Below, one piece after another: positions 1 through 64,000 of a stretch of 64,000 nucleotides of DNA. The stretch's first letter is position 1. Each line of letters begins with the position of its first letter. The position numbers and the translations under genes are program-made. This stretch comes from Chelativorans sp. Marseille-P2723 (GTDB lineage: Bacteria > Pseudomonadota > Alphaproteobacteria > Rhizobiales > Rhizobiaceae): contig NZ_CADDWI010000013.1 in assembly GCF_902809845.1 (NCBI RefSeq), positions 806,001-870,000 of the forward strand, written 5' to 3'. Below the pieces are notes generated by a model. The model ran no database searches. It was not told the DNA's origin and saw nothing but the letters and a program-made list of their open reading frames with translations.

Positions 1-703
1 TGAATCCAGCTCCTTCTTCGCCGATCCGATCTGCCACAGGCACGCGCAATCCATCGAAGAAAAGCATGTTTGAGTCGACACAATGACGGCCCATTTTTGG
101 GATCGCACGTACTTCGACTTTGGAGCGGTCCAGAGCGGTGTAAAAAAGGGTGAGGCCGGCGGTCTTCTTCTTAACCTCGTCCAGCGGAGTTGTTCGGGCG
201 AGAATGAGAGCACGATCAGCCACTTGTGCGGTGGAGATCCAGATCTTCTGACCTGTAATCACATAGTGCTCGCCGTCCCTTTCGGCCTTTGTCTTCAGCT
301 CGGTGGTATTGAGCCCCGCATCCGGTTCTGTAACCGCGAAGCAGGCTTTCTCTTCTCCCCTGATCAGGGGAGGAAGCATTCGAGCCTTTTGTTCCTCTGT
401 CCCGAATACGACAACTGGCTGTAACCCGAAGATGTTCATGTGGACCGACGATGCGCCACTCATCCCGGCACCCGATTCTGAAATGGTCCGCATCAATATT
501 GCGGCCTCAGAAATTCCAAGCCCGGCGCCACCAAATTCCTCTGGCATAGCGACGCCGAGTAGCCCTGCATCAGCGATTGCTCGATGGAAATCGTGAGGGA
601 ACTCACCAGTCTCATCGCGCTTAAGCCAGTAACTATCATCAAATCGCGCACAAACGTTCCTTGCGAGATCCAGGATTTCGTTCTGATTTTCAGAAAACTG
701 CAC
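1..703 (-). CDS. Acyl-CoA dehydrogenase, N-terminal part (cut by window edge)
   Basis: About 234 residues of a flavin acyl-CoA dehydrogenase are visible; the C-terminal domain lies beyond base 1. The start is a GTG at 703, with GGAG about 10 bases upstream, and the protein begins VQFSENQNEILDLARN. Helical N-terminal features (PEEFGGAGLG) are followed by the acyl/FAD-binding signature CFAVTEPDAGLNTTELKT and GQKIWISTAQVADRALI, which are typical of the family. The product should oxidise an acyl-CoA to the 2-enoyl-CoA and pass electrons to ETF in the cytoplasm. It lies just downstream of the aminotransferase on the same strand, 195 bases apart, so it probably belongs to the same catabolic cluster. 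The substrate cannot be read from the sequence. The family call is secure. Confidence 0.9.
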   Translation of the reverse strand, partial: MQFSENQNEILDLARNVCARFDDSYWLKRDETGEFPHDFHRAIADAGLLGVAMPEEFGGAGLGISEAAILMRTISESGAGMSGASSVHMNIFGLQPVVVFGTEEQKARMLPPLIRGEEKACFAVTEPDAGLNTTELKTKAERDGEHYVITGQKIWISTAQVADRALILARTTPLDEVKKKTAGLTLFYTALDRSKVEVRAIPKMGRHCVDSNMLFFDGLRVPVADRIGEEGAGF

Positions 704-898
704 GGTTACTGCTCCCCGATCACGGATACCATAGAATCTGCAAACATGTAGGCTGTACGCTTGATAATATTGATATAGTTTCCCATTAATATGTATTGAA
801 AAAGCAGGGCGTGTATTCCGGCGCTATAATGTTGTTAAAATATTTTGTCACTTATTCACTCTGTAACGTCTAGTCGTCCTGCATGACATTGCTTGATT

Positions 899-2119
899 TC
901 AATTCAGCGCTGCGATTGCATCAGCTATTCTGATGCAGGCAAGCTCTAGTTGCTCACTGCTTGTCGCATAGGAAATACGAATATGGTTTTCATTTCCAAA
1001 GGCAGAACCTGGAACGACTGCGACATCCGCATTGTCTAGAAGATACTTGGCGAGTGCGGTGTCTGACTGAATGATTTCCCCGCGCGGCGTTCGTCTACCG
1101 ATCAATGCCTCGCATGAAGGGAAAACATAGAATGCACCCTCGGGAACAGGGCAATGCAAGCCGTCAATCGCATTGAGTTTCTCAACAACGAGGTTGCGGC
1201 GCTCCTGGAAAATCTCTCGAAGCCGGGACAGCACATCCTGCGGGCCGTCGAGAGCCGCTATCGCTGCAGCTTGGCTGATTGACGAAGGACAGGATGTGAC
1301 TTGAGACTGCACAGTTCCCATCGCCTCGATCAACTTTGCAGGGCCGCCTGCGTATCCGATACGCCAACCGGTCATGCAGTATGCTTTCGAGACGCCGTTA
1401 ACCGTTAGCGTCCGCTCCTTTAGAGGCGGGGCCACTTTCGCCGGCGTCTGAAAGGGAGTCTGCGTAAAAAGCAAATGCTCATAGATGTCATCAGCAAGCA
1501 CCAGAATGTGCGAATGCTTAAGAAGAACCTCAGCAAGGTCTTCCAGATCTCGCTCCGAGAGCGCTGTACCTGTAGGATTTGATGGCGAATTGAGTACGAG
1601 CCATCGCGTGCGGGGAGTGATTGCTGCTTCAAGGTCCGCAGGATTAAGCCGGAAGCCGGACGCCATCGTGGTTGGTACGATGACAGGAATTCCTCCATTC
1701 ATCCGGGTCATTTCGACATACGACGGATAAAAGGGGGCTGTGAGAATGACCTCGTCACCTTCGCTCACTGTCGCCGCCAGCGCATTGAAGATGACCTGTT
1801 TGGCGCCGGAGCCGACGGTTATTTCATTGAGGCTGTAATTGAGCTGGTTTTCGCGCGCGAATTTTCGCTGGACCGCCTTTTTGAGCTCTCTAGTTCCGTC
1901 GGCGGCCGTATAATGCGTATCGCCAGATCTGATCGCCAGGCAAGCAGCGTCTTGAATGTGATCCGGAGTATCAAAATCCGGTTCGCCGGCGGCAAGACTT
2001 ATGATATCCCGCCCTTCCGCTCTTAGAGCCGCGGCATTGGCGATGAGGGATAGCATCGGTGAAGGCGCCACGGACGACAGGCGGGGTGCAAGTCTGATTC
2101 TCGCGCTTGTATGATCCAT
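899..2119 (-). CDS. Class I/II (aspartate-type) PLP aminotransferase
   Basis: The 406-residue protein is a fold-type I aminotransferase of the AspC Ib group (usual length 390-410). Visible landmarks are the N-terminal AAGEPDFDTPDHI, the NSPSNPTG motif at about 177-184, ADDIYEHL at about 209-216 and the PLP lysine near residue 245 in VSKAYCMTGWRIGY. It would transfer an amino group between an amino acid and a 2-oxo acid. The frame stays open upstream to 2197, but that stretch overlaps hyuB. The ATG at 2119 has GGGATAG just upstream and leaves a 4-base gap after the hyuB stop, so I chose it. Co-transcription with hyuA-hyuB suggests that it acts on the amino acid released by, or feeding, the cyclic amide hydrolase. 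The exact substrate is unknown. Confidence 0.93.
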   Translation of the reverse strand: MDHTSARIRLAPRLSSVAPSPMLSLIANAAALRAEGRDIISLAAGEPDFDTPDHIQDAACLAIRSGDTHYTAADGTRELKKAVQRKFARENQLNYSLNEITVGSGAKQVIFNALAATVSEGDEVILTAPFYPSYVEMTRMNGGIPVIVPTTMASGFRLNPADLEAAITPRTRWLVLNSPSNPTGTALSERDLEDLAEVLLKHSHILVLADDIYEHLLFTQTPFQTPAKVAPPLKERTLTVNGVSKAYCMTGWRIGYAGGPAKLIEAMGTVQSQVTSCPSSISQAAAIAALDGPQDVLSRLREIFQERRNLVVEKLNAIDGLHCPVPEGAFYVFPSCEALIGRRTPRGEIIQSDTALAKYLLDNADVAVVPGSAFGNENHIRISYATSSEQLELACIRIADAIAALN

Positions 2120-2123
2120 TATT

Positions 2124-3764
2124 CTATCCCTGGTACTGAGGATAGGCAGACCTTGCTGCCTCGTCGGATACGAGACCGCTGCTAACATCTTGGGCAATTG
2201 CCTCGACGTCCCGCTCTGCAGGATCCCCGTAGCCTCCGCCTCCAGGAATTTCGATAACTAGCCGCTCACCCTTTGGAATAACCTGCTGACCTTTGCCGTT
2301 AAGCTTTTTCCCACTAGCGAGCCGCACGGTACCCGGCGCACCGGCGCTCCCTCCAGCGCGCCCTTTCGCTGGATTATCGATACGTTCAAACATCGCCTTA
2401 AACGTAAGTTCGGTTTCATGAAGAGCCCCGATTTCCACGGTTTGGCCGGCTCCCCCGCGATACTTACCCACACCGCCGGAATCTGGTCGAAGCTCTTTCC
2501 GCCATACAACGAGCGGCGCAGTGTTCTCGATTGCCTCTACCGGAATACCCTTGAGGGCAGCAGGAAATGCGGTGGCGTTCAGGCCGTCCTTCGTTGAGCG
2601 GGCGCCCATCCCGCCAGCAATAAGCGAGAAGAACTCCCAGTACCGATCCTCACCCTCGAAGCCTATAGTTCCCCGAATATAGGGGTTCCACATCATTCCT
2701 GATTCCGCCAGCGTCATTCCAGGAAGTGCTTGTTCAAGACAACCCATGACTGCATCAGGAAGCGCGTGGCCGATGATGTGCCGGGCGGATACCGGAGCCG
2801 GCCGCAGCGGATTTACGATTGAGTTCTTGGGTGCCTTGACAGAGAAAAGCGAGAGTGTTGCGTGGTTGCTAGGCACTTCTGGTGCAATAACGCATTTGAT
2901 ACCATAGAAGGAGTAAGCGCCAGTATAGATTATCGGTACATTGATCCCGAACTCGCTCTTCTCCGTAGTTCCTTCGAAATCAAGCGATATACGTCCATCC
3001 CTTACCTCCATCGCGACAACTAGATCGACGGGCTTTTCATAACCGTCAATGGACATTTTATTGCGATAGATCCCCTCGGGCAGCTTTCGAATTGCTTCTT
3101 CAGTTGCTGCCAGTGACGTCTCAAGAATATACTTTCCCAATACGTCCAGGTTGTCCTCACCAAACTCTTCCAGCATTTCAACGAGTCTGGCGGCACCCTC
3201 ATCACCAGCCGCAATAATTGCGAGAATATCACCTTCGGTTTGCAGTGGTTCTCGGGAATTCGCACACAGGAGTCGCATCAGATCGCGATTAATGACACCC
3301 TCCCGCGCCAGGTGCATATGCGGGATCGCTACGCCTTCTTCAAAAATGTCCTTGCCATCAGGCCCCATACCGCGACCGCCGAGGTCGACCAGATGAACAG
3401 TGGCAGCGAACAAGCCGACAATTTTGTCGCCATAGAAGGCGGGTGTAACGATCGTCACGTCGTTCAAGTGCCCCGACGCCAACCACGGGTCGTTAGTGAC
3501 ATACGCATCACCCGGCCTCATCGAATCGACGGGAAACTCTTCAAAGAAGTGCACGACAGCTTGTGCCATGGAGTTGATGTGCCCGGGAGTCCCGGTTACG
3601 GCTTGGGCAAGCATCCGTCCTTTCAAGTCGAAAAGGCCCGCGGATATATCTCCGCTTTCACGGACAGGCGGACTGAATGCCGCTCTGATCATGACTTGCG
3701 CCTGCTCTTCGCATACAGCAATCAAACGATTCCACATGATCTGAAGATCAATAGCGCTACGCAT
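2124..3764 (-). CDS. hyuB: Hydantoinase B / 5-oxoprolinase beta-type subunit (HyuB family)
   Basis: The 546-residue protein is a full-length HyuB-family subunit. The conserved N-terminus (DLQIMWNRLIAVCEEQAQVM), the segment NDPWLASGHLNDVTIVTPAF and the glycine-rich C-terminal GGGGYGDPAERD are all present. With HyuA it forms an ATP-dependent enzyme that hydrolyses cyclic amides (N-methylhydantoin, 5-oxoproline) or, in relatives, carboxylates ketones such as acetone. The start ATG at 3764 overlaps the hyuA stop by 8 bases and has AAGGAG inside the hyuA 3' end, which indicates translational coupling. The D-glutamate-cyclase-family gene at 10522 favours a 5-oxoproline-like substrate, but the family does not allow the substrate to be assigned from sequence. 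Confidence 0.92.
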   Translation of the reverse strand: MRSAIDLQIMWNRLIAVCEEQAQVMIRAAFSPPVRESGDISAGLFDLKGRMLAQAVTGTPGHINSMAQAVVHFFEEFPVDSMRPGDAYVTNDPWLASGHLNDVTIVTPAFYGDKIVGLFAATVHLVDLGGRGMGPDGKDIFEEGVAIPHMHLAREGVINRDLMRLLCANSREPLQTEGDILAIIAAGDEGAARLVEMLEEFGEDNLDVLGKYILETSLAATEEAIRKLPEGIYRNKMSIDGYEKPVDLVVAMEVRDGRISLDFEGTTEKSEFGINVPIIYTGAYSFYGIKCVIAPEVPSNHATLSLFSVKAPKNSIVNPLRPAPVSARHIIGHALPDAVMGCLEQALPGMTLAESGMMWNPYIRGTIGFEGEDRYWEFFSLIAGGMGARSTKDGLNATAFPAALKGIPVEAIENTAPLVVWRKELRPDSGGVGKYRGGAGQTVEIGALHETELTFKAMFERIDNPAKGRAGGSAGAPGTVRLASGKKLNGKGQQVIPKGERLVIEIPGGGGYGDPAERDVEAIAQDVSSGLVSDEAARSAYPQYQG

Positions 3765-5898
3765 CTGCGTACTCCTTAACCCTTACGGAGGCTTTCTCGG
3801 ATTGGTTCAACTCACCTAGGATGGCGCCTGAGGGAAGAATCGTAGCAGACATCCCGGTCGGGATTACGGTTGATGTTTCTTCCTCTTCAATAACGGCAGG
3901 GCCTTCGATACGAGCACCCGGCTTGAGGTCAGGCCGCCAATGAATGCCGTACGAGGCGATCTTGGCGGTTTTGCTTTCAAAAACCTCACGATAAGAGCTC
4001 GGCTCAGCAACATAGTCACCTGATGGGGCTGTATATTGGGCAGCCGGCGGGACGGCCGTCGTTATGAGGACAGACCAAGTCAATACTTCGATATCCGCGC
4101 CAGATACATTCCGACGATAGATCTCGCGATAACGGGTCTCGAAAGCTTTCCGTAGATTGAGACCCTCTGCTTCAGTAAAACGTCCGGAGGGGATCGATAC
4201 CGTGATTTCATGTCCTTGCCCGACATAGCGCATCGACGCCATCCGTATTTCCTGCAAGGGTTCGTCGTTGGCAGCTTTCTCAACAATAGCTCGCGCGCTC
4301 GCGCTCATCTCTTGCAACAGAGCATTGACCTCTGTCGCATTGATGCGAGAAAGCTTTTGATGCAGCGAACGGACGACCTCGTAGGAAACTGGAGCGCGCA
4401 GAAAACCGACCGCCGATCCAACGCCGGCACCTCTGGGAACCACAAACCGTTTCATTCCCAGCTTCTGCATGACGCCGGCAACATGAAGCGGCGCACCGCC
4501 GCCAAATGCGATCAGGACCCGGTTGCGGATTTCCTTCCCGCTTTCGATCGCGTGCACGCGAGCTGCGGCGGCCATGTTTTCCTCGACCATTTCCGCGACT
4601 GCGGCGGCAGAATAGCTCGCATCCAGCCCCAGCTTTTCTCCTACCGTGCGGAGCATTGTTGTCGAAGAGGCATCCTTATCCAATGGAAATCGGCCTCCCG
4701 CAAACCCAGCAGGGTTGATACGGCTCAGGATAAGATTCGCGTCGGTGACCGTTGGCTCTGTGCCTCCGCGCGAAAATGCGACGGGTCCGGGTTCAGAGCC
4801 AGCGCTCTGCGGGCCAATGGCAACGCGGCCCAGGCTATCAACATGGGCAATCGACCCGCCGCCTGCGCCGATCTCTACCATGTCAATAACAGGGATTTTG
4901 ATCGGTGTGCCGCTTCCCTTCTTGAATCGGTAAATGCGTGCCACCTCGAACGTGCGGGACGTCTGTGGCCGCCCATCATCGATGAGGCAGATTTTTGCGG
5001 TCGTCCCACCCATGTCAAAGGAAATGACGTCATCAAAGCCGTTTTCTGCTGCGACCGAGGCAGCGAAAAGGGCGCCACCCGCTGGTCCCGATTCGACGAG
5101 GCGGATAGGAAAAGCCGCAGCCGTTGCAACATCCGTCAGCCCGCCTCCCGACAGCATCATTAGAAGAGAAGACCTTAACCCCCTCTCTTTCAGTCGCTGC
5201 TCAAGGCGAAAGAGGTAACTGGCCATCTTGGGCTGTACATAGGCATTTGCTACCGCGGTGCAGAACCGCTCATACTCGCGCATTTCAGGCGCGACTTCAC
5301 TTGATAGTGAAACGGAGATGTCCGGAAGTGCAGCCTTAATGAGGTCGCGTACACGTTTCTCATGTACGCCGCTGGCATAGGAATGAAGAAAGCAGACGGC
5401 AACGGACTCGACTTTCTCGGTCCGCAACCTTTCGATTACAGCAGCAACGTCTTCCTCGTTCAGAGGCTGCAAGGTTCGGCCGCCCACACCGAGACGTTCC
5501 CGAACCGGTAGCCGAAGTTCGCGATCGACAAGCGGTTTCGGCAACTCCAGGAACAGGTCAAAGAGATCGAAGCGGTATTCCACCCCGATTTCAATCGTAT
5601 CGCGGAAGCCCGCGGTGGTGATCATCGCCGTTTTGGCGCCTTTTCGTTCGATCAGCGAGTTGGTGGCGAGGGTGGTGCCGTGCACAACGAGATCAAGGTC
5701 CTCGAAGCCGATTGCAGCATCCCTCAGCACTGATTCTATCGCCTCGATCACTCCGTCGTCAGGTGCTTGATGTGTGGTGAGCGCCTTCGCCGTATATCTG
5801 CTTCCACCTACCTCCAACGCGGCGTCGGTGAATGTGCCGCCGATATCGACACCTAGTCGCGCGATACGTTTGCCCGATGCGTTCTTACCTTCCGTCAT
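3757..5898 (-). CDS. hyuA: Hydantoinase A / 5-oxoprolinase alpha-type subunit (HyuA family)
   Basis: The 713-residue protein has the two-domain HyuA layout. An N-terminal actin-like ATPase region carries LGVDIGGTFTDAALEV, HGTTLATNSLIERKGAKTA and the ERFCTAVANAYVQPKMASYL block. The central catalytic domain has SFDMGGTTAKICLI, and ESGPAGGALFA and FGGGAPLHVAGVM follow. It pairs with HyuB for ATP-dependent opening of a cyclic amide in the cytoplasm. I took the ATG at 5898 because AGGAGT stands 9 bases upstream; an in-frame start at 5928 lacks such a site. It is the first gene of the leftward operon and is divergent from the IclR regulator, which probably controls it. Acetone-carboxylase-type activity is possible but less likely, because no gamma subunit is seen. 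Confidence 0.93.
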   Translation of the reverse strand: MTEGKNASGKRIARLGVDIGGTFTDAALEVGGSRYTAKALTTHQAPDDGVIEAIESVLRDAAIGFEDLDLVVHGTTLATNSLIERKGAKTAMITTAGFRDTIEIGVEYRFDLFDLFLELPKPLVDRELRLPVRERLGVGGRTLQPLNEEDVAAVIERLRTEKVESVAVCFLHSYASGVHEKRVRDLIKAALPDISVSLSSEVAPEMREYERFCTAVANAYVQPKMASYLFRLEQRLKERGLRSSLLMMLSGGGLTDVATAAAFPIRLVESGPAGGALFAASVAAENGFDDVISFDMGGTTAKICLIDDGRPQTSRTFEVARIYRFKKGSGTPIKIPVIDMVEIGAGGGSIAHVDSLGRVAIGPQSAGSEPGPVAFSRGGTEPTVTDANLILSRINPAGFAGGRFPLDKDASSTTMLRTVGEKLGLDASYSAAAVAEMVEENMAAAARVHAIESGKEIRNRVLIAFGGGAPLHVAGVMQKLGMKRFVVPRGAGVGSAVGFLRAPVSYEVVRSLHQKLSRINATEVNALLQEMSASARAIVEKAANDEPLQEIRMASMRYVGQGHEITVSIPSGRFTEAEGLNLRKAFETRYREIYRRNVSGADIEVLTWSVLITTAVPPAAQYTAPSGDYVAEPSSYREVFESKTAKIASYGIHWRPDLKPGARIEGPAVIEEEETSTVIPTGMSATILPSGAILGELNQSEKASVRVKEYADA

Positions 5899-5944
5899 AC
5901 TATCGATACTCCTGGCAAATCGCGACAAATCGAAATAAGGTCGT

Positions 5945-5970
5945 CCGCGTATGGCGAACGCGGTACGCGG
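5945..5970. promoter_or_regulatory. Candidate operator between hyuA and the IclR gene
   Basis: CCGCGT and ACGCGG form an inverted repeat with a 7-base spacer (5945-5963), and a second ACGCGG follows at 5965-5970. The site lies 47 bases upstream of the hyuA start and in the divergent control region, where IclR proteins usually bind. The core of the palindrome recurs at the regulator's own start codon (6116-6128). Binding is inferred from position only. Confidence 0.35.
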
Positions 5971-6118
5971 TATGAGAGTTCAAAGAGTATTTTTTGTCAA
6001 GCACTATCGCTGCTCGGGAATGCGCGTTGCAGCAATATGATGAAAGCCGCTGTTTTCTCGGGACTATCTGATAGAAAGATGCCAAAGCTTGTCGGCGTTG
6101 TGGAAGGAAGCGGTACGT

Positions 6119-6916
6119 ATGGCGAACGATAAGGCAGGTTCCTCGGTTAAATCGCTACAAGTCGCGTTGGACATACTTGAGGAGGTCGCCGATGCGAGGG
6201 ATGGCGCCGGTGTCTCCGAGCTGGCGAGCAAGCTGCAAATGACCAAGGGTTCGGTCTTCAGATACGTAAGAACGCTGGCCGAACGTGGCTACCTGAACCA
6301 GAACCCCGAAACGTCTAAATACGGCTTAGGGATACGCCTGCATCTATTGGGCGAATTGGCAGCAAGCCGGATTGACTTGCTGACTGTCGCCGACCCCGTG
6401 ATGAGGCAGCTGCGCGATCAACTTTCCCTGACCATCAATTTAGCCGGCATTGGAAGGAATAGCAGCGTAATTGTGCTCAAGTCCCTTGTTGGAACATTGG
6501 TGTTTGAAATCGGGGTTCGTGTAGGGACGGAGTTGCCGATGAGCGCTACGTCGCAGGGGAAAGTAATCATGGCATTCAGCAAGCGCCCCTATCTGTCAGC
6601 CTACAAAAGGCAGAAACTTCAAGCATTTACAAAATTCACCACAACGGACTACGAGACGCTTGAGAAGGAAGTCATTGGAGCGCGCGAGCGCGGCTGGGCA
6701 ATGGCTGCACAGGAAACTACACTCGGCATTAATGCTGTTTCTGTTCCGATTTTTGACAGCAGCGGAGACTGTATCGCGGCGCTGACGCTATGTGGCTCGC
6801 TGCAATTCCTGCCTGTGGAGCCGGATCTTTCACAGGTTGAACCGCTTGCGTCATCCGGTGAGAGAATATCAATGGCATTAGGATATCGCGGCCTCTATCC
6901 GAAGCCCACAGTTTAA
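6119..6916 (+). CDS. IclR-family transcriptional regulator
   Basis: The 265-residue protein has the IclR layout. An N-terminal winged helix-turn-helix (about 10-70, including SVKSLQVALDILEEVADA and KLQMTKGSVFRYVRTLAERG) precedes a C-terminal effector domain with PMSATSQGKVIMAF and GWAMAAQETTLGINAVSVPIF. I chose the ATG at 6119, preceded by GGAAGGAAG, over a TTG 30 bases upstream. It is divergent from hyuA and upstream of the TRAP genes, so it most likely represses or activates both in response to a small organic acid. The effector is unknown. Confidence 0.92.
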   Translation: MANDKAGSSVKSLQVALDILEEVADARDGAGVSELASKLQMTKGSVFRYVRTLAERGYLNQNPETSKYGLGIRLHLLGELAASRIDLLTVADPVMRQLRDQLSLTINLAGIGRNSSVIVLKSLVGTLVFEIGVRVGTELPMSATSQGKVIMAFSKRPYLSAYKRQKLQAFTKFTTTDYETLEKEVIGARERGWAMAAQETTLGINAVSVPIFDSSGDCIAALTLCGSLQFLPVEPDLSQVEPLASSGERISMALGYRGLYPKPTV

Positions 6917-7341
6917 AAACCTATTCGGCAGGTCATCCGGTGCCAGAGACACGGTTCAATTGGCAGGCATCGAGCTTGCGTTGCCTTAAATTGCGCTCTT
7001 CATTCCACCAAGAGGTGTCCTTGCCCGAAAGGAAGACTGGATTGTCCTGGCTCCACGGAGCCATTGAGGATGATGGCCTCGCAATTTAAAGCTGCCCAGT
7101 CACTCGAACGTCTGTCAGATGGGCGAGCATCGCAACAGAAATATTAATGAGCTTCGGCAGTCGCAAGGTGCAGGCACGCAGGCACTGCCGTAAGTGGTTG
7201 CGGCTGCTCCGCTAATAGTGCGCACGATATTATTCGCAGCAGGGCCAGTTGACAGCCTTCAAAAACGCGCACAATGTACGCAGCACGCGTACGACCGTAG
7301 GGGTCGGAACATCGCAAAATTGCATCATCGTGGAGGAGAAG
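6917..7341. other. Intergenic region between IclR gene and dctP
   Basis: No convincing gene is seen in these 425 bases. There is a 6-bp-arm hairpin (GGCTCC AC GGAGCC, 7049-7062). A short leftward reading frame covers part of the region (around 6950-7065), but it has no recognisable domain. The segment should hold the promoter of the TRAP operon; I could not pick out a convincing -35/-10 pair. Confidence 0.5.
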
Positions 7342-8400
7342 ATGATAAGACGTGGAGCTCTAGCTATCCTGGCTTCAGGTGTTGGCCTTCTGACATTTCT
7401 AGGCCAGGCAAGTACGCAGGACCTGCCGAAGACGCATCTAAGAATTGTCGGCGGGCCGAGCAATCTAAGCGCCTATACCGATTTCGAACGGCCTTTTTGG
7501 ATGGAGAAGATACCTGAGTTATCCGGGGGTCAGGTAACGGCAGAGATCAAGGGCTTCAACGAAATGGGCCTAAAGGGCCCCGAGATGATGCGGCTCATGT
7601 CGCAAGGTGTGATCGAATTCGGAACATCGCCGATCGCCTATTTTGCCTCCGACAATCCGATCAATGAGGCGGTGGATCTCGCAGGTCTTTCTCCAACCGT
7701 TGCGGATGCGCGAGCAGCGGCGGACGCCTTTACCCCTGTTCTGGCGGAATTTTACGAGCAGGACGCGGCCGTTAAGCTGTTGGGCATCTCACCCTATTCT
7801 GCTCAGGTGTTCTTCTGCAATGCAGAGGTTAATGCCTTGGCGGATCTTAAAGGAAAGAAGATCCGAACCGGCACCCGTAGCCAGGCCGAGTTGATTGAAG
7901 CGCTCGGAGCGACGTCAGTGAACCTGGCGTTCGGTGAGGTGGTGCCGGCATTGCAGAATAAAGTGGTGGATTGCGCGATTACGGGATCGCTATCGGGCTT
8001 CCACTCAAAGGTCTACGAGGTTTCGACCCACCTTTATGCGCTTCCCGTAAGCTGGGCTCAGCCGATCCATGCTGTAAACCGCGCTGCATGGGATTCCTTG
8101 GATCCTGGCGTCCAGACTTTGATTGAAACCAATATAAAGACTTTAATTGACGATTTATGGGACGCCGCGGAAAAGGATACACAACTCGGCTACGACTGCA
8201 ATTCGGGTGCTGAAAGCTGTGACTATCCCGAGAAAGGTTCGATGAAGCTGATCCTTCCCACAGAGGAGGAGTTAGCTACCCTCAAACAGATTTTGGAAAC
8301 GACCGTAATTCCTAGTTGGGCCGCCCGGTGCTCAGCAGCCTGTGTTGATGGCTTCAACGACACAATCGCCAAAGCGCTCAATCTTGCCAGGGTTGAATAA
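7342..8400 (+). CDS. dctP: TRAP transporter solute-binding protein (DctP family)
   Basis: The 352-residue periplasmic binding protein begins with a signal peptide (MIRRGALAILASGVGLLTFL) that is probably cleaved near residue 25. The TRAP family core is visible: KGKKIRTGTRSQAELIEALG, with the arginine expected to hold the substrate carboxylate, then LAFGEVVPALQNKVVDCAIT. The ATG at 7342 has GGAGGAG close upstream; the frame runs back to a TTG at 7249 without support. Four cysteines in the C-terminal third (CNSGAESC and CSAAC) could form disulfides. It delivers a carboxylate-type ligand to DctQM, encoded next. Confidence 0.93.
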   Translation: MIRRGALAILASGVGLLTFLGQASTQDLPKTHLRIVGGPSNLSAYTDFERPFWMEKIPELSGGQVTAEIKGFNEMGLKGPEMMRLMSQGVIEFGTSPIAYFASDNPINEAVDLAGLSPTVADARAAADAFTPVLAEFYEQDAAVKLLGISPYSAQVFFCNAEVNALADLKGKKIRTGTRSQAELIEALGATSVNLAFGEVVPALQNKVVDCAITGSLSGFHSKVYEVSTHLYALPVSWAQPIHAVNRAAWDSLDPGVQTLIETNIKTLIDDLWDAAEKDTQLGYDCNSGAESCDYPEKGSMKLILPTEEELATLKQILETTVIPSWAARCSAACVDGFNDTIAKALNLARVE

Positions 8401-8413
8401 CCTGCTTGAGCTC

Positions 8414-8438
8414 GCATCGGAGCATAATGCTCCGATGC
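8414..8438 (+). promoter_or_regulatory. Perfect 12-bp stem-loop between dctP and dctQ
   Basis: GCATCGGAGCAT at 8414-8425 is followed, after one base, by its exact reverse complement ATGCTCCGATGC at 8427-8438. No T-run follows, so it is more likely an mRNA-stabilising or attenuating stem than a strong terminator. It sits 13 bases after the dctP stop and 45 bases before dctQ. This is the usual place for an element that keeps binding protein above permease. Confidence 0.7.
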
Positions 8439-8483
8439 CTTGCTTAACAATGTAGTAGAACTAAGTGGAAGGGCTGGTGGCAG

Positions 8484-9104
8484 ATGTCTGGGTTACCACG
8501 CCGTGACTTGAGCCCGTTATTGTCTTCTTTCATAAACAATACATCAAGGGCCGGTGTGTGGATCGGCGGGGCGATTCTGATCATAAGCGCCCTTCTTGTC
8601 TCGATCGACGTGATAGCGAGAAAGATGTTTTTTCTCGGAAACACCGGCGCTAATGAGCTGTCAAGCTACGCCTTTGCAATCAGTACATCGTGGGCGCTTG
8701 CTTACGTTGGTCTCCAACGCGCCAATGTGCGAGTGGACATTGTACGTCAGCTTCTACCGCTTCGCGCTCGCATCGTTCTCGATTTGCTCGCGTTAGCTCT
8801 ACTAGCAGCATTCATGCTTTGTGTTACATTCTATTCTTTTGATGTTGTTATGACATCGTGGTCGCGGGCTGCCACAGCGAACACAGCGCTGGCGACACCG
8901 CTTTATATTCCTCAAGGTCTTTGGTTTTCAGGCTTGCTCTGGGCATCCCTCGTCTTCGTGGTGATGCTGTTAAGAGCGTCCGTTGCGATCATTCGGGGGG
9001 ATATCGATACCGTCCAAGAGACGGCTGGTCTCAGGAGCACTGAGGAGGAGGCTGAGGAAGAGGCTGTTGCCGGCGAACGTATTGTGAAGGGGGTCGCACC
9101 GTGA
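8484..9104 (+). CDS. dctQ: TRAP transporter small permease (DctQ family)
   Basis: The 206-residue membrane protein has four hydrophobic segments (about 23-43, 58-75, 96-118 and 145-165) and the DctQ hallmark of mid-protein residues (FAISTSWALAYVGLQRANVRVD). A charged, glutamate-rich cytoplasmic tail follows residue 180 (EEEAEEEA). It bridges DctP and DctM in the inner membrane. Its stop overlaps the dctM GTG by four bases. Confidence 0.9.
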   Translation: MSGLPRRDLSPLLSSFINNTSRAGVWIGGAILIISALLVSIDVIARKMFFLGNTGANELSSYAFAISTSWALAYVGLQRANVRVDIVRQLLPLRARIVLDLLALALLAAFMLCVTFYSFDVVMTSWSRAATANTALATPLYIPQGLWFSGLLWASLVFVVMLLRASVAIIRGDIDTVQETAGLRSTEEEAEEEAVAGERIVKGVAP

Positions 9105-10384
9105 TCTTTACTGCGCTTACCATTCTTCTCATTCTCATCGCACTAAGTGTTCCGGTAGCGGCGGTGCTGGGGCTCCTCGGGGTTATGCTTGATTCCTTAT
9201 ACTCCATGCTGCCGCTTACGCGCGCGATTGGTGAACTTACATGGGGAGCGAATACTGAATTTCTTCTGGTCGCAATCCCGTTGTTCATCATGTTGGGAGA
9301 GATCTTGCTGCGTTCGGGATTTGCGGAGCAGATGTATCGGGCAACGAGCCTCTGGTTGTCGTGGCTTCCAGGCGGTTTGATGCATGCGAATATTGGCGCG
9401 TCAACAGTGTTCTCGGCTACCTCCGGCTCAAGCGTTGCGACAGCAGCTACAGTAGGAACCGTGGCGATACCGCAGATTAAGCGTTATAGTTATAGTGAAT
9501 CTCTTTTCTTAGGTAGTATCGCTGCTGGAGGGACGCTAGGAATATTGGTTCCCCCTTCAATAAACCTTATCATATACGGAGTTCTTACAAATTCCTCTGT
9601 GCCAAAACTTTATCTGGCTGGCATTATTCCCGGGTTGTTGCTGGCAGGCTTGTTTATGCTGTTGATATTAGGCTTTTGCTTAATAAAGCCGTCTCTTGCC
9701 GGACGGCGCATCCATACCACATGGGGCGAAAGATTACGAAGCCTTATCCATCTGCTGCCTCCACTGTTTATTTTTCTCCTGGTTGTCGGGTCCATCTATG
9801 CCGGGCTTGCGACGCCGACGGAAGCGGCGGCATTAGGCGTTTTTGGAGCCTTGGTTCTGGCAGCTTGTTTTCGCCGACTGAGTTGGGGAATGCTTCGCGA
9901 GGCAATCGAAGGCACCATGCGTGCTACCGGGATGATTATGCTTATCGTTATTGGAGCAAGTTTTCTAACATTTGCTATGGCTGGGATTGGTCTTACAGAT
10001 GTGATTACGAGCTCGATCACCGAGCTGGGATTTTCTCCCATAATGATGCTGATGATCATCATCATATTTTATCTTGTTCTAGGCTGCTTCATGGAGACAA
10101 TGGCTATGATGATCACTACCATTCCAATTGTAGCCCCCATTATGGTAGCCCTTGGATACGATCCAATTTGGACTGGCATCGTTATCATAGTATTGGTGGA
10201 GGCAGCATTGATTACTCCGCCCGTTGGACTGAACTTGTTCGTCGTGCAGAGTGTAAGGAAAAGTGGCTCCGTTGGCACTGTTATCGTGGGAGCTCTGCCA
10301 TTCGTTCTGGCAATGTTTGTGCTTCTGGGCCTGCTAACGATATTTCCTGATCTCGCACTTTGGTTGCCCCGGGTAGTTGGATGA
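9101..10384 (+). CDS. dctM: TRAP transporter large permease (DctM family)
   Basis: The 427-residue protein has the DctM length and about 12 hydrophobic segments. Family landmarks are AIPLFIMLGEILLRSG, GSSVATAATVGTVAIPQI, GTLGILVPPSINLIIYG and ITTIPIVAPIMVALGYDP. It is the ion-driven translocation subunit that imports the ligand captured by DctP, normally with Na+. The start is GTG at 9101, coupled to the dctQ stop. The TRAP set lies between the hydantoinase genes and the DUF1445 gene, so the substrate is probably shared with those enzymes. Confidence 0.95.
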   Translation: MIFTALTILLILIALSVPVAAVLGLLGVMLDSLYSMLPLTRAIGELTWGANTEFLLVAIPLFIMLGEILLRSGFAEQMYRATSLWLSWLPGGLMHANIGASTVFSATSGSSVATAATVGTVAIPQIKRYSYSESLFLGSIAAGGTLGILVPPSINLIIYGVLTNSSVPKLYLAGIIPGLLLAGLFMLLILGFCLIKPSLAGRRIHTTWGERLRSLIHLLPPLFIFLLVVGSIYAGLATPTEAAALGVFGALVLAACFRRLSWGMLREAIEGTMRATGMIMLIVIGASFLTFAMAGIGLTDVITSSITELGFSPIMMLMIIIIFYLVLGCFMETMAMMITTIPIVAPIMVALGYDPIWTGIVIIVLVEAALITPPVGLNLFVVQSVRKSGSVGTVIVGALPFVLAMFVLLGLLTIFPDLALWLPRVVG

Positions 10385-10521
10385 GTGCGCTGGCCTCCTG
10401 ATGCAAAGTTAAGCCCAGCATCTATGGAACGACGCATTAAAAGCCAGGCACAGGAAATCATCTGCGTAGGTTGCATAGAGCACGTAAATAATGCTTCAAG
10501 CGAGCAGGTAAGGAGCTAGGA

Positions 10522-11343
10522 ATGATTGCGGATAGCAAGACGTCTATTAGCATGCGGCAGCAAGCAATGTTGAATTCCCCCTACGATGGCCGGATCGCGG
10601 TTCGCAGAGGGGAATGGACGGGGGTCACAACAAATATGGCACCAGGCTATGTGCAAGGAAATCTAGCTATATTGCCGCGAGAGTATGCTTACGATTTTTT
10701 GCTGTTCTGCTATCGCAATCCTAAGCCATGTCCGCTTATCGCTGTTTCGGATGTAGGGAATCCAAAACTGGAAAATTTAGGCAAGGACATTGATATTCGA
10801 ACAGATCTTCCTTGTTATCGCGTATACCGCGATGGAGTATTAGAGGAAGAGGTTACTGATATTACGCACCTTTGGCGGGACGACTTTGTAACATTCGTTA
10901 TTGGCTGCTCGCTGTCCTTCGAGAAAGCGATTCTCGATTCTGGAATTAGAATGCGCCATATTGAGCGCGGCACAGATTGTCCAATGTATGTAACCAATTT
11001 GTCAACGAATCCTGCTGGCCCATTTCGTGGCGAAATGGTCGTATCCATGCGTCCGTTCTCACCGCAGGATGCAGTTCGCGTAACGCAAATAACGTCGCGC
11101 TTTCCGACCGTGCATGGCGCGCCGGTGCATATTGGATACCCTGAAATGATTGGAGTTCGCATAGAAGAGCAAGATTTTGGCGTTGCCGCTGACATTCAGC
11201 AAGGGGAAGTTCCTGTATTCTGGGCTTGCGGTGTAACGCCACAGAATGTGATCCGCTATGCTAAACCTTCAATTTGCATAACGCATAAACCCGGGCACAT
11301 GTTGGTTACGGATCAGCTTTCTGGCTCGCAATCTATGCTTTAA
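10522..11343 (+). CDS. D-glutamate cyclase family protein (DUF1445, putative hydro-lyase)
   Basis: The 273-residue protein matches the DUF1445/UPF0317 family (usual length 260-275). Typical stretches are [49 protein letters not shown] and [14 protein letters not shown] with the terminal [11 protein letters not shown]. Mammalian D-glutamate cyclase carries this domain and turns D-glutamate into 5-oxo-D-proline. Bacterial members are mostly uncharacterised and annotated as hydro-lyases. The ATG at 10522 follows AAGGAG. Together with the HyuAB pair, which includes 5-oxoprolinases, it suggests a D-glutamate/5-oxoproline circuit, though this is inference. Confidence 0.88.
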
Positions 11344-12352
11344 AATTACCGGTAGCCTCGCTTGCGAGATTGGGTTTATCCTATAATTGTTCAAGCGAGA
11401 AATCAGCCTGATATGACACTGCACAGTGGTAGCTTGCACGCCAGTCGGTTCCAGTCTTTTGTGGGGTGCTGTCCTGGCTGACCAAGGCGCTGTGCATGCT
11501 GGTGCAGCGCTGCGTCATGATGCGTCCGGCGGCGATGACGGCGTATGGTCGGAACAAGATCGGCTTCGTGAAGTAGGGCAGCCATTCGGTCGGGTTGGGC
11601 GGCGATATTGTGGCGCCGGGCAGGGTCGAGAGCGCTCAGCTTGGTGTGTTTGCGGTCGTTATCTCCTGCTTCCGCCATGCCCTATCGTCCGGCAGATCGT
11701 CCGTTTGAGACGCAAAGTGCGAGGCAGTTACGTTCAGAGGCTTTTACGTTGACTACCGGGCCGCAGCCTATGCGAGCCGGACGGCATTGCTTTCGCTGCA
11801 GCCGGCAGACATTTGGACGACTGTGGCGGAACTGACGGTCGCGGTCCAGTGCTGGACGATGCGAGCCGGGACGATCCGGGTAACGATCACTGCGAGGTGT
11901 GGTCCTGGCATGGGTGGCACCGGTAAATGAGCCCTGTCATGGTGGCAGCCGTCCTTGTCGCGCTTGGCGCCAAACAGCATCCCAAAGACTTTGGCAGGTG
12001 GAACGAAAGGAGTCCGGCCGCGGCAGCGTGATCAGCCGGCTGGCGCGCACCTGTTCTACTGTGCAGATCCAGCACGTGATCACGTGGCTTATGCCCAAGT
12101 TTGGACGATGGCGATAGATCGCTGCACCCTCGACTGCCGCGACAGAAACAAGGAGGCTGGTTGTTCGCCAGATGCGAAAGAGCTTACCCGGCTGACCCTA
12201 AAGCCTCTTAAGGTGCGTGCCGGCTAGTTTAATCTAAACTGCAGCTTCTCGTGCAGCTGAGATGAGATACTTCTTCGTCCAGCACTCGCACCTTCCTCAC
12301 CAGCTTCTCCGTCAGCGTCAGCCTTTTAGAGTTGACCTATTCGGGAGAAATA
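11344..12352. other. Gene-poor stretch of probably decayed DNA
   Basis: About 1 kb holds only short overlapping frames on both strands, none with a recognisable domain. It ends close to the first copy of the 68-bp direct repeat (12152-12219). The texture fits remnants of mobile DNA. I could not match it to an IS family by eye. Confidence 0.5.
12152..12219 (+). repeat. 68-bp direct repeat, copy 1
   Basis: This segment, starting GGAGGCTGGTTGTTCGCC, matches 17318-17385 at 65 of 68 positions without gaps; the three differences are clustered in the middle. Flanking bases differ on both sides. The two copies bracket 5.1 kb containing two glycan genes and IS remnants. They may be ends of a mobile element or the product of a recombination event; no known IS end is recognised. 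Confidence 0.85.
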
Positions 12353-13435
12353 GTGTTAGAGAATATCGCAACGGCACGGGGTCGGTTGGGTAGAGAGCGC
12401 AGGATCACACTAGATTCAAGGGAACGCTCGGAAAGAGGCGGCGGGGAGAGAGTGGTGCTTCATTCCAAATTCGATGAGGCTGCACATTGCGACCATGCGG
12501 GAGATTTGGTCGTTAATCATGTGATGTCCTCTGAGGTGAAAAGTGGCATTTTCACTGATCTAATACGGTATTTTCAGCTACATAGCCCTTCAGCGGTGTC
12601 GCACATTGTTTCTGTCGCGCCGGTCGAGGGCGCAGCAATCTATCACTATCATCGTCCACACTTGGAGCGAGAGCTTAAGCCTAACAGCGTAGTTACGGTG
12701 CATCATGATCTTGAAGACCAGGACCCTTGGCTAGCCTTTAGCGCCTTTTCTGATGTTTACCGCCAGGCAGGCTTGCTCGTATGCCTGTGTTCCGAGCAAC
12801 AAGTTTGGCTAACCAACCGTGGTTTCGATCGCACTATTATTATCCCTCATGGGTACAATCCAAGGTTCTTATCACCGGTCGAAAGGCGGCTCGATCCGAA
12901 CGCGCGAGTCGTCCTAGGACTTGCATCACGTCGTTATCATCGGCGTGTAAAGGGCGAGGCGCTCTTACACGAGATCGCGAAACGTCTAGACCCGGATAGA
13001 GTAACAATATCTTTGGTTGGTTCGGGGCGAACCCACGACGCGTCGCTGCTTTGGCAATATGGGTACGAGGTTAGAGTCAACGAAACTCTCCCCTACCGTC
13101 TTTTCCAGAAATTCTACGAAGACATTGACGCGCTTTTGGTAACAAGCTGGCATGAAGGGGGACCCGCCTGCATTCCTGAAGCAGTCGCAACTGCAACGCC
13201 GATCTTCAGTACGCGTGTCGGAATGGCATTAGATTTCGTTGAAAGTGGCGTTAACGGCGAGTTCCTTACTAGAGAGGCTGATCGTGATGCCGATTTGATC
13301 ATGCGTTTCGTCACGGACCATGCCTTGAGAATGGAATTGCAGCGAGGCGCAGTGTTGCACTCCAAAAAAGCAACACCTTGGGAAAAAATTATCGAAAGAT
13401 ACCTGCAAGCTTATCGCATGGTTTTGGCGCTATGA
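12353..13435 (+). CDS. GT-B glycosyltransferase (GT1/GT4-like)
   Basis: The roughly 360-residue protein has a GT-B layout. The N-terminal half has VVTVHHDLEDQDPW and LVCLCSEQQVWLTNRGFD followed by IIIPHGYNPRFL. The C-terminal donor domain has VVLGLASRRYHRRVKG, ISLVGSGRTHD and DALLVTSWHEGGPACIPEAV, the E-x7-E region of retaining GT4 enzymes. It would add a sugar to a surface glycan in the cytoplasm. I chose the GTG at 12353 because GGGAGAAATA precedes it; TTG 12332 or a later GTG after GGGGAGAGA are alternatives. Its stop overlaps the next gene (ATGA). Confidence 0.8.
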   Translation: MLENIATARGRLGRERRITLDSRERSERGGGERVVLHSKFDEAAHCDHAGDLVVNHVMSSEVKSGIFTDLIRYFQLHSPSAVSHIVSVAPVEGAAIYHYHRPHLERELKPNSVVTVHHDLEDQDPWLAFSAFSDVYRQAGLLVCLCSEQQVWLTNRGFDRTIIIPHGYNPRFLSPVERRLDPNARVVLGLASRRYHRRVKGEALLHEIAKRLDPDRVTISLVGSGRTHDASLLWQYGYEVRVNETLPYRLFQKFYEDIDALLVTSWHEGGPACIPEAVATATPIFSTRVGMALDFVESGVNGEFLTREADRDADLIMRFVTDHALRMELQRGAVLHSKKATPWEKIIERYLQAYRMVLAL

Positions 13436-15120
13436 AGTACAAGGTTATACTTGCAGATAATGTTCATCTGCATGGCAGAAATTTCGGATCTTTGTTTGAG
13501 GTTCTGTCTCGGAAGGAGTTTGAAACAAGGCGGCTCAGCAGGGGCAAAGACCTTTGGAACCGCTATGGTGACTATGCTGGTATCCCTCGCATTGAGGCTC
13601 AGGCTGCACGTCTCGCCAACCTGAATTACGACCAACTTAGTGCCCTTTCCGCAAATTTCCTCGGCATCAAAATTAACGCGTTTGATATAGCCAGGCCGGA
13701 AATACTATCCTTCGTACTTGCAACGCAGCCGCATTGGTACGAAAGGGAAATTCCCAATTCTCGAGAATTTATCCTCAAGAAGCTTTTCGCAGAAGATAAA
13801 GAGATTCTTCGGCTGAACCTAGCCGCTGTACTCGTGTGGATCGATATTTACACGGAAGAGCTGCACGAGATACACAGTTTTCACTCGGCTATTATTTTTA
13901 GCGGAAGTCAAATATATCAGCGCCTTTTGTTGGCGTTATGTGCCGCTAGGCGGACCCGCGCATTTGTCGTTGAGTCATTTCAAACAGGGACGGAATTTTA
14001 CTTTGAAGAGCGATATTCAGCTATAGGATCCGGATCGGACATACGTCATGACGCAGTCTTCAAGAGTCTTCGGCTTCCTGAATGTCCCGCCACTCGGCAA
14101 AATGAAATTAACAAAGCGCAAAATAAACTAATAAATGCGCAAAATAAAAATGTAAAGCAGCCACCAACTGCCCGTATCCCAGCATTTGATAAAGCTGCGC
14201 CGATTGCGTTAATCGCGGCACAGGTGCAGAACGATTTTTCGATCATTGAAAGCCCGCTGAAATGCATAAATGCACTGCATAATTATAAGATGCTTATTAG
14301 TGAGATACTGGCTAAGACTGACTACAACATAATTGTAAAAACTCATCCTTGGGAAAGAAAGAAAACGCATATACGTTCAGCATTTACGCTCGATCATTTA
14401 ACGAAATTCTGTGCGACATTAAAAAGCGAAGACGCAAGCAGAGTTTACATCTGTGAAGATGAAAATATTATTGAGCTCATGAATGCTTCGGATTTATTCA
14501 TTACGCTAACCTCGCAGGCCTCGTTTGAAGCGTGCTTATTTAGTGGACTCAGGCCCTTCGTACTCGGCCGGCCCTTCTATTCGGGACGAGGATTTACTCA
14601 CGACTTCAATGACGTTCCTAGCCTGGTAAAGGGTATCATTGAAAACCGATCAGAGTGGACACTCTCATTAGACGCATTTGACCGCTTCAAAGACTTCGTC
14701 GCGAAGCTGCTTCAGTTACAGCTTGCCTGCGTCTTTCGGTCTGGCCGATCGATCATCCAGAATCGCTTGTATGAGCCTCGGTTTGTAGAGATCGGGCAAG
14801 CGTCCGAAGTCGTTCTCAATTCTACACCGAATTTCGATCAGATAGCAAAAACAGCTTCCTCACAGCCACCAAAAGAGCCAGGTCCAAAAACGCGAGACTC
14901 AGCGCCGAAAGCTCCAGAGTCTGTAACCGTGGCCATCGTAGCCAAACCTGATAACTGCATTAAGAAATCGCGCCGGTTTAGAGCCTACACAAACCTCTAC
15001 GGAATGTTTCTCTCCCCAGAGCAAAAACGCAGGTTAAATGAATCGCCGCAAGATTTCTTTAAAAAGGCTCGGCATCCAGCCTCTCTCTTGGGAAAAAAGC
15101 TTCTCAGGCGCTATCTCTAA
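13432..15120 (+). CDS. Capsule polysaccharide biosynthesis-type protein (KpsC/KpsS-like)
   Basis: The 562-residue protein resembles the Capsule_synth family in its second half: YNIIVKTHPWERKK, IIELMNASDLFITLTSQASF, EACLFSGLRPFVLGRPFYSG and RGFTHDFNDV. This is the GT-B fold used by Kdo transferases of capsule anchors. The start ATG overlaps the preceding glycosyltransferase stop, so the two are coupled. Codon use is much richer in A+T than in the genes after 17.4 kb, a sign of transfer. A lysine/asparagine-rich insert (near residues 226-240) contains the peptide AQNK twice, from a 21-base DNA repeat. The exact sugar is unknown. Confidence 0.72.
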   Translation: MKYKVILADNVHLHGRNFGSLFEVLSRKEFETRRLSRGKDLWNRYGDYAGIPRIEAQAARLANLNYDQLSALSANFLGIKINAFDIARPEILSFVLATQPHWYEREIPNSREFILKKLFAEDKEILRLNLAAVLVWIDIYTEELHEIHSFHSAIIFSGSQIYQRLLLALCAARRTRAFVVESFQTGTEFYFEERYSAIGSGSDIRHDAVFKSLRLPECPATRQNEINKAQNKLINAQNKNVKQPPTARIPAFDKAAPIALIAAQVQNDFSIIESPLKCINALHNYKMLISEILAKTDYNIIVKTHPWERKKTHIRSAFTLDHLTKFCATLKSEDASRVYICEDENIIELMNASDLFITLTSQASFEACLFSGLRPFVLGRPFYSGRGFTHDFNDVPSLVKGIIENRSEWTLSLDAFDRFKDFVAKLLQLQLACVFRSGRSIIQNRLYEPRFVEIGQASEVVLNSTPNFDQIAKTASSQPPKEPGPKTRDSAPKAPESVTVAIVAKPDNCIKKSRRFRAYTNLYGMFLSPEQKRRLNESPQDFFKKARHPASLLGKKLLRRYL

Positions 15121-15299
15121 CGATCTGGCCCGGACCCGGAGGGATTTAACCTACCTCTGCACGCATCAGATAAGGTGAAAATGTGTCTATGCGTTTATAA
15201 CGGCTGCGCAGAGGATGACTTGAACGATCCTACGTGCTCTCTATTTATCTCAGCCCGTAGGTTAGCGATTCACGCTGTGATCCGAATGTAGAGAGGATT

Positions 15300-15717
15300 G
15301 CCATTTCGTGCGCGAGGTGAGAGCGACGAACCTCGTGCGTGGTGCTTGGGATTGTAGTCGATTCTTCTGCTAGGTACCTGTAGCTTGCTAGCAGCCGCTC
15401 CTCCCGGAGCCGCCCGAAGGAGCTTTCTACTAGATCGATCTCGCATCAGCTTGCCCGAGGCAATGTAATCCCGTTCGACCTGGTGCTCTTCCTGGCAGCC
15501 GGAATTGCATTCGAGGTCAGCGCGGTGCTGTTGTCGGAGATGATCATGCAGGGTCGGTTGCGCCGCTTGGCAATTCTGTCGAGTTTGGGGGGACACTCCC
15601 TTCCCAAACAGCAAGTGTTGACCACTGTGCCGAGGCACTTGCCCTCGAAGTCGTCGATGACGCACGGAAGTGCCCGCCGCCGGTCAGCGCCCGAGACGAA
15701 GTCAAGGCTCCAACGCT
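15300..15717 (-). pseudogene. IS3-family (IS407/IS511-like) transposase OrfB remnant
   Basis: Read leftward, the rve integrase core is recognisable: RWSLDFVSGADRRRALPCVI, then IAKRRNRPCMIISDNSTALT, and after a frameshift VESSFGRLREERL. These supply the D, D and E of the catalytic triad. The N-terminal part is missing, one frameshift and a stop interrupt the rest, and the C-terminal tail is degraded. The element cannot be active. Confidence 0.75.
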
Positions 15718-15742
15718 AGTCTAGGAGGGGTCCTGCAGGATC

Positions 15743-15934
15743 GCTGTTGGCGACGTGCTCCGCCAGAGGCTGAGAGCCGCGCTGCGCAACCCCTTGATGG
15801 CGGTGCTCGCAGGCACAAGCCTTGCTATCGCCTTGCAGAGTTCAACCGCCGTTGTGCTTCTAGTCGGCTCATTCGTTGGTTCGGGCATTGTAGGCGGTAC
15901 TGCGGGCTGTATTGTGATTGAAGATGCTTATTGA
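15743..15934 (+). pseudogene. Fragment of a Na+/phosphate symporter (NptA/PNaS family)
   Basis: About 63 codons read VGDVLRQRLRAALRNPLMAV, LAGTSLAIALQSSTAVVLLV and GSFVGSGIVGGTAG. The QSSTA motif in a hydrophobic hairpin is the signature repeat of the Na/Pi cotransporter family. Both ends are missing: the IS3 remnant abuts on the left and IS630 sequence begins about 20 bases to the right. It is a relic of a gene that was present before or carried in with the insertions. Confidence 0.65.
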
Positions 15935-15954
15935 GTGGCGACCAGCATCGGTTG

Positions 15955-16813
15955 GCGCGACCTCTTTCGAATGATCTTCGCAAGCGTAGTTCTGGCGATC
16001 AAGGCGCGGGAACGTTGCCCGACGGTGTGGTCTGCGGCGAAGTGGTCCAGCCTCACCGCCTAGGCGGGACTGTTAGCCGGATAAGACAAGATGGGCGGGC
16101 GCCGCAAGCGCGTTCTGGAGCCGGCCGGACTTTCATCGCCGAGCGGATCAGCCAGATGCCGCATCCGACGCTGCACAAGCCGAGGGAAGAGCTGGCAGTG
16201 GATGGGGTGATGATAGCGCACGATAGTGCGATTTTTGCGCCGCGAGAGGCTGCCGTTCAAGAAAAACGCTGTTCGCCGGGGAGAACGCGGCCGGCATTTC
16301 TCCCGGCGGCAAGGCTGGCGTGCCGTTCAGCCCGGTCTCGATCCCAGACGCCTGGTGTTCATCGACGAGACCTGGATCAAAGACCAACATGGCACCACTA
16401 TGGCTGTGGGACGAAAAGCCAAGCGTCTTCCGGCTTGCACCATGGAAACTGCAAGACGCTGACCTTTCTCGGTGCTTTGCGCCATGACCGGCTGACGGGC
16501 GCGATCAACGGTCAATGCTTCCGTGCCTATGTCGAGCAGCAGCTCGTGCCGGTGCTTGAACCCGGCGGCGTCCTCATCAAGGACAAGTCGGCTGCCATTA
16601 GGCAGATGATCAAAGCGCCGGCGCCCGGCCGCATCTGCCGCCTTATTGGCGACCTCAATCCATCGAGCAGGCCGTTGCCAGGTTCAAGCGGTGATGCGCC
16701 TGGCTCAGGAGCGCGCCCTTGGGCAGACATGCGGCGGCCTCGTCTCCTCAATCCAGCCCAGCGATGCAGAAAACCACTTCGCCAATGCAGGAAATGCTTC
16801 AGTCCAAATCTGA
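15955..16813 (+). pseudogene. IS630-family transposase, frameshifted remnant
   Basis: The family is clear from pieces in shifting frames: RPLSNDLRKR at the N-terminus, LPFKKNAVRRGERGRHFSRR, then LDPRRLVFIDETWIKDQHGT with the first catalytic aspartate. KTLTFLGALRHDRLTGAING and YVEQQLVPVLEPGGVLIKD come next, and the tail is IQPSDAENHFANAG. At least three frame changes are needed to join them, and the segment after the second aspartate (normally DNLGSHK) is partly lost. It is inactive. A short palindrome (GGCTCT ACT AGAGCC, 16816-16830) follows. Confidence 0.8.
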
Positions 16814-17317
16814 AAGGCTCTACTAGAGCCGATAGAGTTTCCGAAACGCCATCCCGCCTCAACAGCAGTTGTAAGCGGCGATAGCCAAAGCGCCTGGCTA
16901 TGCCGCGCGCTCGCGTAGTCTCCGGGACAGGCAGCCACCGCCCGAACGCGATGAGCGATAGCGTTAAGCCAGACTGGCTGCTCCTTCAAATCGTTTGGCC
17001 AAGAAGCGCGACCGCTTCATTGCTAGTTCCTCTTTCCAAGAGCCGACTAACCGCAAGCGAGGATACTTGAGGGAAATCGTCACAGCTTCACGGTGCGTGA
17101 TGTGACTTAGCCTCTTGGTACAGGTTGGTACGTGGTGGGCGTCCGCGGTGGAAGCTAGTGCATCAAACACGAACCTCCATCTTCCTTCTGGCTGCTTTCT
17201 TCCTCCGCTTCAATCGTCGCTTTCCTGACCCTCCAGCTCTTTTCTGGAGCTTATCTGGAGCTTAGACAAGTGCAACGGGGTAGTTGGCGATCGACTTCGG
17301 CCGCTCAATTCGTGATT

Positions 17318-19141
<1,824 letters not shown>

Positions 19142-19215
19142 TCCAGTAGAGCTTTGTGGGCGCGCTGGATCATTCCTGCCGCTCAGTCTCAAGGCTTATG
19201 ATAGATGGGCCGGCG

Positions 19216-20574
19216 TCAGACTGCGAGAACGCGATTGCGGCCCGCATTCTTGGCCCGGTACAGCGCTCTGTCGGCCGCATTGATGAGAAACTGGTAATCG
19301 GGATGCCCTTCGTAGCTGGCCACTCCGGCAGAGATCGTAACCTTAACCGATGTTTGATCCGGCAGCATGACCGGCCGGTTTGCGAAGGCGCCCCGTAAGC
19401 GCTCGGCCAGCATAAGTGCCTGGTCTGACAAAGTCTCTACAAGAACGATAAGAAATTCCTCGCCTCCATAGCGGAAGACGAAGTCGCTATTGCGGACCGC
19501 TTCAAGGATCATGTCCGCCACCTGCCGCAACACGACATCGCCGGCGGTGTGTCCAAACTCATCATTGATCGATTTGAAGTGATCGACATCGATCATGATG
19601 ATGGAAAGAGGCAGGTCGTACTTCTTGGCGAGGGTGATCTCACGGGTGAGGACCGATGCCAGGAACTTCCTGTTGAGCGCCCTGGTAAGCGGATCGCGGC
19701 CACTCTCCAGATCTGTTGCGGCCTGAAAGAGATCGGACAGCAGAAACTTTATTTCCTCGACATTGGCCTGAAGCTCGCTCAGTGCCGGAGAAGATGGGGG
19801 CTTCGCGGCATCGCAAATAGCTGGCACCACCTTCCGATCGATGCGCTCGATGATCTGCTCGATGCTTTTGAGCATCGATGCACCGTGGAAGAGAATATTT
19901 GCGCGATGCCTTACCCAAAGCCCGAAAGGCGAGGTCGACAGTGGCTCCGCCGAAGCGGAGCCGCTTTCGGTAACAATGCCGAAAAGTATCTTCTGGCACC
20001 ACTCCATCAACGCAGCGCGCTGCGTTTCGCGCTCGATGGAAATGTCCTGTCCTAACGAAAAGAGGCGGAAAGCTTCATCAATGTGAGCGCGCTCGCTCGT
20101 GCCGGCGATGTATGAGGCGCTCATGAGCCTCATCGCATAGTCGATAATCTCGTCAAGAAGAACGATTGCAGTAAGTTTCTCCTCTTCGCCGAGATCCAGG
20201 CGAACGAGAAGGCGGGCGATCTCGGTTTTCAGCAGGCTCGCTCCCTCCAGCACGAGGGAAATCGGGATCTTGATGCGAGCGTGTATCGCGCCGATTTCAA
20301 CCTGCCGCTGCTCGAAGGAATCGATATCGGTTCCATCCCATTCGATCAGAGCCAAAAGCCAGTTCCGCAAGGAATGGCTGAGCCGCTCATGGACAACGGA
20401 ATGGGTCAGGAACGACGAGCCTTCCTTGTGCTGGAGAAATGTTCCGTAAAAGGTGGAAACGAGTGCTTCCGCATGCTCGTTGATGATCGAGGAAAGAGCA
20501 TCGCACGCCACGCCGCGCTTGACTGCCGAAACTGAATTCCAGAACCGTAATGCCGCCCCCTGAGCCAAATTCAT
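19216..20574 (-). CDS. Globin-coupled diguanylate cyclase (DosC-like)
   Basis: The 452-residue protein joins an N-terminal sensor globin (about 10-160), a middle helical linker and a C-terminal GGDEF domain (about 290-450). The proximal haem ligand is predicted as His98 in IGAIHARIKIP. Tyr43 and Leu65 stand where DosC has its distal Tyr43 and Leu65. The cyclase motif is GGEEF (370-374), with RNSD at 361-364 as an RxxD inhibitory site, so product feedback is likely. It would make cyclic di-GMP in response to O2 in the cytoplasm. GGAG lies about 7 bases before the ATG. It is convergent with ctaD, a terminal oxidase gene. Confidence 0.92.
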   Translation of the reverse strand: MNLAQGAALRFWNSVSAVKRGVACDALSSIINEHAEALVSTFYGTFLQHKEGSSFLTHSVVHERLSHSLRNWLLALIEWDGTDIDSFEQRQVEIGAIHARIKIPISLVLEGASLLKTEIARLLVRLDLGEEEKLTAIVLLDEIIDYAMRLMSASYIAGTSERAHIDEAFRLFSLGQDISIERETQRAALMEWCQKILFGIVTESGSASAEPLSTSPFGLWVRHRANILFHGASMLKSIEQIIERIDRKVVPAICDAAKPPSSPALSELQANVEEIKFLLSDLFQAATDLESGRDPLTRALNRKFLASVLTREITLAKKYDLPLSIIMIDVDHFKSINDEFGHTAGDVVLRQVADMILEAVRNSDFVFRYGGEEFLIVLVETLSDQALMLAERLRGAFANRPVMLPDQTSVKVTISAGVASYEGHPDYQFLINAADRALYRAKNAGRNRVLAV

Positions 20575-20592
20575 GTCTAAACTCCGATCCCG

Positions 20593-20619
20593 GTACTCGA
20601 TGTACGAAGTACACGGTAC
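20593..20619. promoter_or_regulatory. Candidate operator upstream of the diguanylate cyclase
   Basis: A perfect TGTAC GAA GTACA palindrome (20601-20613) is framed by two further GTAC elements at 20593 and 20616. The array lies 19-45 bases before the cyclase ATG, in the promoter zone. The regulator is unknown; the call rests on symmetry and position. Confidence 0.4.
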
Positions 20620-21215
20620 TACTGTAGAAAACCATAGCCTGCTGGCTGTAGACTATGCTAAATTTAAAACTTCAATCGATGTTCCACTAAACGCCGTATG
20701 CCACCTGCGGGTGTGATCATGCGGTAATTGGGCTTTGCCGCAAACCTCACGGCTACGGCACTTTCCCTCGTGACGCCTGCGCGGCGCACAGAAAGATTCC
20801 AGCCTTTTAAGTAAGTGCAAGCCCGATTGGGCGGCGATGGCAAACGCAAGCTTGCCGGGTTCGCACACATAGAGCAACTCTTTGCACCGCGGGTCCGGTG
20901 TCTGAGCCTTCCTCTGCATGCTAATGAAGGGTGAAAATGCACGTTCCCATCCGCCTTGGCCGAGGAAGTCAGCCTGTCGAGCCAAATCGCATTTCACGTC
21001 CCGGGAACATTCCACGCGCGCGAAGAATTGCCGAACTCAACGAGGAAGGGCGGCGAGACTGCGGCGGCAATGAACTATAATAGGTGTCGGCAGCTTGAGG
21101 GTACCTCCGGTCTGCCGCAGCCCTTGGGCAATAGTGCCGCACAGTAATAGGCACATGTGAGGACACTGTCATTGAAGCCAAGCATTATGCTTTCTGAAAT
21201 CAGGTCCGGATCTTG
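20620..21215. other. Intergenic region, no gene supported
   Basis: Nearly 600 bases between the divergent cyclase and hydrolase genes hold overlapping frames of 60-120 codons, mostly leftward, with no recognisable domain and no clear ribosome site. They may be decayed coding DNA. Confidence 0.45.
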
Positions 21216-22910
21216 ATGCAGGTGCGAAAAATGGTTGCAAGCGCGGAAGGGAAGCACCGGAAAATGGCTCATCGCCTGGCAGTCAGTTTCTGGAACTCCT
21301 TTTCGGCTACCGGGCTTTACGTCGGCACCCTGTTCTTCGCGGCCTCGCTTACGCCCTCGTTGCTTCCGCGCACATTCACCACGCAGGGAATCCTGTCTGG
21401 TGTAGCGCTGGCTGCCGGTTACGGGATCGGAGTATTTGGACGTTGGCTGGCACATTACATGGAGCTGCCGGAACCGAAGGAGCGCTTCCTGCAGATCGCC
21501 AAATATCTGTCTGCCCTCATCTGCAGCGCCATCGCGCTTGCGTTCCTGTGGCAAGCGGCGGAATGGCAGAACTCGATACGTCGCCTCATGGGCCTGGAGA
21601 TGCTGGACAGCGTCCATCCAATGCGCACCGGCCTTATCGCCGCAGTCACCTTTATCCTGCTGCTGGCGGCGGCGCGGCTCTTTCGTCTCGTGCTTGGCAT
21701 TATCTCTGGCCGGCTGCGCCACTTTGTCCCCCGCCGTGTTGCAAATGTGATCGGCGTCTTTGCTGCCGTCGCCCTCTTCTGGGTGGCGATAGAGGGTGTC
21801 CTTTTCCGTTATGCCTTGCGCGCGGCAGATGCGTCCTTCCAAGCTTACAACGAGCTCATCCAGCCGGATACAGAGCCGCCCGCCGATCCCTACAAGACGG
21901 GCAGTGCTGCCTCGCTTATATCTTGGGCAGATCTCGGCCGTGCCGGACGCGAGTTCATCGCTTCGGGTCCGACCGCGCAGGATCTGGAGCATTTTGGAGG
22001 CGGCGAGGCACTCGCTCCGATTCGCGTTTATGTCGGGCTGAACGCGGCGGAAACGGTTGAGGAACGCGCGGCCCTTGCGCTCGCCGAGCTGCAGCGCACC
22101 GACGCCTTTGAACGTTCCGTGCTTGTCGTGGTCATGCCGACAGGTACAGGCTGGGTCGATCCGGCCGCAATGGATACTCTTGAATATCTACACCGAGGCG
22201 ACGTAGCCAGTGTGACCGTTCAGTATTCCTATCTGACGAGCTGGCTTTCGCTTCTGGTCGAGCCGGATTACGGCACTCAGACGGCCCAGGCGCTTTTCTC
22301 CGCTGTCTATGAGCACTGGCGCGCCCTTCCCGAGAATAGCCGGCCGCGGCTTTACCTGCATGGGTTGAGTCTTGGCGCGCTCGCTTCGGAAAGCTCTACC
22401 GAACTGTTCGAAATCCTGGATGACCCGTTTCAAGGCGCATTATGGAGCGGGCCGCCCTTCGCCAGCCGCATCTGGAGCTACGTCACCCGGCAGCGTGAGC
22501 CAGATTCGCCGCCCTGGCTGCCGCGTTTTGGCGGCGGTTCCTTCGTTCGCTTCACCAACCAATCCAACGCGCTGGACATTCCCGGCGCCACATGGGGTCC
22601 GATCCGCATCGTATATCTTCAATATGCAAGCGACCCGGTCACCTTCTTCGATTATCACGCGCTTTATAGGCGGCCCGATTGGATGAACGAACCGCGCGGG
22701 CCAGATGTTTCGCCTGACCTGCGCTGGTACCCGGTCATAAGCGCCTTGCAACTGTTGCTCGACATGGCGCTCGCTACCACGGCGCCCATGGGCCATGGCC
22801 ATGTCTATGCGCCGGAGCATTATATCGATGCATGGGTAGAGGTAACCGAGGTTGCCGATCTGAGCGATGCCGAAATCGAGCGGCTGAAACAATTTTTTTC
22901 CATGAAGTAG
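21216..22910 (+). CDS. Membrane-anchored alpha/beta-hydrolase (Abhydrolase_9 / DUF2319 family)
   Basis: The 564-residue protein has an N-terminal membrane domain of four or more helices (about 25-200) and a C-terminal alpha/beta-hydrolase domain starting near IRVYVGLNAAETVEERA. The predicted nucleophile is Ser385 in LHGLSLGALASE (GxSxG type). The end (MGHGHVYAPEHYIDAWVEV) carries the conserved histidine region. Members are usually 500-600 residues and of unknown substrate, possibly lipid. The ATG at 21216 follows a TTG; a later ATG (MVASAEG) is possible. It stands alone between the cyclase and the AraC regulator. Confidence 0.85.
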   Translation: MQVRKMVASAEGKHRKMAHRLAVSFWNSFSATGLYVGTLFFAASLTPSLLPRTFTTQGILSGVALAAGYGIGVFGRWLAHYMELPEPKERFLQIAKYLSALICSAIALAFLWQAAEWQNSIRRLMGLEMLDSVHPMRTGLIAAVTFILLLAAARLFRLVLGIISGRLRHFVPRRVANVIGVFAAVALFWVAIEGVLFRYALRAADASFQAYNELIQPDTEPPADPYKTGSAASLISWADLGRAGREFIASGPTAQDLEHFGGGEALAPIRVYVGLNAAETVEERAALALAELQRTDAFERSVLVVVMPTGTGWVDPAAMDTLEYLHRGDVASVTVQYSYLTSWLSLLVEPDYGTQTAQALFSAVYEHWRALPENSRPRLYLHGLSLGALASESSTELFEILDDPFQGALWSGPPFASRIWSYVTRQREPDSPPWLPRFGGGSFVRFTNQSNALDIPGATWGPIRIVYLQYASDPVTFFDYHALYRRPDWMNEPRGPDVSPDLRWYPVISALQLLLDMALATTAPMGHGHVYAPEHYIDAWVEVTEVADLSDAEIERLKQFFSMK

Positions 22911-22955
22911 TTTGCCAAAGCTTCAATGCGGTAACACGTGGATTGGAGGTAGCCA

Positions 22956-24077
22956 TCAGGCGGAAAGCGCTTTCAGCCAGTTTTCAAAGGTCCTTTCGCT
23001 CCCGGACGTGTCTGGCACCGGCATTCCGACCACATTTCGGGCTTCGCGAGGCGGATAGCCGAATTCATCGTGAAATGCCCGGCTGAAGCTTGCGGCGGAG
23101 GGAAAACCCACCGCTTCGGCGATTTCACCGATGAGGCGGGCATCGGCGGGATCGGAAAGGGCCGCATGAGCCGCCAGAAGGCGCCTGCGGCGGATGTAAT
23201 GCAGCACGCCTCCGCTCGGCTCGAATAGCTCGTAAAGACGCGTGCGCGAAATTCCCAACTCGCGGGAAAGCGCTTCGGGCGTCAGAACAGGTAAGGCGAG
23301 ATTCTGCTGAACATATATGCGTGCGCGTTCCATCAGCGCGGAAGCTGGCTTCTGCGCCTTGGTGCTCGCATTGCCAGTCTTTGGAAGGCAAGCCAGAACC
23401 ATCTCCCGGATGGTTTGTACGACCTGCGGCAGTTCTTCGGCGCTGAGGCGCGGCAACCCAGCTTCGATCCCGTCGATATAGCTGATCATCAGCTCGGCCA
23501 TGTTCGCGGGGAGGATGGTGTTGTTGTTGGCGTCCAATATCGCCGCCTCAGCGGTGAACAGATCCCGCGGCATATAGATGACCAGGCTGCGCGAGGCAGT
23601 CGTGCGCCCGCTAAACAGGGAAGATAACGAACGTAACTCGACGCTTCCCGATCTGTTCTCCACCGCCTGCCCATTAACCTCCGTCCACGAACAGCCTGTG
23701 CGCGGCAGCTTGATATACCAGTGGTCGATGGGGCTGGAACGCAGCCTCGCCGCGCTTCGCGCGTAACTGTAGGCGGGCGTCTGCTGCTGCACGAAGAGGA
23801 TGCTGCCCAGATTCCAGACGATCTGTCCGGCTGCGAAGCCATCTTCCGGGCGCGCGCCTTGCGGCAGGATAACGTCGACGAGAGGCGTCATCTGCGCCTG
23901 CCATGCGAAAAACTGCTCCTGGCGTGGAAGGTGTTCGGTCGAAAATATCAAAGGGTCCAGTGCGGGTTCGGCTGGCGCGGGCGTCGTGTCGATATTCTGC
24001 GGCCGCGGCCACCGCCGGCGCTCGCCGCCGGAAGGCATCTGATCGGAAGTGAAGCCAGGACGTCTTTTTTCGTGCAT
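22956..24077 (-). CDS. AraC-family transcriptional regulator
   Basis: The 373-residue protein has an N-terminal AraC-binding-like sensor domain (FSTEHLPRQEQFFAWQAQM onward, about 45-220) and a C-terminal double helix-turn-helix. The latter is marked by LTPEALSRELGISRTRLYEL, IGEIAEAVGFPSAASFSRAF and DEFGYPPREAR. I used the ATG at 24077 (MHEKRRPG); a GTG three codons earlier is also open. It is divergent from the exopolysaccharide operon that starts at 24388, which makes that operon a likely target. The effector is unknown. Confidence 0.92.
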   Translation of the reverse strand: MHEKRRPGFTSDQMPSGGERRRWPRPQNIDTTPAPAEPALDPLIFSTEHLPRQEQFFAWQAQMTPLVDVILPQGARPEDGFAAGQIVWNLGSILFVQQQTPAYSYARSAARLRSSPIDHWYIKLPRTGCSWTEVNGQAVENRSGSVELRSLSSLFSGRTTASRSLVIYMPRDLFTAEAAILDANNNTILPANMAELMISYIDGIEAGLPRLSAEELPQVVQTIREMVLACLPKTGNASTKAQKPASALMERARIYVQQNLALPVLTPEALSRELGISRTRLYELFEPSGGVLHYIRRRRLLAAHAALSDPADARLIGEIAEAVGFPSAASFSRAFHDEFGYPPREARNVVGMPVPDTSGSERTFENWLKALSA

Positions 24078-24387
24078 GCTTTCCACCCAGGTTGGAAAGT
24101 CGCCACCACTTTCTTTGTTCCATCGGCAACTTTCAAGCCGCCTAACGATCCAAACACGTTCAAATATGTACGCGTTGGAAACTTTCAGGATGCGCTGCTA
24201 ACGACAAGTGGTCTTGAAGGCCGTACTTATAGTTTAAGAACGAAGTATGATAACTCGGGTGTGGTTAATGTATCTACCCCGTCCGGCATGCATACTTGTA
24301 AAATAGAAAACGTCCATCTTGGTAAAAAGCTAATAATGGCGTTACGGAAGCTTGCCTTCAGGGCAAGCGGGCGGGAATCTTATTGCG
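24078..24387. other. A+T-rich divergent promoter region before the exopolysaccharide operon
   Basis: The stretch is clearly richer in A+T than its flanks and has no gene. It ends in a hairpin, GCTTGCC (24350-24356) against GGCAAGC (24362-24368), about 20 bases before the first start codon of the operon. The stem could influence translation or transcription of the sugar-nucleotide genes. Several ACTTTC/GAAAGT motifs occur near 24090-24190. Confidence 0.45.
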
Positions 24388-25395
24388 ATGGCTTATAGTA
24401 ACAACATTGATTACGAAGTATATAAGCAGGATGAGAAAGATGAACGATCTTCCCGCCGCGTACTTGTGACCGGCGGCGCCGGGTTTCTTGGGTCGCATCT
24501 CTGCGAGAAGCTCCTGAAGGCCGGAAATAGTGTAATTTGTGTCGACAATTTCTCGACCGGCCGCCAGCGCAATATCGAACACCTCATCGCAGATCAAAAA
24601 CTTCAAGTGGTCTCGCAGGATGTGAGGCTGCCCGTCCAGATGGACGTTGATGAAATCTACAATCTGGCAAGCCCAGCTTCGCCTCCCGACTATCAGATCG
24701 ATCCGATCCAGACGCTGATGACCAATGTCGTCGGCTCCCTCAACGTGCTGGAGCTCGCTCGGCAGCACGGTGTCAAGATACTCCAAGCATCGACATCGGA
24801 GGTTTATGGCGATCCCCTCATACATCCACAGCCCGAGACATACTGGGGCAACGTAAATCCCTTCGGGCCGCGCGCCTGCTACGATGAAGGCAAGCGCAGC
24901 GCAGAGACCTTGTTTTTCGACTACCACCGCATGCACGGCGTCGAGATCAAGATCGCGCGCATTTTTAACACCTATGGCCCGCGCATGCGTGCGGACGACG
25001 GCCGTGTCGTATCCAATTTCATCGTTCAGGCGCTTAAGGGCGAGCCGCTCACCATCTATGGCAATGGCAGGCAAACGCGCTCCTTCTGCTATGTCGATGA
25101 CCTTGTCGACGGGCTGGTGCGCCTCATGGCTTCGCCTGCGGAGCTGAACCGTCCGGTCAATCTGGGCAATCCTTGCGAATTTACCATTCGTGAGCTGGCT
25201 CAGCAGGTGATCGAGCTGACCGGATCGCGTTCCAGGATCGTCTTTCATCCCCTGCCTGCGGATGACCCGCAACAGAGGCGTCCCGATATCTCGCTTGCAG
25301 AGCAGGAGCTTGACTGGCGGCCAACCATGGCTCTCCGGAATGGGCTCGAACACACGATCCGCTACTTTGACCGCCTGTTTTCGGGGGCGGCATGA
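24388..25395 (+). CDS. UDP-glucuronate decarboxylase / UDP-xylose synthase-like epimerase
   Basis: The 335-residue extended SDR has the NAD site [20 protein letters not shown] and the UXS-specific stretches [19 protein letters not shown] and [31 protein letters not shown] carries the catalytic Tyr-x3-Lys. UXS enzymes turn UDP-glucuronate into UDP-xylose, and UDP-glucuronate would come from the Ugd encoded in the same operon. The ATG at 24388 is preceded by a GGGCGGGA stretch. Its stop overlaps the galE start (ATGA). Other UDP-sugar epimerase activities of the same family cannot be excluded. Confidence 0.85.
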
Positions 25396-26381
25396 TGCGG
25401 GCTGAAAAGGTTCTGGTTACCGGAGGCGCCGGCTATATCGGCAGTCATACGGCAAAGCTGCTTGCCCATCAGGGCGTCGAGCCGGTGGTCTTCGACAATC
25501 TTGTCACCGGCAACCGCAGGGCGGTGCGCTGGGGTGAGTTCGTTCACGGGGACATCCTCGACACGCTGCATCTGACGCGTGTGCTTAAGCAGCATAAGCC
25601 GGAGGCGGTGATCCATTTTGCTGCCTCGGCCTATGTAGGCGAATCGGTGGAGGATCCCGCCAAGTATTACCGCAACAACGTCGCCGGCACTCTGTCGCTT
25701 CTCGATGCCTGCCTACAGGCGGGAGTTGACAAGGTGATCTTCTCGTCGAGCTGCGCGACCTACGGCGTTCCCGCCGATCTGCCGATACGTGAGACAACGC
25801 CGCAGAACCCAATCAATCCCTATGGCCGCACCAAGCTGATCGCCGAAAACATGCTGAGCGATTACTCCGGTGCATATGGGCTGCGCTACGTCGCGCTACG
25901 CTACTTCAATGCATGTGGCGCTGATCCTGATGGCGAACTCGGTGAATGGCATGATCCTGAGACGCATCTCATCCCGCGAGCGCTGCTTGCCGCCGCAGGC
26001 AAGGCGCCACCGCTCGCAGTGTTCGGCAATGACTATGAAACGACTGATGGCACCTGCATACGCGACTACATCCATGTAAGCGATCTTGCGCGTGCGCATG
26101 TTCTTGCGCTCAATCATCTGTCGGCGGGCGGCGCCAGCCTTGCCATCAATCTCGGAACGGGTCGCGGCACCTCCATCGGTGAGATCCTGGAAGCGATTGC
26201 GCAGGTCACCGGGCGCGAGGTGCCGGTTGAGATGCATTCCCGGCGTGCGGGCGATCCGCCTGTTCTTTTTGCCGATCCCACATTTGCGCGCAAGACGCTG
26301 GATTTCGAACCGCGCTATTCGGACATCGCCACAATTATACGAACTGCGGCTCCCTTCTTCGCGCTTGAGGTGCGGCCATGA
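25392..26381 (+). CDS. galE: UDP-glucose 4-epimerase
   Basis: The 329-residue enzyme has [52 protein letters not shown] and [14 protein letters not shown] (Tyr-x3-Lys). [13 protein letters not shown] and the [10 protein letters not shown] block of GalE follow. It interconverts UDP-glucose and UDP-galactose (or UDP-xylose/arabinose in some bacterial versions, which would fit its UXS neighbour). It overlaps both neighbours by four bases, so it is the middle of a tightly coupled operon for nucleotide sugars. Confidence 0.92.
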
Positions 26382-28222
26382 GAGCGCGGCAGCAAAAGGG
26401 CGAGCCCGGGGGCCTTGCAATGGTGCCGCTCCACACGGGCTGGCGGCGCGTTGAATACCTTGCGGGTATGGGTTTGTGGCTGGCCGGACTGGTGTATTTC
26501 TGGGCGTGGTGGCTAAAGCCGCAGCATTTCATCGACTGGCAGGGATTTCTGCTGGTTACGGTCATCCTTAGCTGGATCACCCTGCTGCCCGCCTATTTCA
26601 TGATCATTTTCCTGCGCGCCCGCAAACCGGCCGGCCCCTTGGCGATTCCAGAAGGCAGCCGCGTTGCGATGGTCGTGACCAAGGCGCCCTCGGAGCCTTT
26701 TCCCGTGGTGGCGAAGACGCTCCGCGCCATGCTCGCGCAGGAAGTTCCGCACGACACCTGGCTTGCCGACGAGGATCCCACGCCTGAGGTTTATGATTGG
26801 TGCCGCCGTAACGGCGTCCATATCTCAACGCGCAAAGACAGGCCGGATTATCACCGGCCGACGTGGCCGCGGCGTACGCGCTGCAAAGAGGGCAACCTCG
26901 CATTCTTCTACGACCATTACGGCTACGAGCGGTATGATTTCGTCGTTCAGCTAGACGCGGACCATGTTCCGCAGCCGAATTATTTGCGGGAAATGTTGCG
27001 CCCTTTCGCCGATCCCGAGGTGGGCTATGTCTCTGCGCCCAGCATTTGCGATAGCAATGCCAAGGAGAGCTGGTCGGCGCGGGGGCGGCTCTATGCTGAG
27101 GCCAGCATGCACGGCTCTTTGCAGGCAGGCTACAATGCCGGTCTCGCCCCGCTATGCATCGGCTCTCACTATGGCGTACGCACCAAAGCGCTGAAGGAGA
27201 TCGGCGGGCTGGGGCCGGAACTGGCCGAGGACCATTCCACCACGCTGATAATGAATGCGTATGGCTGGCGCGGGGTTCATGCGCTGGACGCGATCGCCCA
27301 TGGCGATGGCCCGCGCACTTTCGCGGATCTCATCACGCAGGAGTTCCAATGGTCGCGCAGCCTGGTCACGCTGCTGTTGCAATACTCTCCTGTCTACGTG
27401 CCCCGTCTGCCCTTCCGCCTCAAGCTGCAATTCCTCTTCTCGCAGGTTTGGTATCCGCTGTTTGCGGTTTTCATGACTGTGATGTTTGCGATGCCCGTCA
27501 TTGCGTTGCTGAGCGGCCGCAATTTCGTAAACGTAACCTATGTGGGCTTCCTCGCCCACTTCGCTCCGCTTTCCCTCATTCTGATCCTGCTCGCCTATCG
27601 CTGGCGGAGCACTGGAACCTTCAGGCCGCACGATGCGAAGATCCTGAGCTGGGAGGCAATGTTCTTTCTGCTGGCGCGTTGGCCATGGGCGCTGGCAGGC
27701 ACGGCCGCCGCACTGCGTGACTGGGCGACCGGCTCCTTCGTGGATTTCCGCGTCACTCCGAAGGGAGGTTCTGCGGTCGATCCACTGCCCTGGCGGGTCC
27801 TTATTCCCTACGCCTTCCTGTCTCTGGCCTCGATCATCCCGGTTCTTGTGATCGGCGATGCGGAAAGCCGTGGCTTTTACATCTTCGCAATCGTCAATGC
27901 CGTCGCCTATGCGCTGCTGCTCGTCACCATCATCTTCAAGCACGTGCGCGAAAACGAGGTGAGGGTCATCCACCGCTATTACCGTCCTGCACTGGCGGCG
28001 GTGCTGACGGCTCTATTCCTCCTGCCCGGCATAGCCACCGCCGAAAGGGGGGCGACAGGTCTCGATGCGCTCACATTTGGCGCCGGGCGCGTCAGCCTTT
28101 TCGAGGCGAAGTTTTCAGCCGCTGGCGCCGGCATAGGCGGCAGGGATCTCATCAAGCTCACGTTCAAACCAAGATGGTTGCCCGACGACGCCTTGGGCAG
28201 CCGTAAACAGGGGGCGCAATAG
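26378..28222 (+). CDS. Cellulose-synthase-like family 2 glycosyltransferase
   Basis: The 614-residue inner-membrane protein has two N-terminal helices (about 25-80), a cytoplasmic GT2 domain and four to six C-terminal helices (about 345-545). Catalytic landmarks are DEDPTPEVYDWC, the DxD in FVVQLDADHVPQPNY and the AEDHSTTL acid. The usual Q-x2-RW motif appears as QEFQWSRS, an altered form. The family polymerises a beta-glycan and moves it through the membrane. It follows galE with an ATGA overlap and precedes ugd, so its donors are probably made by the operon. The polymer is unknown. Confidence 0.88.
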   Translation: MRARQQKGEPGGLAMVPLHTGWRRVEYLAGMGLWLAGLVYFWAWWLKPQHFIDWQGFLLVTVILSWITLLPAYFMIIFLRARKPAGPLAIPEGSRVAMVVTKAPSEPFPVVAKTLRAMLAQEVPHDTWLADEDPTPEVYDWCRRNGVHISTRKDRPDYHRPTWPRRTRCKEGNLAFFYDHYGYERYDFVVQLDADHVPQPNYLREMLRPFADPEVGYVSAPSICDSNAKESWSARGRLYAEASMHGSLQAGYNAGLAPLCIGSHYGVRTKALKEIGGLGPELAEDHSTTLIMNAYGWRGVHALDAIAHGDGPRTFADLITQEFQWSRSLVTLLLQYSPVYVPRLPFRLKLQFLFSQVWYPLFAVFMTVMFAMPVIALLSGRNFVNVTYVGFLAHFAPLSLILILLAYRWRSTGTFRPHDAKILSWEAMFFLLARWPWALAGTAAALRDWATGSFVDFRVTPKGGSAVDPLPWRVLIPYAFLSLASIIPVLVIGDAESRGFYIFAIVNAVAYALLLVTIIFKHVRENEVRVIHRYYRPALAAVLTALFLLPGIATAERGATGLDALTFGAGRVSLFEAKFSAAGAGIGGRDLIKLTFKPRWLPDDALGSRKQGAQ

Positions 28223-28232
28223 CGCAAGAAAC

Positions 28233-29585
28233 ATGGCAAAAATAGCAGTCATCGGAACCGGCTATGTCGGCCTCGTAAGCGGCGCCTGCTTTGCCGATAT
28301 GGGCCACCAGGTCACATGCGTCGACAAGGACACGCGCAAAATAGCGCTTCTAAAGGACGGGTATTCACCCATCTACGAGCCGGGCCTTGAGGAACTGGTT
28401 CGTCGCAATTCATCGGCCGGCAGGCTCTCCTTCACCACGGAACTCCCCATAGCGGTGGGGAACGCGGATATCGTCTTCATCGCCGTGGGCACTCCGCCGC
28501 GCGCGGGAGACGGCGATGCCGACCTTTCCTTCGTCTTCCGTGCGGCCGAAGAAATCGGCCGGTCGCTTGCGCGCCGCACCGTCGTGGTGATCAAATCCAC
28601 GGTTCCCGTAGGGACCGGCGACGCGGTGGAAAAGATCATCGCTGCAACCGGCACCACCCGTAGGTTCTCCGTCGCATCGAACCCGGAGTTCTTGCGGGAA
28701 GGTTCCGCCATCGGCGACTTCCAGAAGCCGGACAGGATCGTCATCGGGGCCGAAGACGCATGGGCGAAAGCGGCTCTTACGCTGGTCTACCAGCCGCTGG
28801 CCGATCAAGGGGCGCCGCTTGTGATCACCGGCAGGCGCTCTGCCGAGCTGATAAAATACGCGTCCAATGCCTTTCTTGCGACCAAGATCACCTTCATCAA
28901 CGAACTGGCCGATCTTTGCGAACGTGTAGGTACGGATGTCAGCGAACTGGCGCTCGGCATGGGGCTGGACCAGCGGATCGGCCCGAGCTTCCTCAATGCC
29001 GGTCCTGGGTATGGCGGCTCTTGCTTCCCGAAAGATACGCTCGCTCTGCTGCGTACCGCACAGGATTACGGCGTGGCGCTGCGGATCGTCGAGGAAACGG
29101 TGGCGTCGAATGACGCGCGCAAGCGAAGAATGACCCTGAAGGTGGTTGAGGCACTTGCAGGGCAGATCGACGGCGCCAAGGTTGCCGTGCTTGGCCTGAC
29201 CTTCAAGCCGGATACGGACGACATGCGGGATTCGCCCTCCCTTCCGCTGATCGAGACGCTGCAGCGCTTCGGGGCGAAGATCCACGCCCACGATCCCGTG
29301 GGCATGAAGAACGCTGCAAGCCTCCTGCAGGACGTTTCGTTCTTCGAGGACCCGTATGAGTGCGCGCGAGGGGCGGATGTACTTGTCGTGGCAACGGAGT
29401 GGGACAGCATTCGCCGGCTCGATCTGGACCGGCTGCGCAGGATCATGCGCTTGCCCGTCCTCGTCGACCTGCGCAACGCCTTCGCGCCCGGTGCAGCAGA
29501 AGCTGCGGGCTTTCGCGTCACGGCTATTGGCCGACCGGCCTCCCCACCTGCCGACACGATTGCGGATGCCGCACTCGCTGCCTGA
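28233..29585 (+). CDS. ugd: UDP-glucose 6-dehydrogenase
   Basis: The 450-residue enzyme shows the NAD fold AVIGTGYVGLVSGACFADMG, KSTVPVGTGDAV, NPEFLREGSAIGDF and the catalytic Cys264 in GPGYGGSCFPKDTL. The C-terminal LGLTFKPDTDDMRDSPSLPL completes it. It oxidises UDP-glucose to UDP-glucuronate in the cytoplasm, the precursor for the UXS-like enzyme at 24388. It starts 11 bases after the GT2 stop. Confidence 0.96.
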   Translation: MAKIAVIGTGYVGLVSGACFADMGHQVTCVDKDTRKIALLKDGYSPIYEPGLEELVRRNSSAGRLSFTTELPIAVGNADIVFIAVGTPPRAGDGDADLSFVFRAAEEIGRSLARRTVVVIKSTVPVGTGDAVEKIIAATGTTRRFSVASNPEFLREGSAIGDFQKPDRIVIGAEDAWAKAALTLVYQPLADQGAPLVITGRRSAELIKYASNAFLATKITFINELADLCERVGTDVSELALGMGLDQRIGPSFLNAGPGYGGSCFPKDTLALLRTAQDYGVALRIVEETVASNDARKRRMTLKVVEALAGQIDGAKVAVLGLTFKPDTDDMRDSPSLPLIETLQRFGAKIHAHDPVGMKNAASLLQDVSFFEDPYECARGADVLVVATEWDSIRRLDLDRLRRIMRLPVLVDLRNAFAPGAAEAAGFRVTAIGRPASPPADTIADAALAA

Positions 29586-29644
29586 CGAATGAAGATTATT
29601 CCCGCCTGCCGACCCATGGACGGCAGGCAAAGTGGAGCAAGAGC

Positions 29645-30607
29645 ATGAAGACCTCATCCAAGGTAATCGCACTTTCAGCTACAGCTGTGATACTGTCGGC
29701 TGCCCTTCTGGGCGCAGCCGGCAGCCCTTCCCTCCTTCGCACTGCCGAGGCGGAGACGGCTGCGATCGTGCGCGACAAAAGACCCGTCATCACCGACGCG
29801 TCCCTCGATTTCGGTGCCTATGATCCGCATGGAGACTTCAGCGACGACAGGAACCCGAAGATCGAGCATCTGTTCCTGCCCTGGGAAGACGTGGACCTTG
29901 CGTCCCTGGCCGTTGCAGACGAGTATGCGCGGGCTCGCGGCCGTGATCTGCTGATCACCATCGAACCCTGGTCCTGGTCAGTGGACTGGCGAGTGTCGCC
30001 GGACGAACTCTACAGCGGTATTATGCGCGGGCATTATGATGCCAATATTGCGGCGGTCTGTTCGGAGGCCGCAAGGCTGAAGAGCCCGGTGACGATACGC
30101 TGGGCGCAGGAGATGGACGATTCCGATGGCCAGTTCACATGGGCATATTGGACGCCTCGCCAATATGTGAGCGCTTATCGGCACATAGTTACCGAATGCC
30201 GGAGCCAACTGCCCAACGCGCGCTTCATGTGGTCCCCGAAGGGTGACGAAGGGCTCAATGAGTTCTATCCTGGCGATGAGTTCGTCGACGTGATCGGCCT
30301 TTCCGTATTTGGTTTTCAGGACTATGACCGCGGTATTACGGGCGGCGACAGGACTTTCGCCGAACGCCTTGCGCCGGGTTATCAACGGGTCGCAGGTTAT
30401 GGCAAGCCTGTCGTTGTTGCAGAACTCGGGTATGAAGGGGATGACGCCTATGTCGCCCGTTGGGCAAATGACGTTGCTGCCCCCAACCCGGATTTCCCTC
30501 TTCTGACGGCGGTTGTCTACTTCAACGACAAGGAGGTGTATGCCTGGCCCGACGGATACGGCAAGCCGGATTGGCGGGTGGTGCGGGGCTTGTCGGAAGA
30601 GGGTTGA
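29645..30607 (+). CDS. Secreted GH26-like glycoside hydrolase (beta-mannanase type)
   Basis: The 320-residue protein has a signal peptide (MKTSSKVIALSATAVILSAA, cleaved near residue 35) and a TIM-barrel hydrolase related to family GH26. The acid/base is predicted as Glu156 in RWAQEMDDSDGQFTWAYW and the nucleophile as Glu260 in VVVAELGYEG. NARFMWSPKGDEGLNEFYPG and VDVIGLSVFGFQDYD are typical of the family. The frame runs back into ugd, but the ATG at 29645 with GGAG about 9 bases upstream is the natural start. As last gene of the polysaccharide operon it may trim or release the polymer in the periplasm, as BcsZ does for cellulose. Confidence 0.85.
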   Translation: MKTSSKVIALSATAVILSAALLGAAGSPSLLRTAEAETAAIVRDKRPVITDASLDFGAYDPHGDFSDDRNPKIEHLFLPWEDVDLASLAVADEYARARGRDLLITIEPWSWSVDWRVSPDELYSGIMRGHYDANIAAVCSEAARLKSPVTIRWAQEMDDSDGQFTWAYWTPRQYVSAYRHIVTECRSQLPNARFMWSPKGDEGLNEFYPGDEFVDVIGLSVFGFQDYDRGITGGDRTFAERLAPGYQRVAGYGKPVVVAELGYEGDDAYVARWANDVAAPNPDFPLLTAVVYFNDKEVYAWPDGYGKPDWRVVRGLSEEG

Positions 30608-30671
30608 GCTGCAGACGCCTTCTTTTTACAGCCGGCCCGAAATTCATGCCTGGAAGCAAGTAGCGGCTGCG

Positions 30672-30696
30672 GCCCGAGCCGGCCTTCGGCTTGGGC
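30672..30696 (+). terminator. Possible terminator of the exopolysaccharide operon
   Basis: GCCCGAGCC (30672-30680) pairs with GGCTTGGGC (30688-30696) with one G-U pair and a 7-base loop, about 65 bases after the last gene. Only a weak pyrimidine-rich tail (GGCCTTCTTT) follows. Confidence 0.4.
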
Positions 30697-30809
30697 GGCC
30701 TTCTTTGATCGGTAACTTGTTCGTTTTCACCGCTCACCCGCCCGCCTCTTTGGAGTCGCCTCCAAGCCTCCAAAAAAGGCGGCAGACCGCCGCTTGATGC
30801 ACAAAAAAA

Positions 30810-30833
30810 AAAGAGCCCCCATCGGGGCTCTTT
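30810..30833 (-). terminator. Rho-independent terminator of the leftward catabolic operon
   Basis: AAAGAGCCCC and GGGGCTCTTT form a 10-bp stem with a 4-base loop. On the minus strand the stem is followed by a run of T (the A-run at 30802-30812 read in reverse), which is the classic terminator form. It lies 36 bases after the binding-protein stop and may also stop rightward transcripts weakly. Confidence 0.85.
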
Positions 30834-30868
30834 GAATTTGGCTGCTTCGCAAGCGTTTGCCGAGTGGT

Positions 30869-32464
30869 TTAGCTGCGGGTCAGCGGGCGGTAATCAAGCT
30901 GGCGATGGAAGGTGTAGCTGTAGTTCTCGATTGACGTCAGCATCCCCGTATCGAGTGACGGATGCCATAGAAGTATGATCGGAATTTCTTCCTTAACCAG
31001 CTCGATCATCCGCTTCACATCGGCATCATACACATCCTGATCTGTCTCGTAGCGGGTTTTCTCCACCAGGGAAATGAATTCAGGATTCTGATACGCTCCG
31101 AAGTTCCAGCGTGTGTCGCCATAGTAGAAAATGCGGAAGAAATAATCCGGATCGGCCAGATAGGAGGTGGATCCTTCGAAATAGAAGGGGATCTTCTTTT
31201 CCTGTAACAAGGTTCCAAGCTGCCCTGCCGGAACCTTGTTGATGGCGACGCGGATACCGATTTCGCCCAGCGCCTCCTGAAGAAGCAGCGCTACCGGTTC
31301 GGCCACTGTTGCTACCGAAAGTTCGAACGAGAAGGTAGTATCAAAACCGTCCGGATGGCTCGATTCGGCCATGAGCTGCTTGGCTTTTTCCAGATCCGTG
31401 GAGTAGCCCAGCGGCTGCGGAAATTTCGTCGACTCCGGGGCGCCCGGCGTACCGCCGAACAAGGGCTCGCCCCGCCCGAACAACGCAGCCTGAAACATGG
31501 CTTCATAAGGCAGAGCATAAGCAATGGCCTGGCGCACCTTCAAATCGTCGAAGGGAGCCAGTTGGTTGTTCATGCCGATGAACTGGAAGGTCGAAGTGGG
31601 CACGCCGACAACCTTGACCTGGTCATTGTTCAGGAGTTCGATGACATCCTTTGGCGGCAGGTCCTGCGCAATGTCAGCGTCGCCCTTGACGAGGGCGGCG
31701 ACGCGGCTCTCGGGCGCCGGAACGGTCTGCCACAGCACCTGTTCAAACGCTGGCAGCGGACCTGATTTCCAATCGTCGAAACGTTCATACAGGATGCGCT
31801 CGCCAATATTGGCGCGCGCGATCTTGTAGGCACCTCCGGCCGCTGTGTTGTTCTTCAGCCATTCCGAAGCCCAGGGATCGGCTTCGGTCGCATGCTGCAT
31901 TGCCAGCTTGGAGTTGACGATAATGGGATAGGTCAGCGCCAGGTTGGGCAGTGCAAACCGGTCCGGCTGCGGCAGGTCGATACGCAGCGTGTGCTCGTCG
32001 ACAATGACGAACTGCTCCGGGTCGGTCATGGAGCCCGTCTTGAACTGGGCAAGGCCGATGGGACTGGCGACAACACGATCGAGCGACCACTTGACGTCCT
32101 CGGCAGTTACCGGCGTGCCATCGTGGAAGACCGCATCCTTGCGCAGCCTGAAAGTCAGGGATTTGCGATCATCCGAGAACTCGTAGCTTTCAGCCAGTTC
32201 CGGCTCGATGTCGAAATAATCGTAATAGGCAGTGCCGTCGCCGCGGTCCTTGTAGGCGAAGCGCACGAGCCGGTCATAGACGTTCCACGTGATCTGGATC
32301 GCATTGCGATTGACCCCCACGGAGAAACTATCAAAGGAATTTGGCGCTCCCTCGCTGAGAACGCGCAGGCTCTTGGCCCGGGATTGGGCATTTGCCCATT
32401 TTACCGGAAGCATTATCCCGGCGCCGAATGCGCCGCTCAATGCCAGAAAATCACGCCGATTCAT
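30869..32464 (-). CDS. ABC transporter substrate-binding protein, peptide/opine family 5
   Basis: The 531-residue protein begins with a Tat-like signal (MNRRDFLALSGAFGAGIMLP), cleaved after ANA near residue 26. It has the family 5 landmarks SYEFSDDRKSLTFRLRKD, AVFHDGTPVTAEDVKWSLDR and VRQAIAYALPYEAMFQAALF. The ATG at 32464 has GGAGG 7 bases upstream. It is the last gene of the leftward operon, separated by 118 bases from the BKACE gene. Its membrane and ATPase partners are most likely DppBCDF at 51503-55351, the only such set in the window and one lacking its own binding protein. Family 5 proteins bind peptides, but also opines, nickel complexes and other small molecules. Confidence 0.94.
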   Translation of the reverse strand: MNRRDFLALSGAFGAGIMLPVKWANAQSRAKSLRVLSEGAPNSFDSFSVGVNRNAIQITWNVYDRLVRFAYKDRGDGTAYYDYFDIEPELAESYEFSDDRKSLTFRLRKDAVFHDGTPVTAEDVKWSLDRVVASPIGLAQFKTGSMTDPEQFVIVDEHTLRIDLPQPDRFALPNLALTYPIIVNSKLAMQHATEADPWASEWLKNNTAAGGAYKIARANIGERILYERFDDWKSGPLPAFEQVLWQTVPAPESRVAALVKGDADIAQDLPPKDVIELLNNDQVKVVGVPTSTFQFIGMNNQLAPFDDLKVRQAIAYALPYEAMFQAALFGRGEPLFGGTPGAPESTKFPQPLGYSTDLEKAKQLMAESSHPDGFDTTFSFELSVATVAEPVALLLQEALGEIGIRVAINKVPAGQLGTLLQEKKIPFYFEGSTSYLADPDYFFRIFYYGDTRWNFGAYQNPEFISLVEKTRYETDQDVYDADVKRMIELVKEEIPIILLWHPSLDTGMLTSIENYSYTFHRQLDYRPLTRS

Positions 32465-32582
32465 TCTATTCCTCCGTTGTTGATATCCTTGCAGGCAGTT
32501 TCACGAACTCGTCGGCCGATGTCGTGAAAGCCGCCCTCCTCTGGACTTCGTGGCGGCACCCGCCCTGTTATTGCTGGATGCT

Positions 32583-33536
32583 CTAGAAGCCCACCTTGTC
32601 GGAGCCTTTCAGCCCAAGCATCCGGCGGGCATCCGCGGGTGAGGCGACATCCTTTGTAAGTCCCTCGATGATGTTGCGGATCATGGTTACCTGTTCTGCA
32701 TTTGAAGTCGCCATTTTCCCGCGGCCTGCGTAAAGACTGTCTTCAAGACCCACACGGACATTGCCGCCCATTGTAGCCGCCATTGTGGCCATGTTCATTT
32801 GATGGCGGCCACCTGCCAGCACCGACCACTGGTAGGTTCCGGCGCCGAAAAGCCGGTCGGCGGTCTCTTTCATGAACATAAGGTTCTCAGGACCCGGTCC
32901 GATTCCTCCAAGGGTGCCGACGATCAGTTGAAGGAACATGGGCGTCTGCACGAGTCCGCGATCGAGCATATGGGCGAGATTGTAAAGATGGCCCACATCG
33001 TAGCACTCGAACTCGAACCGCGTGCCTCCTTTGCCCATCACGTCGAGAATGGTTTCGATATCGGAGAAGGTGTTGCGGAAGATCGCATTGCGCGAAGCTT
33101 CCAGATAGTCCTCTTCCCAATCGAACTTCCATTTGCCGCGATACTTCTCGATCATGGCATAGGTGCCGAAGTTCATTGAGCCCATATTGCACGAACAAAG
33201 CTCCGGTGAGGCGGTCGACGGTGCCTTCAGCCGGTCCTCGATCGACATAAACGTCGAGCCGCCCGTGGTCATGTTGAGCACTGCATCGGTTTCGGCGCGG
33301 ATCGAGCGCAGGATATGCAGCCAGATATCGAGGTCGGGCGTCGGGCGATGCGTGTTTGGATCGCGCGCGTGAAGATGCAGGATGGCAGCCCCCGCCTTTG
33401 CTGCATCGATAGCCTGTTCGATGATCGCATCCGGCGTCACCGGCAGATATTCCGACATTGTCGGCGTATGCGTAGCGCCGGTAATGGCGCAGGTGATGAT
33501 GACCCGATTCAGGTCTTCCTTGGCAATCGTGCTCAT
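32583..33536 (-). CDS. Beta-keto acid cleavage enzyme (BKACE, DUF849)
   Basis: The 317-residue protein is a TIM-barrel BKACE. The N-terminus VIITCAITGATHTPTMSEYL, the metal-site motif AAILHLHARDPNTHRPTPD, and GPGPENLMFMKETADRLF with NVRVGLEDSLYAGRGKMA are typical. The family condenses a beta-keto acid with acetyl-CoA to give acetoacetate and a new acyl-CoA, using Zn2+. The ATG at 33536 overlaps the SDR stop (ATGA) and has GGAG upstream; the longer frame starts at a TTG without support. The SDR before it could form the beta-keto acid that it cleaves. The side chain is unknown. Confidence 0.93.
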   Translation of the reverse strand: MSTIAKEDLNRVIITCAITGATHTPTMSEYLPVTPDAIIEQAIDAAKAGAAILHLHARDPNTHRPTPDLDIWLHILRSIRAETDAVLNMTTGGSTFMSIEDRLKAPSTASPELCSCNMGSMNFGTYAMIEKYRGKWKFDWEEDYLEASRNAIFRNTFSDIETILDVMGKGGTRFEFECYDVGHLYNLAHMLDRGLVQTPMFLQLIVGTLGGIGPGPENLMFMKETADRLFGAGTYQWSVLAGGRHQMNMATMAATMGGNVRVGLEDSLYAGRGKMATSNAEQVTMIRNIIEGLTKDVASPADARRMLGLKGSDKVGF

Positions 33537-34315
33537 TCCGTATACTCCAATCCGCCGCAAATTTGCATGACCTGTCCCGAGATCGGGCGCCCTGAAGGCC
33601 CGGTCAAATATACGACCAGGGCCGCGATTTCTTCCGGCTCGACCATGGTTTTCATTGACACCGCACGCAGCGCAATGGCTGCCATCTCGTCATAGCTTAT
33701 GCCCCGCGTCGTTGCCCGGTCAGTGAAGACACGGCGAATACGGTCGCCGGCGACGACCCCAGGCGCAATGGCATTGACGCGGATCTGGTCCGGTCCCAAT
33801 TCGACGGAGAGCGCCCGCGCCAGAGAGATCACTGCCGCCTTTGACGCTGCGTAGGGCGAACGCAGGCCGAAAGCGTATTTCCCCGCCACCGAAGCCATGC
33901 AGACGATTGAACCGCCCTGGTTCTTCTTCAGATGCGGGATGGCGGCGCGGGCCATGAAGAACTGGCCGTTCACATTGACGGCGAAGCAACGCGTCCAATC
34001 CTCGGTCGAGATGTTCTCCACCGGCGCCGCTGGGCCCGGTATTCCGGCGTTGTTCACCAGAATGTCCAGACCGCCCATATCGTCTGCCGCAGCTTGGACA
34101 AAAGCATTGCACGCGTCTGGATCGGCAACATCGCAGACCATGGTCTTGATGCCCGGCAAGGCGTTGCGCGCTTCTTCCAGCGCCGCTTCGGCGATGTCGC
34201 AGATCCAGACCTTTGCTCCAAGGCCCAGCATCGCCTCGGCGATCGAGCGGCCTATGCCGCCGGCCCCCGCCGTGATGATAACCCGCTGGCGCGCCCAATA
34301 GTCCGCCGTTGTCAT
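33533..34315 (-). CDS. Short-chain dehydrogenase/reductase
   Basis: The 260-residue classical SDR has a cofactor site TAGAGGIG (the first Gly of the usual TGxxxGIG is Ala), DILVNNAGIPGP, the catalytic serine region in CMASVAGKYAFG and YAASK. It ends VMQICGGLEYTE. An acidic residue follows the second strand (VWICDIAEA), which suggests NAD(H) preference. It should oxidise a hydroxy group, possibly a beta-hydroxy acid giving the keto acid for BKACE, with which it overlaps by four bases. It also overlaps the molybdoenzyme gene by four bases. Confidence 0.92.
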   Translation of the reverse strand: MTTADYWARQRVIITAGAGGIGRSIAEAMLGLGAKVWICDIAEAALEEARNALPGIKTMVCDVADPDACNAFVQAAADDMGGLDILVNNAGIPGPAAPVENISTEDWTRCFAVNVNGQFFMARAAIPHLKKNQGGSIVCMASVAGKYAFGLRSPYAASKAAVISLARALSVELGPDQIRVNAIAPGVVAGDRIRRVFTDRATTRGISYDEMAAIALRAVSMKTMVEPEEIAALVVYLTGPSGRPISGQVMQICGGLEYTE

Positions 34316-36621
34316 TTCTGCTCCTGCTTCTTGATTTTGGTGGAAATGCTATGCGAGCGGTCGATCTGCGGCGGCTCAAATGCGCGCACCGCAGGAGGCT
34401 CGCCTTCAAACCGCTCCACGAACACAATGGTCGTATGTGCAGTCGGCCCCTGTGCCAGACGTGAGGTCGGCAGGTCCATTGTCAAAACATTGACGTTGCC
34501 GTGCCGCTCGATCCCATCCGGTCCGATGTCTAGCCATGCACCGGTAGACATTTGCAGGACACCCGGAGCGACGTCTTCCGACAGCACAGCACCGCCAAGG
34601 CAGGCACCGCGAGCAGATCGAACCAATACGACGTCACCCTCGCGAATGCCTCGTTTCGCCGCTTCGTCCGGATGCATGCGTGCGGCTTCTCTGCCGGCTA
34701 CTTTGGCGTTCCGAGAGTGGGCACCCAGATCCAGTTGACTATGCAGTTTCGTTGCCGGTTGATTGGAGACCAGATGCAATGCCCCGTCGGGGGCGTTCCC
34801 CAACCACTCGGCCGGCTCGAACCAGGTTGGCATGCCGGGGCAATCGTCATAGCCGAACCCGGCGACCCTTTCCGAACGGATTTCTATTCTTCCCGTAGGT
34901 GTCAGAAGCCGATTGCGCACCGGATCGGCCCGGAAATCCGCCATCAACGGACGCGGGGAATCGAAAGGTGCAAAGACATACTCCCCGGCGTCCCAGAACG
35001 TGTCGAAGTCGGGAAGGTTATAGCCATGGCTGGCGGCGGCTGCATGGCTTTCGTCGTAAAGCCGGCGGATCCAGCCCATTTCATCGAGGCCACCGGTGAA
35101 ACTTTCGGCCAGTCCCATCCGAGCTGCAATGCCGGCGAGGATGTCATGATCGTTGCGCGCCTCTTCGTAGGGGGTCAGCGCTTGTTTCATCGCGATCAGA
35201 TGCGGCTCGCCCTTGGCGATGCCCAGATCGTTACGTTCGAGGGGCAGGGTGCAGGGCAGGACGATATCGGCATGTTTGGCGATCGAATTCCAAAGCGGTT
35301 CCTGCACCACTACCAACTCTGGTCCTTTCCAGACCCGGTGCAGTCGATTCAGATCCTGCTGATGGTGAAACGGATTGCCGCCTGCCCACCAGATCATCCG
35401 GATTTCGGGGTAATGGTAACAGGCGCCATTGTAATCGAAGGGAGCGCCGGGAAACTCCAGCATGTCCGCCAAACGCGCCACGGGAATAAAGCTGCGCACC
35501 GGGTTCTGGAATTGCGGCAGAGCGGGCCATTTGAAGGGCAGGGGCACATTTCCAACCCTGTTTGCGCCCGCATACCCGGTTCCGAAGCCTCCGCCTGGAA
35601 GACCAATCTGGCCGAGCATGGCTGCGAGCGTGACCAGCATCCAGACAGGCTGCTCCCCGTGATCGGCGCGTTGCAGTGACCATGAAAGCGAAAGCATTGT
35701 GCGACGCACAGCCATGCGACGGGCAAGATCGCGGATCGCGTCCGCGCCGACCCCAGTGATCTTTGCTGCCCATTCCGGCGATTTCGGCTGCCCGTCGTCT
35801 TTGCCGAGAAGATAGGCGCGGAATTCGGGATAGCCGACCGTGTGGCTCGCCAGAAAGTCTTGGTCGGCAAGGTCCTCGTTTTCCAGCACATAGGCCAGGC
35901 CCATCATCAGCGCGACATCTGTATTCGGCCGCGGCGCAAGCCATTCGGCGTCTAATTCGGCCATGATGTCATCGCGCAAAGGGGCGATGTTGACGAACCG
36001 GGTGCCTGCATTCCTTGCTGCAAGAAGCGCGTCCGGCACTTTATGGCGGCTGACGCCGCCGGCGCTCACCTGCGCGTTCCTCACCGGCAGCCCGCCGAAG
36101 GCTACAAACAGTTCGGTATGGCCGATGATCAGTTCCCAGGGGGTCTGGTTGTCTGCCATTCCGTCCTGTGAACCGATCACGTGCGGTAGCACGACTTCGG
36201 CTGCAGCATGGCTGAACGTGTTGACCGAGCGTACATAGCCGCCGGTCAGATTCAGGAAGCGGTGGATCTGGCTTTGCGCATGGTGAAAGCGGCCGGCGCT
36301 GGCCCAGCCATAAGAGCCACCATAGATCGCCTCATTGCCATATCCAGCAATCACCCGAGCCAATTCCTCGGCCACCAAGTCGCACGCGTCGTCCCAGGGC
36401 ACGGGCACGAATGCATCTTCGCCACGCGCTGCCCCGCCATCTCCCGCAAGCCAGCCGCGCCGCACCATCGGTTGCGCGATGCGCATGGGGCCGCGTATGG
36501 CGGCAAGATAATTGTCGCTGATGGCCGAAGGCGCGGGATCGTGATCCGCCGCCTTCATGGCGACGAGTTTGCCATTCTTCACGACCGGACGGGAAATTCC
36601 CCAATGGCTGAGGGTCAGCAT
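34312..36621 (-). CDS. Molybdopterin oxidoreductase, BisC/TorZ-like (S- or N-oxide reductase)
   Basis: The 769-residue protein belongs to the DMSO reductase family and resembles cytoplasmic biotin sulfoxide reductase BisC in length and in the N-terminal motif GGSYGWASAGRFHHAQSQIH. The serine expected to bind molybdenum is Ser137 (NTFSHAAAEV), 31 residues after Trp106, the same spacing as Trp116-Ser147 in Rhodobacter DMSO reductase. There is no Tat signal and no N-terminal Fe-S cysteine motif, so it should be cytoplasmic with bis-MGD alone. Relatives reduce biotin sulfoxide, methionine sulfoxide or TMAO. It is embedded between a MaoC hydratase (3 bases) and an SDR (4-base overlap), which is unusual for this family. 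Confidence 0.9.
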   Translation of the reverse strand: MLTLSHWGISRPVVKNGKLVAMKAADHDPAPSAISDNYLAAIRGPMRIAQPMVRRGWLAGDGGAARGEDAFVPVPWDDACDLVAEELARVIAGYGNEAIYGGSYGWASAGRFHHAQSQIHRFLNLTGGYVRSVNTFSHAAAEVVLPHVIGSQDGMADNQTPWELIIGHTELFVAFGGLPVRNAQVSAGGVSRHKVPDALLAARNAGTRFVNIAPLRDDIMAELDAEWLAPRPNTDVALMMGLAYVLENEDLADQDFLASHTVGYPEFRAYLLGKDDGQPKSPEWAAKITGVGADAIRDLARRMAVRRTMLSLSWSLQRADHGEQPVWMLVTLAAMLGQIGLPGGGFGTGYAGANRVGNVPLPFKWPALPQFQNPVRSFIPVARLADMLEFPGAPFDYNGACYHYPEIRMIWWAGGNPFHHQQDLNRLHRVWKGPELVVVQEPLWNSIAKHADIVLPCTLPLERNDLGIAKGEPHLIAMKQALTPYEEARNDHDILAGIAARMGLAESFTGGLDEMGWIRRLYDESHAAAASHGYNLPDFDTFWDAGEYVFAPFDSPRPLMADFRADPVRNRLLTPTGRIEIRSERVAGFGYDDCPGMPTWFEPAEWLGNAPDGALHLVSNQPATKLHSQLDLGAHSRNAKVAGREAARMHPDEAAKRGIREGDVVLVRSARGACLGGAVLSEDVAPGVLQMSTGAWLDIGPDGIERHGNVNVLTMDLPTSRLAQGPTAHTTIVFVERFEGEPPAVRAFEPPQIDRSHSISTKIKKQEQK

Positions 36622-36624
36622 CTG

Positions 36625-37458
36625 CTACGCAAACCTTGCCAGCCCGCCGTCCAGAACCGGCTTGTCGCGCCCCACGGAACGGGCGGCGAAACGAACGCCA
36701 CCCTCCTGGTTCCAATAGGAAACTTCGAGCTCTTCGCCGGGATAAAGCGGCCCGCTGAATCGTGCTGCAAAGCGGCTCATCCGTGCCGGATCACCGTCAC
36801 AGAAGTGGCGCAAGACGTCAAAGCAAACGAGGCCGAATGTGTTGGCGCCGTGCATGATAGGACGTTCGAAACCGGCTGCGCGCGCTGCCTCGGGCAGAAC
36901 GTGAAGGGCATTCAGATCGCCGAGCAAACGAAACAGCAGGGGACTGTCAGGGCGGCTGGCGATCCGGGTGGTGGCATCAGGCTGCCTTTCAGGGGAGCGG
37001 ATCATTTCGAATGCTTCGCCCCGAGATCCTCCAAAGCCACCCCCGCCCATGACGAAGAGGTTCGAATACGACGTAAAGACGATCTCGTCTCCATCCAGAA
37101 GGTCTGTCGCCAGCAGGATCAGCGCGGCTTTCCCATCGCCCTTATCAAGCAGGCCGGCTATCCTTGGCCGGGCAACCAGCGTTGCCTCGGGGACGAAAGG
37201 CCGATACATCCTCAAATCCAGGCCGCCATGCACCACCCGCGCGAGATCAACGCCGCACGCCTGCATCCAAGAGTCGTCAAAGCAGAGATTCTGTCCGAAG
37301 CTTGGGATGACGCGCAGCCCATCCTCATGAACGAAAGAAAGATTTTCGTGCGTCTCAGCGCCGCAGCAAAGTGCATAAAGAATTGCCTCCCGAGACGTGT
37401 AGGCGCGCGTACGATCGGCAAAGACATGGCTCTGGATTTTATCGGCGTCGAGAGTCAC
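36625..37458 (-). CDS. MaoC-type (double hot-dog) enoyl-CoA hydratase/dehydratase
   Basis: The 277-residue protein has two hot-dog halves. The second carries the hydratase-2 motif in GDLNALHVLPEAARAAGFER followed by PIMHG, and ends with FAARFSGPLYPGEELEVSYW. It would hydrate a 2-enoyl-CoA (R-specific) or dehydrate the reverse. The GTG at 37458 is chosen because AGGAGG stands 6 bases before it; the frame extends to 37515 without such a site. It is the first gene of the leftward operon, three bases before the molybdoenzyme. Confidence 0.88.
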   Translation of the reverse strand: MTLDADKIQSHVFADRTRAYTSREAILYALCCGAETHENLSFVHEDGLRVIPSFGQNLCFDDSWMQACGVDLARVVHGGLDLRMYRPFVPEATLVARPRIAGLLDKGDGKAALILLATDLLDGDEIVFTSYSNLFVMGGGGFGGSRGEAFEMIRSPERQPDATTRIASRPDSPLLFRLLGDLNALHVLPEAARAAGFERPIMHGANTFGLVCFDVLRHFCDGDPARMSRFAARFSGPLYPGEELEVSYWNQEGGVRFAARSVGRDKPVLDGGLARFA

Positions 37459-37615
37459 GCGGGTCCTCCTTCTGTCATTCTGCCGCAGACTTGCACTTCG
37501 TTTTGAAAAATGCAACAGGGTCTCGTTTAATGAAACAAATTCTGCCCGGCGGTTGGTTGATCGTTCACGATCGACATGAGCCCCTTGGCAAATAGCCCAG
37601 GAGGAGAGAGGCCAA
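37459..37615. promoter_or_regulatory. Divergent control region between the MaoC and thiolase operons
   Basis: The 157-bp gap must drive both operons. It holds two small inverted repeats: TTGCA (37491) with TGCAA (37511), and GTTT-AATG-AAAC (37525-37536). Its A+T content is well above that of its flanks. The IclR gene at 40870 is the natural regulator. A strong ribosome site (AGGAGGAGAG) precedes the thiolase. Operator assignment is tentative. Confidence 0.45.
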
Positions 37616-38836
37616 ATGAGTGAAGCCGTAATCGTAAGCGCGGTCAGAACTCCGATTGGTAAGGCCTACCGAGGGGCCTTCAATGATACTTCACCACAAC
37701 AGTTGGCCGGACATGCCATACGCGGTGCGCTGGCCGCCGCTGGCCTGAACGGCGAGGCGGGCGAGGCGGTGAATGACGTTGTAATGGGCTGCGCCCTCCA
37801 GCAAGGCGCCACCAGCTTCAATATCGGCCGGCAGGCCGCGTTGGCCGCCGGCTTGCCTTCTTCGGTGCCGGGGATGTCGGTCGATCGGCAATGCTCTTCA
37901 GGATTGGTGGCGCTGGCGCTTGCCGGTCAGCAGATACGCTGTGAGGGTGCAAGAATCGTAGTCGCCGGCGGTGTGGAGAGTTGCTCGCTTGTTCAGAACG
38001 AGCATCTGAACCGCTACCGGGCTGAAGATCCGGCGATCCTCGATCTCCAGCCTGCCCTGTACATGTCGATGATCGAGACAGCCGAGATCGTGGCCGACCG
38101 CTACGGGGTGACGCGCGCTGCACAGGACGAATTCGCGTACGTTTCGCAGCAGCGAATGGCCGCGGCCCAAGTTTCCGGCCGTTTTGACGCGGAAATCGTG
38201 CCTATTCAGGCGCGACAACTGGTAAAGGATCGCGAAACCGGTGAAGTCGCTCCGGTCGACCGGCTGGTCGAAACTGACGAATGCAATCGCCCCGGCACAA
38301 CACTTGCCGACCTTGCGAGACTGGAACCCGTATTCAAGGACGGGCAGCAGATCGCAGCAGGTCGTCATGTCACCGCCGGAAACGCCAGCCAATTATCAGA
38401 CGGAGCGGCAGCGCTGGTGGTCATGGAGGCTTCCGAGGCAGCAACGCGCGGCCTCACACCTCTGGGCGCGCTGCGCGGCATTGAAGTCGCGGGCTGCGCG
38501 CCGGAAGAAATGGGTATTGGCCCCGTCCTTGCCGTGCCGCAGCTCCTTAATCGATTTCGACTGAAGCCCGATGACATTGACCTTTGGGAGCTGAACGAGG
38601 CCTTTGCCGCCCAGGCTGTTTATTGCAGGGATCGCCTGGGGATAAATCCAGAGCGGCTAAACGTAAATGGCGGCGCGATAGCCATGGGGCATCCCTACGG
38701 AATGTCAGGCGCGCGCATGGCGACGCATATACTGCACGAGGGGCAGAGGCGGGGCGCTAGGTGGGGTGTGGTGACGATGTGCGTCGGCGGTGGTATGGGC
38801 GCTGCCGGCCTGATTGAAATTTTTCCGAACCGATAG
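37616..38836 (+). CDS. Acetyl-CoA C-acyltransferase (thiolase)
   Basis: The 406-residue thiolase has the acylated Cys93 in [19 protein letters not shown] (327-330), His359 in [16 protein letters not shown] and the acid/base Cys389 in [13 protein letters not shown]. It cleaves 3-ketoacyl-CoA in beta-oxidation, or condenses acyl-CoAs in reverse. It is followed after 11 bases by the FadJ-like gene, so the pair can complete beta-oxidation downstream of the acyl-CoA dehydrogenases encoded at 42417 and 44346. Confidence 0.95.
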
Positions 38837-38847
38837 GGAGAAGCAAG

Positions 38848-40815
38848 GTGGCGGCAGTCGAAGCCCTCTCTGAAACCGTCAGTGCGGAGCGTCGTGGCGA
38901 TATACTTTTCATTCGAACGGACAATCCGCCGCTCAACCTGCTCTCAGCTTCGGTCCGCCAAGGCATCCAACGTGGACTGTCCCTTGCCCAGACGATGTCT
39001 GGCCTTCGGGCGCTCGTGCTTACCTGCGCTGGCGATAGCGGATTCTCCGGCGCCGATATGAGCGAGTTCGGCCGGCCGATTGCCCCTCCGGAACTGCCGG
39101 AATTGATCGAGGAAATCGCCGCTTTCCCGCTGCCGGTGATCGCTGCGCTGAATGGAAGAACGCTTGGGGGCGGATTTGAGGTTGCTCTAGCCTGCCGTTC
39201 GCGGATCGCCTCGCCGAAGGTCCGAGTGGCTTTGCCCGAAATTCGACTGGGTTTGATCCCGGGAGCTGGCGGGATCGAGCGCGTGACCCGCATGGCGGGG
39301 ATAAGGGTGGCGCTGGACGTTTGCTTATCCGGCCGTGAGATTGGCGCGGAAGAGGCTTTGAAAATGGGCCTCATCGACCGTATCGCAGATGGTGACCTGA
39401 TTCAGGCTGCGTTGGATCTTGCCCAAAGCGAGCCTCCTTTGCGTTTGCCGGTGCACGAAAGCGCCGAAGATATCGCTTCAGCCATTTCGGAATGGCGCCG
39501 TGGCCCGGGCCGCCGTCTTGCGAAGCAGTCCGCACCTGAAGAGGCAATCGCGCTCATCGAAACGGCGGCTGCAAATCCGGAACTTTCATTGCGGTCGCAG
39601 ACCGTTTCGGCTTTCCAGCGGCTGGAGCGGGGGCCGCAATCGGCAGCGCTTCGCCACCTCTTTGCCGCTGAGCGCAGCCTGCGCGATCTTCCCTTCCTGC
39701 CAGAAGGCACAAAGCCTGCCGAAATTCACAGTGTAGGCATCGTCGGCGCGGGGACGATGGGGAGCGGAATAGCGACTGCAATGTTGATGAGCGGCCTCCC
39801 CGTGGTCCTCAGTGACAATAGCGCTGAAGCGCTGGCGCGCGGTCGGGCGCTTGTCGCCGCAAATCTCGATGGCGCGGTAAAGCGTGGCAAGATAACCGGT
39901 GCTGCGTGCGAAGCCGCTCTGGACCGGCTCACTCTGGCCGAGGATACGGCGGCTCTGAGCGATGTCGATCTCATCATCGAAGCAGTCTATGAATCCATGC
40001 CCGTGAAGCTGGAGGTTTTCGCACGCCTCGATGCGGTGGCGAAACCCGATGCGATCCTGGCCAGCAACACGTCTTTCCTGGACATCGATCGTATGGCCGA
40101 GGCGACTGGCCGGCCCGAGAAGGTGCTGGGCATGCATTTCTTCTCGCCAGCCAATGTGATGCGGCTGCTTGAAGTTGTCCGAGGAGCCAAGACGGGCGCC
40201 CGTGAGATTGCAACAGCGGTTGAGCTGGGCCGCAGAATCGGGAAGACCGTCGTCTGCGTCGGCAACTGTTACGGGTTCGTTGGCAATCGCATCCTGATCC
40301 GACGTCAGAATGCGGCGATGGACTTGCTGCTGGCCGGTCACGACCCCTATGCCATTGATCGGGCTATGACCGATTTCGGCCTGCCTATGGGACCATTTGC
40401 AATGGCCGATCTGGCGGGGTTGGACGTAGGATGGGACAGGGAAGGAACGGCTGGACGCACGATTGAGGAAGTAATGTGCGAGGCAGGCCGCTTCGGCCGC
40501 AAATCGGGCGGCGGCTATTACGATTACGATGAAAAGGGGCAAGCGCGGCCATCGCCAGCGGCCCTGGCGTTGATCTCTGATTTCCGCAAGCGAAATGGAA
40601 TGACTGGCACCCGTGAAGCGGCAAGCGACGAATGGTTGTTGGAGCAGCTTCTGGCGCCGATGTTCGAAGAAATCGGTCGTATAATCGATGAGGGCATAGT
40701 GCTGCGAGCATCCGATATCGATGTCATCTGGGTCCATGGCTATGGCTGGCCGGCCTGGCGTGGCGGCCCAGCCTGGTATCGCGAACACCGCCATTTATTT
40801 GCGAAAGGGGCTTGA
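38848..40815 (+). CDS. Bifunctional enoyl-CoA hydratase/3-hydroxyacyl-CoA dehydrogenase (FadJ-like)
   Basis: The 655-residue fusion has a crotonase domain (about 1-190; ALNGRTLGGGFEVALACRSR and LIPGAGGIERVTRM). An NAD-binding 3-hydroxyacyl-CoA dehydrogenase domain follows from about 290 (VGIVGAGTMGSGIATAML, LGMHFFSPANVMRLLEVVRG). C-terminal helical domains follow (about 480-650; KSGGGYYDYD). It hydrates the enoyl-CoA and oxidises the L-3-hydroxyacyl-CoA. The start is GTG at 38848 with GGGAGAAGCAAG upstream. It is shorter than the 715-730 residues usual for FadB/FadJ, with a trimmed linker. Confidence 0.94.
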   Translation: MAAVEALSETVSAERRGDILFIRTDNPPLNLLSASVRQGIQRGLSLAQTMSGLRALVLTCAGDSGFSGADMSEFGRPIAPPELPELIEEIAAFPLPVIAALNGRTLGGGFEVALACRSRIASPKVRVALPEIRLGLIPGAGGIERVTRMAGIRVALDVCLSGREIGAEEALKMGLIDRIADGDLIQAALDLAQSEPPLRLPVHESAEDIASAISEWRRGPGRRLAKQSAPEEAIALIETAAANPELSLRSQTVSAFQRLERGPQSAALRHLFAAERSLRDLPFLPEGTKPAEIHSVGIVGAGTMGSGIATAMLMSGLPVVLSDNSAEALARGRALVAANLDGAVKRGKITGAACEAALDRLTLAEDTAALSDVDLIIEAVYESMPVKLEVFARLDAVAKPDAILASNTSFLDIDRMAEATGRPEKVLGMHFFSPANVMRLLEVVRGAKTGAREIATAVELGRRIGKTVVCVGNCYGFVGNRILIRRQNAAMDLLLAGHDPYAIDRAMTDFGLPMGPFAMADLAGLDVGWDREGTAGRTIEEVMCEAGRFGRKSGGGYYDYDEKGQARPSPAALALISDFRKRNGMTGTREAASDEWLLEQLLAPMFEEIGRIIDEGIVLRASDIDVIWVHGYGWPAWRGGPAWYREHRHLFAKGA

Positions 40816-40869
40816 TCCTCACCATAGGCGCCTTTGTGGGTCCATCGGGGCACGGCGCGGCAGGACTAT

Positions 40870-41706
40870 TCAGGCCTCCGTCTTATCCGCTTTCCGTCCG
40901 CTTGCGCGGCTGGGCTTTGCTGGTACCGCGTCGTCGGGCGATGGCTCTGCCGGCGGTGCCGCAACAGGCTCACGATAGCCGATCTGTTCGGAGAAACGCC
41001 GGGCCGTTTCTGCAACCTTTTGGACAAGGCGAGGCAGTGCCTCCTCGGTGAGTCGCATGGTTGGCATGCTGATGCCGATCGCGCCATATGCAATTGCATC
41101 CGTGCCGATCACCGGCGCCGCCACACCGGAGACCCCTTCGCGGTATTCATCCATGCCCACTGTCGCGCCTTGCGCGCGGCTGGCTTCGATGTTGGCAAGC
41201 AGCGCCTTTGCAGTGGTCAGGGTGCGCGGGGTGAAGGCCGTGAAGTCGAGCCCTGAAAGGTCTGCATCGGCTTCCGCCATCAGAAATGCCTTGCCAAAGG
41301 ATGAGGCATGGACGGGCGATCGGCTGCCAAGCGGAGCAATCGCCTGCAATGGCTGGGCGCAATCCACCTTCTCGACGATGATGACGTCTGCACCGTCGCG
41401 CCGGGTCAGGATGGCTGTCTCACCCAATTCATCCACCAGTTCCTGAAGATAGGGCCGTGCGGACATGCGCAGGTCGTTGCGGTGGAAGGCGCGAACACCA
41501 ATCTCCCACATCTTGGTCGTCATCATGTACCGGCCATTCGGCTCATCCTGAGTGACGTAGCCCATCTGCGACATCACTTCGAGCATCCGAAAGGTCGTAC
41601 TTTTGTTCATCGACGCTGCGCGCGACAACGTTGCCAGCCGAACCGGGCCGTCATAGGTGGATAAGAGTTCAAGCAGGGTGAGCGCTTTCCCGACCGTGCC
41701 GCTCAT
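40870..41706 (-). CDS. IclR-family transcriptional regulator
   Basis: The 278-residue protein has the IclR winged helix at the N-terminus (ALTLLELLSTYDGPVRLATL, SRAASMNKSTTFRMLEVMSQ) and the effector domain with SPVHASSFGKAFLMAE and GMDEYREGVSGVAAPVIG. The C-terminal tail is charged and alanine/proline-rich. GAGGAG precedes the ATG. It lies between the thiolase/FadJ unit and the large rightward operon and is the only regulator within 30869-55351, so it most likely controls the locus. Confidence 0.93.
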   Translation of the reverse strand: MSGTVGKALTLLELLSTYDGPVRLATLSRAASMNKSTTFRMLEVMSQMGYVTQDEPNGRYMMTTKMWEIGVRAFHRNDLRMSARPYLQELVDELGETAILTRRDGADVIIVEKVDCAQPLQAIAPLGSRSPVHASSFGKAFLMAEADADLSGLDFTAFTPRTLTTAKALLANIEASRAQGATVGMDEYREGVSGVAAPVIGTDAIAYGAIGISMPTMRLTEEALPRLVQKVAETARRFSEQIGYREPVAAPPAEPSPDDAVPAKPSRASGRKADKTEA

Positions 41707-41852
41707 AAATCGTTACTCCTCATCAACACGAAAGGAAGAAACACTGCACCCGGATGATATGGCCTTGCCACTCCTCATCCGTCCGAGTTTTTGCCGCTGC
41801 CAATTAAGACGTGAGCTGGAACATTAGCCGCAGCTCGTCTGCTGCTCATGTC

Positions 41853-42263
41853 TCAGTCTGTTTTGGGCTGGGGCATTTCCACGCTGCCGCCCGCCGCTTT
41901 CCATGCCGAAAATCCACCCTTTACATGAGCGACCGGCGCAAGTCCCATCTCCTGTGCGGTTCGTGTGGCAAGGGCGGAACGCCAGCCAGAAGCGCAGTAG
42001 AACACAAACGTTTTGTCTTCCTGGAAAATGGGTTTCGCATAGGGGCTTTCCGGATCGATCCAGAATTCAAGCATTCCGCGGGTACAGGAAAAGGCACCGG
42101 GTATCTTGCCCTCGCGCGCGAGTTCCCGCGGATCACGCAAATCGACAAAGACCACATCGTCCCTGTCATGCATGGCCAACGCCTCCTCGACACTGACAGA
42201 TTTAACGATCTCGTTGGCCTCGTCCACCATGTCTTTGACATGTTTCGTAATTTTCGAAGGCAT
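41853..42263 (-). CDS. Rhodanese-domain sulfurtransferase
   Basis: The 136-residue single-domain rhodanese has VVFVDLRDPRELAREGKIPG and the active loop CASGWR with Cys90. The end is HVKGGFSAWKAAGGSVE. It would carry a persulfide and pass sulfane sulfur to cyanide or another acceptor. I chose ATG 42263, seven bases after GGGAG; the frame extends a few codons upstream. Its placement divergent from the catabolic operon with a C-S lyase-type PLP enzyme suggests that it handles sulfur released by the pathway. Confidence 0.9.
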   Translation of the reverse strand: MPSKITKHVKDMVDEANEIVKSVSVEEALAMHDRDDVVFVDLRDPRELAREGKIPGAFSCTRGMLEFWIDPESPYAKPIFQEDKTFVFYCASGWRSALATRTAQEMGLAPVAHVKGGFSAWKAAGGSVEMPQPKTD

Positions 42264-42416
42264 TCGCATTCTCCCGCTGATTTTCCCCACACTGGGACTC
42301 TACCATTACGTATGTTCAGATAATCACGCATTGACAAGCCGTGCAAACTAATAAAACCTTGTCCCAACTATTGAAACGTTCGGGCGTAAGCCCGGCATGT
42401 GCGATCGGGGGTCCGG

Positions 42417-43574
42417 ATGTCGCAAACATACACCGAGGAACAGCGCATGATTGCGGACGGTGTCCGCGCCTTTGTCGAAAAGGAACTCATGCCGCACGAG
42501 CAACTGGTTGAGCAGGCGGATGCCGTCCCGCCAGACCTGTTTGCAGAGCTGAAGGCCAAAGCCATCGCCTCGGGTTTTTATGCGATGAATATGCCTGAAT
42601 CATTTGGCGGGGGCGGCCTAGGCCAGTCCCTCCGGGTTGTGGCCGAGATCGAGTTCGGCCGCACGACAAGGGCATTGTCAATCATCTGCAACCGGCCGGC
42701 CCCGATCCTGGCCAAATGCACTGGCGATCAGATCGAAACTTATCTGAAACCGGTTATCAAGGGTGAGCGCTGGGAATGCTTCGGCCTTACCGAGCCAGGG
42801 GCCGGTTCGGATGCACGCCAGATCTCCACGAAGGCTGTGCGCGACGGCGATGATTATATAATCAATGGCGAGAAGATATTCATCACCATGGCCATGGTGG
42901 CGGATTTCATCATTCTCTTTGCCGTGACCGGCGTTGATGAAACCCCGAAAGGGCCGCGTAAGCGAATCACCTGTTTTCTGGTCGACAAGGATTCGCCCGG
43001 CATTACCGTCAGCCCGCTGGAATTGCTGGGCAATCGCGGCTTCAAGTCATGCTCGATCGCGCTGCAGGACGTGCGGGTCCCGGCTCGCAACATACTGGGC
43101 GAAGAGGGCGGCGGTTTCGCTATTGCCAAGAACTGGATCTTCTCGGGGCGGGTAATGCTCGCGGCCAACATGGTCGGTCTGGCCGAACGCGCCATGGGGA
43201 TTGCCGCAACTTACGCCAACACCCGGAAAGCTTTCGGAAAGACCATTGGGCAGTTTCAGGGCACGTCCTTCAAGCTCGCCGATATGGCCATGGATATACA
43301 GGCAACCCGCCTCCTGGTGCTTGATGGCGCGGCCAAGATGGAAGCCGGAACCATCACCCAGCGCGAAGCATCGATTGTCAATCTCTACGGATCGGAAATG
43401 GCCGGTCGGGTCACCGATAACGCCCTGCAGATTCTTGGTGGCATGGGCGTTTCAAAGGAATGGCCGATAGAGCGCATGTGGCGGGATGTCCGCGTAGAGC
43501 GCATCTGGGAAGGCACATCCGAGATTCATCGCGACATCATTTCCAAGGATGTACTACGGGAGTTCCAGGCATGA
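42417..43574 (+). CDS. Acyl-CoA dehydrogenase 1 (short/medium-chain type)
   Basis: The 385-residue enzyme has the acyl-CoA dehydrogenase signature CFGLTEPGAGSDARQISTKA, the FAD/tetramer block RKAFGKTIGQFQGTSFKLAD and the C-terminal catalytic glutamate in RIWEGTSEIHRDI, as in MCAD/SCAD. It forms the 2-enoyl-CoA and reduces ETF. I used ATG 42417; a GTG at 42399 is open. A hairpin (GGGC GTAA GCCC, 42382-42393) lies just upstream. It heads an 11-gene operon in which nearly every junction is a 4-base overlap. Confidence 0.94.
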   Translation: MSQTYTEEQRMIADGVRAFVEKELMPHEQLVEQADAVPPDLFAELKAKAIASGFYAMNMPESFGGGGLGQSLRVVAEIEFGRTTRALSIICNRPAPILAKCTGDQIETYLKPVIKGERWECFGLTEPGAGSDARQISTKAVRDGDDYIINGEKIFITMAMVADFIILFAVTGVDETPKGPRKRITCFLVDKDSPGITVSPLELLGNRGFKSCSIALQDVRVPARNILGEEGGGFAIAKNWIFSGRVMLAANMVGLAERAMGIAATYANTRKAFGKTIGQFQGTSFKLADMAMDIQATRLLVLDGAAKMEAGTITQREASIVNLYGSEMAGRVTDNALQILGGMGVSKEWPIERMWRDVRVERIWEGTSEIHRDIISKDVLREFQA

Positions 43575-44344
43575 GCCGCATAAGGACCGAGGTGGAGGGG
43601 GAGGTCCTGATCATCACCTTCGACCATCCGCCCGCAAACGCCATTGACCAGCAGGCAAGTCGCGATCTCGATGCGGCGCTTACCCGCCTGAACGAGGACC
43701 CGGCGCTGCGGGTGGGCATCGTTACAGGCTCGGGCGACCGTATCTTCTCTGCCGGTTGGGATCTCAAGGCTGTGGCGGCAGGCGATGACGGTGAGGATTT
43801 CGGCCCGCACGGCTTCATGTCCTTGAATCGTCATGACCTTGTAAAGCCGGTGATCTGCGCCGTGAACGGGCTTGCGGTCGGCGGCGGGTTCGAATTTGCG
43901 CTTAATGCTTCGCTGGTGATCGCGGTGCCCGAGGCCGAATTCGGCCTGCCCGAGCTTCAGCGCGGTTTTATCCCGGAGGCTGGTGGTCTCTGGCGGGCAC
44001 ATCGCCGCCTGCCGGTCAACATAGCTTCGGAATTGCTCCTGACAGGGCGGCGGCTGACCGCGGAAGAAGGTCTGCGCTACGGTTTTCTAAACCGTGTGGT
44101 TCCGCGCGAGAAGCTGATGGATACCGCGCGCGAACTCGCTGCCGACATCCTGAAAGGCGCGCCGCTTGCCGTTGCGGCACTGCTTGAGGTGACTCGCGAG
44201 GTAGAGGCTCTGTCGGACCGCGATGCCTTCGCGCGGCTGTATAGCGGCTTGCCCTGGCGCGACCGGTTGCGGAAGTCGGACGACTACAATGAAGGGCCGC
44301 GCGCCTTCGCAGAAAAGCGCGCACCCCGCTGGACAGGAAAGTAG
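43571..44344 (+). CDS. Enoyl-CoA hydratase/isomerase (crotonase)
   Basis: The 257-residue crotonase has the oxyanion-hole regions FSAGWDLKAVAAGDDGEDFG and AVNGLAVGGGFEFALNASLV, then FGLPELQRGFIPEAGGLWR with a glutamate at the catalytic position. It resembles CaiD-type hydratases. The start overlaps the dehydrogenase stop by four bases. It would hydrate the enoyl-CoA made by either acyl-CoA dehydrogenase of the operon. Confidence 0.93.
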   Translation: MSRIRTEVEGEVLIITFDHPPANAIDQQASRDLDAALTRLNEDPALRVGIVTGSGDRIFSAGWDLKAVAAGDDGEDFGPHGFMSLNRHDLVKPVICAVNGLAVGGGFEFALNASLVIAVPEAEFGLPELQRGFIPEAGGLWRAHRRLPVNIASELLLTGRRLTAEEGLRYGFLNRVVPREKLMDTARELAADILKGAPLAVAALLEVTREVEALSDRDAFARLYSGLPWRDRLRKSDDYNEGPRAFAEKRAPRWTGK

Positions 44345-44345
44345 A

Positions 44346-45488
44346 ATGAACTTCGAACTCACGGACGAACAGCGCCTGATGCGCGATAATCTACGGTCAT
44401 TTTTGACCCGCGAATGCCCGATCGAATATGTTCGGGAATGCGACGAGCAAGAGCGGTTTCCCATCGAGCTTTACGAAAAGCTTGCCGCCGAAGGTTGGCT
44501 GGGGTTGCCGATCCCGGAGGAATATGGGGGTATGGGGGGCTCTTGCACTGACCTGGTCGTTTTCCTCGAAGAGTTTGCGCGCCATTTCGAGGCTGGCGCC
44601 AATCTCTATTATACGACCGTGGTGATCGCTACGGACGCCTTGGTGCATTTTGCTTCCGAGGCACAGAAGCGCGAATTGCTGCCGAAACTGGCACGGGGCG
44701 AGATACGCTTTGCTCTCTCCCTGTCAGAGCCGAACTCGGGATCAGACGCTGCCAGCCTGCGCACGCGTGCGGTGCTGGACGGTGATGAGTGGGTCATCAA
44801 CGGCCAGAAGATGTTCTGCTCAGCCGCGCAGGTAGCGGATTACATCCTGCTGATGGCCCGTTCGGATAACGAAGCGCCGAAGCACAAGGGCATCACCATG
44901 TTCCTTCTGCCAGTCGGAACACCGGGTGTCGAAATCAGGCGGCTGAAGAAATTGGGCCTGCGTCCTATGGATCTGAATGAGATCTTTCTGACGGATGTGC
45001 GCCTGCCGAAAGACTCGATCATCGGCGAAGTAAACAAGGGTTGGACCAACGTCCTGAAGACGCTCGACTATGAGCGCTGCTGCCTGTCGGCGGTAAATGT
45101 GGGCGCCGCGCAAAAGGTGCTGGAATATATCCTCGAATATACCAGCGAGCGGGAACAGTTCGGGCAGAAGATCAATAGCTTCCAGCTCACCCGCGCCAAG
45201 CTTGCCGACATGGATATGGAGATAGAGGCGGCGCGTCTGCTGCTTTACCGCTCCGCGGACCTCGTCGACCGTGGCATTCCGAACAACAAGGAAAGCGCCA
45301 TGGCCAATCTGTATTCCTCGGAGACCTATGTCCGGGCGGCCCTGAACGGAATGCGGATGATGGGCGGCTGGGGTTATCTGATGGAATATGACATGCAGCG
45401 TCATTTCCGCGATTCCAAGCTGGCGGAAATCGGCGGTGGAACTTCTGAGATCCTGCGGATCATTATTTCGCGCGAGCTCACGAAATGA
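44346..45488 (+). CDS. Acyl-CoA dehydrogenase 2 (IVD/LCAD-type active site)
   Basis: The 380-residue enzyme has FALSLSEPNSGSDAASLRTR, EQFGQKINSFQLTRAKLADM and the tail EIGGGTSEILRIIISRELTK. In the tail the MCAD-type glutamate is replaced by glycine. The base is then expected in the earlier helix, Glu243 of LKTLDYERCCLSAV, as in isovaleryl-CoA dehydrogenase. So it probably takes a different acyl-CoA from dehydrogenase 1. It begins one base after the crotonase stop and ends overlapping the PLP enzyme start. Confidence 0.93.
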   Translation: MNFELTDEQRLMRDNLRSFLTRECPIEYVRECDEQERFPIELYEKLAAEGWLGLPIPEEYGGMGGSCTDLVVFLEEFARHFEAGANLYYTTVVIATDALVHFASEAQKRELLPKLARGEIRFALSLSEPNSGSDAASLRTRAVLDGDEWVINGQKMFCSAAQVADYILLMARSDNEAPKHKGITMFLLPVGTPGVEIRRLKKLGLRPMDLNEIFLTDVRLPKDSIIGEVNKGWTNVLKTLDYERCCLSAVNVGAAQKVLEYILEYTSEREQFGQKINSFQLTRAKLADMDMEIEAARLLLYRSADLVDRGIPNNKESAMANLYSSETYVRAALNGMRMMGGWGYLMEYDMQRHFRDSKLAEIGGGTSEILRIIISRELTK

Positions 45489-46675
45489 GTGGCGAGCCTC
45501 GCCGGAAGAACGGGATTAGCACCCGAGCCGTTCATGCCGGGCTCGAACCGGCGGCGAATCTCGGGGCGGTCACGGCGCCGATCTATCAATCGGCGACCTT
45601 CGTGGCTGCCGACACCGCCGAACTTATGGCTATCAACACTGGCCAGAAGCGCGGCTTCGTTTATTCCCGCATCCGAAACCCGACAGTGCTGGCGGCAGAA
45701 CAACGTGTTGCGGCTCTGGAAGAGGCCCAAAGCGCTGTGCTGTTTGCTTCCGGTATGGCGGCCATAGCCGGCGCCCTGGCGCCTTTCTTGAAGGCGGGGG
45801 ACGATCTAGTCACATTGCCCGACATCTATGGTGGGACGGTGAAATATCTGCGCGAGGTTCTCTCTGCGCAAGGCGTAAATGTCATCTGGTCGAAGGGGAT
45901 CACGGTCGAGGACGTAGCCCAGGCCGTCACGCCCCGGACTCGCATCGTCTATGCCGAAACGCCGACAAACCCATTGCTGCGGGTGGTCGATCTGCCTGGT
46001 CTTGCCGAGGTGGCTCAAACAGCGGGCGCAAAGCTGGTGGTGGATGGCACTCTTGGGGGGCCGATGAACCAGCGTCCGCTGGAGCTAGGTGCCGATATCG
46101 TTGTTCATTCGGGCTCGAAATATCTCAACGGTCATGGGGATCTGATTATCGGGGCCGTGTGCGCGAGTCGTGAGCTCACGCGCTCAGTGCGCAGCTTCCA
46201 GCAAGCTTCGGGCTCCATGGTCGACGCGCACAGCGCCTGGCTGATGATGCGGGGAATGGCAACCTTTGCGCTGCGTATGCGCCAGCATAACGCTTCAGGC
46301 CAGGCGGTTGCGGAATTTCTGGAATCGCATCCCAAGGTGGCCCGCGTCATGTATCCCGGCCTGCCTTCGCATCCCGATCACATGCTCGCACAGCGGCAGA
46401 TGTCTGGCTTTGGCGGGCTTCTGTCGTTCGAAATGCACTCGCCAGAGGCGGCGCGCACCGTGGTGGACACCACGAGGCTCTTCGGTATCGGCCCGTCGGT
46501 CGGGGGAGTCGAAAGCCTGATCTCTCAGCCCGGCAATACGTCGCATTTCTCGGTTTCGGCCGACCAGCGCCGTGCAATGGGCATATCTGACAATCTCGTG
46601 CGCATTTCAGTAGGCATCGAGGAAACTGACGACCTGATCGCCGATCTGGAACAGGCGCTGGACGCGGTAAAATGA
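45485..46675 (+). CDS. Cys/Met metabolism PLP enzyme (cystathionine gamma-synthase/lyase family)
   Basis: The 396-residue fold-type I enzyme has the gamma-family landmarks YSRIRNPTVLAAEQRVAALE (Tyr60, Arg62 for phosphate), ASGMAAIAGAL, Tyr115 in DIYGGTVKYL and the PLP lysine Lys212 in HSGSKYLNGHGD. The aspartate of the pyridine site is Asp187 in VVDGTLGGP, where the usual Asn of DN(T/P) is Gly, an unusual change. Relatives form or break C-S bonds in cystathionine, methionine or homocysteine derivatives. Within a beta-oxidation operon and next to a hydantoinase, a C-S lyase role on a sulfur-containing intermediate is plausible, but the substrate is not known. Confidence 0.9.
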   Translation: MSGEPRRKNGISTRAVHAGLEPAANLGAVTAPIYQSATFVAADTAELMAINTGQKRGFVYSRIRNPTVLAAEQRVAALEEAQSAVLFASGMAAIAGALAPFLKAGDDLVTLPDIYGGTVKYLREVLSAQGVNVIWSKGITVEDVAQAVTPRTRIVYAETPTNPLLRVVDLPGLAEVAQTAGAKLVVDGTLGGPMNQRPLELGADIVVHSGSKYLNGHGDLIIGAVCASRELTRSVRSFQQASGSMVDAHSAWLMMRGMATFALRMRQHNASGQAVAEFLESHPKVARVMYPGLPSHPDHMLAQRQMSGFGGLLSFEMHSPEAARTVVDTTRLFGIGPSVGGVESLISQPGNTSHFSVSADQRRAMGISDNLVRISVGIEETDDLIADLEQALDAVK

Positions 46676-48078
46676 GCTTGGTCGTCGCCAATGGAAAGGT
46701 CGTGACACCGGAAGGCGCTCGCATTCTGGACGTCGTGGCCGAGGGTGAAAAGATCGCCGCGCTCATGCCCGCGGGCACCGCTGCTGCGGCGTATCCGGGA
46801 GCCGAGGTGATCGACGCAACTGGCCTCATCGTCATCCCGGCTGGCGTGGACCCACACGTGCATCTGCTGGTCGGTTTCATGGGCCAGCGTTCGGTGTATG
46901 ATTTTGGTTCCGGCGGCATTGCGGCTTTGCGCGGCGGTACCACCGCTATCGTCGATTTCGCCCTGCAACGGTGCGGCAATTCGATGCTGAAGGGGCTAGC
47001 GCATCGCCGCAGGCAGGCGGAAGCCAACGTCACGCTGGATTACGGCCTGCATCTGATCGTCACCGATGTCGGCCCCGAGACGCTCAAAGAACTGCCCGAG
47101 CTTCGCGCGCAAGGCGTGACCACGCTCAAGGTCTATACGGTTTATGAAGAAGACGGTCTGAAGCTGGAGGACGGCCAGCTTTACGCCTTGATGGAAGAGG
47201 CGGCGAAACACGATCTCTCGATTGTCCTTCATGCCGAGAATGCAGGAATAGTCGAACGCCTTCGGGCCGAGGCGGTCGCCTCCGGCCACACCGCGCCGCG
47301 CTGGCACGCGCTGACACGGCCACCGGTTGTCGAGATAGAAGCAATTTCGCGAGCCATTGCTTTCTGTCGCGCGACCGGTTGCGGGGTCCACATATTGCAC
47401 CTGGCCGCCGCAGACGCGATCGCGCTGGTCGAGGACGCCCGTGCGGAAGGACTGCCGGTAACGGCGGAAACCTGCACGCATTATCTGGCGCTGACCGATG
47501 AAGCGCTCGAGCGCGACAATGGTCATGAGTACATTCTCTCTCCGCCCTTGCGTGACGCGGCCAATCAGGAACGGCTCTGGCGGGGTCTGGTGCGCGATGG
47601 GCTGCAGTTGGTTGCCTCGGACGAGGTATCCTATTCGGCAGAAGCCAAAGCCATGGGCCTTCCATCCTTTGCGACGGTAGCCAATGGGATTACCGGTATC
47701 GAAGCGCGATTGCCGCTGCTCTACACGCTCGGCGTGGACCAGGGCCGCATCGGCCTCAGCCGATTTGTAGAACTCTTCTCGACCGCGCCCGCCCGCATTT
47801 TTGGCTTTGCTGACAAGGGTTGCATCGCACCGGGTTACGACGCCGATCTTGCAATCATCGATCCCCAGACCCGGCGCGTCATGTCGCCGGAAAGCGATTA
47901 TGGCGACATCGGCTACAATTCCTATACGGGGATGGAGCTGACGGGTTTCGCCACGCACACAATTTACCGCGGCAAAGTTGTCGTGCGGCACGGCGAATTC
48001 CTGGGATCTGAGGGACAAGGACGCTTTATAGCGCGTATTTCGCCGGACCGCTTTCTCCCAGAAGAAGGCCGGAAATGA
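46672..48078 (+). CDS. Hydantoinase/dihydropyrimidinase-family amidohydrolase
   Basis: The 468-residue cyclic amidohydrolase has all metal ligands of the binuclear zinc site: His62 and His64 (GVDPHVHLL), Lys153 (TTLKVYTVYEED, carbamylated), His187 (LHAEN), His243 (VHILHL) and Asp317 (VASDEVSYS). The aspartate motif differs from the GTDH of typical D-hydantoinases, where His follows Asp, so substrate preference may differ. It would open a cyclic ureide (hydantoin, dihydropyrimidine or similar) to an N-carbamoyl acid. It overlaps both neighbours by four bases; the next gene encodes a carbamoyl hydrolase, the usual partner. Confidence 0.93.
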   Translation: MSLVVANGKVVTPEGARILDVVAEGEKIAALMPAGTAAAAYPGAEVIDATGLIVIPAGVDPHVHLLVGFMGQRSVYDFGSGGIAALRGGTTAIVDFALQRCGNSMLKGLAHRRRQAEANVTLDYGLHLIVTDVGPETLKELPELRAQGVTTLKVYTVYEEDGLKLEDGQLYALMEEAAKHDLSIVLHAENAGIVERLRAEAVASGHTAPRWHALTRPPVVEIEAISRAIAFCRATGCGVHILHLAAADAIALVEDARAEGLPVTAETCTHYLALTDEALERDNGHEYILSPPLRDAANQERLWRGLVRDGLQLVASDEVSYSAEAKAMGLPSFATVANGITGIEARLPLLYTLGVDQGRIGLSRFVELFSTAPARIFGFADKGCIAPGYDADLAIIDPQTRRVMSPESDYGDIGYNSYTGMELTGFATHTIYRGKVVVRHGEFLGSEGQGRFIARISPDRFLPEEGRK

Positions 48079-49304
48079 GCTTCCGACGTGATTTCAGCGA
48101 GTTGAAAGAAATCGGCGTCGACCCTGCCGGCGGCTGGTCGCGCCAGGCGTTCTCGGCTGCGGATATCGCGGCCCATGAATGGTTGTTGGCCAAAGGCCGT
48201 GATGCTGGACTTTCTGCTCGTTACGATTTCTTCGGAAACGTGATCTTGCGGCTGGAAGGTGAGGGAAGGGCGGTGCTGATCGGCTCGCATCTGGACACGG
48301 TGCAGAACGGCGGCGCCTTTGACGGGGCAATCGGCGTGCTGGCTGGGCTGGAGGTTGCGCGCAGGTTGAAGGCAGAAAACTCGCCGGGGCTGCCCGTCGA
48401 GGTGATTGCGTTCCGCGACGAGGAGGGGCGTTTTGGCCCCTTCACAGGCAGTCGGGCAATGGCCGGACTGCATGACGAGCAGACTCTAGCCAAAGCGCGA
48501 GGGGCAGACGGCGTTTTGCTCGCCGACGTGATGGCTGCCGCCGGCTTTGCCCCCGCTAACGCGCCGCGCGAATGGGACGACGTCGCCGCTTGGCTGGAGT
48601 TGCACATCGAACAAGGTCCGGTTCTGGAAGCTGCGGGGATCGGGCTTGGCATTGTGACGTCGATTGCGGGCCAGGAGCGGCTGTCCTTGCGCTTTACAGG
48701 CCGAGCCGATCATGCAGGGACGGCGCCGATGGATTTGCGGCGCGATGCCTTTGCCGGGGCCGCGCGCTTTGCCGTAGAATTTCGCGAACTCATCCGTAGC
48801 TCGACCGACCCCGCCCTACGTGGCACGATCGGGGTCATAAAGCTTCTGCCCAATCAGGGCAACGTGGTCCCTGAGCAGGTTACGCTCGGGCTGGAAATCC
48901 GTTCAACGCACGCCGAAACCTTATCCTTTATGCGCGAGCGCATAGAGGAAACGGCCAAGAAGCTCGCCTTGGATGAGGGCCTCGAACTGAGAATCCGGAG
49001 ACTCTATTCCGATGGACCGGTGCCAATGGCCCCGGCGCTTCAGAAAGTGTTGGCGGATGCGGCGGCCGATCTGGGCCATCAGGCGATGTTCCTCCCCTCG
49101 GGGGCCAACCACGATACCGGCATAATTGGCCGCATTGTTCCCGCGGCCATGCTCTTTGTTCCTTCCGTTGATGGACGCAGTCACTGTCCGGAAGAGCAGA
49201 CGGAACTGGAGCAGATCGAAAACGCGATAGATGTGCTGCACCGCGCCGTCGCCACCCTGCGCAGCAGCCACCCGCCGGGCCTAGAACGGGCTGAGGTGCA
49301 ATGA
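48075..49304 (+). CDS. M20-family N-carbamoyl amino acid hydrolase / allantoate amidohydrolase
   Basis: The 409-residue zinc enzyme has GSHLDTVQNGGAFDGAIGVL (His82, Asp93), FRDEEGRFG (Glu116/117), WLELHIEQGPVLE and ADHAGTAPMDLRRDA, the block of ureido-acid hydrolases, with FLPSGANHDTGII near the end. It hydrolyses an N-carbamoyl acid to the amino acid, CO2 and NH3. With the preceding hydantoinase it forms a complete ureide-opening pair. Start and stop both overlap neighbours by four bases. Confidence 0.92.
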   Translation: MSFRRDFSELKEIGVDPAGGWSRQAFSAADIAAHEWLLAKGRDAGLSARYDFFGNVILRLEGEGRAVLIGSHLDTVQNGGAFDGAIGVLAGLEVARRLKAENSPGLPVEVIAFRDEEGRFGPFTGSRAMAGLHDEQTLAKARGADGVLLADVMAAAGFAPANAPREWDDVAAWLELHIEQGPVLEAAGIGLGIVTSIAGQERLSLRFTGRADHAGTAPMDLRRDAFAGAARFAVEFRELIRSSTDPALRGTIGVIKLLPNQGNVVPEQVTLGLEIRSTHAETLSFMRERIEETAKKLALDEGLELRIRRLYSDGPVPMAPALQKVLADAAADLGHQAMFLPSGANHDTGIIGRIVPAAMLFVPSVDGRSHCPEEQTELEQIENAIDVLHRAVATLRSSHPPGLERAEVQ

Positions 49305-50998
49305 TTCAGACTCCCGACAGCCAAACTCTCAATGCTTTCCAGACTGGTGCGCAATCGCCGCTATGGCGCCCGGGAGAACCTGCCGAGATCCCGCTGCCCA
49401 AAGGGAACCTCGCTCAAAGCTTGCTCCGGTCAGCCGAAAACTGGCCTGAAAGTCCCGCCATGCATTATTATGGCGCGAGCTATGATTATGCGGCGCTTTT
49501 GGCCGATGTGGAAGCGTTGGCCGGATGGTTTGCAGCCAATGGGTTGCGCCCAGGCGACCGGGTGATGCTGGATCTGCAAAACTCGCCTCAGTTTGTGATC
49601 GCTTTTTACGCTACTCTGCGGGCGAATGGGGTGGTTGTCCCGGTTAATCCGATGAACACCACTGCGGAAGTGGGATACTTCGCAAAGGACAGCGGCGCTC
49701 GCTTCGCTGTCGTGGGGGAAGAGCTGCTTGAGCGTTTTGTGCCCTATATGGGCACCTATTTCGACCAGGTGGTGCGGGTGCGCTATTCCGATATGGCTCC
49801 CGAAGATGCCTGCGGCCTTCCGGAAATGATGCGGGGGGCTCCGCCCGCAGCGGTTGAGGGCGCCATAGACCTGGCTGAGATCCTGGCCGAGAGGCTGCCG
49901 CCCCCGCCTTTGGTGACGGGCGAGTCGGACCTGGCGATCCTTCCCTATAGTTCCGGGACTACCGGGAAGCCAAAGGCGTGCATGCACACCCATGGCGGCG
50001 CATTGTTCGTAACCGCGGCCCAGGTGCGTTGGTACCGCCTGGACCGACATTCGGTCATGACCAGTTTCATGCCCTTGTTTCATGTGGCTGGAATGATGGC
50101 ATCCATGGCCTCGGCCATCTATTGCGGCGCGTCACTGATCTTGATGACGCGATGGGAAGCCGAAGCCATTCCGGCCCTTTTCCGTCAGTTGCGCCCGACC
50201 TGGTGGTCTGCTGCTCCGACCATGGTGGTCGATGTGCTGGCCGCAAAGGGTTTTACAGATGATTGCTTCAGCAGCCTGAAGGTGATGACCGGAGGCGGTG
50301 CCTCCATGCCGGCAGCCGTTGTCGCACGGCTGAAAGAGCGATGGGGCCTGAAGTTCTGTGAAGGATACGGCCTGACGGAAACCATCTCCGCCACGCATCT
50401 TAACTCGCTCGAGAAGCCCAAACCGCAATGCCTGGGACTGCCGATCTACAATACGCATTCCATGGTAGTCGATCCGCAGACGCTCGACCCGTTGCCTCAG
50501 GGACAGGTCGGCGAGATCCTGATCTCCGGCCCGCAGATCATGCAAGGCTACTGGAATCGTGCTGAGGACACGGCGGAAGCCCTGATTGAAAAGGACGGCC
50601 GCAAATGGCTGCGTACGGGCGACCTGGGCTATGTGGATGAGGACGGCTGCTATTTCATCGTCGATCGTTTAAAGCGGATGATCAACACGGCCGGCTATAA
50701 CGTCTGGCCCGCCGAATGTGAAATGCTGCTTTACAGCCATCCGGCCGTGGCCGAGTGTGCGGTGATTGCAGCACCCGATCCACGCCGCGGTGAGCAGGTA
50801 CGGGCAATCATCGTTCTTCATCCCGAGTATCGCGGGAAGGTGACGGCGGAAGATATCATCACATTTTCGCGCACAAAGATGGCTGCCTACAAGGTTCCCC
50901 GCCAGGTCGAGTTCCGCGAGACGCTGCCACGTTCGGCTACGCGAAAGATCGACTGGCGGGCATTGCAGGCAGAGGCTTGGGGCGAGGAAAAGCCATAG
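49301..50998 (+). CDS. Acyl-CoA synthetase (AMP-forming ligase)
   Basis: The 565-residue ANL-family ligase has the P-loop YSSGTTGKPKACMHTHG (from 216), GYGLTETISATHLNS, the adenylate motif WLRTGDLGYVDEDG with DRLKRMINTAGYNVWPAE, and the C-terminal lysine in LPRSATRKIDWRAL. It activates a carboxylate to its CoA thioester and so supplies the entry step for the two acyl-CoA dehydrogenases. The ATG overlaps the upstream stop. The acyl group cannot be told from sequence. Confidence 0.95.
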   Translation: MIQTPDSQTLNAFQTGAQSPLWRPGEPAEIPLPKGNLAQSLLRSAENWPESPAMHYYGASYDYAALLADVEALAGWFAANGLRPGDRVMLDLQNSPQFVIAFYATLRANGVVVPVNPMNTTAEVGYFAKDSGARFAVVGEELLERFVPYMGTYFDQVVRVRYSDMAPEDACGLPEMMRGAPPAAVEGAIDLAEILAERLPPPPLVTGESDLAILPYSSGTTGKPKACMHTHGGALFVTAAQVRWYRLDRHSVMTSFMPLFHVAGMMASMASAIYCGASLILMTRWEAEAIPALFRQLRPTWWSAAPTMVVDVLAAKGFTDDCFSSLKVMTGGGASMPAAVVARLKERWGLKFCEGYGLTETISATHLNSLEKPKPQCLGLPIYNTHSMVVDPQTLDPLPQGQVGEILISGPQIMQGYWNRAEDTAEALIEKDGRKWLRTGDLGYVDEDGCYFIVDRLKRMINTAGYNVWPAECEMLLYSHPAVAECAVIAAPDPRRGEQVRAIIVLHPEYRGKVTAEDIITFSRTKMAAYKVPRQVEFRETLPRSATRKIDWRALQAEAWGEEKP

Positions 50999-51047
50999 TA
51001 CGGACAGAAATATGCGCTGTGTATGACAGGTAAGGCGGGGAAGGGTC

Positions 51048-51506
51048 ATGACGAGGCAGGTTTGGTATGAGGATTTTATTCCGGGCACGGTGCTGACCAG
51101 TGCCGCCCGCCGGATCGAACTTTCAGATATCGAGACCTATGCGCGTCTGACCGGCGAGAACCATCCCGTCCATATGGAGGATGATTTCGCGCGGCAGGCG
51201 GGTTTCGCCGGCCGCATCACCCATGGTTTGTTCAACCTGGCGCTCATCGAGGGATTGAAGGCGGAGCTGGGATATTTCGATCGCTCAGTGACCGCTTCTT
51301 TGGGATGGACCGACGTCCGATTTTCGGCACCACTTTATCCCGGTGAATACGTCCATCTTCGACTTGAACTCATCAGCCGCCGCCCGACGAAAAAGCCGGG
51401 CAGGGGTCTTGCCACGGAACGTGGTTTCCTGATGAAGGCCGATGGTACCGAAGTCGTGCGCGGGGACCATCTTGTGCTCATCCTCAACCGTCCGGAGGAG
51501 ATATGA
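51048..51506 (+). CDS. MaoC-like dehydratase (single hot-dog)
   Basis: The 152-residue protein has the R-hydratase motif in TGENHPVHMEDDFARQAGFA followed by GRITHGLFN, and the ending VVRGDHLVLIL. It is a second hydratase of the operon besides the crotonase. GGGGAAGGG precedes the ATG after a 49-base gap, the only notable gap in the later part of the operon. It overlaps dppB by four bases. Confidence 0.9.
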   Translation: MTRQVWYEDFIPGTVLTSAARRIELSDIETYARLTGENHPVHMEDDFARQAGFAGRITHGLFNLALIEGLKAELGYFDRSVTASLGWTDVRFSAPLYPGEYVHLRLELISRRPTKKPGRGLATERGFLMKADGTEVVRGDHLVLILNRPEEI

Positions 51507-52510
51507 GTCGTATCGGCATTCGCCTGTTGTCGACCATCCCGACCTTGTTCGGTGTTATCCTCGTCACCTTCCTGCTGACAAGGGTTCTGCCGGGCGACCC
51601 GGCAGTATTCTTTGCTTCAAACCCGTCAATGACGCAGGCCGATATCGAGGCGGTGCGCACCAGCCTCGGGCTGGACCGCCCATTGATCGTGCAATTCTGG
51701 CTCTATCTCAAGGCGCTTCTGCATGGCGACCTGGGCAACTCGCTTTCTACCGGGCAGAAGGTGACGACCGAATTTGCCAACCGTCTGCCTGCTTCAGCCG
51801 AACTGACGATCTTCGCCTTTGTCATCGCGACCGCCGTTGCGCTTCCGCTTGGCGTCATTGCAGCGCTGCGGCGCGGATCGTTCATCGACCACTTGTCGCG
51901 GTTAATTGCGACGCTTGGGGTTTCGATGCCGACTTTCGTGACCGGGCTGCTGCTGATATTCTTCTTCTATTTCCTGATTGGCTGGGCTCCGGAGCCTATC
52001 GGCCGTCTGGACCCCTTCATGTTCGAGCCTGAGAGGGTCACGGGCCTTTATACCGTGGACGCGTTGCTTGCCGGCGATCTGGAACTGTTTTGGGCAGCGC
52101 TGAAACAGATGGTATTGCCGGCGGTGACGATGGCGCTTTTCGCGCTCGCGCCGCTCACAAGGATGGCCCGCGCGTCCATGCTTGAAACCCTGGGCTCAGA
52201 GTTCATCCGTACGGCCCGCGCCGCGGGCCTCTCCCGGCGCAAGATTATTGTCACCTACGCCTTCCGCAATGCGATGCTGCCCGTTGTCACCACGATGGGA
52301 ATGACCTTCTCCTACATGCTCGGCGCAAATGTTCTGGTGGAGCGGGTGTTTTCCTGGCCTGGGGTGGGAGCCTTCGCGATCGACAGCATCATCAATCTCG
52401 ATTACGCACCTTTGCAGGGTTTCATGCTGGTGATGGCGGGAATTTTCATCCTGGTGAACCTGACGACCGACATCCTGATCACTCTCATCGATCCGAGGTC
52501 AAGCCTGTGA
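51503..52510 (+). CDS. dppB: ABC transporter permease (DppB type)
   Basis: The 335-residue inner-membrane protein has about six helices, the N-terminal LSTIPTLFGVILVTFLLTRV and LPGDPA of the DppB family, and the coupling-helix region FIRTARAAGLSRRKIIVTYA. It forms half of the channel with DppC. The four Dpp genes form the end of the catabolic operon and lack a binding protein here; that at 30869 is the likely partner. Confidence 0.95.
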   Translation: MSRIGIRLLSTIPTLFGVILVTFLLTRVLPGDPAVFFASNPSMTQADIEAVRTSLGLDRPLIVQFWLYLKALLHGDLGNSLSTGQKVTTEFANRLPASAELTIFAFVIATAVALPLGVIAALRRGSFIDHLSRLIATLGVSMPTFVTGLLLIFFFYFLIGWAPEPIGRLDPFMFEPERVTGLYTVDALLAGDLELFWAALKQMVLPAVTMALFALAPLTRMARASMLETLGSEFIRTARAAGLSRRKIIVTYAFRNAMLPVVTTMGMTFSYMLGANVLVERVFSWPGVGAFAIDSIINLDYAPLQGFMLVMAGIFILVNLTTDILITLIDPRSSL

Positions 52511-53364
52511 GTTCCGCAATTAAGGAGCGGTTTGAGTCGATCCGCTATACGGTTGCAAGCAATCCACTGAACCTGCTGGCCTTCGGCCTGTTCACGCTCA
52601 TCGTTCTGGTGGCGGTCTTCGCGCCCTCGCTGGTGCCTCATGATCCGCTCAAGACGAATTCGCAATTTGCGCTGCAAGGTCCGTCGGCCACTTTCTGGTT
52701 CGGGACTGACCAGTTGGGTCGCGACATCTTCTCCCGCGTCATGGTTGCGACACGGCTTGATCTGCTCATCGCCTTTGGCGCGGTGATCCTGTCATGTGTG
52801 GTCGGCTCCCTGATCGGCGCGATGATCGGCTATTGGGGCGGGTTCTGGGACGGGGCCGTGTCACGCATGGTCGACGTGCTGATGGCTTTTCCTCTTTTCG
52901 TTCTGGCCATGGCCATGGTCGCTGCACTGGGGAACACGGTAGCCAATGTCGTCTATGCGACTGCCGTGGTGAACCTGCCATTCTACATCCGCCTGGCGCG
53001 GAGCGAGATGCGGGTGCGGCGGGGGCTTGGCTATGTCGAGGCGGCACGGGTAGGCGGCTCGGGTGATTGGCGGATTCTAACTCGCTTCCTTCTTCCCAAT
53101 ATGGCAGCGCCGTTGGTCATTCAGGCGTCGGTGAACCTTGGATGGGCGGTATTGAACGCTGCCGGCTTGTCGTTTCTGGGCCTTGGCGTGCGGCCGCCTA
53201 CGCCGGAATGGGGCATCATGGTAGCCGACGGCGCCCGCTATATCGCTTCCGGTCAATGGTGGATCGCAGCCTTCCCGGGGCTGGCGCTGATGCTTACCGT
53301 TTTTGTCTTCAATCTGATGGGAGATGCCTTGCGCGACATCCTGGACCCGAGGATGAGGACATGA
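52507..53364 (+). CDS. dppC: ABC transporter permease (DppC type)
   Basis: The 285-residue protein starts at GTG 52507 in a 4-base overlap. Family features are an N-terminal helix, HDPLKTNSQFALQGPSATFW and FGTDQLGRDIFSRVMVATRL. The coupling loop EAARVGGSGDWRILTRFLLP and the final GDALRDILDPRMR follow. It pairs with DppB. Confidence 0.95.
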   Translation: MSSAIKERFESIRYTVASNPLNLLAFGLFTLIVLVAVFAPSLVPHDPLKTNSQFALQGPSATFWFGTDQLGRDIFSRVMVATRLDLLIAFGAVILSCVVGSLIGAMIGYWGGFWDGAVSRMVDVLMAFPLFVLAMAMVAALGNTVANVVYATAVVNLPFYIRLARSEMRVRRGLGYVEAARVGGSGDWRILTRFLLPNMAAPLVIQASVNLGWAVLNAAGLSFLGLGVRPPTPEWGIMVADGARYIASGQWWIAAFPGLALMLTVFVFNLMGDALRDILDPRMRT

Positions 53365-54377
53365 ACGAACCTTTATTGTCGGTACGTAACCTGACGGTGG
53401 ATTTTGCCACACGCCGTGGCACGGTTCACGTGCTGGACGATGTGTCGTTCGACGTGGGCGCGGGCGAGATTGTCGGCATTATTGGCGAATCGGGGTCCGG
53501 AAAATCAGTCACCGCATATTCGATAATGGGCATTCTCGATCATGCGGCGCGGATTTGTTCCGGCGAAATCATGTTCGAAGGACGGGACGTGCTGAAAATG
53601 CACCGCCGCGAGCGTGACGGTTGGCGAGGTCGGGAGGCCTCGATCATATTCCAGAACCCGCGCACTGCGTTGAACCCGATCCGCGCCGTGGGGGACCAGA
53701 TAGCCGATGTCATCGCCCGGCATACGCCCGCTCCGGCAGCAGAAATTCGCGAACGCACCATCGCCTCGCTGCGCCAGGTACGCATTCCCGATCCTGAGCG
53801 CCGTTTGCGTGCCTATCCGTTTGAGCTTTCGGGCGGCCTGTGCCAGAGGATCGGCATCGCCATGGCGCTTGCCTGCAAGCCGAAGCTGTTGATTGCGGAT
53901 GAGCCGACGACTGGGCTGGACGTAACCACGCAGGCCGTGATCATGGACTTGATCCAGGGGCTGGTCCGCGAGAAGGGCATCTCAGTGGCGCTGATCACCC
54001 ATGACATCGCGCTCGCCTCGGAATATTGCGACCGCCTGATCATCATGCATGCAGGCCATGTGGTTGAGGTGGCGCCCACCGCCGAAATTATCGCGAACCC
54101 GCGTCATCCCTATACGGAAAAGCTTCTGCGTTCGGTTCCCTCGCTGGTCGACAGTATAGATGAATTGCAGGCTATCGACGGGTCACTTCCCGACCTGCGC
54201 CGCCGGGACCTCCCTCCTTGCCGCTTTGCAGAACGCTGCTCCCGCCGCCTGGCGGAGTGCGATGCAGGTCGGTTGACGCTGGAGCTTGCCCTGGCGGCAC
54301 CGCAGCCCTGCACCTTGCGGAAAGGAACTGGGCCGCTTTCAACCCCTCATCTTATTGCATGCAAGAACCCGCTATGA
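53361..54377 (+). CDS. dppD: ABC transporter ATP-binding protein (DppD type)
   Basis: The 338-residue ATPase has Walker A GESGSGKS (42-49), a signature region ELSGGLCQRIGIAMALA, Walker B LLIADEPTTGLDVTTQ and the H-loop LITHDIALA. The C-terminal oligopeptide-type region has a cysteine pattern (PPCRFAERCSRRLAECDAG) that in relatives can bind an Fe-S cluster. It starts at the ATG overlapping the dppC stop. Confidence 0.95.
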   Translation: MNEPLLSVRNLTVDFATRRGTVHVLDDVSFDVGAGEIVGIIGESGSGKSVTAYSIMGILDHAARICSGEIMFEGRDVLKMHRRERDGWRGREASIIFQNPRTALNPIRAVGDQIADVIARHTPAPAAEIRERTIASLRQVRIPDPERRLRAYPFELSGGLCQRIGIAMALACKPKLLIADEPTTGLDVTTQAVIMDLIQGLVREKGISVALITHDIALASEYCDRLIIMHAGHVVEVAPTAEIIANPRHPYTEKLLRSVPSLVDSIDELQAIDGSLPDLRRRDLPPCRFAERCSRRLAECDAGRLTLELALAAPQPCTLRKGTGPLSTPHLIACKNPL

Positions 54378-55351
54378 GCACCTTGTTCGAAGCCCATGGG
54401 CTCAAAATGTACTATCCACTGCCGCAAAAGTCGGCGATTGCTCCACCGTTGAAGCTCCATGCGGTGGATGGTGTGGATCTTCGAATTTCGCCCGGAGAAG
54501 CGGTAGGACTGGTGGGTGAATCAGGCTGCGGCAAGTCCACCCTTTCGCGTCTGATCGCAAGACTCGTTGATCCAACGGAGGGGGAGATTTTTCTGGAAGG
54601 CCGGGAGATAACGAAGATCAGGGCATCCGAATTTTCCCGCTCACAAGACCGCCGCACGATCCAGATGGTGTTTCAGGATCCATCCGAAAGCCTGAACCCC
54701 CGCCTTTCCGTTTTTGACCTGATCGCAGACCCGGTACGAGTACTGATACGGCCTTCCAGAGCGGAGCTGCGCAGCCGTGTCGAGGAAGCAGCCACGGCAG
54801 TGAATCTGCCCCTCGCCCTGCTCGACCGTTTCCCGCACCAGCTATCGGGTGGGCAGAAGGCGAGGGTTGGGATTGCTCGCGCCATAGCCGTTGAGCCGCG
54901 TCTTCTGGTTCTTGATGAGCCGACCTCGGCACTGGACGTTTCAGTGCAGGCGACGGTTCTGCAATTGCTCGATCGCTTGCGACGCGAGCGGGAAATCGCG
55001 CTTCTGTTCGTCAGCCACGATCTGAACGTGGTGCGGCTGCTGTGCAGCCGGATCGTCGTCATGTATATGGGGCAGGTGGTCGAAAGCGGCCCGTCCGACG
55101 AAGTCTATGCCTCACCTGCGCATCCCTATACGCGCGCATTGCTGTCCGCGATACCTACATTGCGTCCACGCCGCGGCGAGCGTATCAAGCTGGAAGGCGA
55201 TCCGCAAAGCCCGATCGCGCCGTCCGATATGCAGTGTCGCTTCGCCGGCCGGTGCCCGGTCGAGCGCCCGGAGTGTTCGGTAACCATGCCGCTCCTGAGA
55301 ACATTGGATAATGGCCGCCTCGTGCGCTGCCATTTTGCCGAGGAGCAATAG
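54374..55351 (+). CDS. dppF: ABC transporter ATP-binding protein (DppF type)
   Basis: The 325-residue ATPase has Walker A GESGCGKS, signature QLSGGQKARVGIARAI, Walker B LLVLDEPTSALDVSVQ and the H-loop LFVSHDLNV. The C-terminus has the cysteine region CRFAGRCPVERPECSVT. It closes the 11-gene operon; the 4-base overlap with dppD couples translation. Confidence 0.95.
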   Translation: MSTLFEAHGLKMYYPLPQKSAIAPPLKLHAVDGVDLRISPGEAVGLVGESGCGKSTLSRLIARLVDPTEGEIFLEGREITKIRASEFSRSQDRRTIQMVFQDPSESLNPRLSVFDLIADPVRVLIRPSRAELRSRVEEAATAVNLPLALLDRFPHQLSGGQKARVGIARAIAVEPRLLVLDEPTSALDVSVQATVLQLLDRLRREREIALLFVSHDLNVVRLLCSRIVVMYMGQVVESGPSDEVYASPAHPYTRALLSAIPTLRPRRGERIKLEGDPQSPIAPSDMQCRFAGRCPVERPECSVTMPLLRTLDNGRLVRCHFAEEQ

Positions 55352-55405
55352 CGGCGGCGGCCATCAGTGGCTGCCTTGTGCGCAAGTGAGATTGAAGCTC
55401 GTTCT

Positions 55406-55433
55406 TTTTTCGTATTATCTAGAATACGAAAAA
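55406..55433. terminator. A+T-rich palindrome after dppF, possible bidirectional terminator
   Basis: TTTTTCGTATT (55406-55416) and AATACGAAAAA (55423-55433) are exact reverse complements with a 6-base loop. It lies 55 bases after dppF and before the toxin-antitoxin pair. T- and A-runs form the outer stem, so it could end transcripts or act as a regulator site. Confidence 0.5.
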
Positions 55434-55523
55434 GCGGTGAGCGCTACCTTCATCCCAATCTATCGCGATGACATCGCGGAGCAGCGTGTCAGCTTCCCCG
55501 GTCGAATATTAAGCCGGTGCTCT

Positions 55524-55559
55524 TGCCATATGGCATAACTTAACATACTTATTGCCATA
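55524..55559 (+). promoter_or_regulatory. Likely operator of the RES/Xre pair
   Basis: A perfect 12-base palindrome TGCCATATGGCA (55524-55535) is followed by a further half-site TTGCCATA at 55552-55559, identical to 55523-55530. The array ends 12 bases before the antitoxin start, where an Xre antitoxin would bind to repress its own operon. Confidence 0.65.
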
Positions 55560-55571
55560 AAGAGACGTGCT

Positions 55572-55979
55572 ATGCTTCATGAAATTTTGCGGACGCCGGC
55601 TGCTCCGGATATCCCTCAGATCACTTCTCACGAGGCGGAAGCGGCTGCGCGGGCGGTGATCAGGCTCTTCGAGAAGTGGAATGTGTCCGACACCGAGGCT
55701 CGCGAACTCCTTGGAGGACTCGCTGCGCGCACCTATGCCCGATGGAAGGCTGGCGAAATCGGACGCATAGACCGCGATCTGGCCACGCGCCTGTCACTGC
55801 TCATGGGCATTCATAAAGGTCTCCGCTATCTTTTTTCTGATCCCGAGAGAGGATATGCTTGGGTCAAGAAGCCCAACCGTGCATTTGGTCTACGCACCCC
55901 CGTTGAGGTAATGGCGCAAGGGGACATCTTCTCCCTTGCCCGTGTCCGCTCCTACCTTGATGCAGAGCGCGGCTGGTGA
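55572..55979 (+). CDS. Xre/MbcA/ParS-type antitoxin
   Basis: The 135-residue protein has an Xre-like helical N-terminal region (WNVSDTEARELLGGLAARTY, ARWKAGEIG) and the C-terminal toxin-binding domain (DUF2384): LSLLMGIHKGLRYLFSDPER, WVKKPNRAFGLRTPVEVMAQ and LARVRSYLDAERGW. It neutralises the RES toxin encoded next, whose GTG start overlaps its stop. It likely represses the operon through the half-sites just upstream. Confidence 0.92.
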   Translation: MLHEILRTPAAPDIPQITSHEAEAAARAVIRLFEKWNVSDTEARELLGGLAARTYARWKAGEIGRIDRDLATRLSLLMGIHKGLRYLFSDPERGYAWVKKPNRAFGLRTPVEVMAQGDIFSLARVRSYLDAERGW

Positions 55980-56668
55980 ACGATCAGTTGTCGAGCGTCC
56001 GTGTGGTCTGGCCGGATGCCTACCGGATCATCCGTTCCATTCATCCGCCCATCGACCTTTTCGAGGACATTGCAGAGCCGGAGGACTGGGAGGCATTGGC
56101 CTCGGTGGAATCGAAGACCAATCCGCGCATATGGGAGAATATCGGCAGGCTCGATCTGGTGCCGCCGCAAAGGCGCGTAAGCGGACCCGGATCGAGCTAT
56201 CTCATGGCACCCTTCGTCCATGTCAGCACCGACAGGCCAGGGCGCTTCACCGATGGCACCTATGGCGTCTACAGCGTTGGCGACAGTGAGGAAGTGGCGA
56301 TCCGTGAGGTTGCCCACCACCATGGGGTGGCTATGGCGAACAGTGATGAAGAGCCAGGATGGACCTCTCAGTTCCGCGTGCTGATCAACAGGCTCGACCT
56401 CAAACTGCATGACGCAAGGCCACATGAATGCTTGCACCACCCGGATGATTACAGCGCCTCACAAGCGCTGGGCAAGAGCCTCCGGAGCGGCGGTTCCAAT
56501 GGGGTTGTCTATCGCAGCGTGCGTTACCCTGGGGGCGAATGCGCGGCAATCTTTTGGCCTGATCTCATCGATATTCCCGTTCAGGCAGATCATTTCGACT
56601 TCCACTGGAGTGGGGAGCGGGTCGACAAGGTACGCAATTGCCGCACCAATAGGATATTCGCGCTATGA
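55976..56668 (+). CDS. RES-domain toxin (NAD+-degrading family)
   Basis: The 230-residue protein has the three residues that name the family in context: Arg in DAYRIIRS, Glu in EEVAIREVAHHHG and Ser in SGGSNGVVYRSVRYPGGECA. GRFTDGTYGVYSVGDS is also typical. RES toxins such as MbcT break down NAD+. The start is GTG 55976 in a GTGA overlap with the antitoxin, so translation is coupled. Confidence 0.93.
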   Translation: MNDQLSSVRVVWPDAYRIIRSIHPPIDLFEDIAEPEDWEALASVESKTNPRIWENIGRLDLVPPQRRVSGPGSSYLMAPFVHVSTDRPGRFTDGTYGVYSVGDSEEVAIREVAHHHGVAMANSDEEPGWTSQFRVLINRLDLKLHDARPHECLHHPDDYSASQALGKSLRSGGSNGVVYRSVRYPGGECAAIFWPDLIDIPVQADHFDFHWSGERVDKVRNCRTNRIFAL

Positions 56669-56887
56669 CGCGAGATCAGGGGCGGGCCGGAGCACAAAGG
56701 TTTAGGCTTGCAACCGCCAGTCTGGCTTGTTGTCGACGGCTCGGATGGCAACGTGACTGGAAGGTCGCTTGCAGGGTTGCTATCGGAATCTTCGTGGATC
56801 AATGTTGATGCGCGTTTCTTTTAGCCCTTGATGTGAAGCTCTAGTCGCCACCGCTCCTCGTGTGCCGCCAATTTTCAGGACAGTCAT

Positions 56888-58345
56888 ATGCCCGATGCAG
56901 CGTCAAACCCGATAAGATGGCGCATTCTGGCGGTGTTGCTCATGGTCATCTTCATGTCGCTTCTGGGCGTGAGCATCGTCAATGTCGCACTTCCGGCCAT
57001 TCAACACGATCTAGGGGCTTCTCAATCCGCACTGCAATGGGTGTTGTCCGGATACGCGCTGACATTCGGCATTGTCCTGGTTGCCGCCGGCCGAGCCGGG
57101 GACATCATGGGGCGTGGCGGAATCTTTCTTCTCGGCGTCGGCATCTTTACGGTTTCATCGGTGGCCGCAGGACTGGCGCCAGACGCCAAGTGGCTCAACC
57201 TGGCGCGATTCGTGCAGGGAATCGGCTCAGGGCTCCTGAACCCTCAGGGGCTCGGAATGATCCAGCACTATTTCCGGGGGGCGGAGCGCGGTAGGGCTTT
57301 TGGCTATTTCGGAAGCACTGTGGGTGTATCTGTCGCCATCGGCCCTGTTCTGGGTGGCCTCCTCATCGAGCTGGGCGGTCCCGAACTCGGTTGGCGGCTG
57401 ACCTTTCTGGTCAACGTCCCCATCGGCCTGGCGACTATTCTTCTCGGGCTGCTATGGTTTCCCAGACCCCTGATCCATTTGCCAAGAAGCGGGTCGGGTG
57501 GATCTGCCAGCCTGAAGGAGGAACTGCTCTCGCTCGACCCGGTGGGTTCGGCCCTCCTGGGAGTTGCGGTTCTTGCAATCCTCTTCCCCTTTGTGGAAGC
57601 CAGGACATCAATCCTCCCCTGGCTCCTGCTCCCGTTCGGCTTCTTCCTGGTCTTCCTTTGGGTGAAATGGGAGCGCTATTACGCTCGCATCGGGCGTCCA
57701 CCCATGGTCGACCTGGGTATCTTCTCAATCCGCAGCTTTACCAATGGCACCGTCATTATGGCTTTGTATTTCCTGGGAATGACGAGCGTCTGGGTGCTGG
57801 TTGCGCTCTATGTGCAGGAAGGAAACGGCATGACGGCACTTCAAGCCGGAATGTTCGGAATCCCGGCCGCGCTTCTTTCCGCGTCTGCCGCCCATTGGGC
57901 GGGCAAGCGGGTTGTCCGGTATGGCCGTAAGATCGTGATAAGCGGGCTGCTCCTGGGGCTGTTCGGCCTGGGATTGAGTATCGCGGTGGTCCTCCTGCAC
58001 GAGCATGGCTACCTCAATCTGTGGTGGTTGTTGGTTTCGCTGTCATTCATCGGGCTGGCTCAAGGCTCCGTCATCAGCCCCAACCAGGCGCTTACACTGG
58101 CGGATGTGCCGCTCGATTACGCTGGAAGCTCGGCCGCTATCATGCAAACGGGCCAGCGCATGGGGACCTCGGTGGGCATTGCGGTGATTACCGGGGCGGT
58201 TTTCGCCTTCCTTTCGATTGCATCATGGTCCATGGCTTTCGTCGCTGGCTTCGGCCTGATCGGCGTGATCCTGCTTTTTGCGCTCGGTGTCGCGATCAAG
58301 GACCTGCGCGACCGCGAGATGGCGCCTGCGAGCCCGGCAGGCTGA
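56888..58345 (+). CDS. MFS drug/solute exporter (DHA2/EmrB-like)
   Basis: The 485-residue membrane protein has about 14 hydrophobic segments. Family motifs are SLLGVSIVNVALPAIQHDLG (D1), GRAGDIMGRGGIFLLG (motif A) and GYFGSTVGVSVAIGPVLGGL (motif C). They fit a proton-driven exporter. AGGACAG precedes the ATG. It stands alone, 219 bases after the toxin gene. The substrate is unknown. Confidence 0.92.
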   Translation: MPDAASNPIRWRILAVLLMVIFMSLLGVSIVNVALPAIQHDLGASQSALQWVLSGYALTFGIVLVAAGRAGDIMGRGGIFLLGVGIFTVSSVAAGLAPDAKWLNLARFVQGIGSGLLNPQGLGMIQHYFRGAERGRAFGYFGSTVGVSVAIGPVLGGLLIELGGPELGWRLTFLVNVPIGLATILLGLLWFPRPLIHLPRSGSGGSASLKEELLSLDPVGSALLGVAVLAILFPFVEARTSILPWLLLPFGFFLVFLWVKWERYYARIGRPPMVDLGIFSIRSFTNGTVIMALYFLGMTSVWVLVALYVQEGNGMTALQAGMFGIPAALLSASAAHWAGKRVVRYGRKIVISGLLLGLFGLGLSIAVVLLHEHGYLNLWWLLVSLSFIGLAQGSVISPNQALTLADVPLDYAGSSAAIMQTGQRMGTSVGIAVITGAVFAFLSIASWSMAFVAGFGLIGVILLFALGVAIKDLRDREMAPASPAG

Positions 58346-58434
58346 TTACTCTTCGCCTGGAGAAGGGTAAGAACGTGCTTGAGCCACGCAGGGTCTCGCG
58401 CAACATCATTGCATAACAACCGGAGCGCATCGCC

Positions 58435-59061
58435 ATGAGCGACCTGATACTTCACATCCTCTATGTCGTGGCGATCACGGCCGAGGCCATGACGGCGGCG
58501 CTGATGGCGGGCCGCCGCAACATGGACTGGGTCGGAGTGTGCCTGCTCGGGGCTGTGACGGCGCTTGGCGGGGGATCGGTGCGAGACGTGCTGCTTGGCC
58601 ATCAACCGCTCGTCTGGGTGGCGCATCCGGTTTACCTCCTGCTCACAGCGGCAGCCGCGCTTGCAACGGTTGCAATAGCGCGGTTTATGCACAGGCTGCG
58701 CCCGCTGTTCCTGATCCTTGATGCCGTCGGATTGGTGGTGTTCACGATTATTGGCTGCAACGTGGCGCTGGAGATGGAATTGCCGGTTGTAATCGTCATT
58801 GTGGCCGGAATGATCACCGGCTGTCTTGGCGGCGTACTGCGTGACATATTGTGTAACGAGATCCCGCTCCTGTTCCGAAGCGAGCTTTACGCGAGCGTTT
58901 CGATAGCAACCGGCGGGCTTTACGTTGCGGCCATCTCTTTTGAACTGCCGCATGATGCCGCCTTGTTCGTGGTCATGGCCTTCGGTCTGGCGATGCGCCT
59001 TCTTGCGCTGCATTTCAACTGGCACATGCCTAAATTCGTCTACACCGAGAAATTGCATTGA
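58435..59061 (+). CDS. TRIC-family cation channel (UPF0126)
   Basis: The 208-residue protein has about seven helices in two repeats of the UPF0126 domain. The glycine-rich motifs are ALGGGSVRDVLLGHQPLVWV and CLGGVLRDILCNEIPLLFR, which match bacterial relatives of TRIC potassium channels. It would form a trimeric inner-membrane channel. No partner gene is visible. Confidence 0.92.
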   Translation: MSDLILHILYVVAITAEAMTAALMAGRRNMDWVGVCLLGAVTALGGGSVRDVLLGHQPLVWVAHPVYLLLTAAAALATVAIARFMHRLRPLFLILDAVGLVVFTIIGCNVALEMELPVVIVIVAGMITGCLGGVLRDILCNEIPLLFRSELYASVSIATGGLYVAAISFELPHDAALFVVMAFGLAMRLLALHFNWHMPKFVYTEKLH

Positions 59062-59103
59062 AGCTCGCCGGTTCGAGGCCAGAATGGGGAGGGAGCCAGC
59101 AGT

Positions 59104-60546
59104 TTACAAAAGCGGTGAGACGAGCCGAGTAACCGAATCCCGCAGCCTCAGCGGCAGTCTTCGCGAAGCGTATTCGTCGGGGTCGAACCGGGTGCAATAG
59201 GCGAGGTCGCGCTCGAAATCCTCCTCCAGCTGACGGGCCAGTTGCCTGCTGTAAAGAACGGCGTTGAGCTCGTAGTTGATGCTGAAACTGCGGATGTCGA
59301 TATTCGCCGAGCCGATGGAGCAGATCTCGGAATCAATGCTGATCGTCTTGGCGTGAAGATACCCCTTATGATACATGAAGACCTTCACGCCGGCCTTCAT
59401 GACATCGATGATATAGGTGTTGCCCGCCCATTCCGGGAGGGGATTTCCGGATGCTTTGGCCGTCAGCATAAGCTTGACGTCAACACCCGAAAGGGCCGCG
59501 GCTTTCAGCGCTTCAGCTATGCTCCCATCCGGGATGAAATAGGGCGATTGCAGATAGACATGGCTCTGGGCGCTCGCGATCATAGCGAAGTAGAGCTGGC
59601 GTATGCCGGCCCATTCTGAATCGGGCCCCGAGGTGAGGATCTGCACAGGGGATGTCTTGGCCTGGACGGCTCGCGCCATTGGAAAATACTCCTCGGCGAA
59701 GAGGTCTTCCTGCACGGCATTGTACCAGTCGACGGCAAATACGGTCTGGAGGACTGCCACTCCTTCCCCTTCCAGCCGAATCTGAGTGTCGCGCCAGTAG
59801 TCGAATCCTTTCCCTCCGTCGAGATGTTCCTTGCCGATATTCATGCCGCCCGTATAGCCGGCTCGGCCGTCGATGACAGCGATCTTGCGATGATTCCGAT
59901 AGCTGATTGTATGCACCCGCCACAGAGGCGAGGTCGGCACCATGCGTATGCCAGCCGCTTCCAATGCCCTGACATAAGAAGGTGTCACATGGGCCTGCGA
60001 GCCAAGCGGATCATAGAGCAGGCGCACCTTTACCCCGGCTTTCGCCTTGACGCTCAGCAACTGCTTGAGCCGATCGGTGAATTCATCCCTTGCCCAGATG
60101 AAGGTTTGCAGATGAATGGAATGCTGCGCGGCTTCGATATCCTTGATCAGTGCGGAATAGAACGAGTCTGCATTCTGCAGAATCTCGACTTCCGAACGTG
60201 CGAGCGCTGAGCGAGAATTGCGCCTGACCAGCATCATCAGTTTCCTGCGGGCGTGGCTTCCACCCTCTAGATTGGAAATCTGCGCTTCCTGCATCGTAAG
60301 GATGCGCTCCAGGTATGGCCCGGCTTCGGCTTCGATGTCCTGCTTCAGGAGCCTGCTTTGCTTTGCAAATGCCTTGCGGTCCCTTCCGAACAGTACATAG
60401 GCAAGAAGCCCCATTCCGGGCAGTGCAAAAAGGGCGAGCATCCACGCAAGGGTTGCCTGCGGGCGGCGGTTTTCCAGAAGGATATACACGCCGGTGCCCA
60501 ATGCATAAACCGCAAAACCCCAGCCAACAATTACCAACCAGTCCAT
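59104..60546 (-). CDS. cls: Cardiolipin synthase (phospholipase D family)
   Basis: The 480-residue protein has two N-terminal membrane helices and two HKD motifs, NHRKIAVIDGRAGYTGGMN and LHAKTISIDSEICSIGSAN. HSIHLQTFIWARDEF precedes the first. It joins two phosphatidylglycerol molecules to make cardiolipin and glycerol at the inner membrane. GGAAGGGAG precedes the ATG. Length and layout fit bacterial ClsA. Confidence 0.94.
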   Translation of the reverse strand: MDWLVIVGWGFAVYALGTGVYILLENRRPQATLAWMLALFALPGMGLLAYVLFGRDRKAFAKQSRLLKQDIEAEAGPYLERILTMQEAQISNLEGGSHARRKLMMLVRRNSRSALARSEVEILQNADSFYSALIKDIEAAQHSIHLQTFIWARDEFTDRLKQLLSVKAKAGVKVRLLYDPLGSQAHVTPSYVRALEAAGIRMVPTSPLWRVHTISYRNHRKIAVIDGRAGYTGGMNIGKEHLDGGKGFDYWRDTQIRLEGEGVAVLQTVFAVDWYNAVQEDLFAEEYFPMARAVQAKTSPVQILTSGPDSEWAGIRQLYFAMIASAQSHVYLQSPYFIPDGSIAEALKAAALSGVDVKLMLTAKASGNPLPEWAGNTYIIDVMKAGVKVFMYHKGYLHAKTISIDSEICSIGSANIDIRSFSINYELNAVLYSRQLARQLEEDFERDLAYCTRFDPDEYASRRLPLRLRDSVTRLVSPLL

Positions 60547-61217
60547 GCTCTCCCTTCCGCCAGCAACCTCCTGCTGTGCTTCAGAAATCTAGGGCGGGAA
60601 GAACAAGGGCCCATGCATGATTTGACAGCGGCAGAACGGGTCCATGTAAGACTGAAATGAGACTGCAATGACCAAACGCTGCAGATGTGGAAACGCCTTT
60701 TGGCAAAATGCGCTTCTCTGCGGTATTCGACTGGCGACTGAGAGCATGTTTGCGGTGCGGGTGGAAGCGGACTGCCGCGGTGCGGTCCCGAAAGCCTTGT
60801 GCCTGCTTCACCAGGGGGCGGTAATCTCGGCTGCGGATGTGCCGGAGCGTCCAACGCGATTTTACGACGCCAGCCTAATCAAAAAGTCGATGCGCCTCAG
60901 ATGGTCTTGGCTTTTCGCAATGACCGAGCGGTAGACCGGCGGGAACGATCATGAACGATGGCACGGCCAATGCCGCATAATGCCCATTGGAAGACCTTGG
61001 GGAATGACCACGCCTTGGGATTCTGCGTAAAGGCGAGCGAACCGCGCCACAGGTTTGCCGAAATCTCCGGCAGCGTTCTGAGAACGTCAAGGATGAGGCA
61101 GCATATGGCTGCCAATTGCCTGCCTGATGCTGACTCAGATGCGACAGCCGTAAAGTAGTTATGAATGTCAGCCCCGCGACGCCTGTTATAGACGCCGCGA
61201 GGCAGCAGAAATTTACA
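60547..61217. other. Intergenic region, no gene supported
   Basis: Some 670 bases hold only short frames on both strands with no recognisable domain. A frame at 60668-60934 has a few cysteines near its start but no family features. Promoter elements for cls should lie at the left end. Confidence 0.45.
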
Positions 61218-62726
61218 TCAGCCTTCGCCCATGCCCTCGGCGGGCTTGGTCGCGCTTCCTGAGAGCACTTTCTGCTCGATACGCTGGCCGACTTCGGGGT
61301 CGATGTTCTTCCAGTACTGGAAGGCGCGGCTCAATACCGGCTCACGCACTCCGCCAAGCAGGCTGCCAGCAACTGTCTCCACCAGGGCATCGCGCTGCGC
61401 GTCGTTGAACACCTCGCGCACGAGAGTTCCCGGCTGGCCAAAATCATCGTCCTCGGGGCGCAGCGTATAGGCGCTACGCACCATAGTGCCATCGGCTTCC
61501 CATCCATCGTGCACCGGACCGGTTTCATCGGCCCATGGGCGTCCACCACTGTTCGGCGCATACACCGGCGCGTTGCCGCTGTGATGATAGGCCATGTGGC
61601 CGTCGAACATATAGGTGTTTACCGGGACCTTGGGCTGGTTCACGGGCAGTTGATGGAAGTTGGTGCCGATACGGTTTCGCTGGGCATCGTTATAGGCAAA
61701 GGCGCGGCCAAGCAGCATCTTGTCCGGCGAAAGGCCAATGCCTGGCACCGTATTGCCAGGCGAGAACGCCGCCTGCTCAATCTGGGCGAAGAAATTCTCC
61801 GGATTTCGATCGAGCGTCATCGTGCCGACCTTGATCAACGGATAATCCTTGTGCGGCCAGACCTTGGTGAGGTCGAACGGATTGATGCGGTAGGTCTTGG
61901 CCTCTTCGTAAGGCATAATCTGAACGGAAAGCGTCCAACTTGGATATTCCTTACGCTCGATCGCCTCGAATAGGTCACGGCGGTGGAAGTCGGCATCCGC
62001 ACCAGCCATCGTCGCGGCTTCGTCATTGGTAAAGAATTCCATGCCTTGATCGGTGTGGAAATGATACTTCACCCAGAACTTCTCGCCCCGAGCATTGACC
62101 CACATATAGGTGTGCGAGCCGTAGCCGTTCATGTGACGCCATGTGCGCGGCAGGCCGCGTTCACCCATCAGATAGGTCACCTGGTGCGCAGTCTCAGGAT
62201 TGCTGGTCCAGAAGTCCCACTGCATGTGGTTGTCACGTAGGCCGGAATCGGGAAGCCGCTTCTGGCTGCGGATGAAGTGCGGGAACTTCATTGGGTCGCG
62301 CACGAAGAAGATCGGCGTGTTGTTTCCGACGAGGTCATAATTGCCTTCGCTGGTATAGAATTTCAGCGAAAAACCGCGCACGTCGCGCCACGTGTCGGGG
62401 CTGCCTACCTCGCCCGCAACGGTGGAGAAACGTGCCAGCATTTCCGTCTTGACACCCTTCTGGAACAGTGCCGCTTTCGTGTAGCCAGAAACATCCTCGG
62501 TCGTCTCGAAGACGCCAAACGCGCCGGCGCCCTTCGCATGCGGCTGGCGCTCGGGAACCTTCTCACGGTTGAAATGGGCCATCTGTTCAAGAAAATGAAC
62601 GTCATGAAGAAGGATCGGGCCGTCAGCACCGATGGTCAGGGAGTTGCGATCGCTGGGTGCAGGAGCACCGCTTCCGGTGGTTGATCGGGCTGCTCGATCG
62701 TCACGAGCATTATTCTGGTCGGACAT
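61218..62726 (-). CDS. katA: Monofunctional haem catalase (clade 3 type)
   Basis: The 502-residue small-subunit catalase has the distal His in [18 protein letters not shown], the asparagine region [20 protein letters not shown] and the proximal Tyr in [36 protein letters not shown] is also typical. It splits H2O2 to water and O2 in the cytoplasm. AGGAGG stands close before the ATG. It is followed on the same side by a D-amino-acid-dehydrogenase-like gene further upstream, with no overlap. Confidence 0.96.
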
Positions 62727-63078
62727 AATACCTCCTGTAAGTGGACGCCCACATGCGTTCAGTGGATTTGATGTGGTGAAACTAGCTTGTTATTCCAGAG
62801 AACGGTGCGTCAACCATGTGGAAACCGCATCGAGACGGGCCTCCCACACAGCCCGCAGAACTCCGGCCGCTTCGGTATCTTATTTCGCCCGGCACCCGGT
62901 GTCCTCCTGGCAAGCGCGACGCGATGTCGCGGAGCAGCCAGCGAACTCTTGGGCAGGTCATAGCGGCAAACTGTCATTCCGTTGACGTAAGCATGATGCC
63001 GCTCAAAAAAAAGTGGTGCGACGCTTTAGCCTGCGATTATGCAGGGAAATTTTCTGTTGCAGGGAGAGGGGGCGATGC
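62727..63078. other. Intergenic region upstream of the catalase
   Basis: About 350 bases between two leftward genes. No gene is supported. It should contain the catalase promoter. An A-run (63006-63012) is present, but there is no convincing stem at its side. Confidence 0.45.
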
Positions 63079-64000
63079 TCATGGCTCGATTTCAGGCCTC
63101 CGGCCGGCAACAATGTCGGCAAGCACGCGACTTGTGCCACAAGCCTGTGTCCAGCCGTTCGAGCCGTGGCCAACATTAATGTAGAGATTTTTGCAGGCAG
63201 CAGGGCCGATTCTTGCAGGTCCGTCCGGCGTCATCGGTCGGAATCCGCACCAGTAGCTCGCCTGTCCGTAGTGCCCGCCGCCGGGGAAAAGAGCTTCCAC
63301 CCGATTCCGCAGTGAGACTTTGGCCGGGTTCGGGATGGTCGGATCGAAGCCGGCAAGTTCCGCAACGCCTGCAGCGCGAATTCGAGATCCAAGGCGTGTA
63401 ATCATCACCTTGGAATGCTCGTCCATGACTGAGGAGCGAGGAGCGCTGGCCTCTTCCTTGATCTCACAGGTGAGCGAATAGCCCTTGACCGGATAAATGG
63501 GCAAGTGGATGCCAAGCGGCGAGAGCAGCCTCGGCGCGTAAGGACCGGCTGCCACGATGAAAGCATCTGCCTCGATCGGGCCGGCGGATGACAATGCGCT
63601 TACAATATGGTCGCCGCTACGCTCCAGACACATCACCTCGGTTCCGAAAAGAAAATGGCATCCAAGGTTGCGCAGCAGAACCGCTAGTTGCTCGCAAAAG
63701 AGTCGACAGTCGCCGGTTTCGTCGCCCGGCAGATGGAGCCCACCGGCAAGGTTCTGCGTGGTATGTGCCAGGGCTGGCTCGATGGCAATGAGTTCCTCGG
63801 GCAAGACCAGCCGATGCGGAATATCCATTTCCGCAAGGACGCGAGCGGCCCGCTTCCCGAGTGTCAGTTGCTCTTCGGTTGCGAATATCTGCAGCACCCC
63901 GCGCGAGGCGTGGTCATAGGCGATGCCGGTCTGCTCGCGCAGCGCCACGAGACAAGCCTTGCTGTAATGGGCCATGCGCTGCATGCGGGCCTTGTTGACC
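63079..64000 (-). CDS. D-amino acid dehydrogenase-like FAD oxidoreductase, 3' part (cut by window edge)
   Basis: About 306 C-terminal residues of a DadA-type FAD oxidoreductase are present; the N-terminal FAD fold lies beyond base 64000. Landmarks are AFIVAAGPYAPRLLSPLGIH, PVKGYSLTCEI, YWCGFRPMTPDGPARIG and LYINVGHGSNGWTQACGTSR. It would oxidise a D-amino acid to the 2-oxo acid and pass electrons to the membrane chain. The reading frame enters from the right edge without an internal start. Confidence 0.9.
   Translation of the reverse strand, partial: VNKARMQRMAHYSKACLVALREQTGIAYDHASRGVLQIFATEEQLTLGKRAARVLAEMDIPHRLVLPEELIAIEPALAHTTQNLAGGLHLPGDETGDCRLFCEQLAVLLRNLGCHFLFGTEVMCLERSGDHIVSALSSAGPIEADAFIVAAGPYAPRLLSPLGIHLPIYPVKGYSLTCEIKEEASAPRSSVMDEHSKVMITRLGSRIRAAGVAELAGFDPTIPNPAKVSLRNRVEALFPGGGHYGQASYWCGFRPMTPDGPARIGPAACKNLYINVGHGSNGWTQACGTSRVLADIVAGRRPEIEP

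Follow-up and report, generated by a model that had tools for sequence, protein, structure and literature searches.

Bacterial biotin breakdown has been known chemically for decades. Biotin is a common natural compound that combines a carboxylic acid, a thioether and a cyclic ureide, and its bacterial degradation by side-chain β-oxidation was reportedly described by McCormick and co-workers in the 1960s–70s; to our knowledge, cleavage of the ring was left unexplained in that work. Among the literature matches listed, from a search that most subscription journals lay outside, none assigned genes or a cluster to biotin breakdown. Here we analysed a stretch of DNA of 64,000 nucleotides (the window) and found about 20 genes at positions 30869–55351, a locus of about 24.5 kb with long open reading frames (ORFs) and tight packing. 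Because an acyl-CoA ligase, two acyl-CoA dehydrogenases (ACADs), a cytoplasmic S-oxide reductase, a hydantoinase, a carbamoylase and a presumed C–S lyase are combined in one cluster, biotin is the best fit among the compounds that we considered. We put the chance that the cluster serves the uptake and breakdown of biotin and of naturally related compounds (biotin S-oxide, bisnorbiotin and tetranorbiotin) at a little short of even, an estimate that covers biotin-type substrates. If true, this would provide a genetic handle on how a vitamin is turned over for which many bacteria depend on others, explain the opening of the ureido-thiophane ring, name strains in which each step is testable and make the cluster a marker for biotin consumers.

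Gene content of the locus

The gene list and coordinates of a preliminary description of this DNA were borne out, as all of its enzymes were found as ORFs in Pfam and NCBIfam scans (NCBIfam only for the IclR and rhodanese ORFs). The reverse strand encodes a family-5 (Opp/Dpp/Gsi-type) solute-binding protein (30869–32464; PF00496, 1.2e-79) that has a twin-arginine-like N terminus (MNRRDFLAL) and is conserved across loci; a β-keto acid cleavage enzyme (BKACE; 32583–33536; PF05853, 5.3e-103), the ORF of which opens at 33560, with the ATG at 33536 as the likely start; a short-chain dehydrogenase (SDR; 33533–34315; PF13561/PF00106) that is present in 9 of 12 loci; a DMSO-reductase-family S/N-oxide reductase (34312–36621); and a hydratase-2-like protein, MaoC1 (36625–37515; PF01575, PF22622), which has the motif GDxNxLH in all 8 aligned rows and probably starts downstream of 37515. 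On the forward strand are a thiolase (37616–38836; PF00108/PF02803; TIGR01930 above cut-off) and a FadJ-like crotonase/3-hydroxyacyl-CoA dehydrogenase fusion (38848–40815; PF00378, PF02737, PF00725). Two further reverse-strand genes encode an IclR-family regulator (40870–41706), with NCBIfam matches to BhcR, KdgR and IclR models that are all under cut-off, and a rhodanese-domain protein (41853–42290), with modest matches, also under cut-off, to NF006444 (the best, 68.6 bits) and other rhodanese models.

The remaining genes, from ACAD1 through ATPase 2, lie on the forward strand with intergenic gaps of −4 to +49 bases. ACAD1 (42399–43574; Pfam; nearest Protein Data Bank (PDB) entry 6fah) is of the Glu376 type, with IWEGTSEI in 11 of 11 rows, and the adjoining crotonase (43571–44344; PF00378, scanned as ORF 43460–44344) retains both catalytic Glu residues in 11 of 11 rows. 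ACAD2 (44346–45488; Pfam; aligned to 5ol2) has an isovaleryl/LCAD-type catalytic base (IGGGTSEI and DYERCC in 12 of 12 rows). The two dehydrogenases had been read as serving two β-oxidation rounds; both are present, but their catalytic-base signatures differ, and they may not simply account for two side-chain rounds. A PLP enzyme (45485–46675), a hydantoinase (46672–48078) and a carbamoylase (48075–49304) are followed by an AMP-forming acyl-CoA ligase (49301–50998; PF00501/PF13193; NF006181 at 699.7 bits, cut-off 705) and by MaoC2 (51048–51506; PF01575), which has a divergent motif, GExHPVH, in 10 of 10 rows. The cluster ends with Opp/Dpp-type permease 1 (51503–52510; PF00528, PF19300), permease 2 (52507–53364; PF00528, PF12911), ATPase 1 (53361–54377; scanned as ORF 53067–54377) and ATPase 2 (54374–55351; scanned as ORF 54218–55351), both ATPases matching PF00005 and PF08352. 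This ABC transporter is of the peptide type, which counts against biotin, as does the fact that none of the cluster genes encodes a biotin-specific enzyme, all of the enzyme families being broad.

Sulfur and ureide enzymes

The reductase had been described as a BisC-type S-oxide reductase. It does belong to the DMSO-reductase family (nearest PDB entry 1eu1, a DMSO reductase), but scores 914.5 bits against TIGR00509, under the cut-off of 1017.55, and ‘BisC-type’ is valid at the family level only. Orthology to Escherichia coli BisC is rejected by a tree in which BisC pairs with TorZ and then TorA (support 100 and 100), with the window reductase outside, which counts against biotin. The gene follows the MaoC1 stop at a distance of 3 bases and opens at the mature-enzyme start, and the absence of an export signal visible by eye fits an intracellular substrate; its BisC-like role is putative.

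The PLP enzyme, a member of the Cys/Met-metabolism family (PF01053, 6.8e-137) and presumably a C–S lyase, is nearest in the PDB to cystathionine γ-synthase and methionine γ-lyase. The sequence does not fit methionine γ-lyase: the score is 399.3 bits against a cut-off of 549.7, and Gly or Val occupies the place of Cys116, which we take to be the marker residue, in 9 rows. Nor does it fit cystathionine γ-lyase, as Val and Pro replace, in 9 of 9 rows, the two Glu residues with which that enzyme binds the distal amino group; this replacement counts in favour of biotin.

The hydantoinase (PDB match 4kqn) passes the curated cut-off of TIGR02033 (417.8 versus 393.25 bits), and its metal site, which we take to be H62, H64, carbamylated K153, H187, H243 and D317, is intact in 12 of 12 rows. 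Its substrate loop is altered (GFMGQRSVYDF) and identical in 11 of 12 rows. Arg73, present in all 12 cluster rows and in none of 6 paralogue rows (the seventh paralogue, L004, could not be aligned and was left out), could hold an acidic side chain, a point for biotin. The window enzyme is predicted to hydrolyse a hydantoin or a dihydropyrimidine. The carbamoylase, an M20 hydantase, matches the hydantoinase/carbamoylase-family amidase model TIGR01879 at 357.4 bits (cut-off 204), with the M20 motifs in 10 rows; among NCBIfam models an allantoate amidohydrolase subfamily scores highest, at 397.2 bits just below the cut-off of 399, which counts against biotin. In the PDB it is nearest to the N-carbamoyl-L-amino acid hydrolase 3n5f (246 bits), ahead of allantoate amidohydrolase (204.5) and the N-carbamoyl-β-alanine hydrolase 8c46 (167.7), which counts in favour.

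These scores bear on the direction in which a biotin ring might be opened. If the urea nitrogen on C3a were kept, the product would be a β-ureido acid or dihydrouracil, on which the enzyme would act as a dihydropyrimidinase; TIGR02033 is named for that activity, and uracil is said to have been reported among bacterial biotin products. We regard this as improbable, as the carbamoylase is closer to N-carbamoyl-L-amino-acid hydrolase than to the β-alanine enzymes, no cluster gene obviously cleaves the C6a–N bond and no dihydropyrimidine dehydrogenase was found among the scanned cluster genes.

Conservation and shared operator-like boxes

Orthologous clusters occur in 11 other genomes from at least two families, those named being alphaproteobacteria. 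The same genes recur together elsewhere, and the cluster is therefore a real unit and more than a chance neighbourhood. The 12 loci (including that of the window) were found through the hydantoinase, from which co-occurrence was counted; sampling limits were strict (1e-120, or 1e-115 in one sample), such that distant relatives would escape, and the genome collection was scanned with two exact peptide patterns. The cluster is rare: one family sample of 394 genomes yielded 3 carriers and a second of 394 yielded 6, query genomes counted. Plasmid-borne copies were rejected, as all 184 matching PLSDB records (E ≤ 1e-60) had less than 60% identity. Ten of the 11 ORFs that flank the cluster in the window have no match (E ≤ 1e-5) in 12 assembled stretches of other loci; a flanking UDP-glucose dehydrogenase has a match in G105, some 15 kb away from the cluster there.

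Both dehydrogenases accompany the hydantoinase in 12 of 12 loci, and the ligase does so in 11, the exception being G430, a contig of only 3.4 kb; the carbamoylase is present in 10 loci and the reductase is linked in 9. The order ACAD2–PLP–hydantoinase–carbamoylase–ligase is kept in 9 of 12 loci. Proposed operators, each of two boxes 20 bases apart, precede ACAD1 (42345–42378, forward strand; boxes 42345–42358 and 42365–42378; footprint in 11 aligned loci) and lie between MaoC1 and the thiolase (37504–37537, forward strand; boxes 37504–37517 and 37524–37537; footprint in 8 aligned loci). With matrices trained only on other genomes, and box edges set by eye on alignments that contained the window row, box 42365 ranked first and box 37524 second among 127,974 window positions; box 42345 ranked 151st at best with the MaoC1-side matrix. 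As the two top-ranked boxes lie at the two operon promoters, the cluster is probably one regulon with putative operators common to both. The recurrence of most of the set, the linkage of dehydrogenases, ligase and reductase to the hydantoinase and the shared boxes all count in favour of biotin. The palindrome GTTTNATNAAAC was rejected as the operator: it is perfect in the MaoC1–thiolase gap of the window and has at least 2 mismatches in other loci, and the footprint box was used in its place.

The arrangement also bears on whether two neighbouring pathways are merely carried together, namely β-oxidation of a fatty or aromatic acid and an unrelated set for methionine or cysteine hydantoins. All of these enzyme families also have such roles, and a methionine-hydantoin-like alternative had been raised before; however, the genes from ACAD2 to the ligase are interleaved in the window with 4-base overlaps, their order recurs in the 9 loci and there is one operator type, and we give two separate pathways only a slim chance.

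Other loci vary. Among 8 loci that could be read across, 4 have neither thiolase nor FadJ; the 29-kb contig of G883 lacks the crotonase, MaoC, SDR, BKACE, rhodanese and carbamoylase (its best carbamoylase relative, at 42%, is on a different contig); and in G701 the reductase is unlinked to the cluster. All three count against biotin, as do the absences that follow. G430 has no carbamoylase at E ≤ 1e-30. In G712 and G430 no PLP gene lies between ACAD2 and the hydantoinase, and the G883 contig lacks one too; none of these genomes has a PLP relative above 38% at E ≤ 1e-60, and G712 has none at that threshold. The preliminary description had named homologous clusters without the BisC-like, PLP and rhodanese genes as evidence against it, and the PLP-less loci and unlinked G701 reductase go part of that way. 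The linked reductases of G103, G747 and G883 do not group with the six remaining ones, as though they had been recruited independently. Three Mesorhizobium-type loci carry added HyuA/HyuB, relatives of cyclic-amide hydrolases, which we count in favour of biotin.

The same variation could indicate another carboxylic acid in which a thioether is combined with a cyclic amide or ureide (such as acidomycin, a thiazolidinone fatty acid, or else some uncharacterised natural product or xenobiotic), the chain of which would be shortened by the ligase and dehydrogenases and the ring opened by the hydantoinase. The breadth of the families would suit this, as would the PLP gene missing in 3 loci and the carbamoylase in 2, as if the rings handled differ by locus, and the best match of the Mesorhizobium HyuA to caprolactamase, although its 467.9 bits lie far below the cut-off of 1000. 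A ureide rather than a lactam is indicated by the carbamoylase, present in 10 of 12 loci, and biotin is the common compound with all three groups; we consider such a substrate unlikely.

Proposed route and comparison with described systems

The idea of a biotin catabolic system stands as a conserved, probably co-regulated set for acyl-CoA, S-oxide, ureide and probable C–S chemistry, with biotin as the best named, putative substrate. The genes, their intact motifs, their conservation and the operator-like boxes that they share are observed; we infer the substrate and each step of the following route. The ABC system would take up the acid, the reductase would return S-oxides to the thioether and the ligase would form biotinyl-CoA. 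ACAD1, with crotonase/FadJ or MaoC1/SDR and the thiolase, would strip off the valerate chain over two rounds, giving tetranorbiotinyl-CoA, with BKACE as an alternative to the thiolase that would act on the free β-keto acid. ACAD2 would then desaturate C4–C3a within the thiophane ring. As C3a carries a urea nitrogen, MaoC hydration there would expel it, leaving a ring ketone and a free ureido group on C6a, and C3a–C4 cleavage would give the CoA ester of S-carboxymethyl-N-carbamoyl-L-cysteine. This N-carbamoyl-L-cysteine thioether may close to a hydantoin, which the hydantoinase would open before the carbamoylase takes off the carbamoyl group; the PLP enzyme would convert S-carboxymethyl-L-cysteine to pyruvate, ammonia and thioglycolate. 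C6a of D-biotin is R, with the priority order as in L-cysteine, and has the L-cysteine configuration. The earlier weak point, that the ring is a plain urea, would find a chemically coherent answer in this ring β-oxidation; that a third round inside the ring yields L-cysteine hydantoin, with the whole route encoded by the cluster, is a tentative and somewhat doubtful proposal. Biotin auxotrophy was rejected as support: bioB is over cut-off in 0 of 12 cluster genomes, but relatives carry it too seldom (27 of 146 in one sample, 21 of 144 in another) for its absence to be informative.

Described systems share parts of this set. The nearest named activity of BKACE is 3,5-dioxohexanoate cleavage (NF053538, 518.4 bits against a cut-off of 430), a predicted substrate that is not obviously needed for biotin; the same enzyme family includes the triacetate acetoacetate-lyase of phloroglucinol degradation (PMC10470551). 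Unlike that system, the scanned cluster genes include no phloroglucinol reductase or cyclohydrolase. The reductase resembles E. coli BisC and Rhodobacter DMSO reductase in family, GGSYGW motif and lack of a visible export signal, but falls outside the clade of BisC, TorA and TorZ, with 42% identity to the first and 40% to each of the other two. As in hyu-type pairs of hydantoinase and N-carbamoyl-L-amino-acid hydrolase, the two genes are adjacent with intact motifs; unlike those, they sit inside a CoA-ligase/dehydrogenase operon and the substrate loop is changed. Ergothioneine catabolism (ErtD/ErtE, NCBIfam) also uses a hydantoinase and a carbamoylase in a sulfur-compound pathway, one that is not known to include acyl-CoA steps; the window proteins score 230.5 and 368.5 bits, below the equivalog cut-offs of 650 and 520. 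The ligase, β-oxidation enzymes and S-oxide handling of the cluster match the metabolites of biotin degradation that McCormick and co-workers are said to have described.

Gene content and distribution of the cluster

The 24.5-kb cluster (window 30869–55351) contains 21 genes, and all of the enzymes named in the preliminary description were confirmed by Pfam and NCBIfam models taken together. Sugar-nucleotide and glycosyltransferase genes flank it on the left; on the right are an MFS gene and, directly adjoining the cluster, an Xre/RES toxin–antitoxin-type pair (55572–56668). For ten of the 11 flanking window ORFs, the assembled stretches of other loci contain no counterpart, and the remaining one, encoding UDP-glucose dehydrogenase, matches a gene around 15 kb from the cluster in genome G105. 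The genome around the window (G000:C13:806001–870000) is 3.77 Mb in size. The solute-binding protein (30869–32464) starts with MNRRDFLAL, a predicted twin-arginine-like signal. Further left in the window, a cytochrome oxidase subunit I gene adjoins a protoglobin/GGDEF gene (17489–20574).

A hydantoinase search of 101 genomes returned one other close match (G045, 71%), beside which lies nearly the same set of genes; the rest were at most 41% among the matches listed. Two peptide patterns, scanned against a collection of one genome per species (84,980 species), yielded one unrelated 32% match and six orthologous loci, in Mesorhizobium zhangyense, a Rhodobacterales MAG, a Mesorhizobium MAG, Pseudodonghicola flavimaris, Roseovarius aestuarii and a Frigidibacter MAG. 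The cluster occurs in 3 of 394 genomes sampled from the Pseudodonghicola family (that genome counted), in 6 of 394 from the window family and 2 of 385 from the class (the window counted in both), and in the window alone among 398 from the phylum. These samples added G430, G712, G701, G747 and the more distant G883 (55%), and 12 loci were compared, the window among them; G627 is most likely M. zhangyense again and was given no separate locus. Distribution is patchy, because in 15 same-genus genomes the hydantoinase matched nothing closer than paralogues, and such a pattern would be expected from transfer between bacteria.

The cluster is a unit. In counts that include truncated contigs, and in which the hydantoinase is present in 12 of 12 loci by construction, the two acyl-CoA dehydrogenases (ACAD1 and ACAD2) are each found in all 12; the ligase, crotonase and IclR gene in 11; the carbamoylase and the second MaoC hydratase (MaoC2) in 10; the PLP enzyme, BKACE, SDR, rhodanese and linked S-oxide reductase in 9; and MaoC1 in 8. 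Absences at contig ends mean little for G430 (3.4 kb) and G712 (14.9 kb), and in both of these the PLP gene is missing, as read directly, between ACAD2 and the hydantoinase. The gene set of the Rhodobacterales MAG is split over two contigs, and the sole reductase match in G701 (E ≤ 1e-80) lies elsewhere in that genome, away from the cluster. Among eight loci read across, thiolase and FadJ are linked in four (the window, G104, G105 and G106) and not in G101, G103, G701 and G747.

Three genomes (G103, G701 and G747) carry a Mesorhizobium-type variant, with which travel HyuA/HyuB (90–95% alike, except that one end piece in G747 is 60%), a class-III aminotransferase (89%) and an additional crotonase-like protein (82–84%), located at L009:9913–13793, L010:8154–10792 and matching places in G701 and G747. 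The best model for this HyuA is caprolactamase, at a score far under the cut-off of that model. A second ureide-type locus in the window (899–10384) comprises class I/II aminotransferase, HyuB and HyuA genes (minus strand), together with genes for an IclR protein and a TRAP transporter; its HyuA is 35% like that of the variant. Adjoining the distant G883 cluster is a 937-amino-acid ORF with a C-terminal DUF4387 domain (L045:4578–7391).

Promoter boxes shared by two arms

In 11 aligned loci, the region 5′ of ACAD1 shows a recurring −35-like TTGACA and a box similar to ATATTGAAAC, with a looser box similar to TAATAAAAC placed 20 bases before the main one. The GAAAC box also stands, in reverse orientation, 5′ of MaoC1 in 8 aligned loci. 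With box edges picked by eye on alignments that included the window row, an ACAD1-side matrix built from the boxes of other loci only (window left out) puts the window ACAD1 site in first and the MaoC1/thiolase site in second place among 127,974 positions; the MaoC1-side matrix places the same two sites on top in the same order. The second boxes at 42345 and 37504, each 20 bases from a main box, rank 9 and 12 with the ACAD1-side matrix; with the MaoC1-side matrix, 37504 ranks 12 and 42345 only 171. Given these shared top-ranked boxes, a single regulator, which would most simply be the IclR protein, probably controls both the MaoC1–reductase–SDR–BKACE arm and the arm that runs from ACAD1 to the transporter.

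A possible route through the biotin ring

Judged by its genes, the cluster is a putative β-oxidation-type catabolic regulon in which ureide and sulfur enzymes are combined in a new way. All 11 ACAD1 rows show a Glu376-type motif; in all 12 ACAD2 rows that place is Gly and there is an Asp-Tyr-Glu-Arg motif as in the isovaleryl/long-chain type, and we take these motifs to supply the respective catalytic bases. From their families, MaoC1 and the SDR look like partners in an (R)-specific hydratase/dehydrogenase pair, beside which crotonase and FadJ would be (S)-type. BKACE, for which the nearest named model has activity on 3,5-dioxohexanoate, could act on a free 3-keto acid formed from either the side chain or the ring.

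The chemistry by which bacteria degrade the side chain of biotin has long been known. Among the matches listed in a search of largely open-access literature, there was no gene cluster for the process. A biotin-production review mentions in passing a Pseudomonas production organism without a degradation pathway (PMC11089781).

The preliminary description, which proposed biotin or a similar compound as substrate, had named the plain-urea ring as its weak point, and ring β-oxidation to a hydantoin offers an answer. Two normal rounds would leave tetranorbiotinyl-CoA, in which the α carbon (C4) is bonded to sulfur and the β carbon (C3a) to a urea nitrogen. Dehydrogenation across C4–C3a and hydration at C3a would then give a carbinolamide, which could expel its nitrogen as a free ureido group to form a ketone; C3a–C4 cleavage would release the CoA ester of an N-carbamoyl cysteine thioether, possibly closing to a hydantoin. 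Hydantoinase and carbamoylase would make sense for a plain-urea ring because this third round would yield a hydantoin. In a scripted stereo assignment on structures entered by hand, the retained centre C6a of D-biotin is R (priorities N, CH2–S, C3a, H), the same arrangement as in L-cysteine, and so fits an L-type carbamoylase; the script assigned L-cysteine as R, L-alanine as S and biotin as 3aS,4S,6aR. We infer every one of these step assignments, and consider the third-round mechanism tentative and less likely than not. For the biotin reading as a whole, the conserved gene unit, the probable single regulon and a coherent ring route speak in favour; the PLP gene missing from 3 of 12 loci, a reductase that is unlinked in G701 and falls outside the BisC/TorZ/TorA group, and a BKACE that the route does not clearly require speak against. 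We judge this reading partly supported, at about even odds.

Enzymes compared with known relatives

The hydantoinase has a complete set of metal ligands. The loop that follows its HxH motif is GFMGQRSVYDF in 11 of 12 rows, and Gln72 and Arg73 occur in 12 of 12 rows versus none of six usable paralogues. The closest PDB relative of the carbamoylase is an N-carbamoyl-L-amino-acid hydrolase, and its best NCBIfam model is an allantoate amidohydrolase subfamily, at a score just under the cut-off; another homologue (37%) lies around 14 kb left of the window (G000:C13:790847–792004). The PLP enzyme retains the lysine and has Gly or Val at what we take to be the methionine γ-lyase cysteine position, and the two presumed glutamate positions of cystathionine γ-lyase are occupied by Val and Pro; by those residue marks it is neither enzyme. 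The reductase is 42% identical to Escherichia coli BisC and is placed outside the BisC/TorZ/TorA group; it is at best a candidate BisC. Compared with its nearest solved relative, DMSO reductase 1eu1, its ORF begins at the mature-enzyme end, right after the MaoC1 stop, and the protein may work like a cytoplasmic S-oxide reductase.
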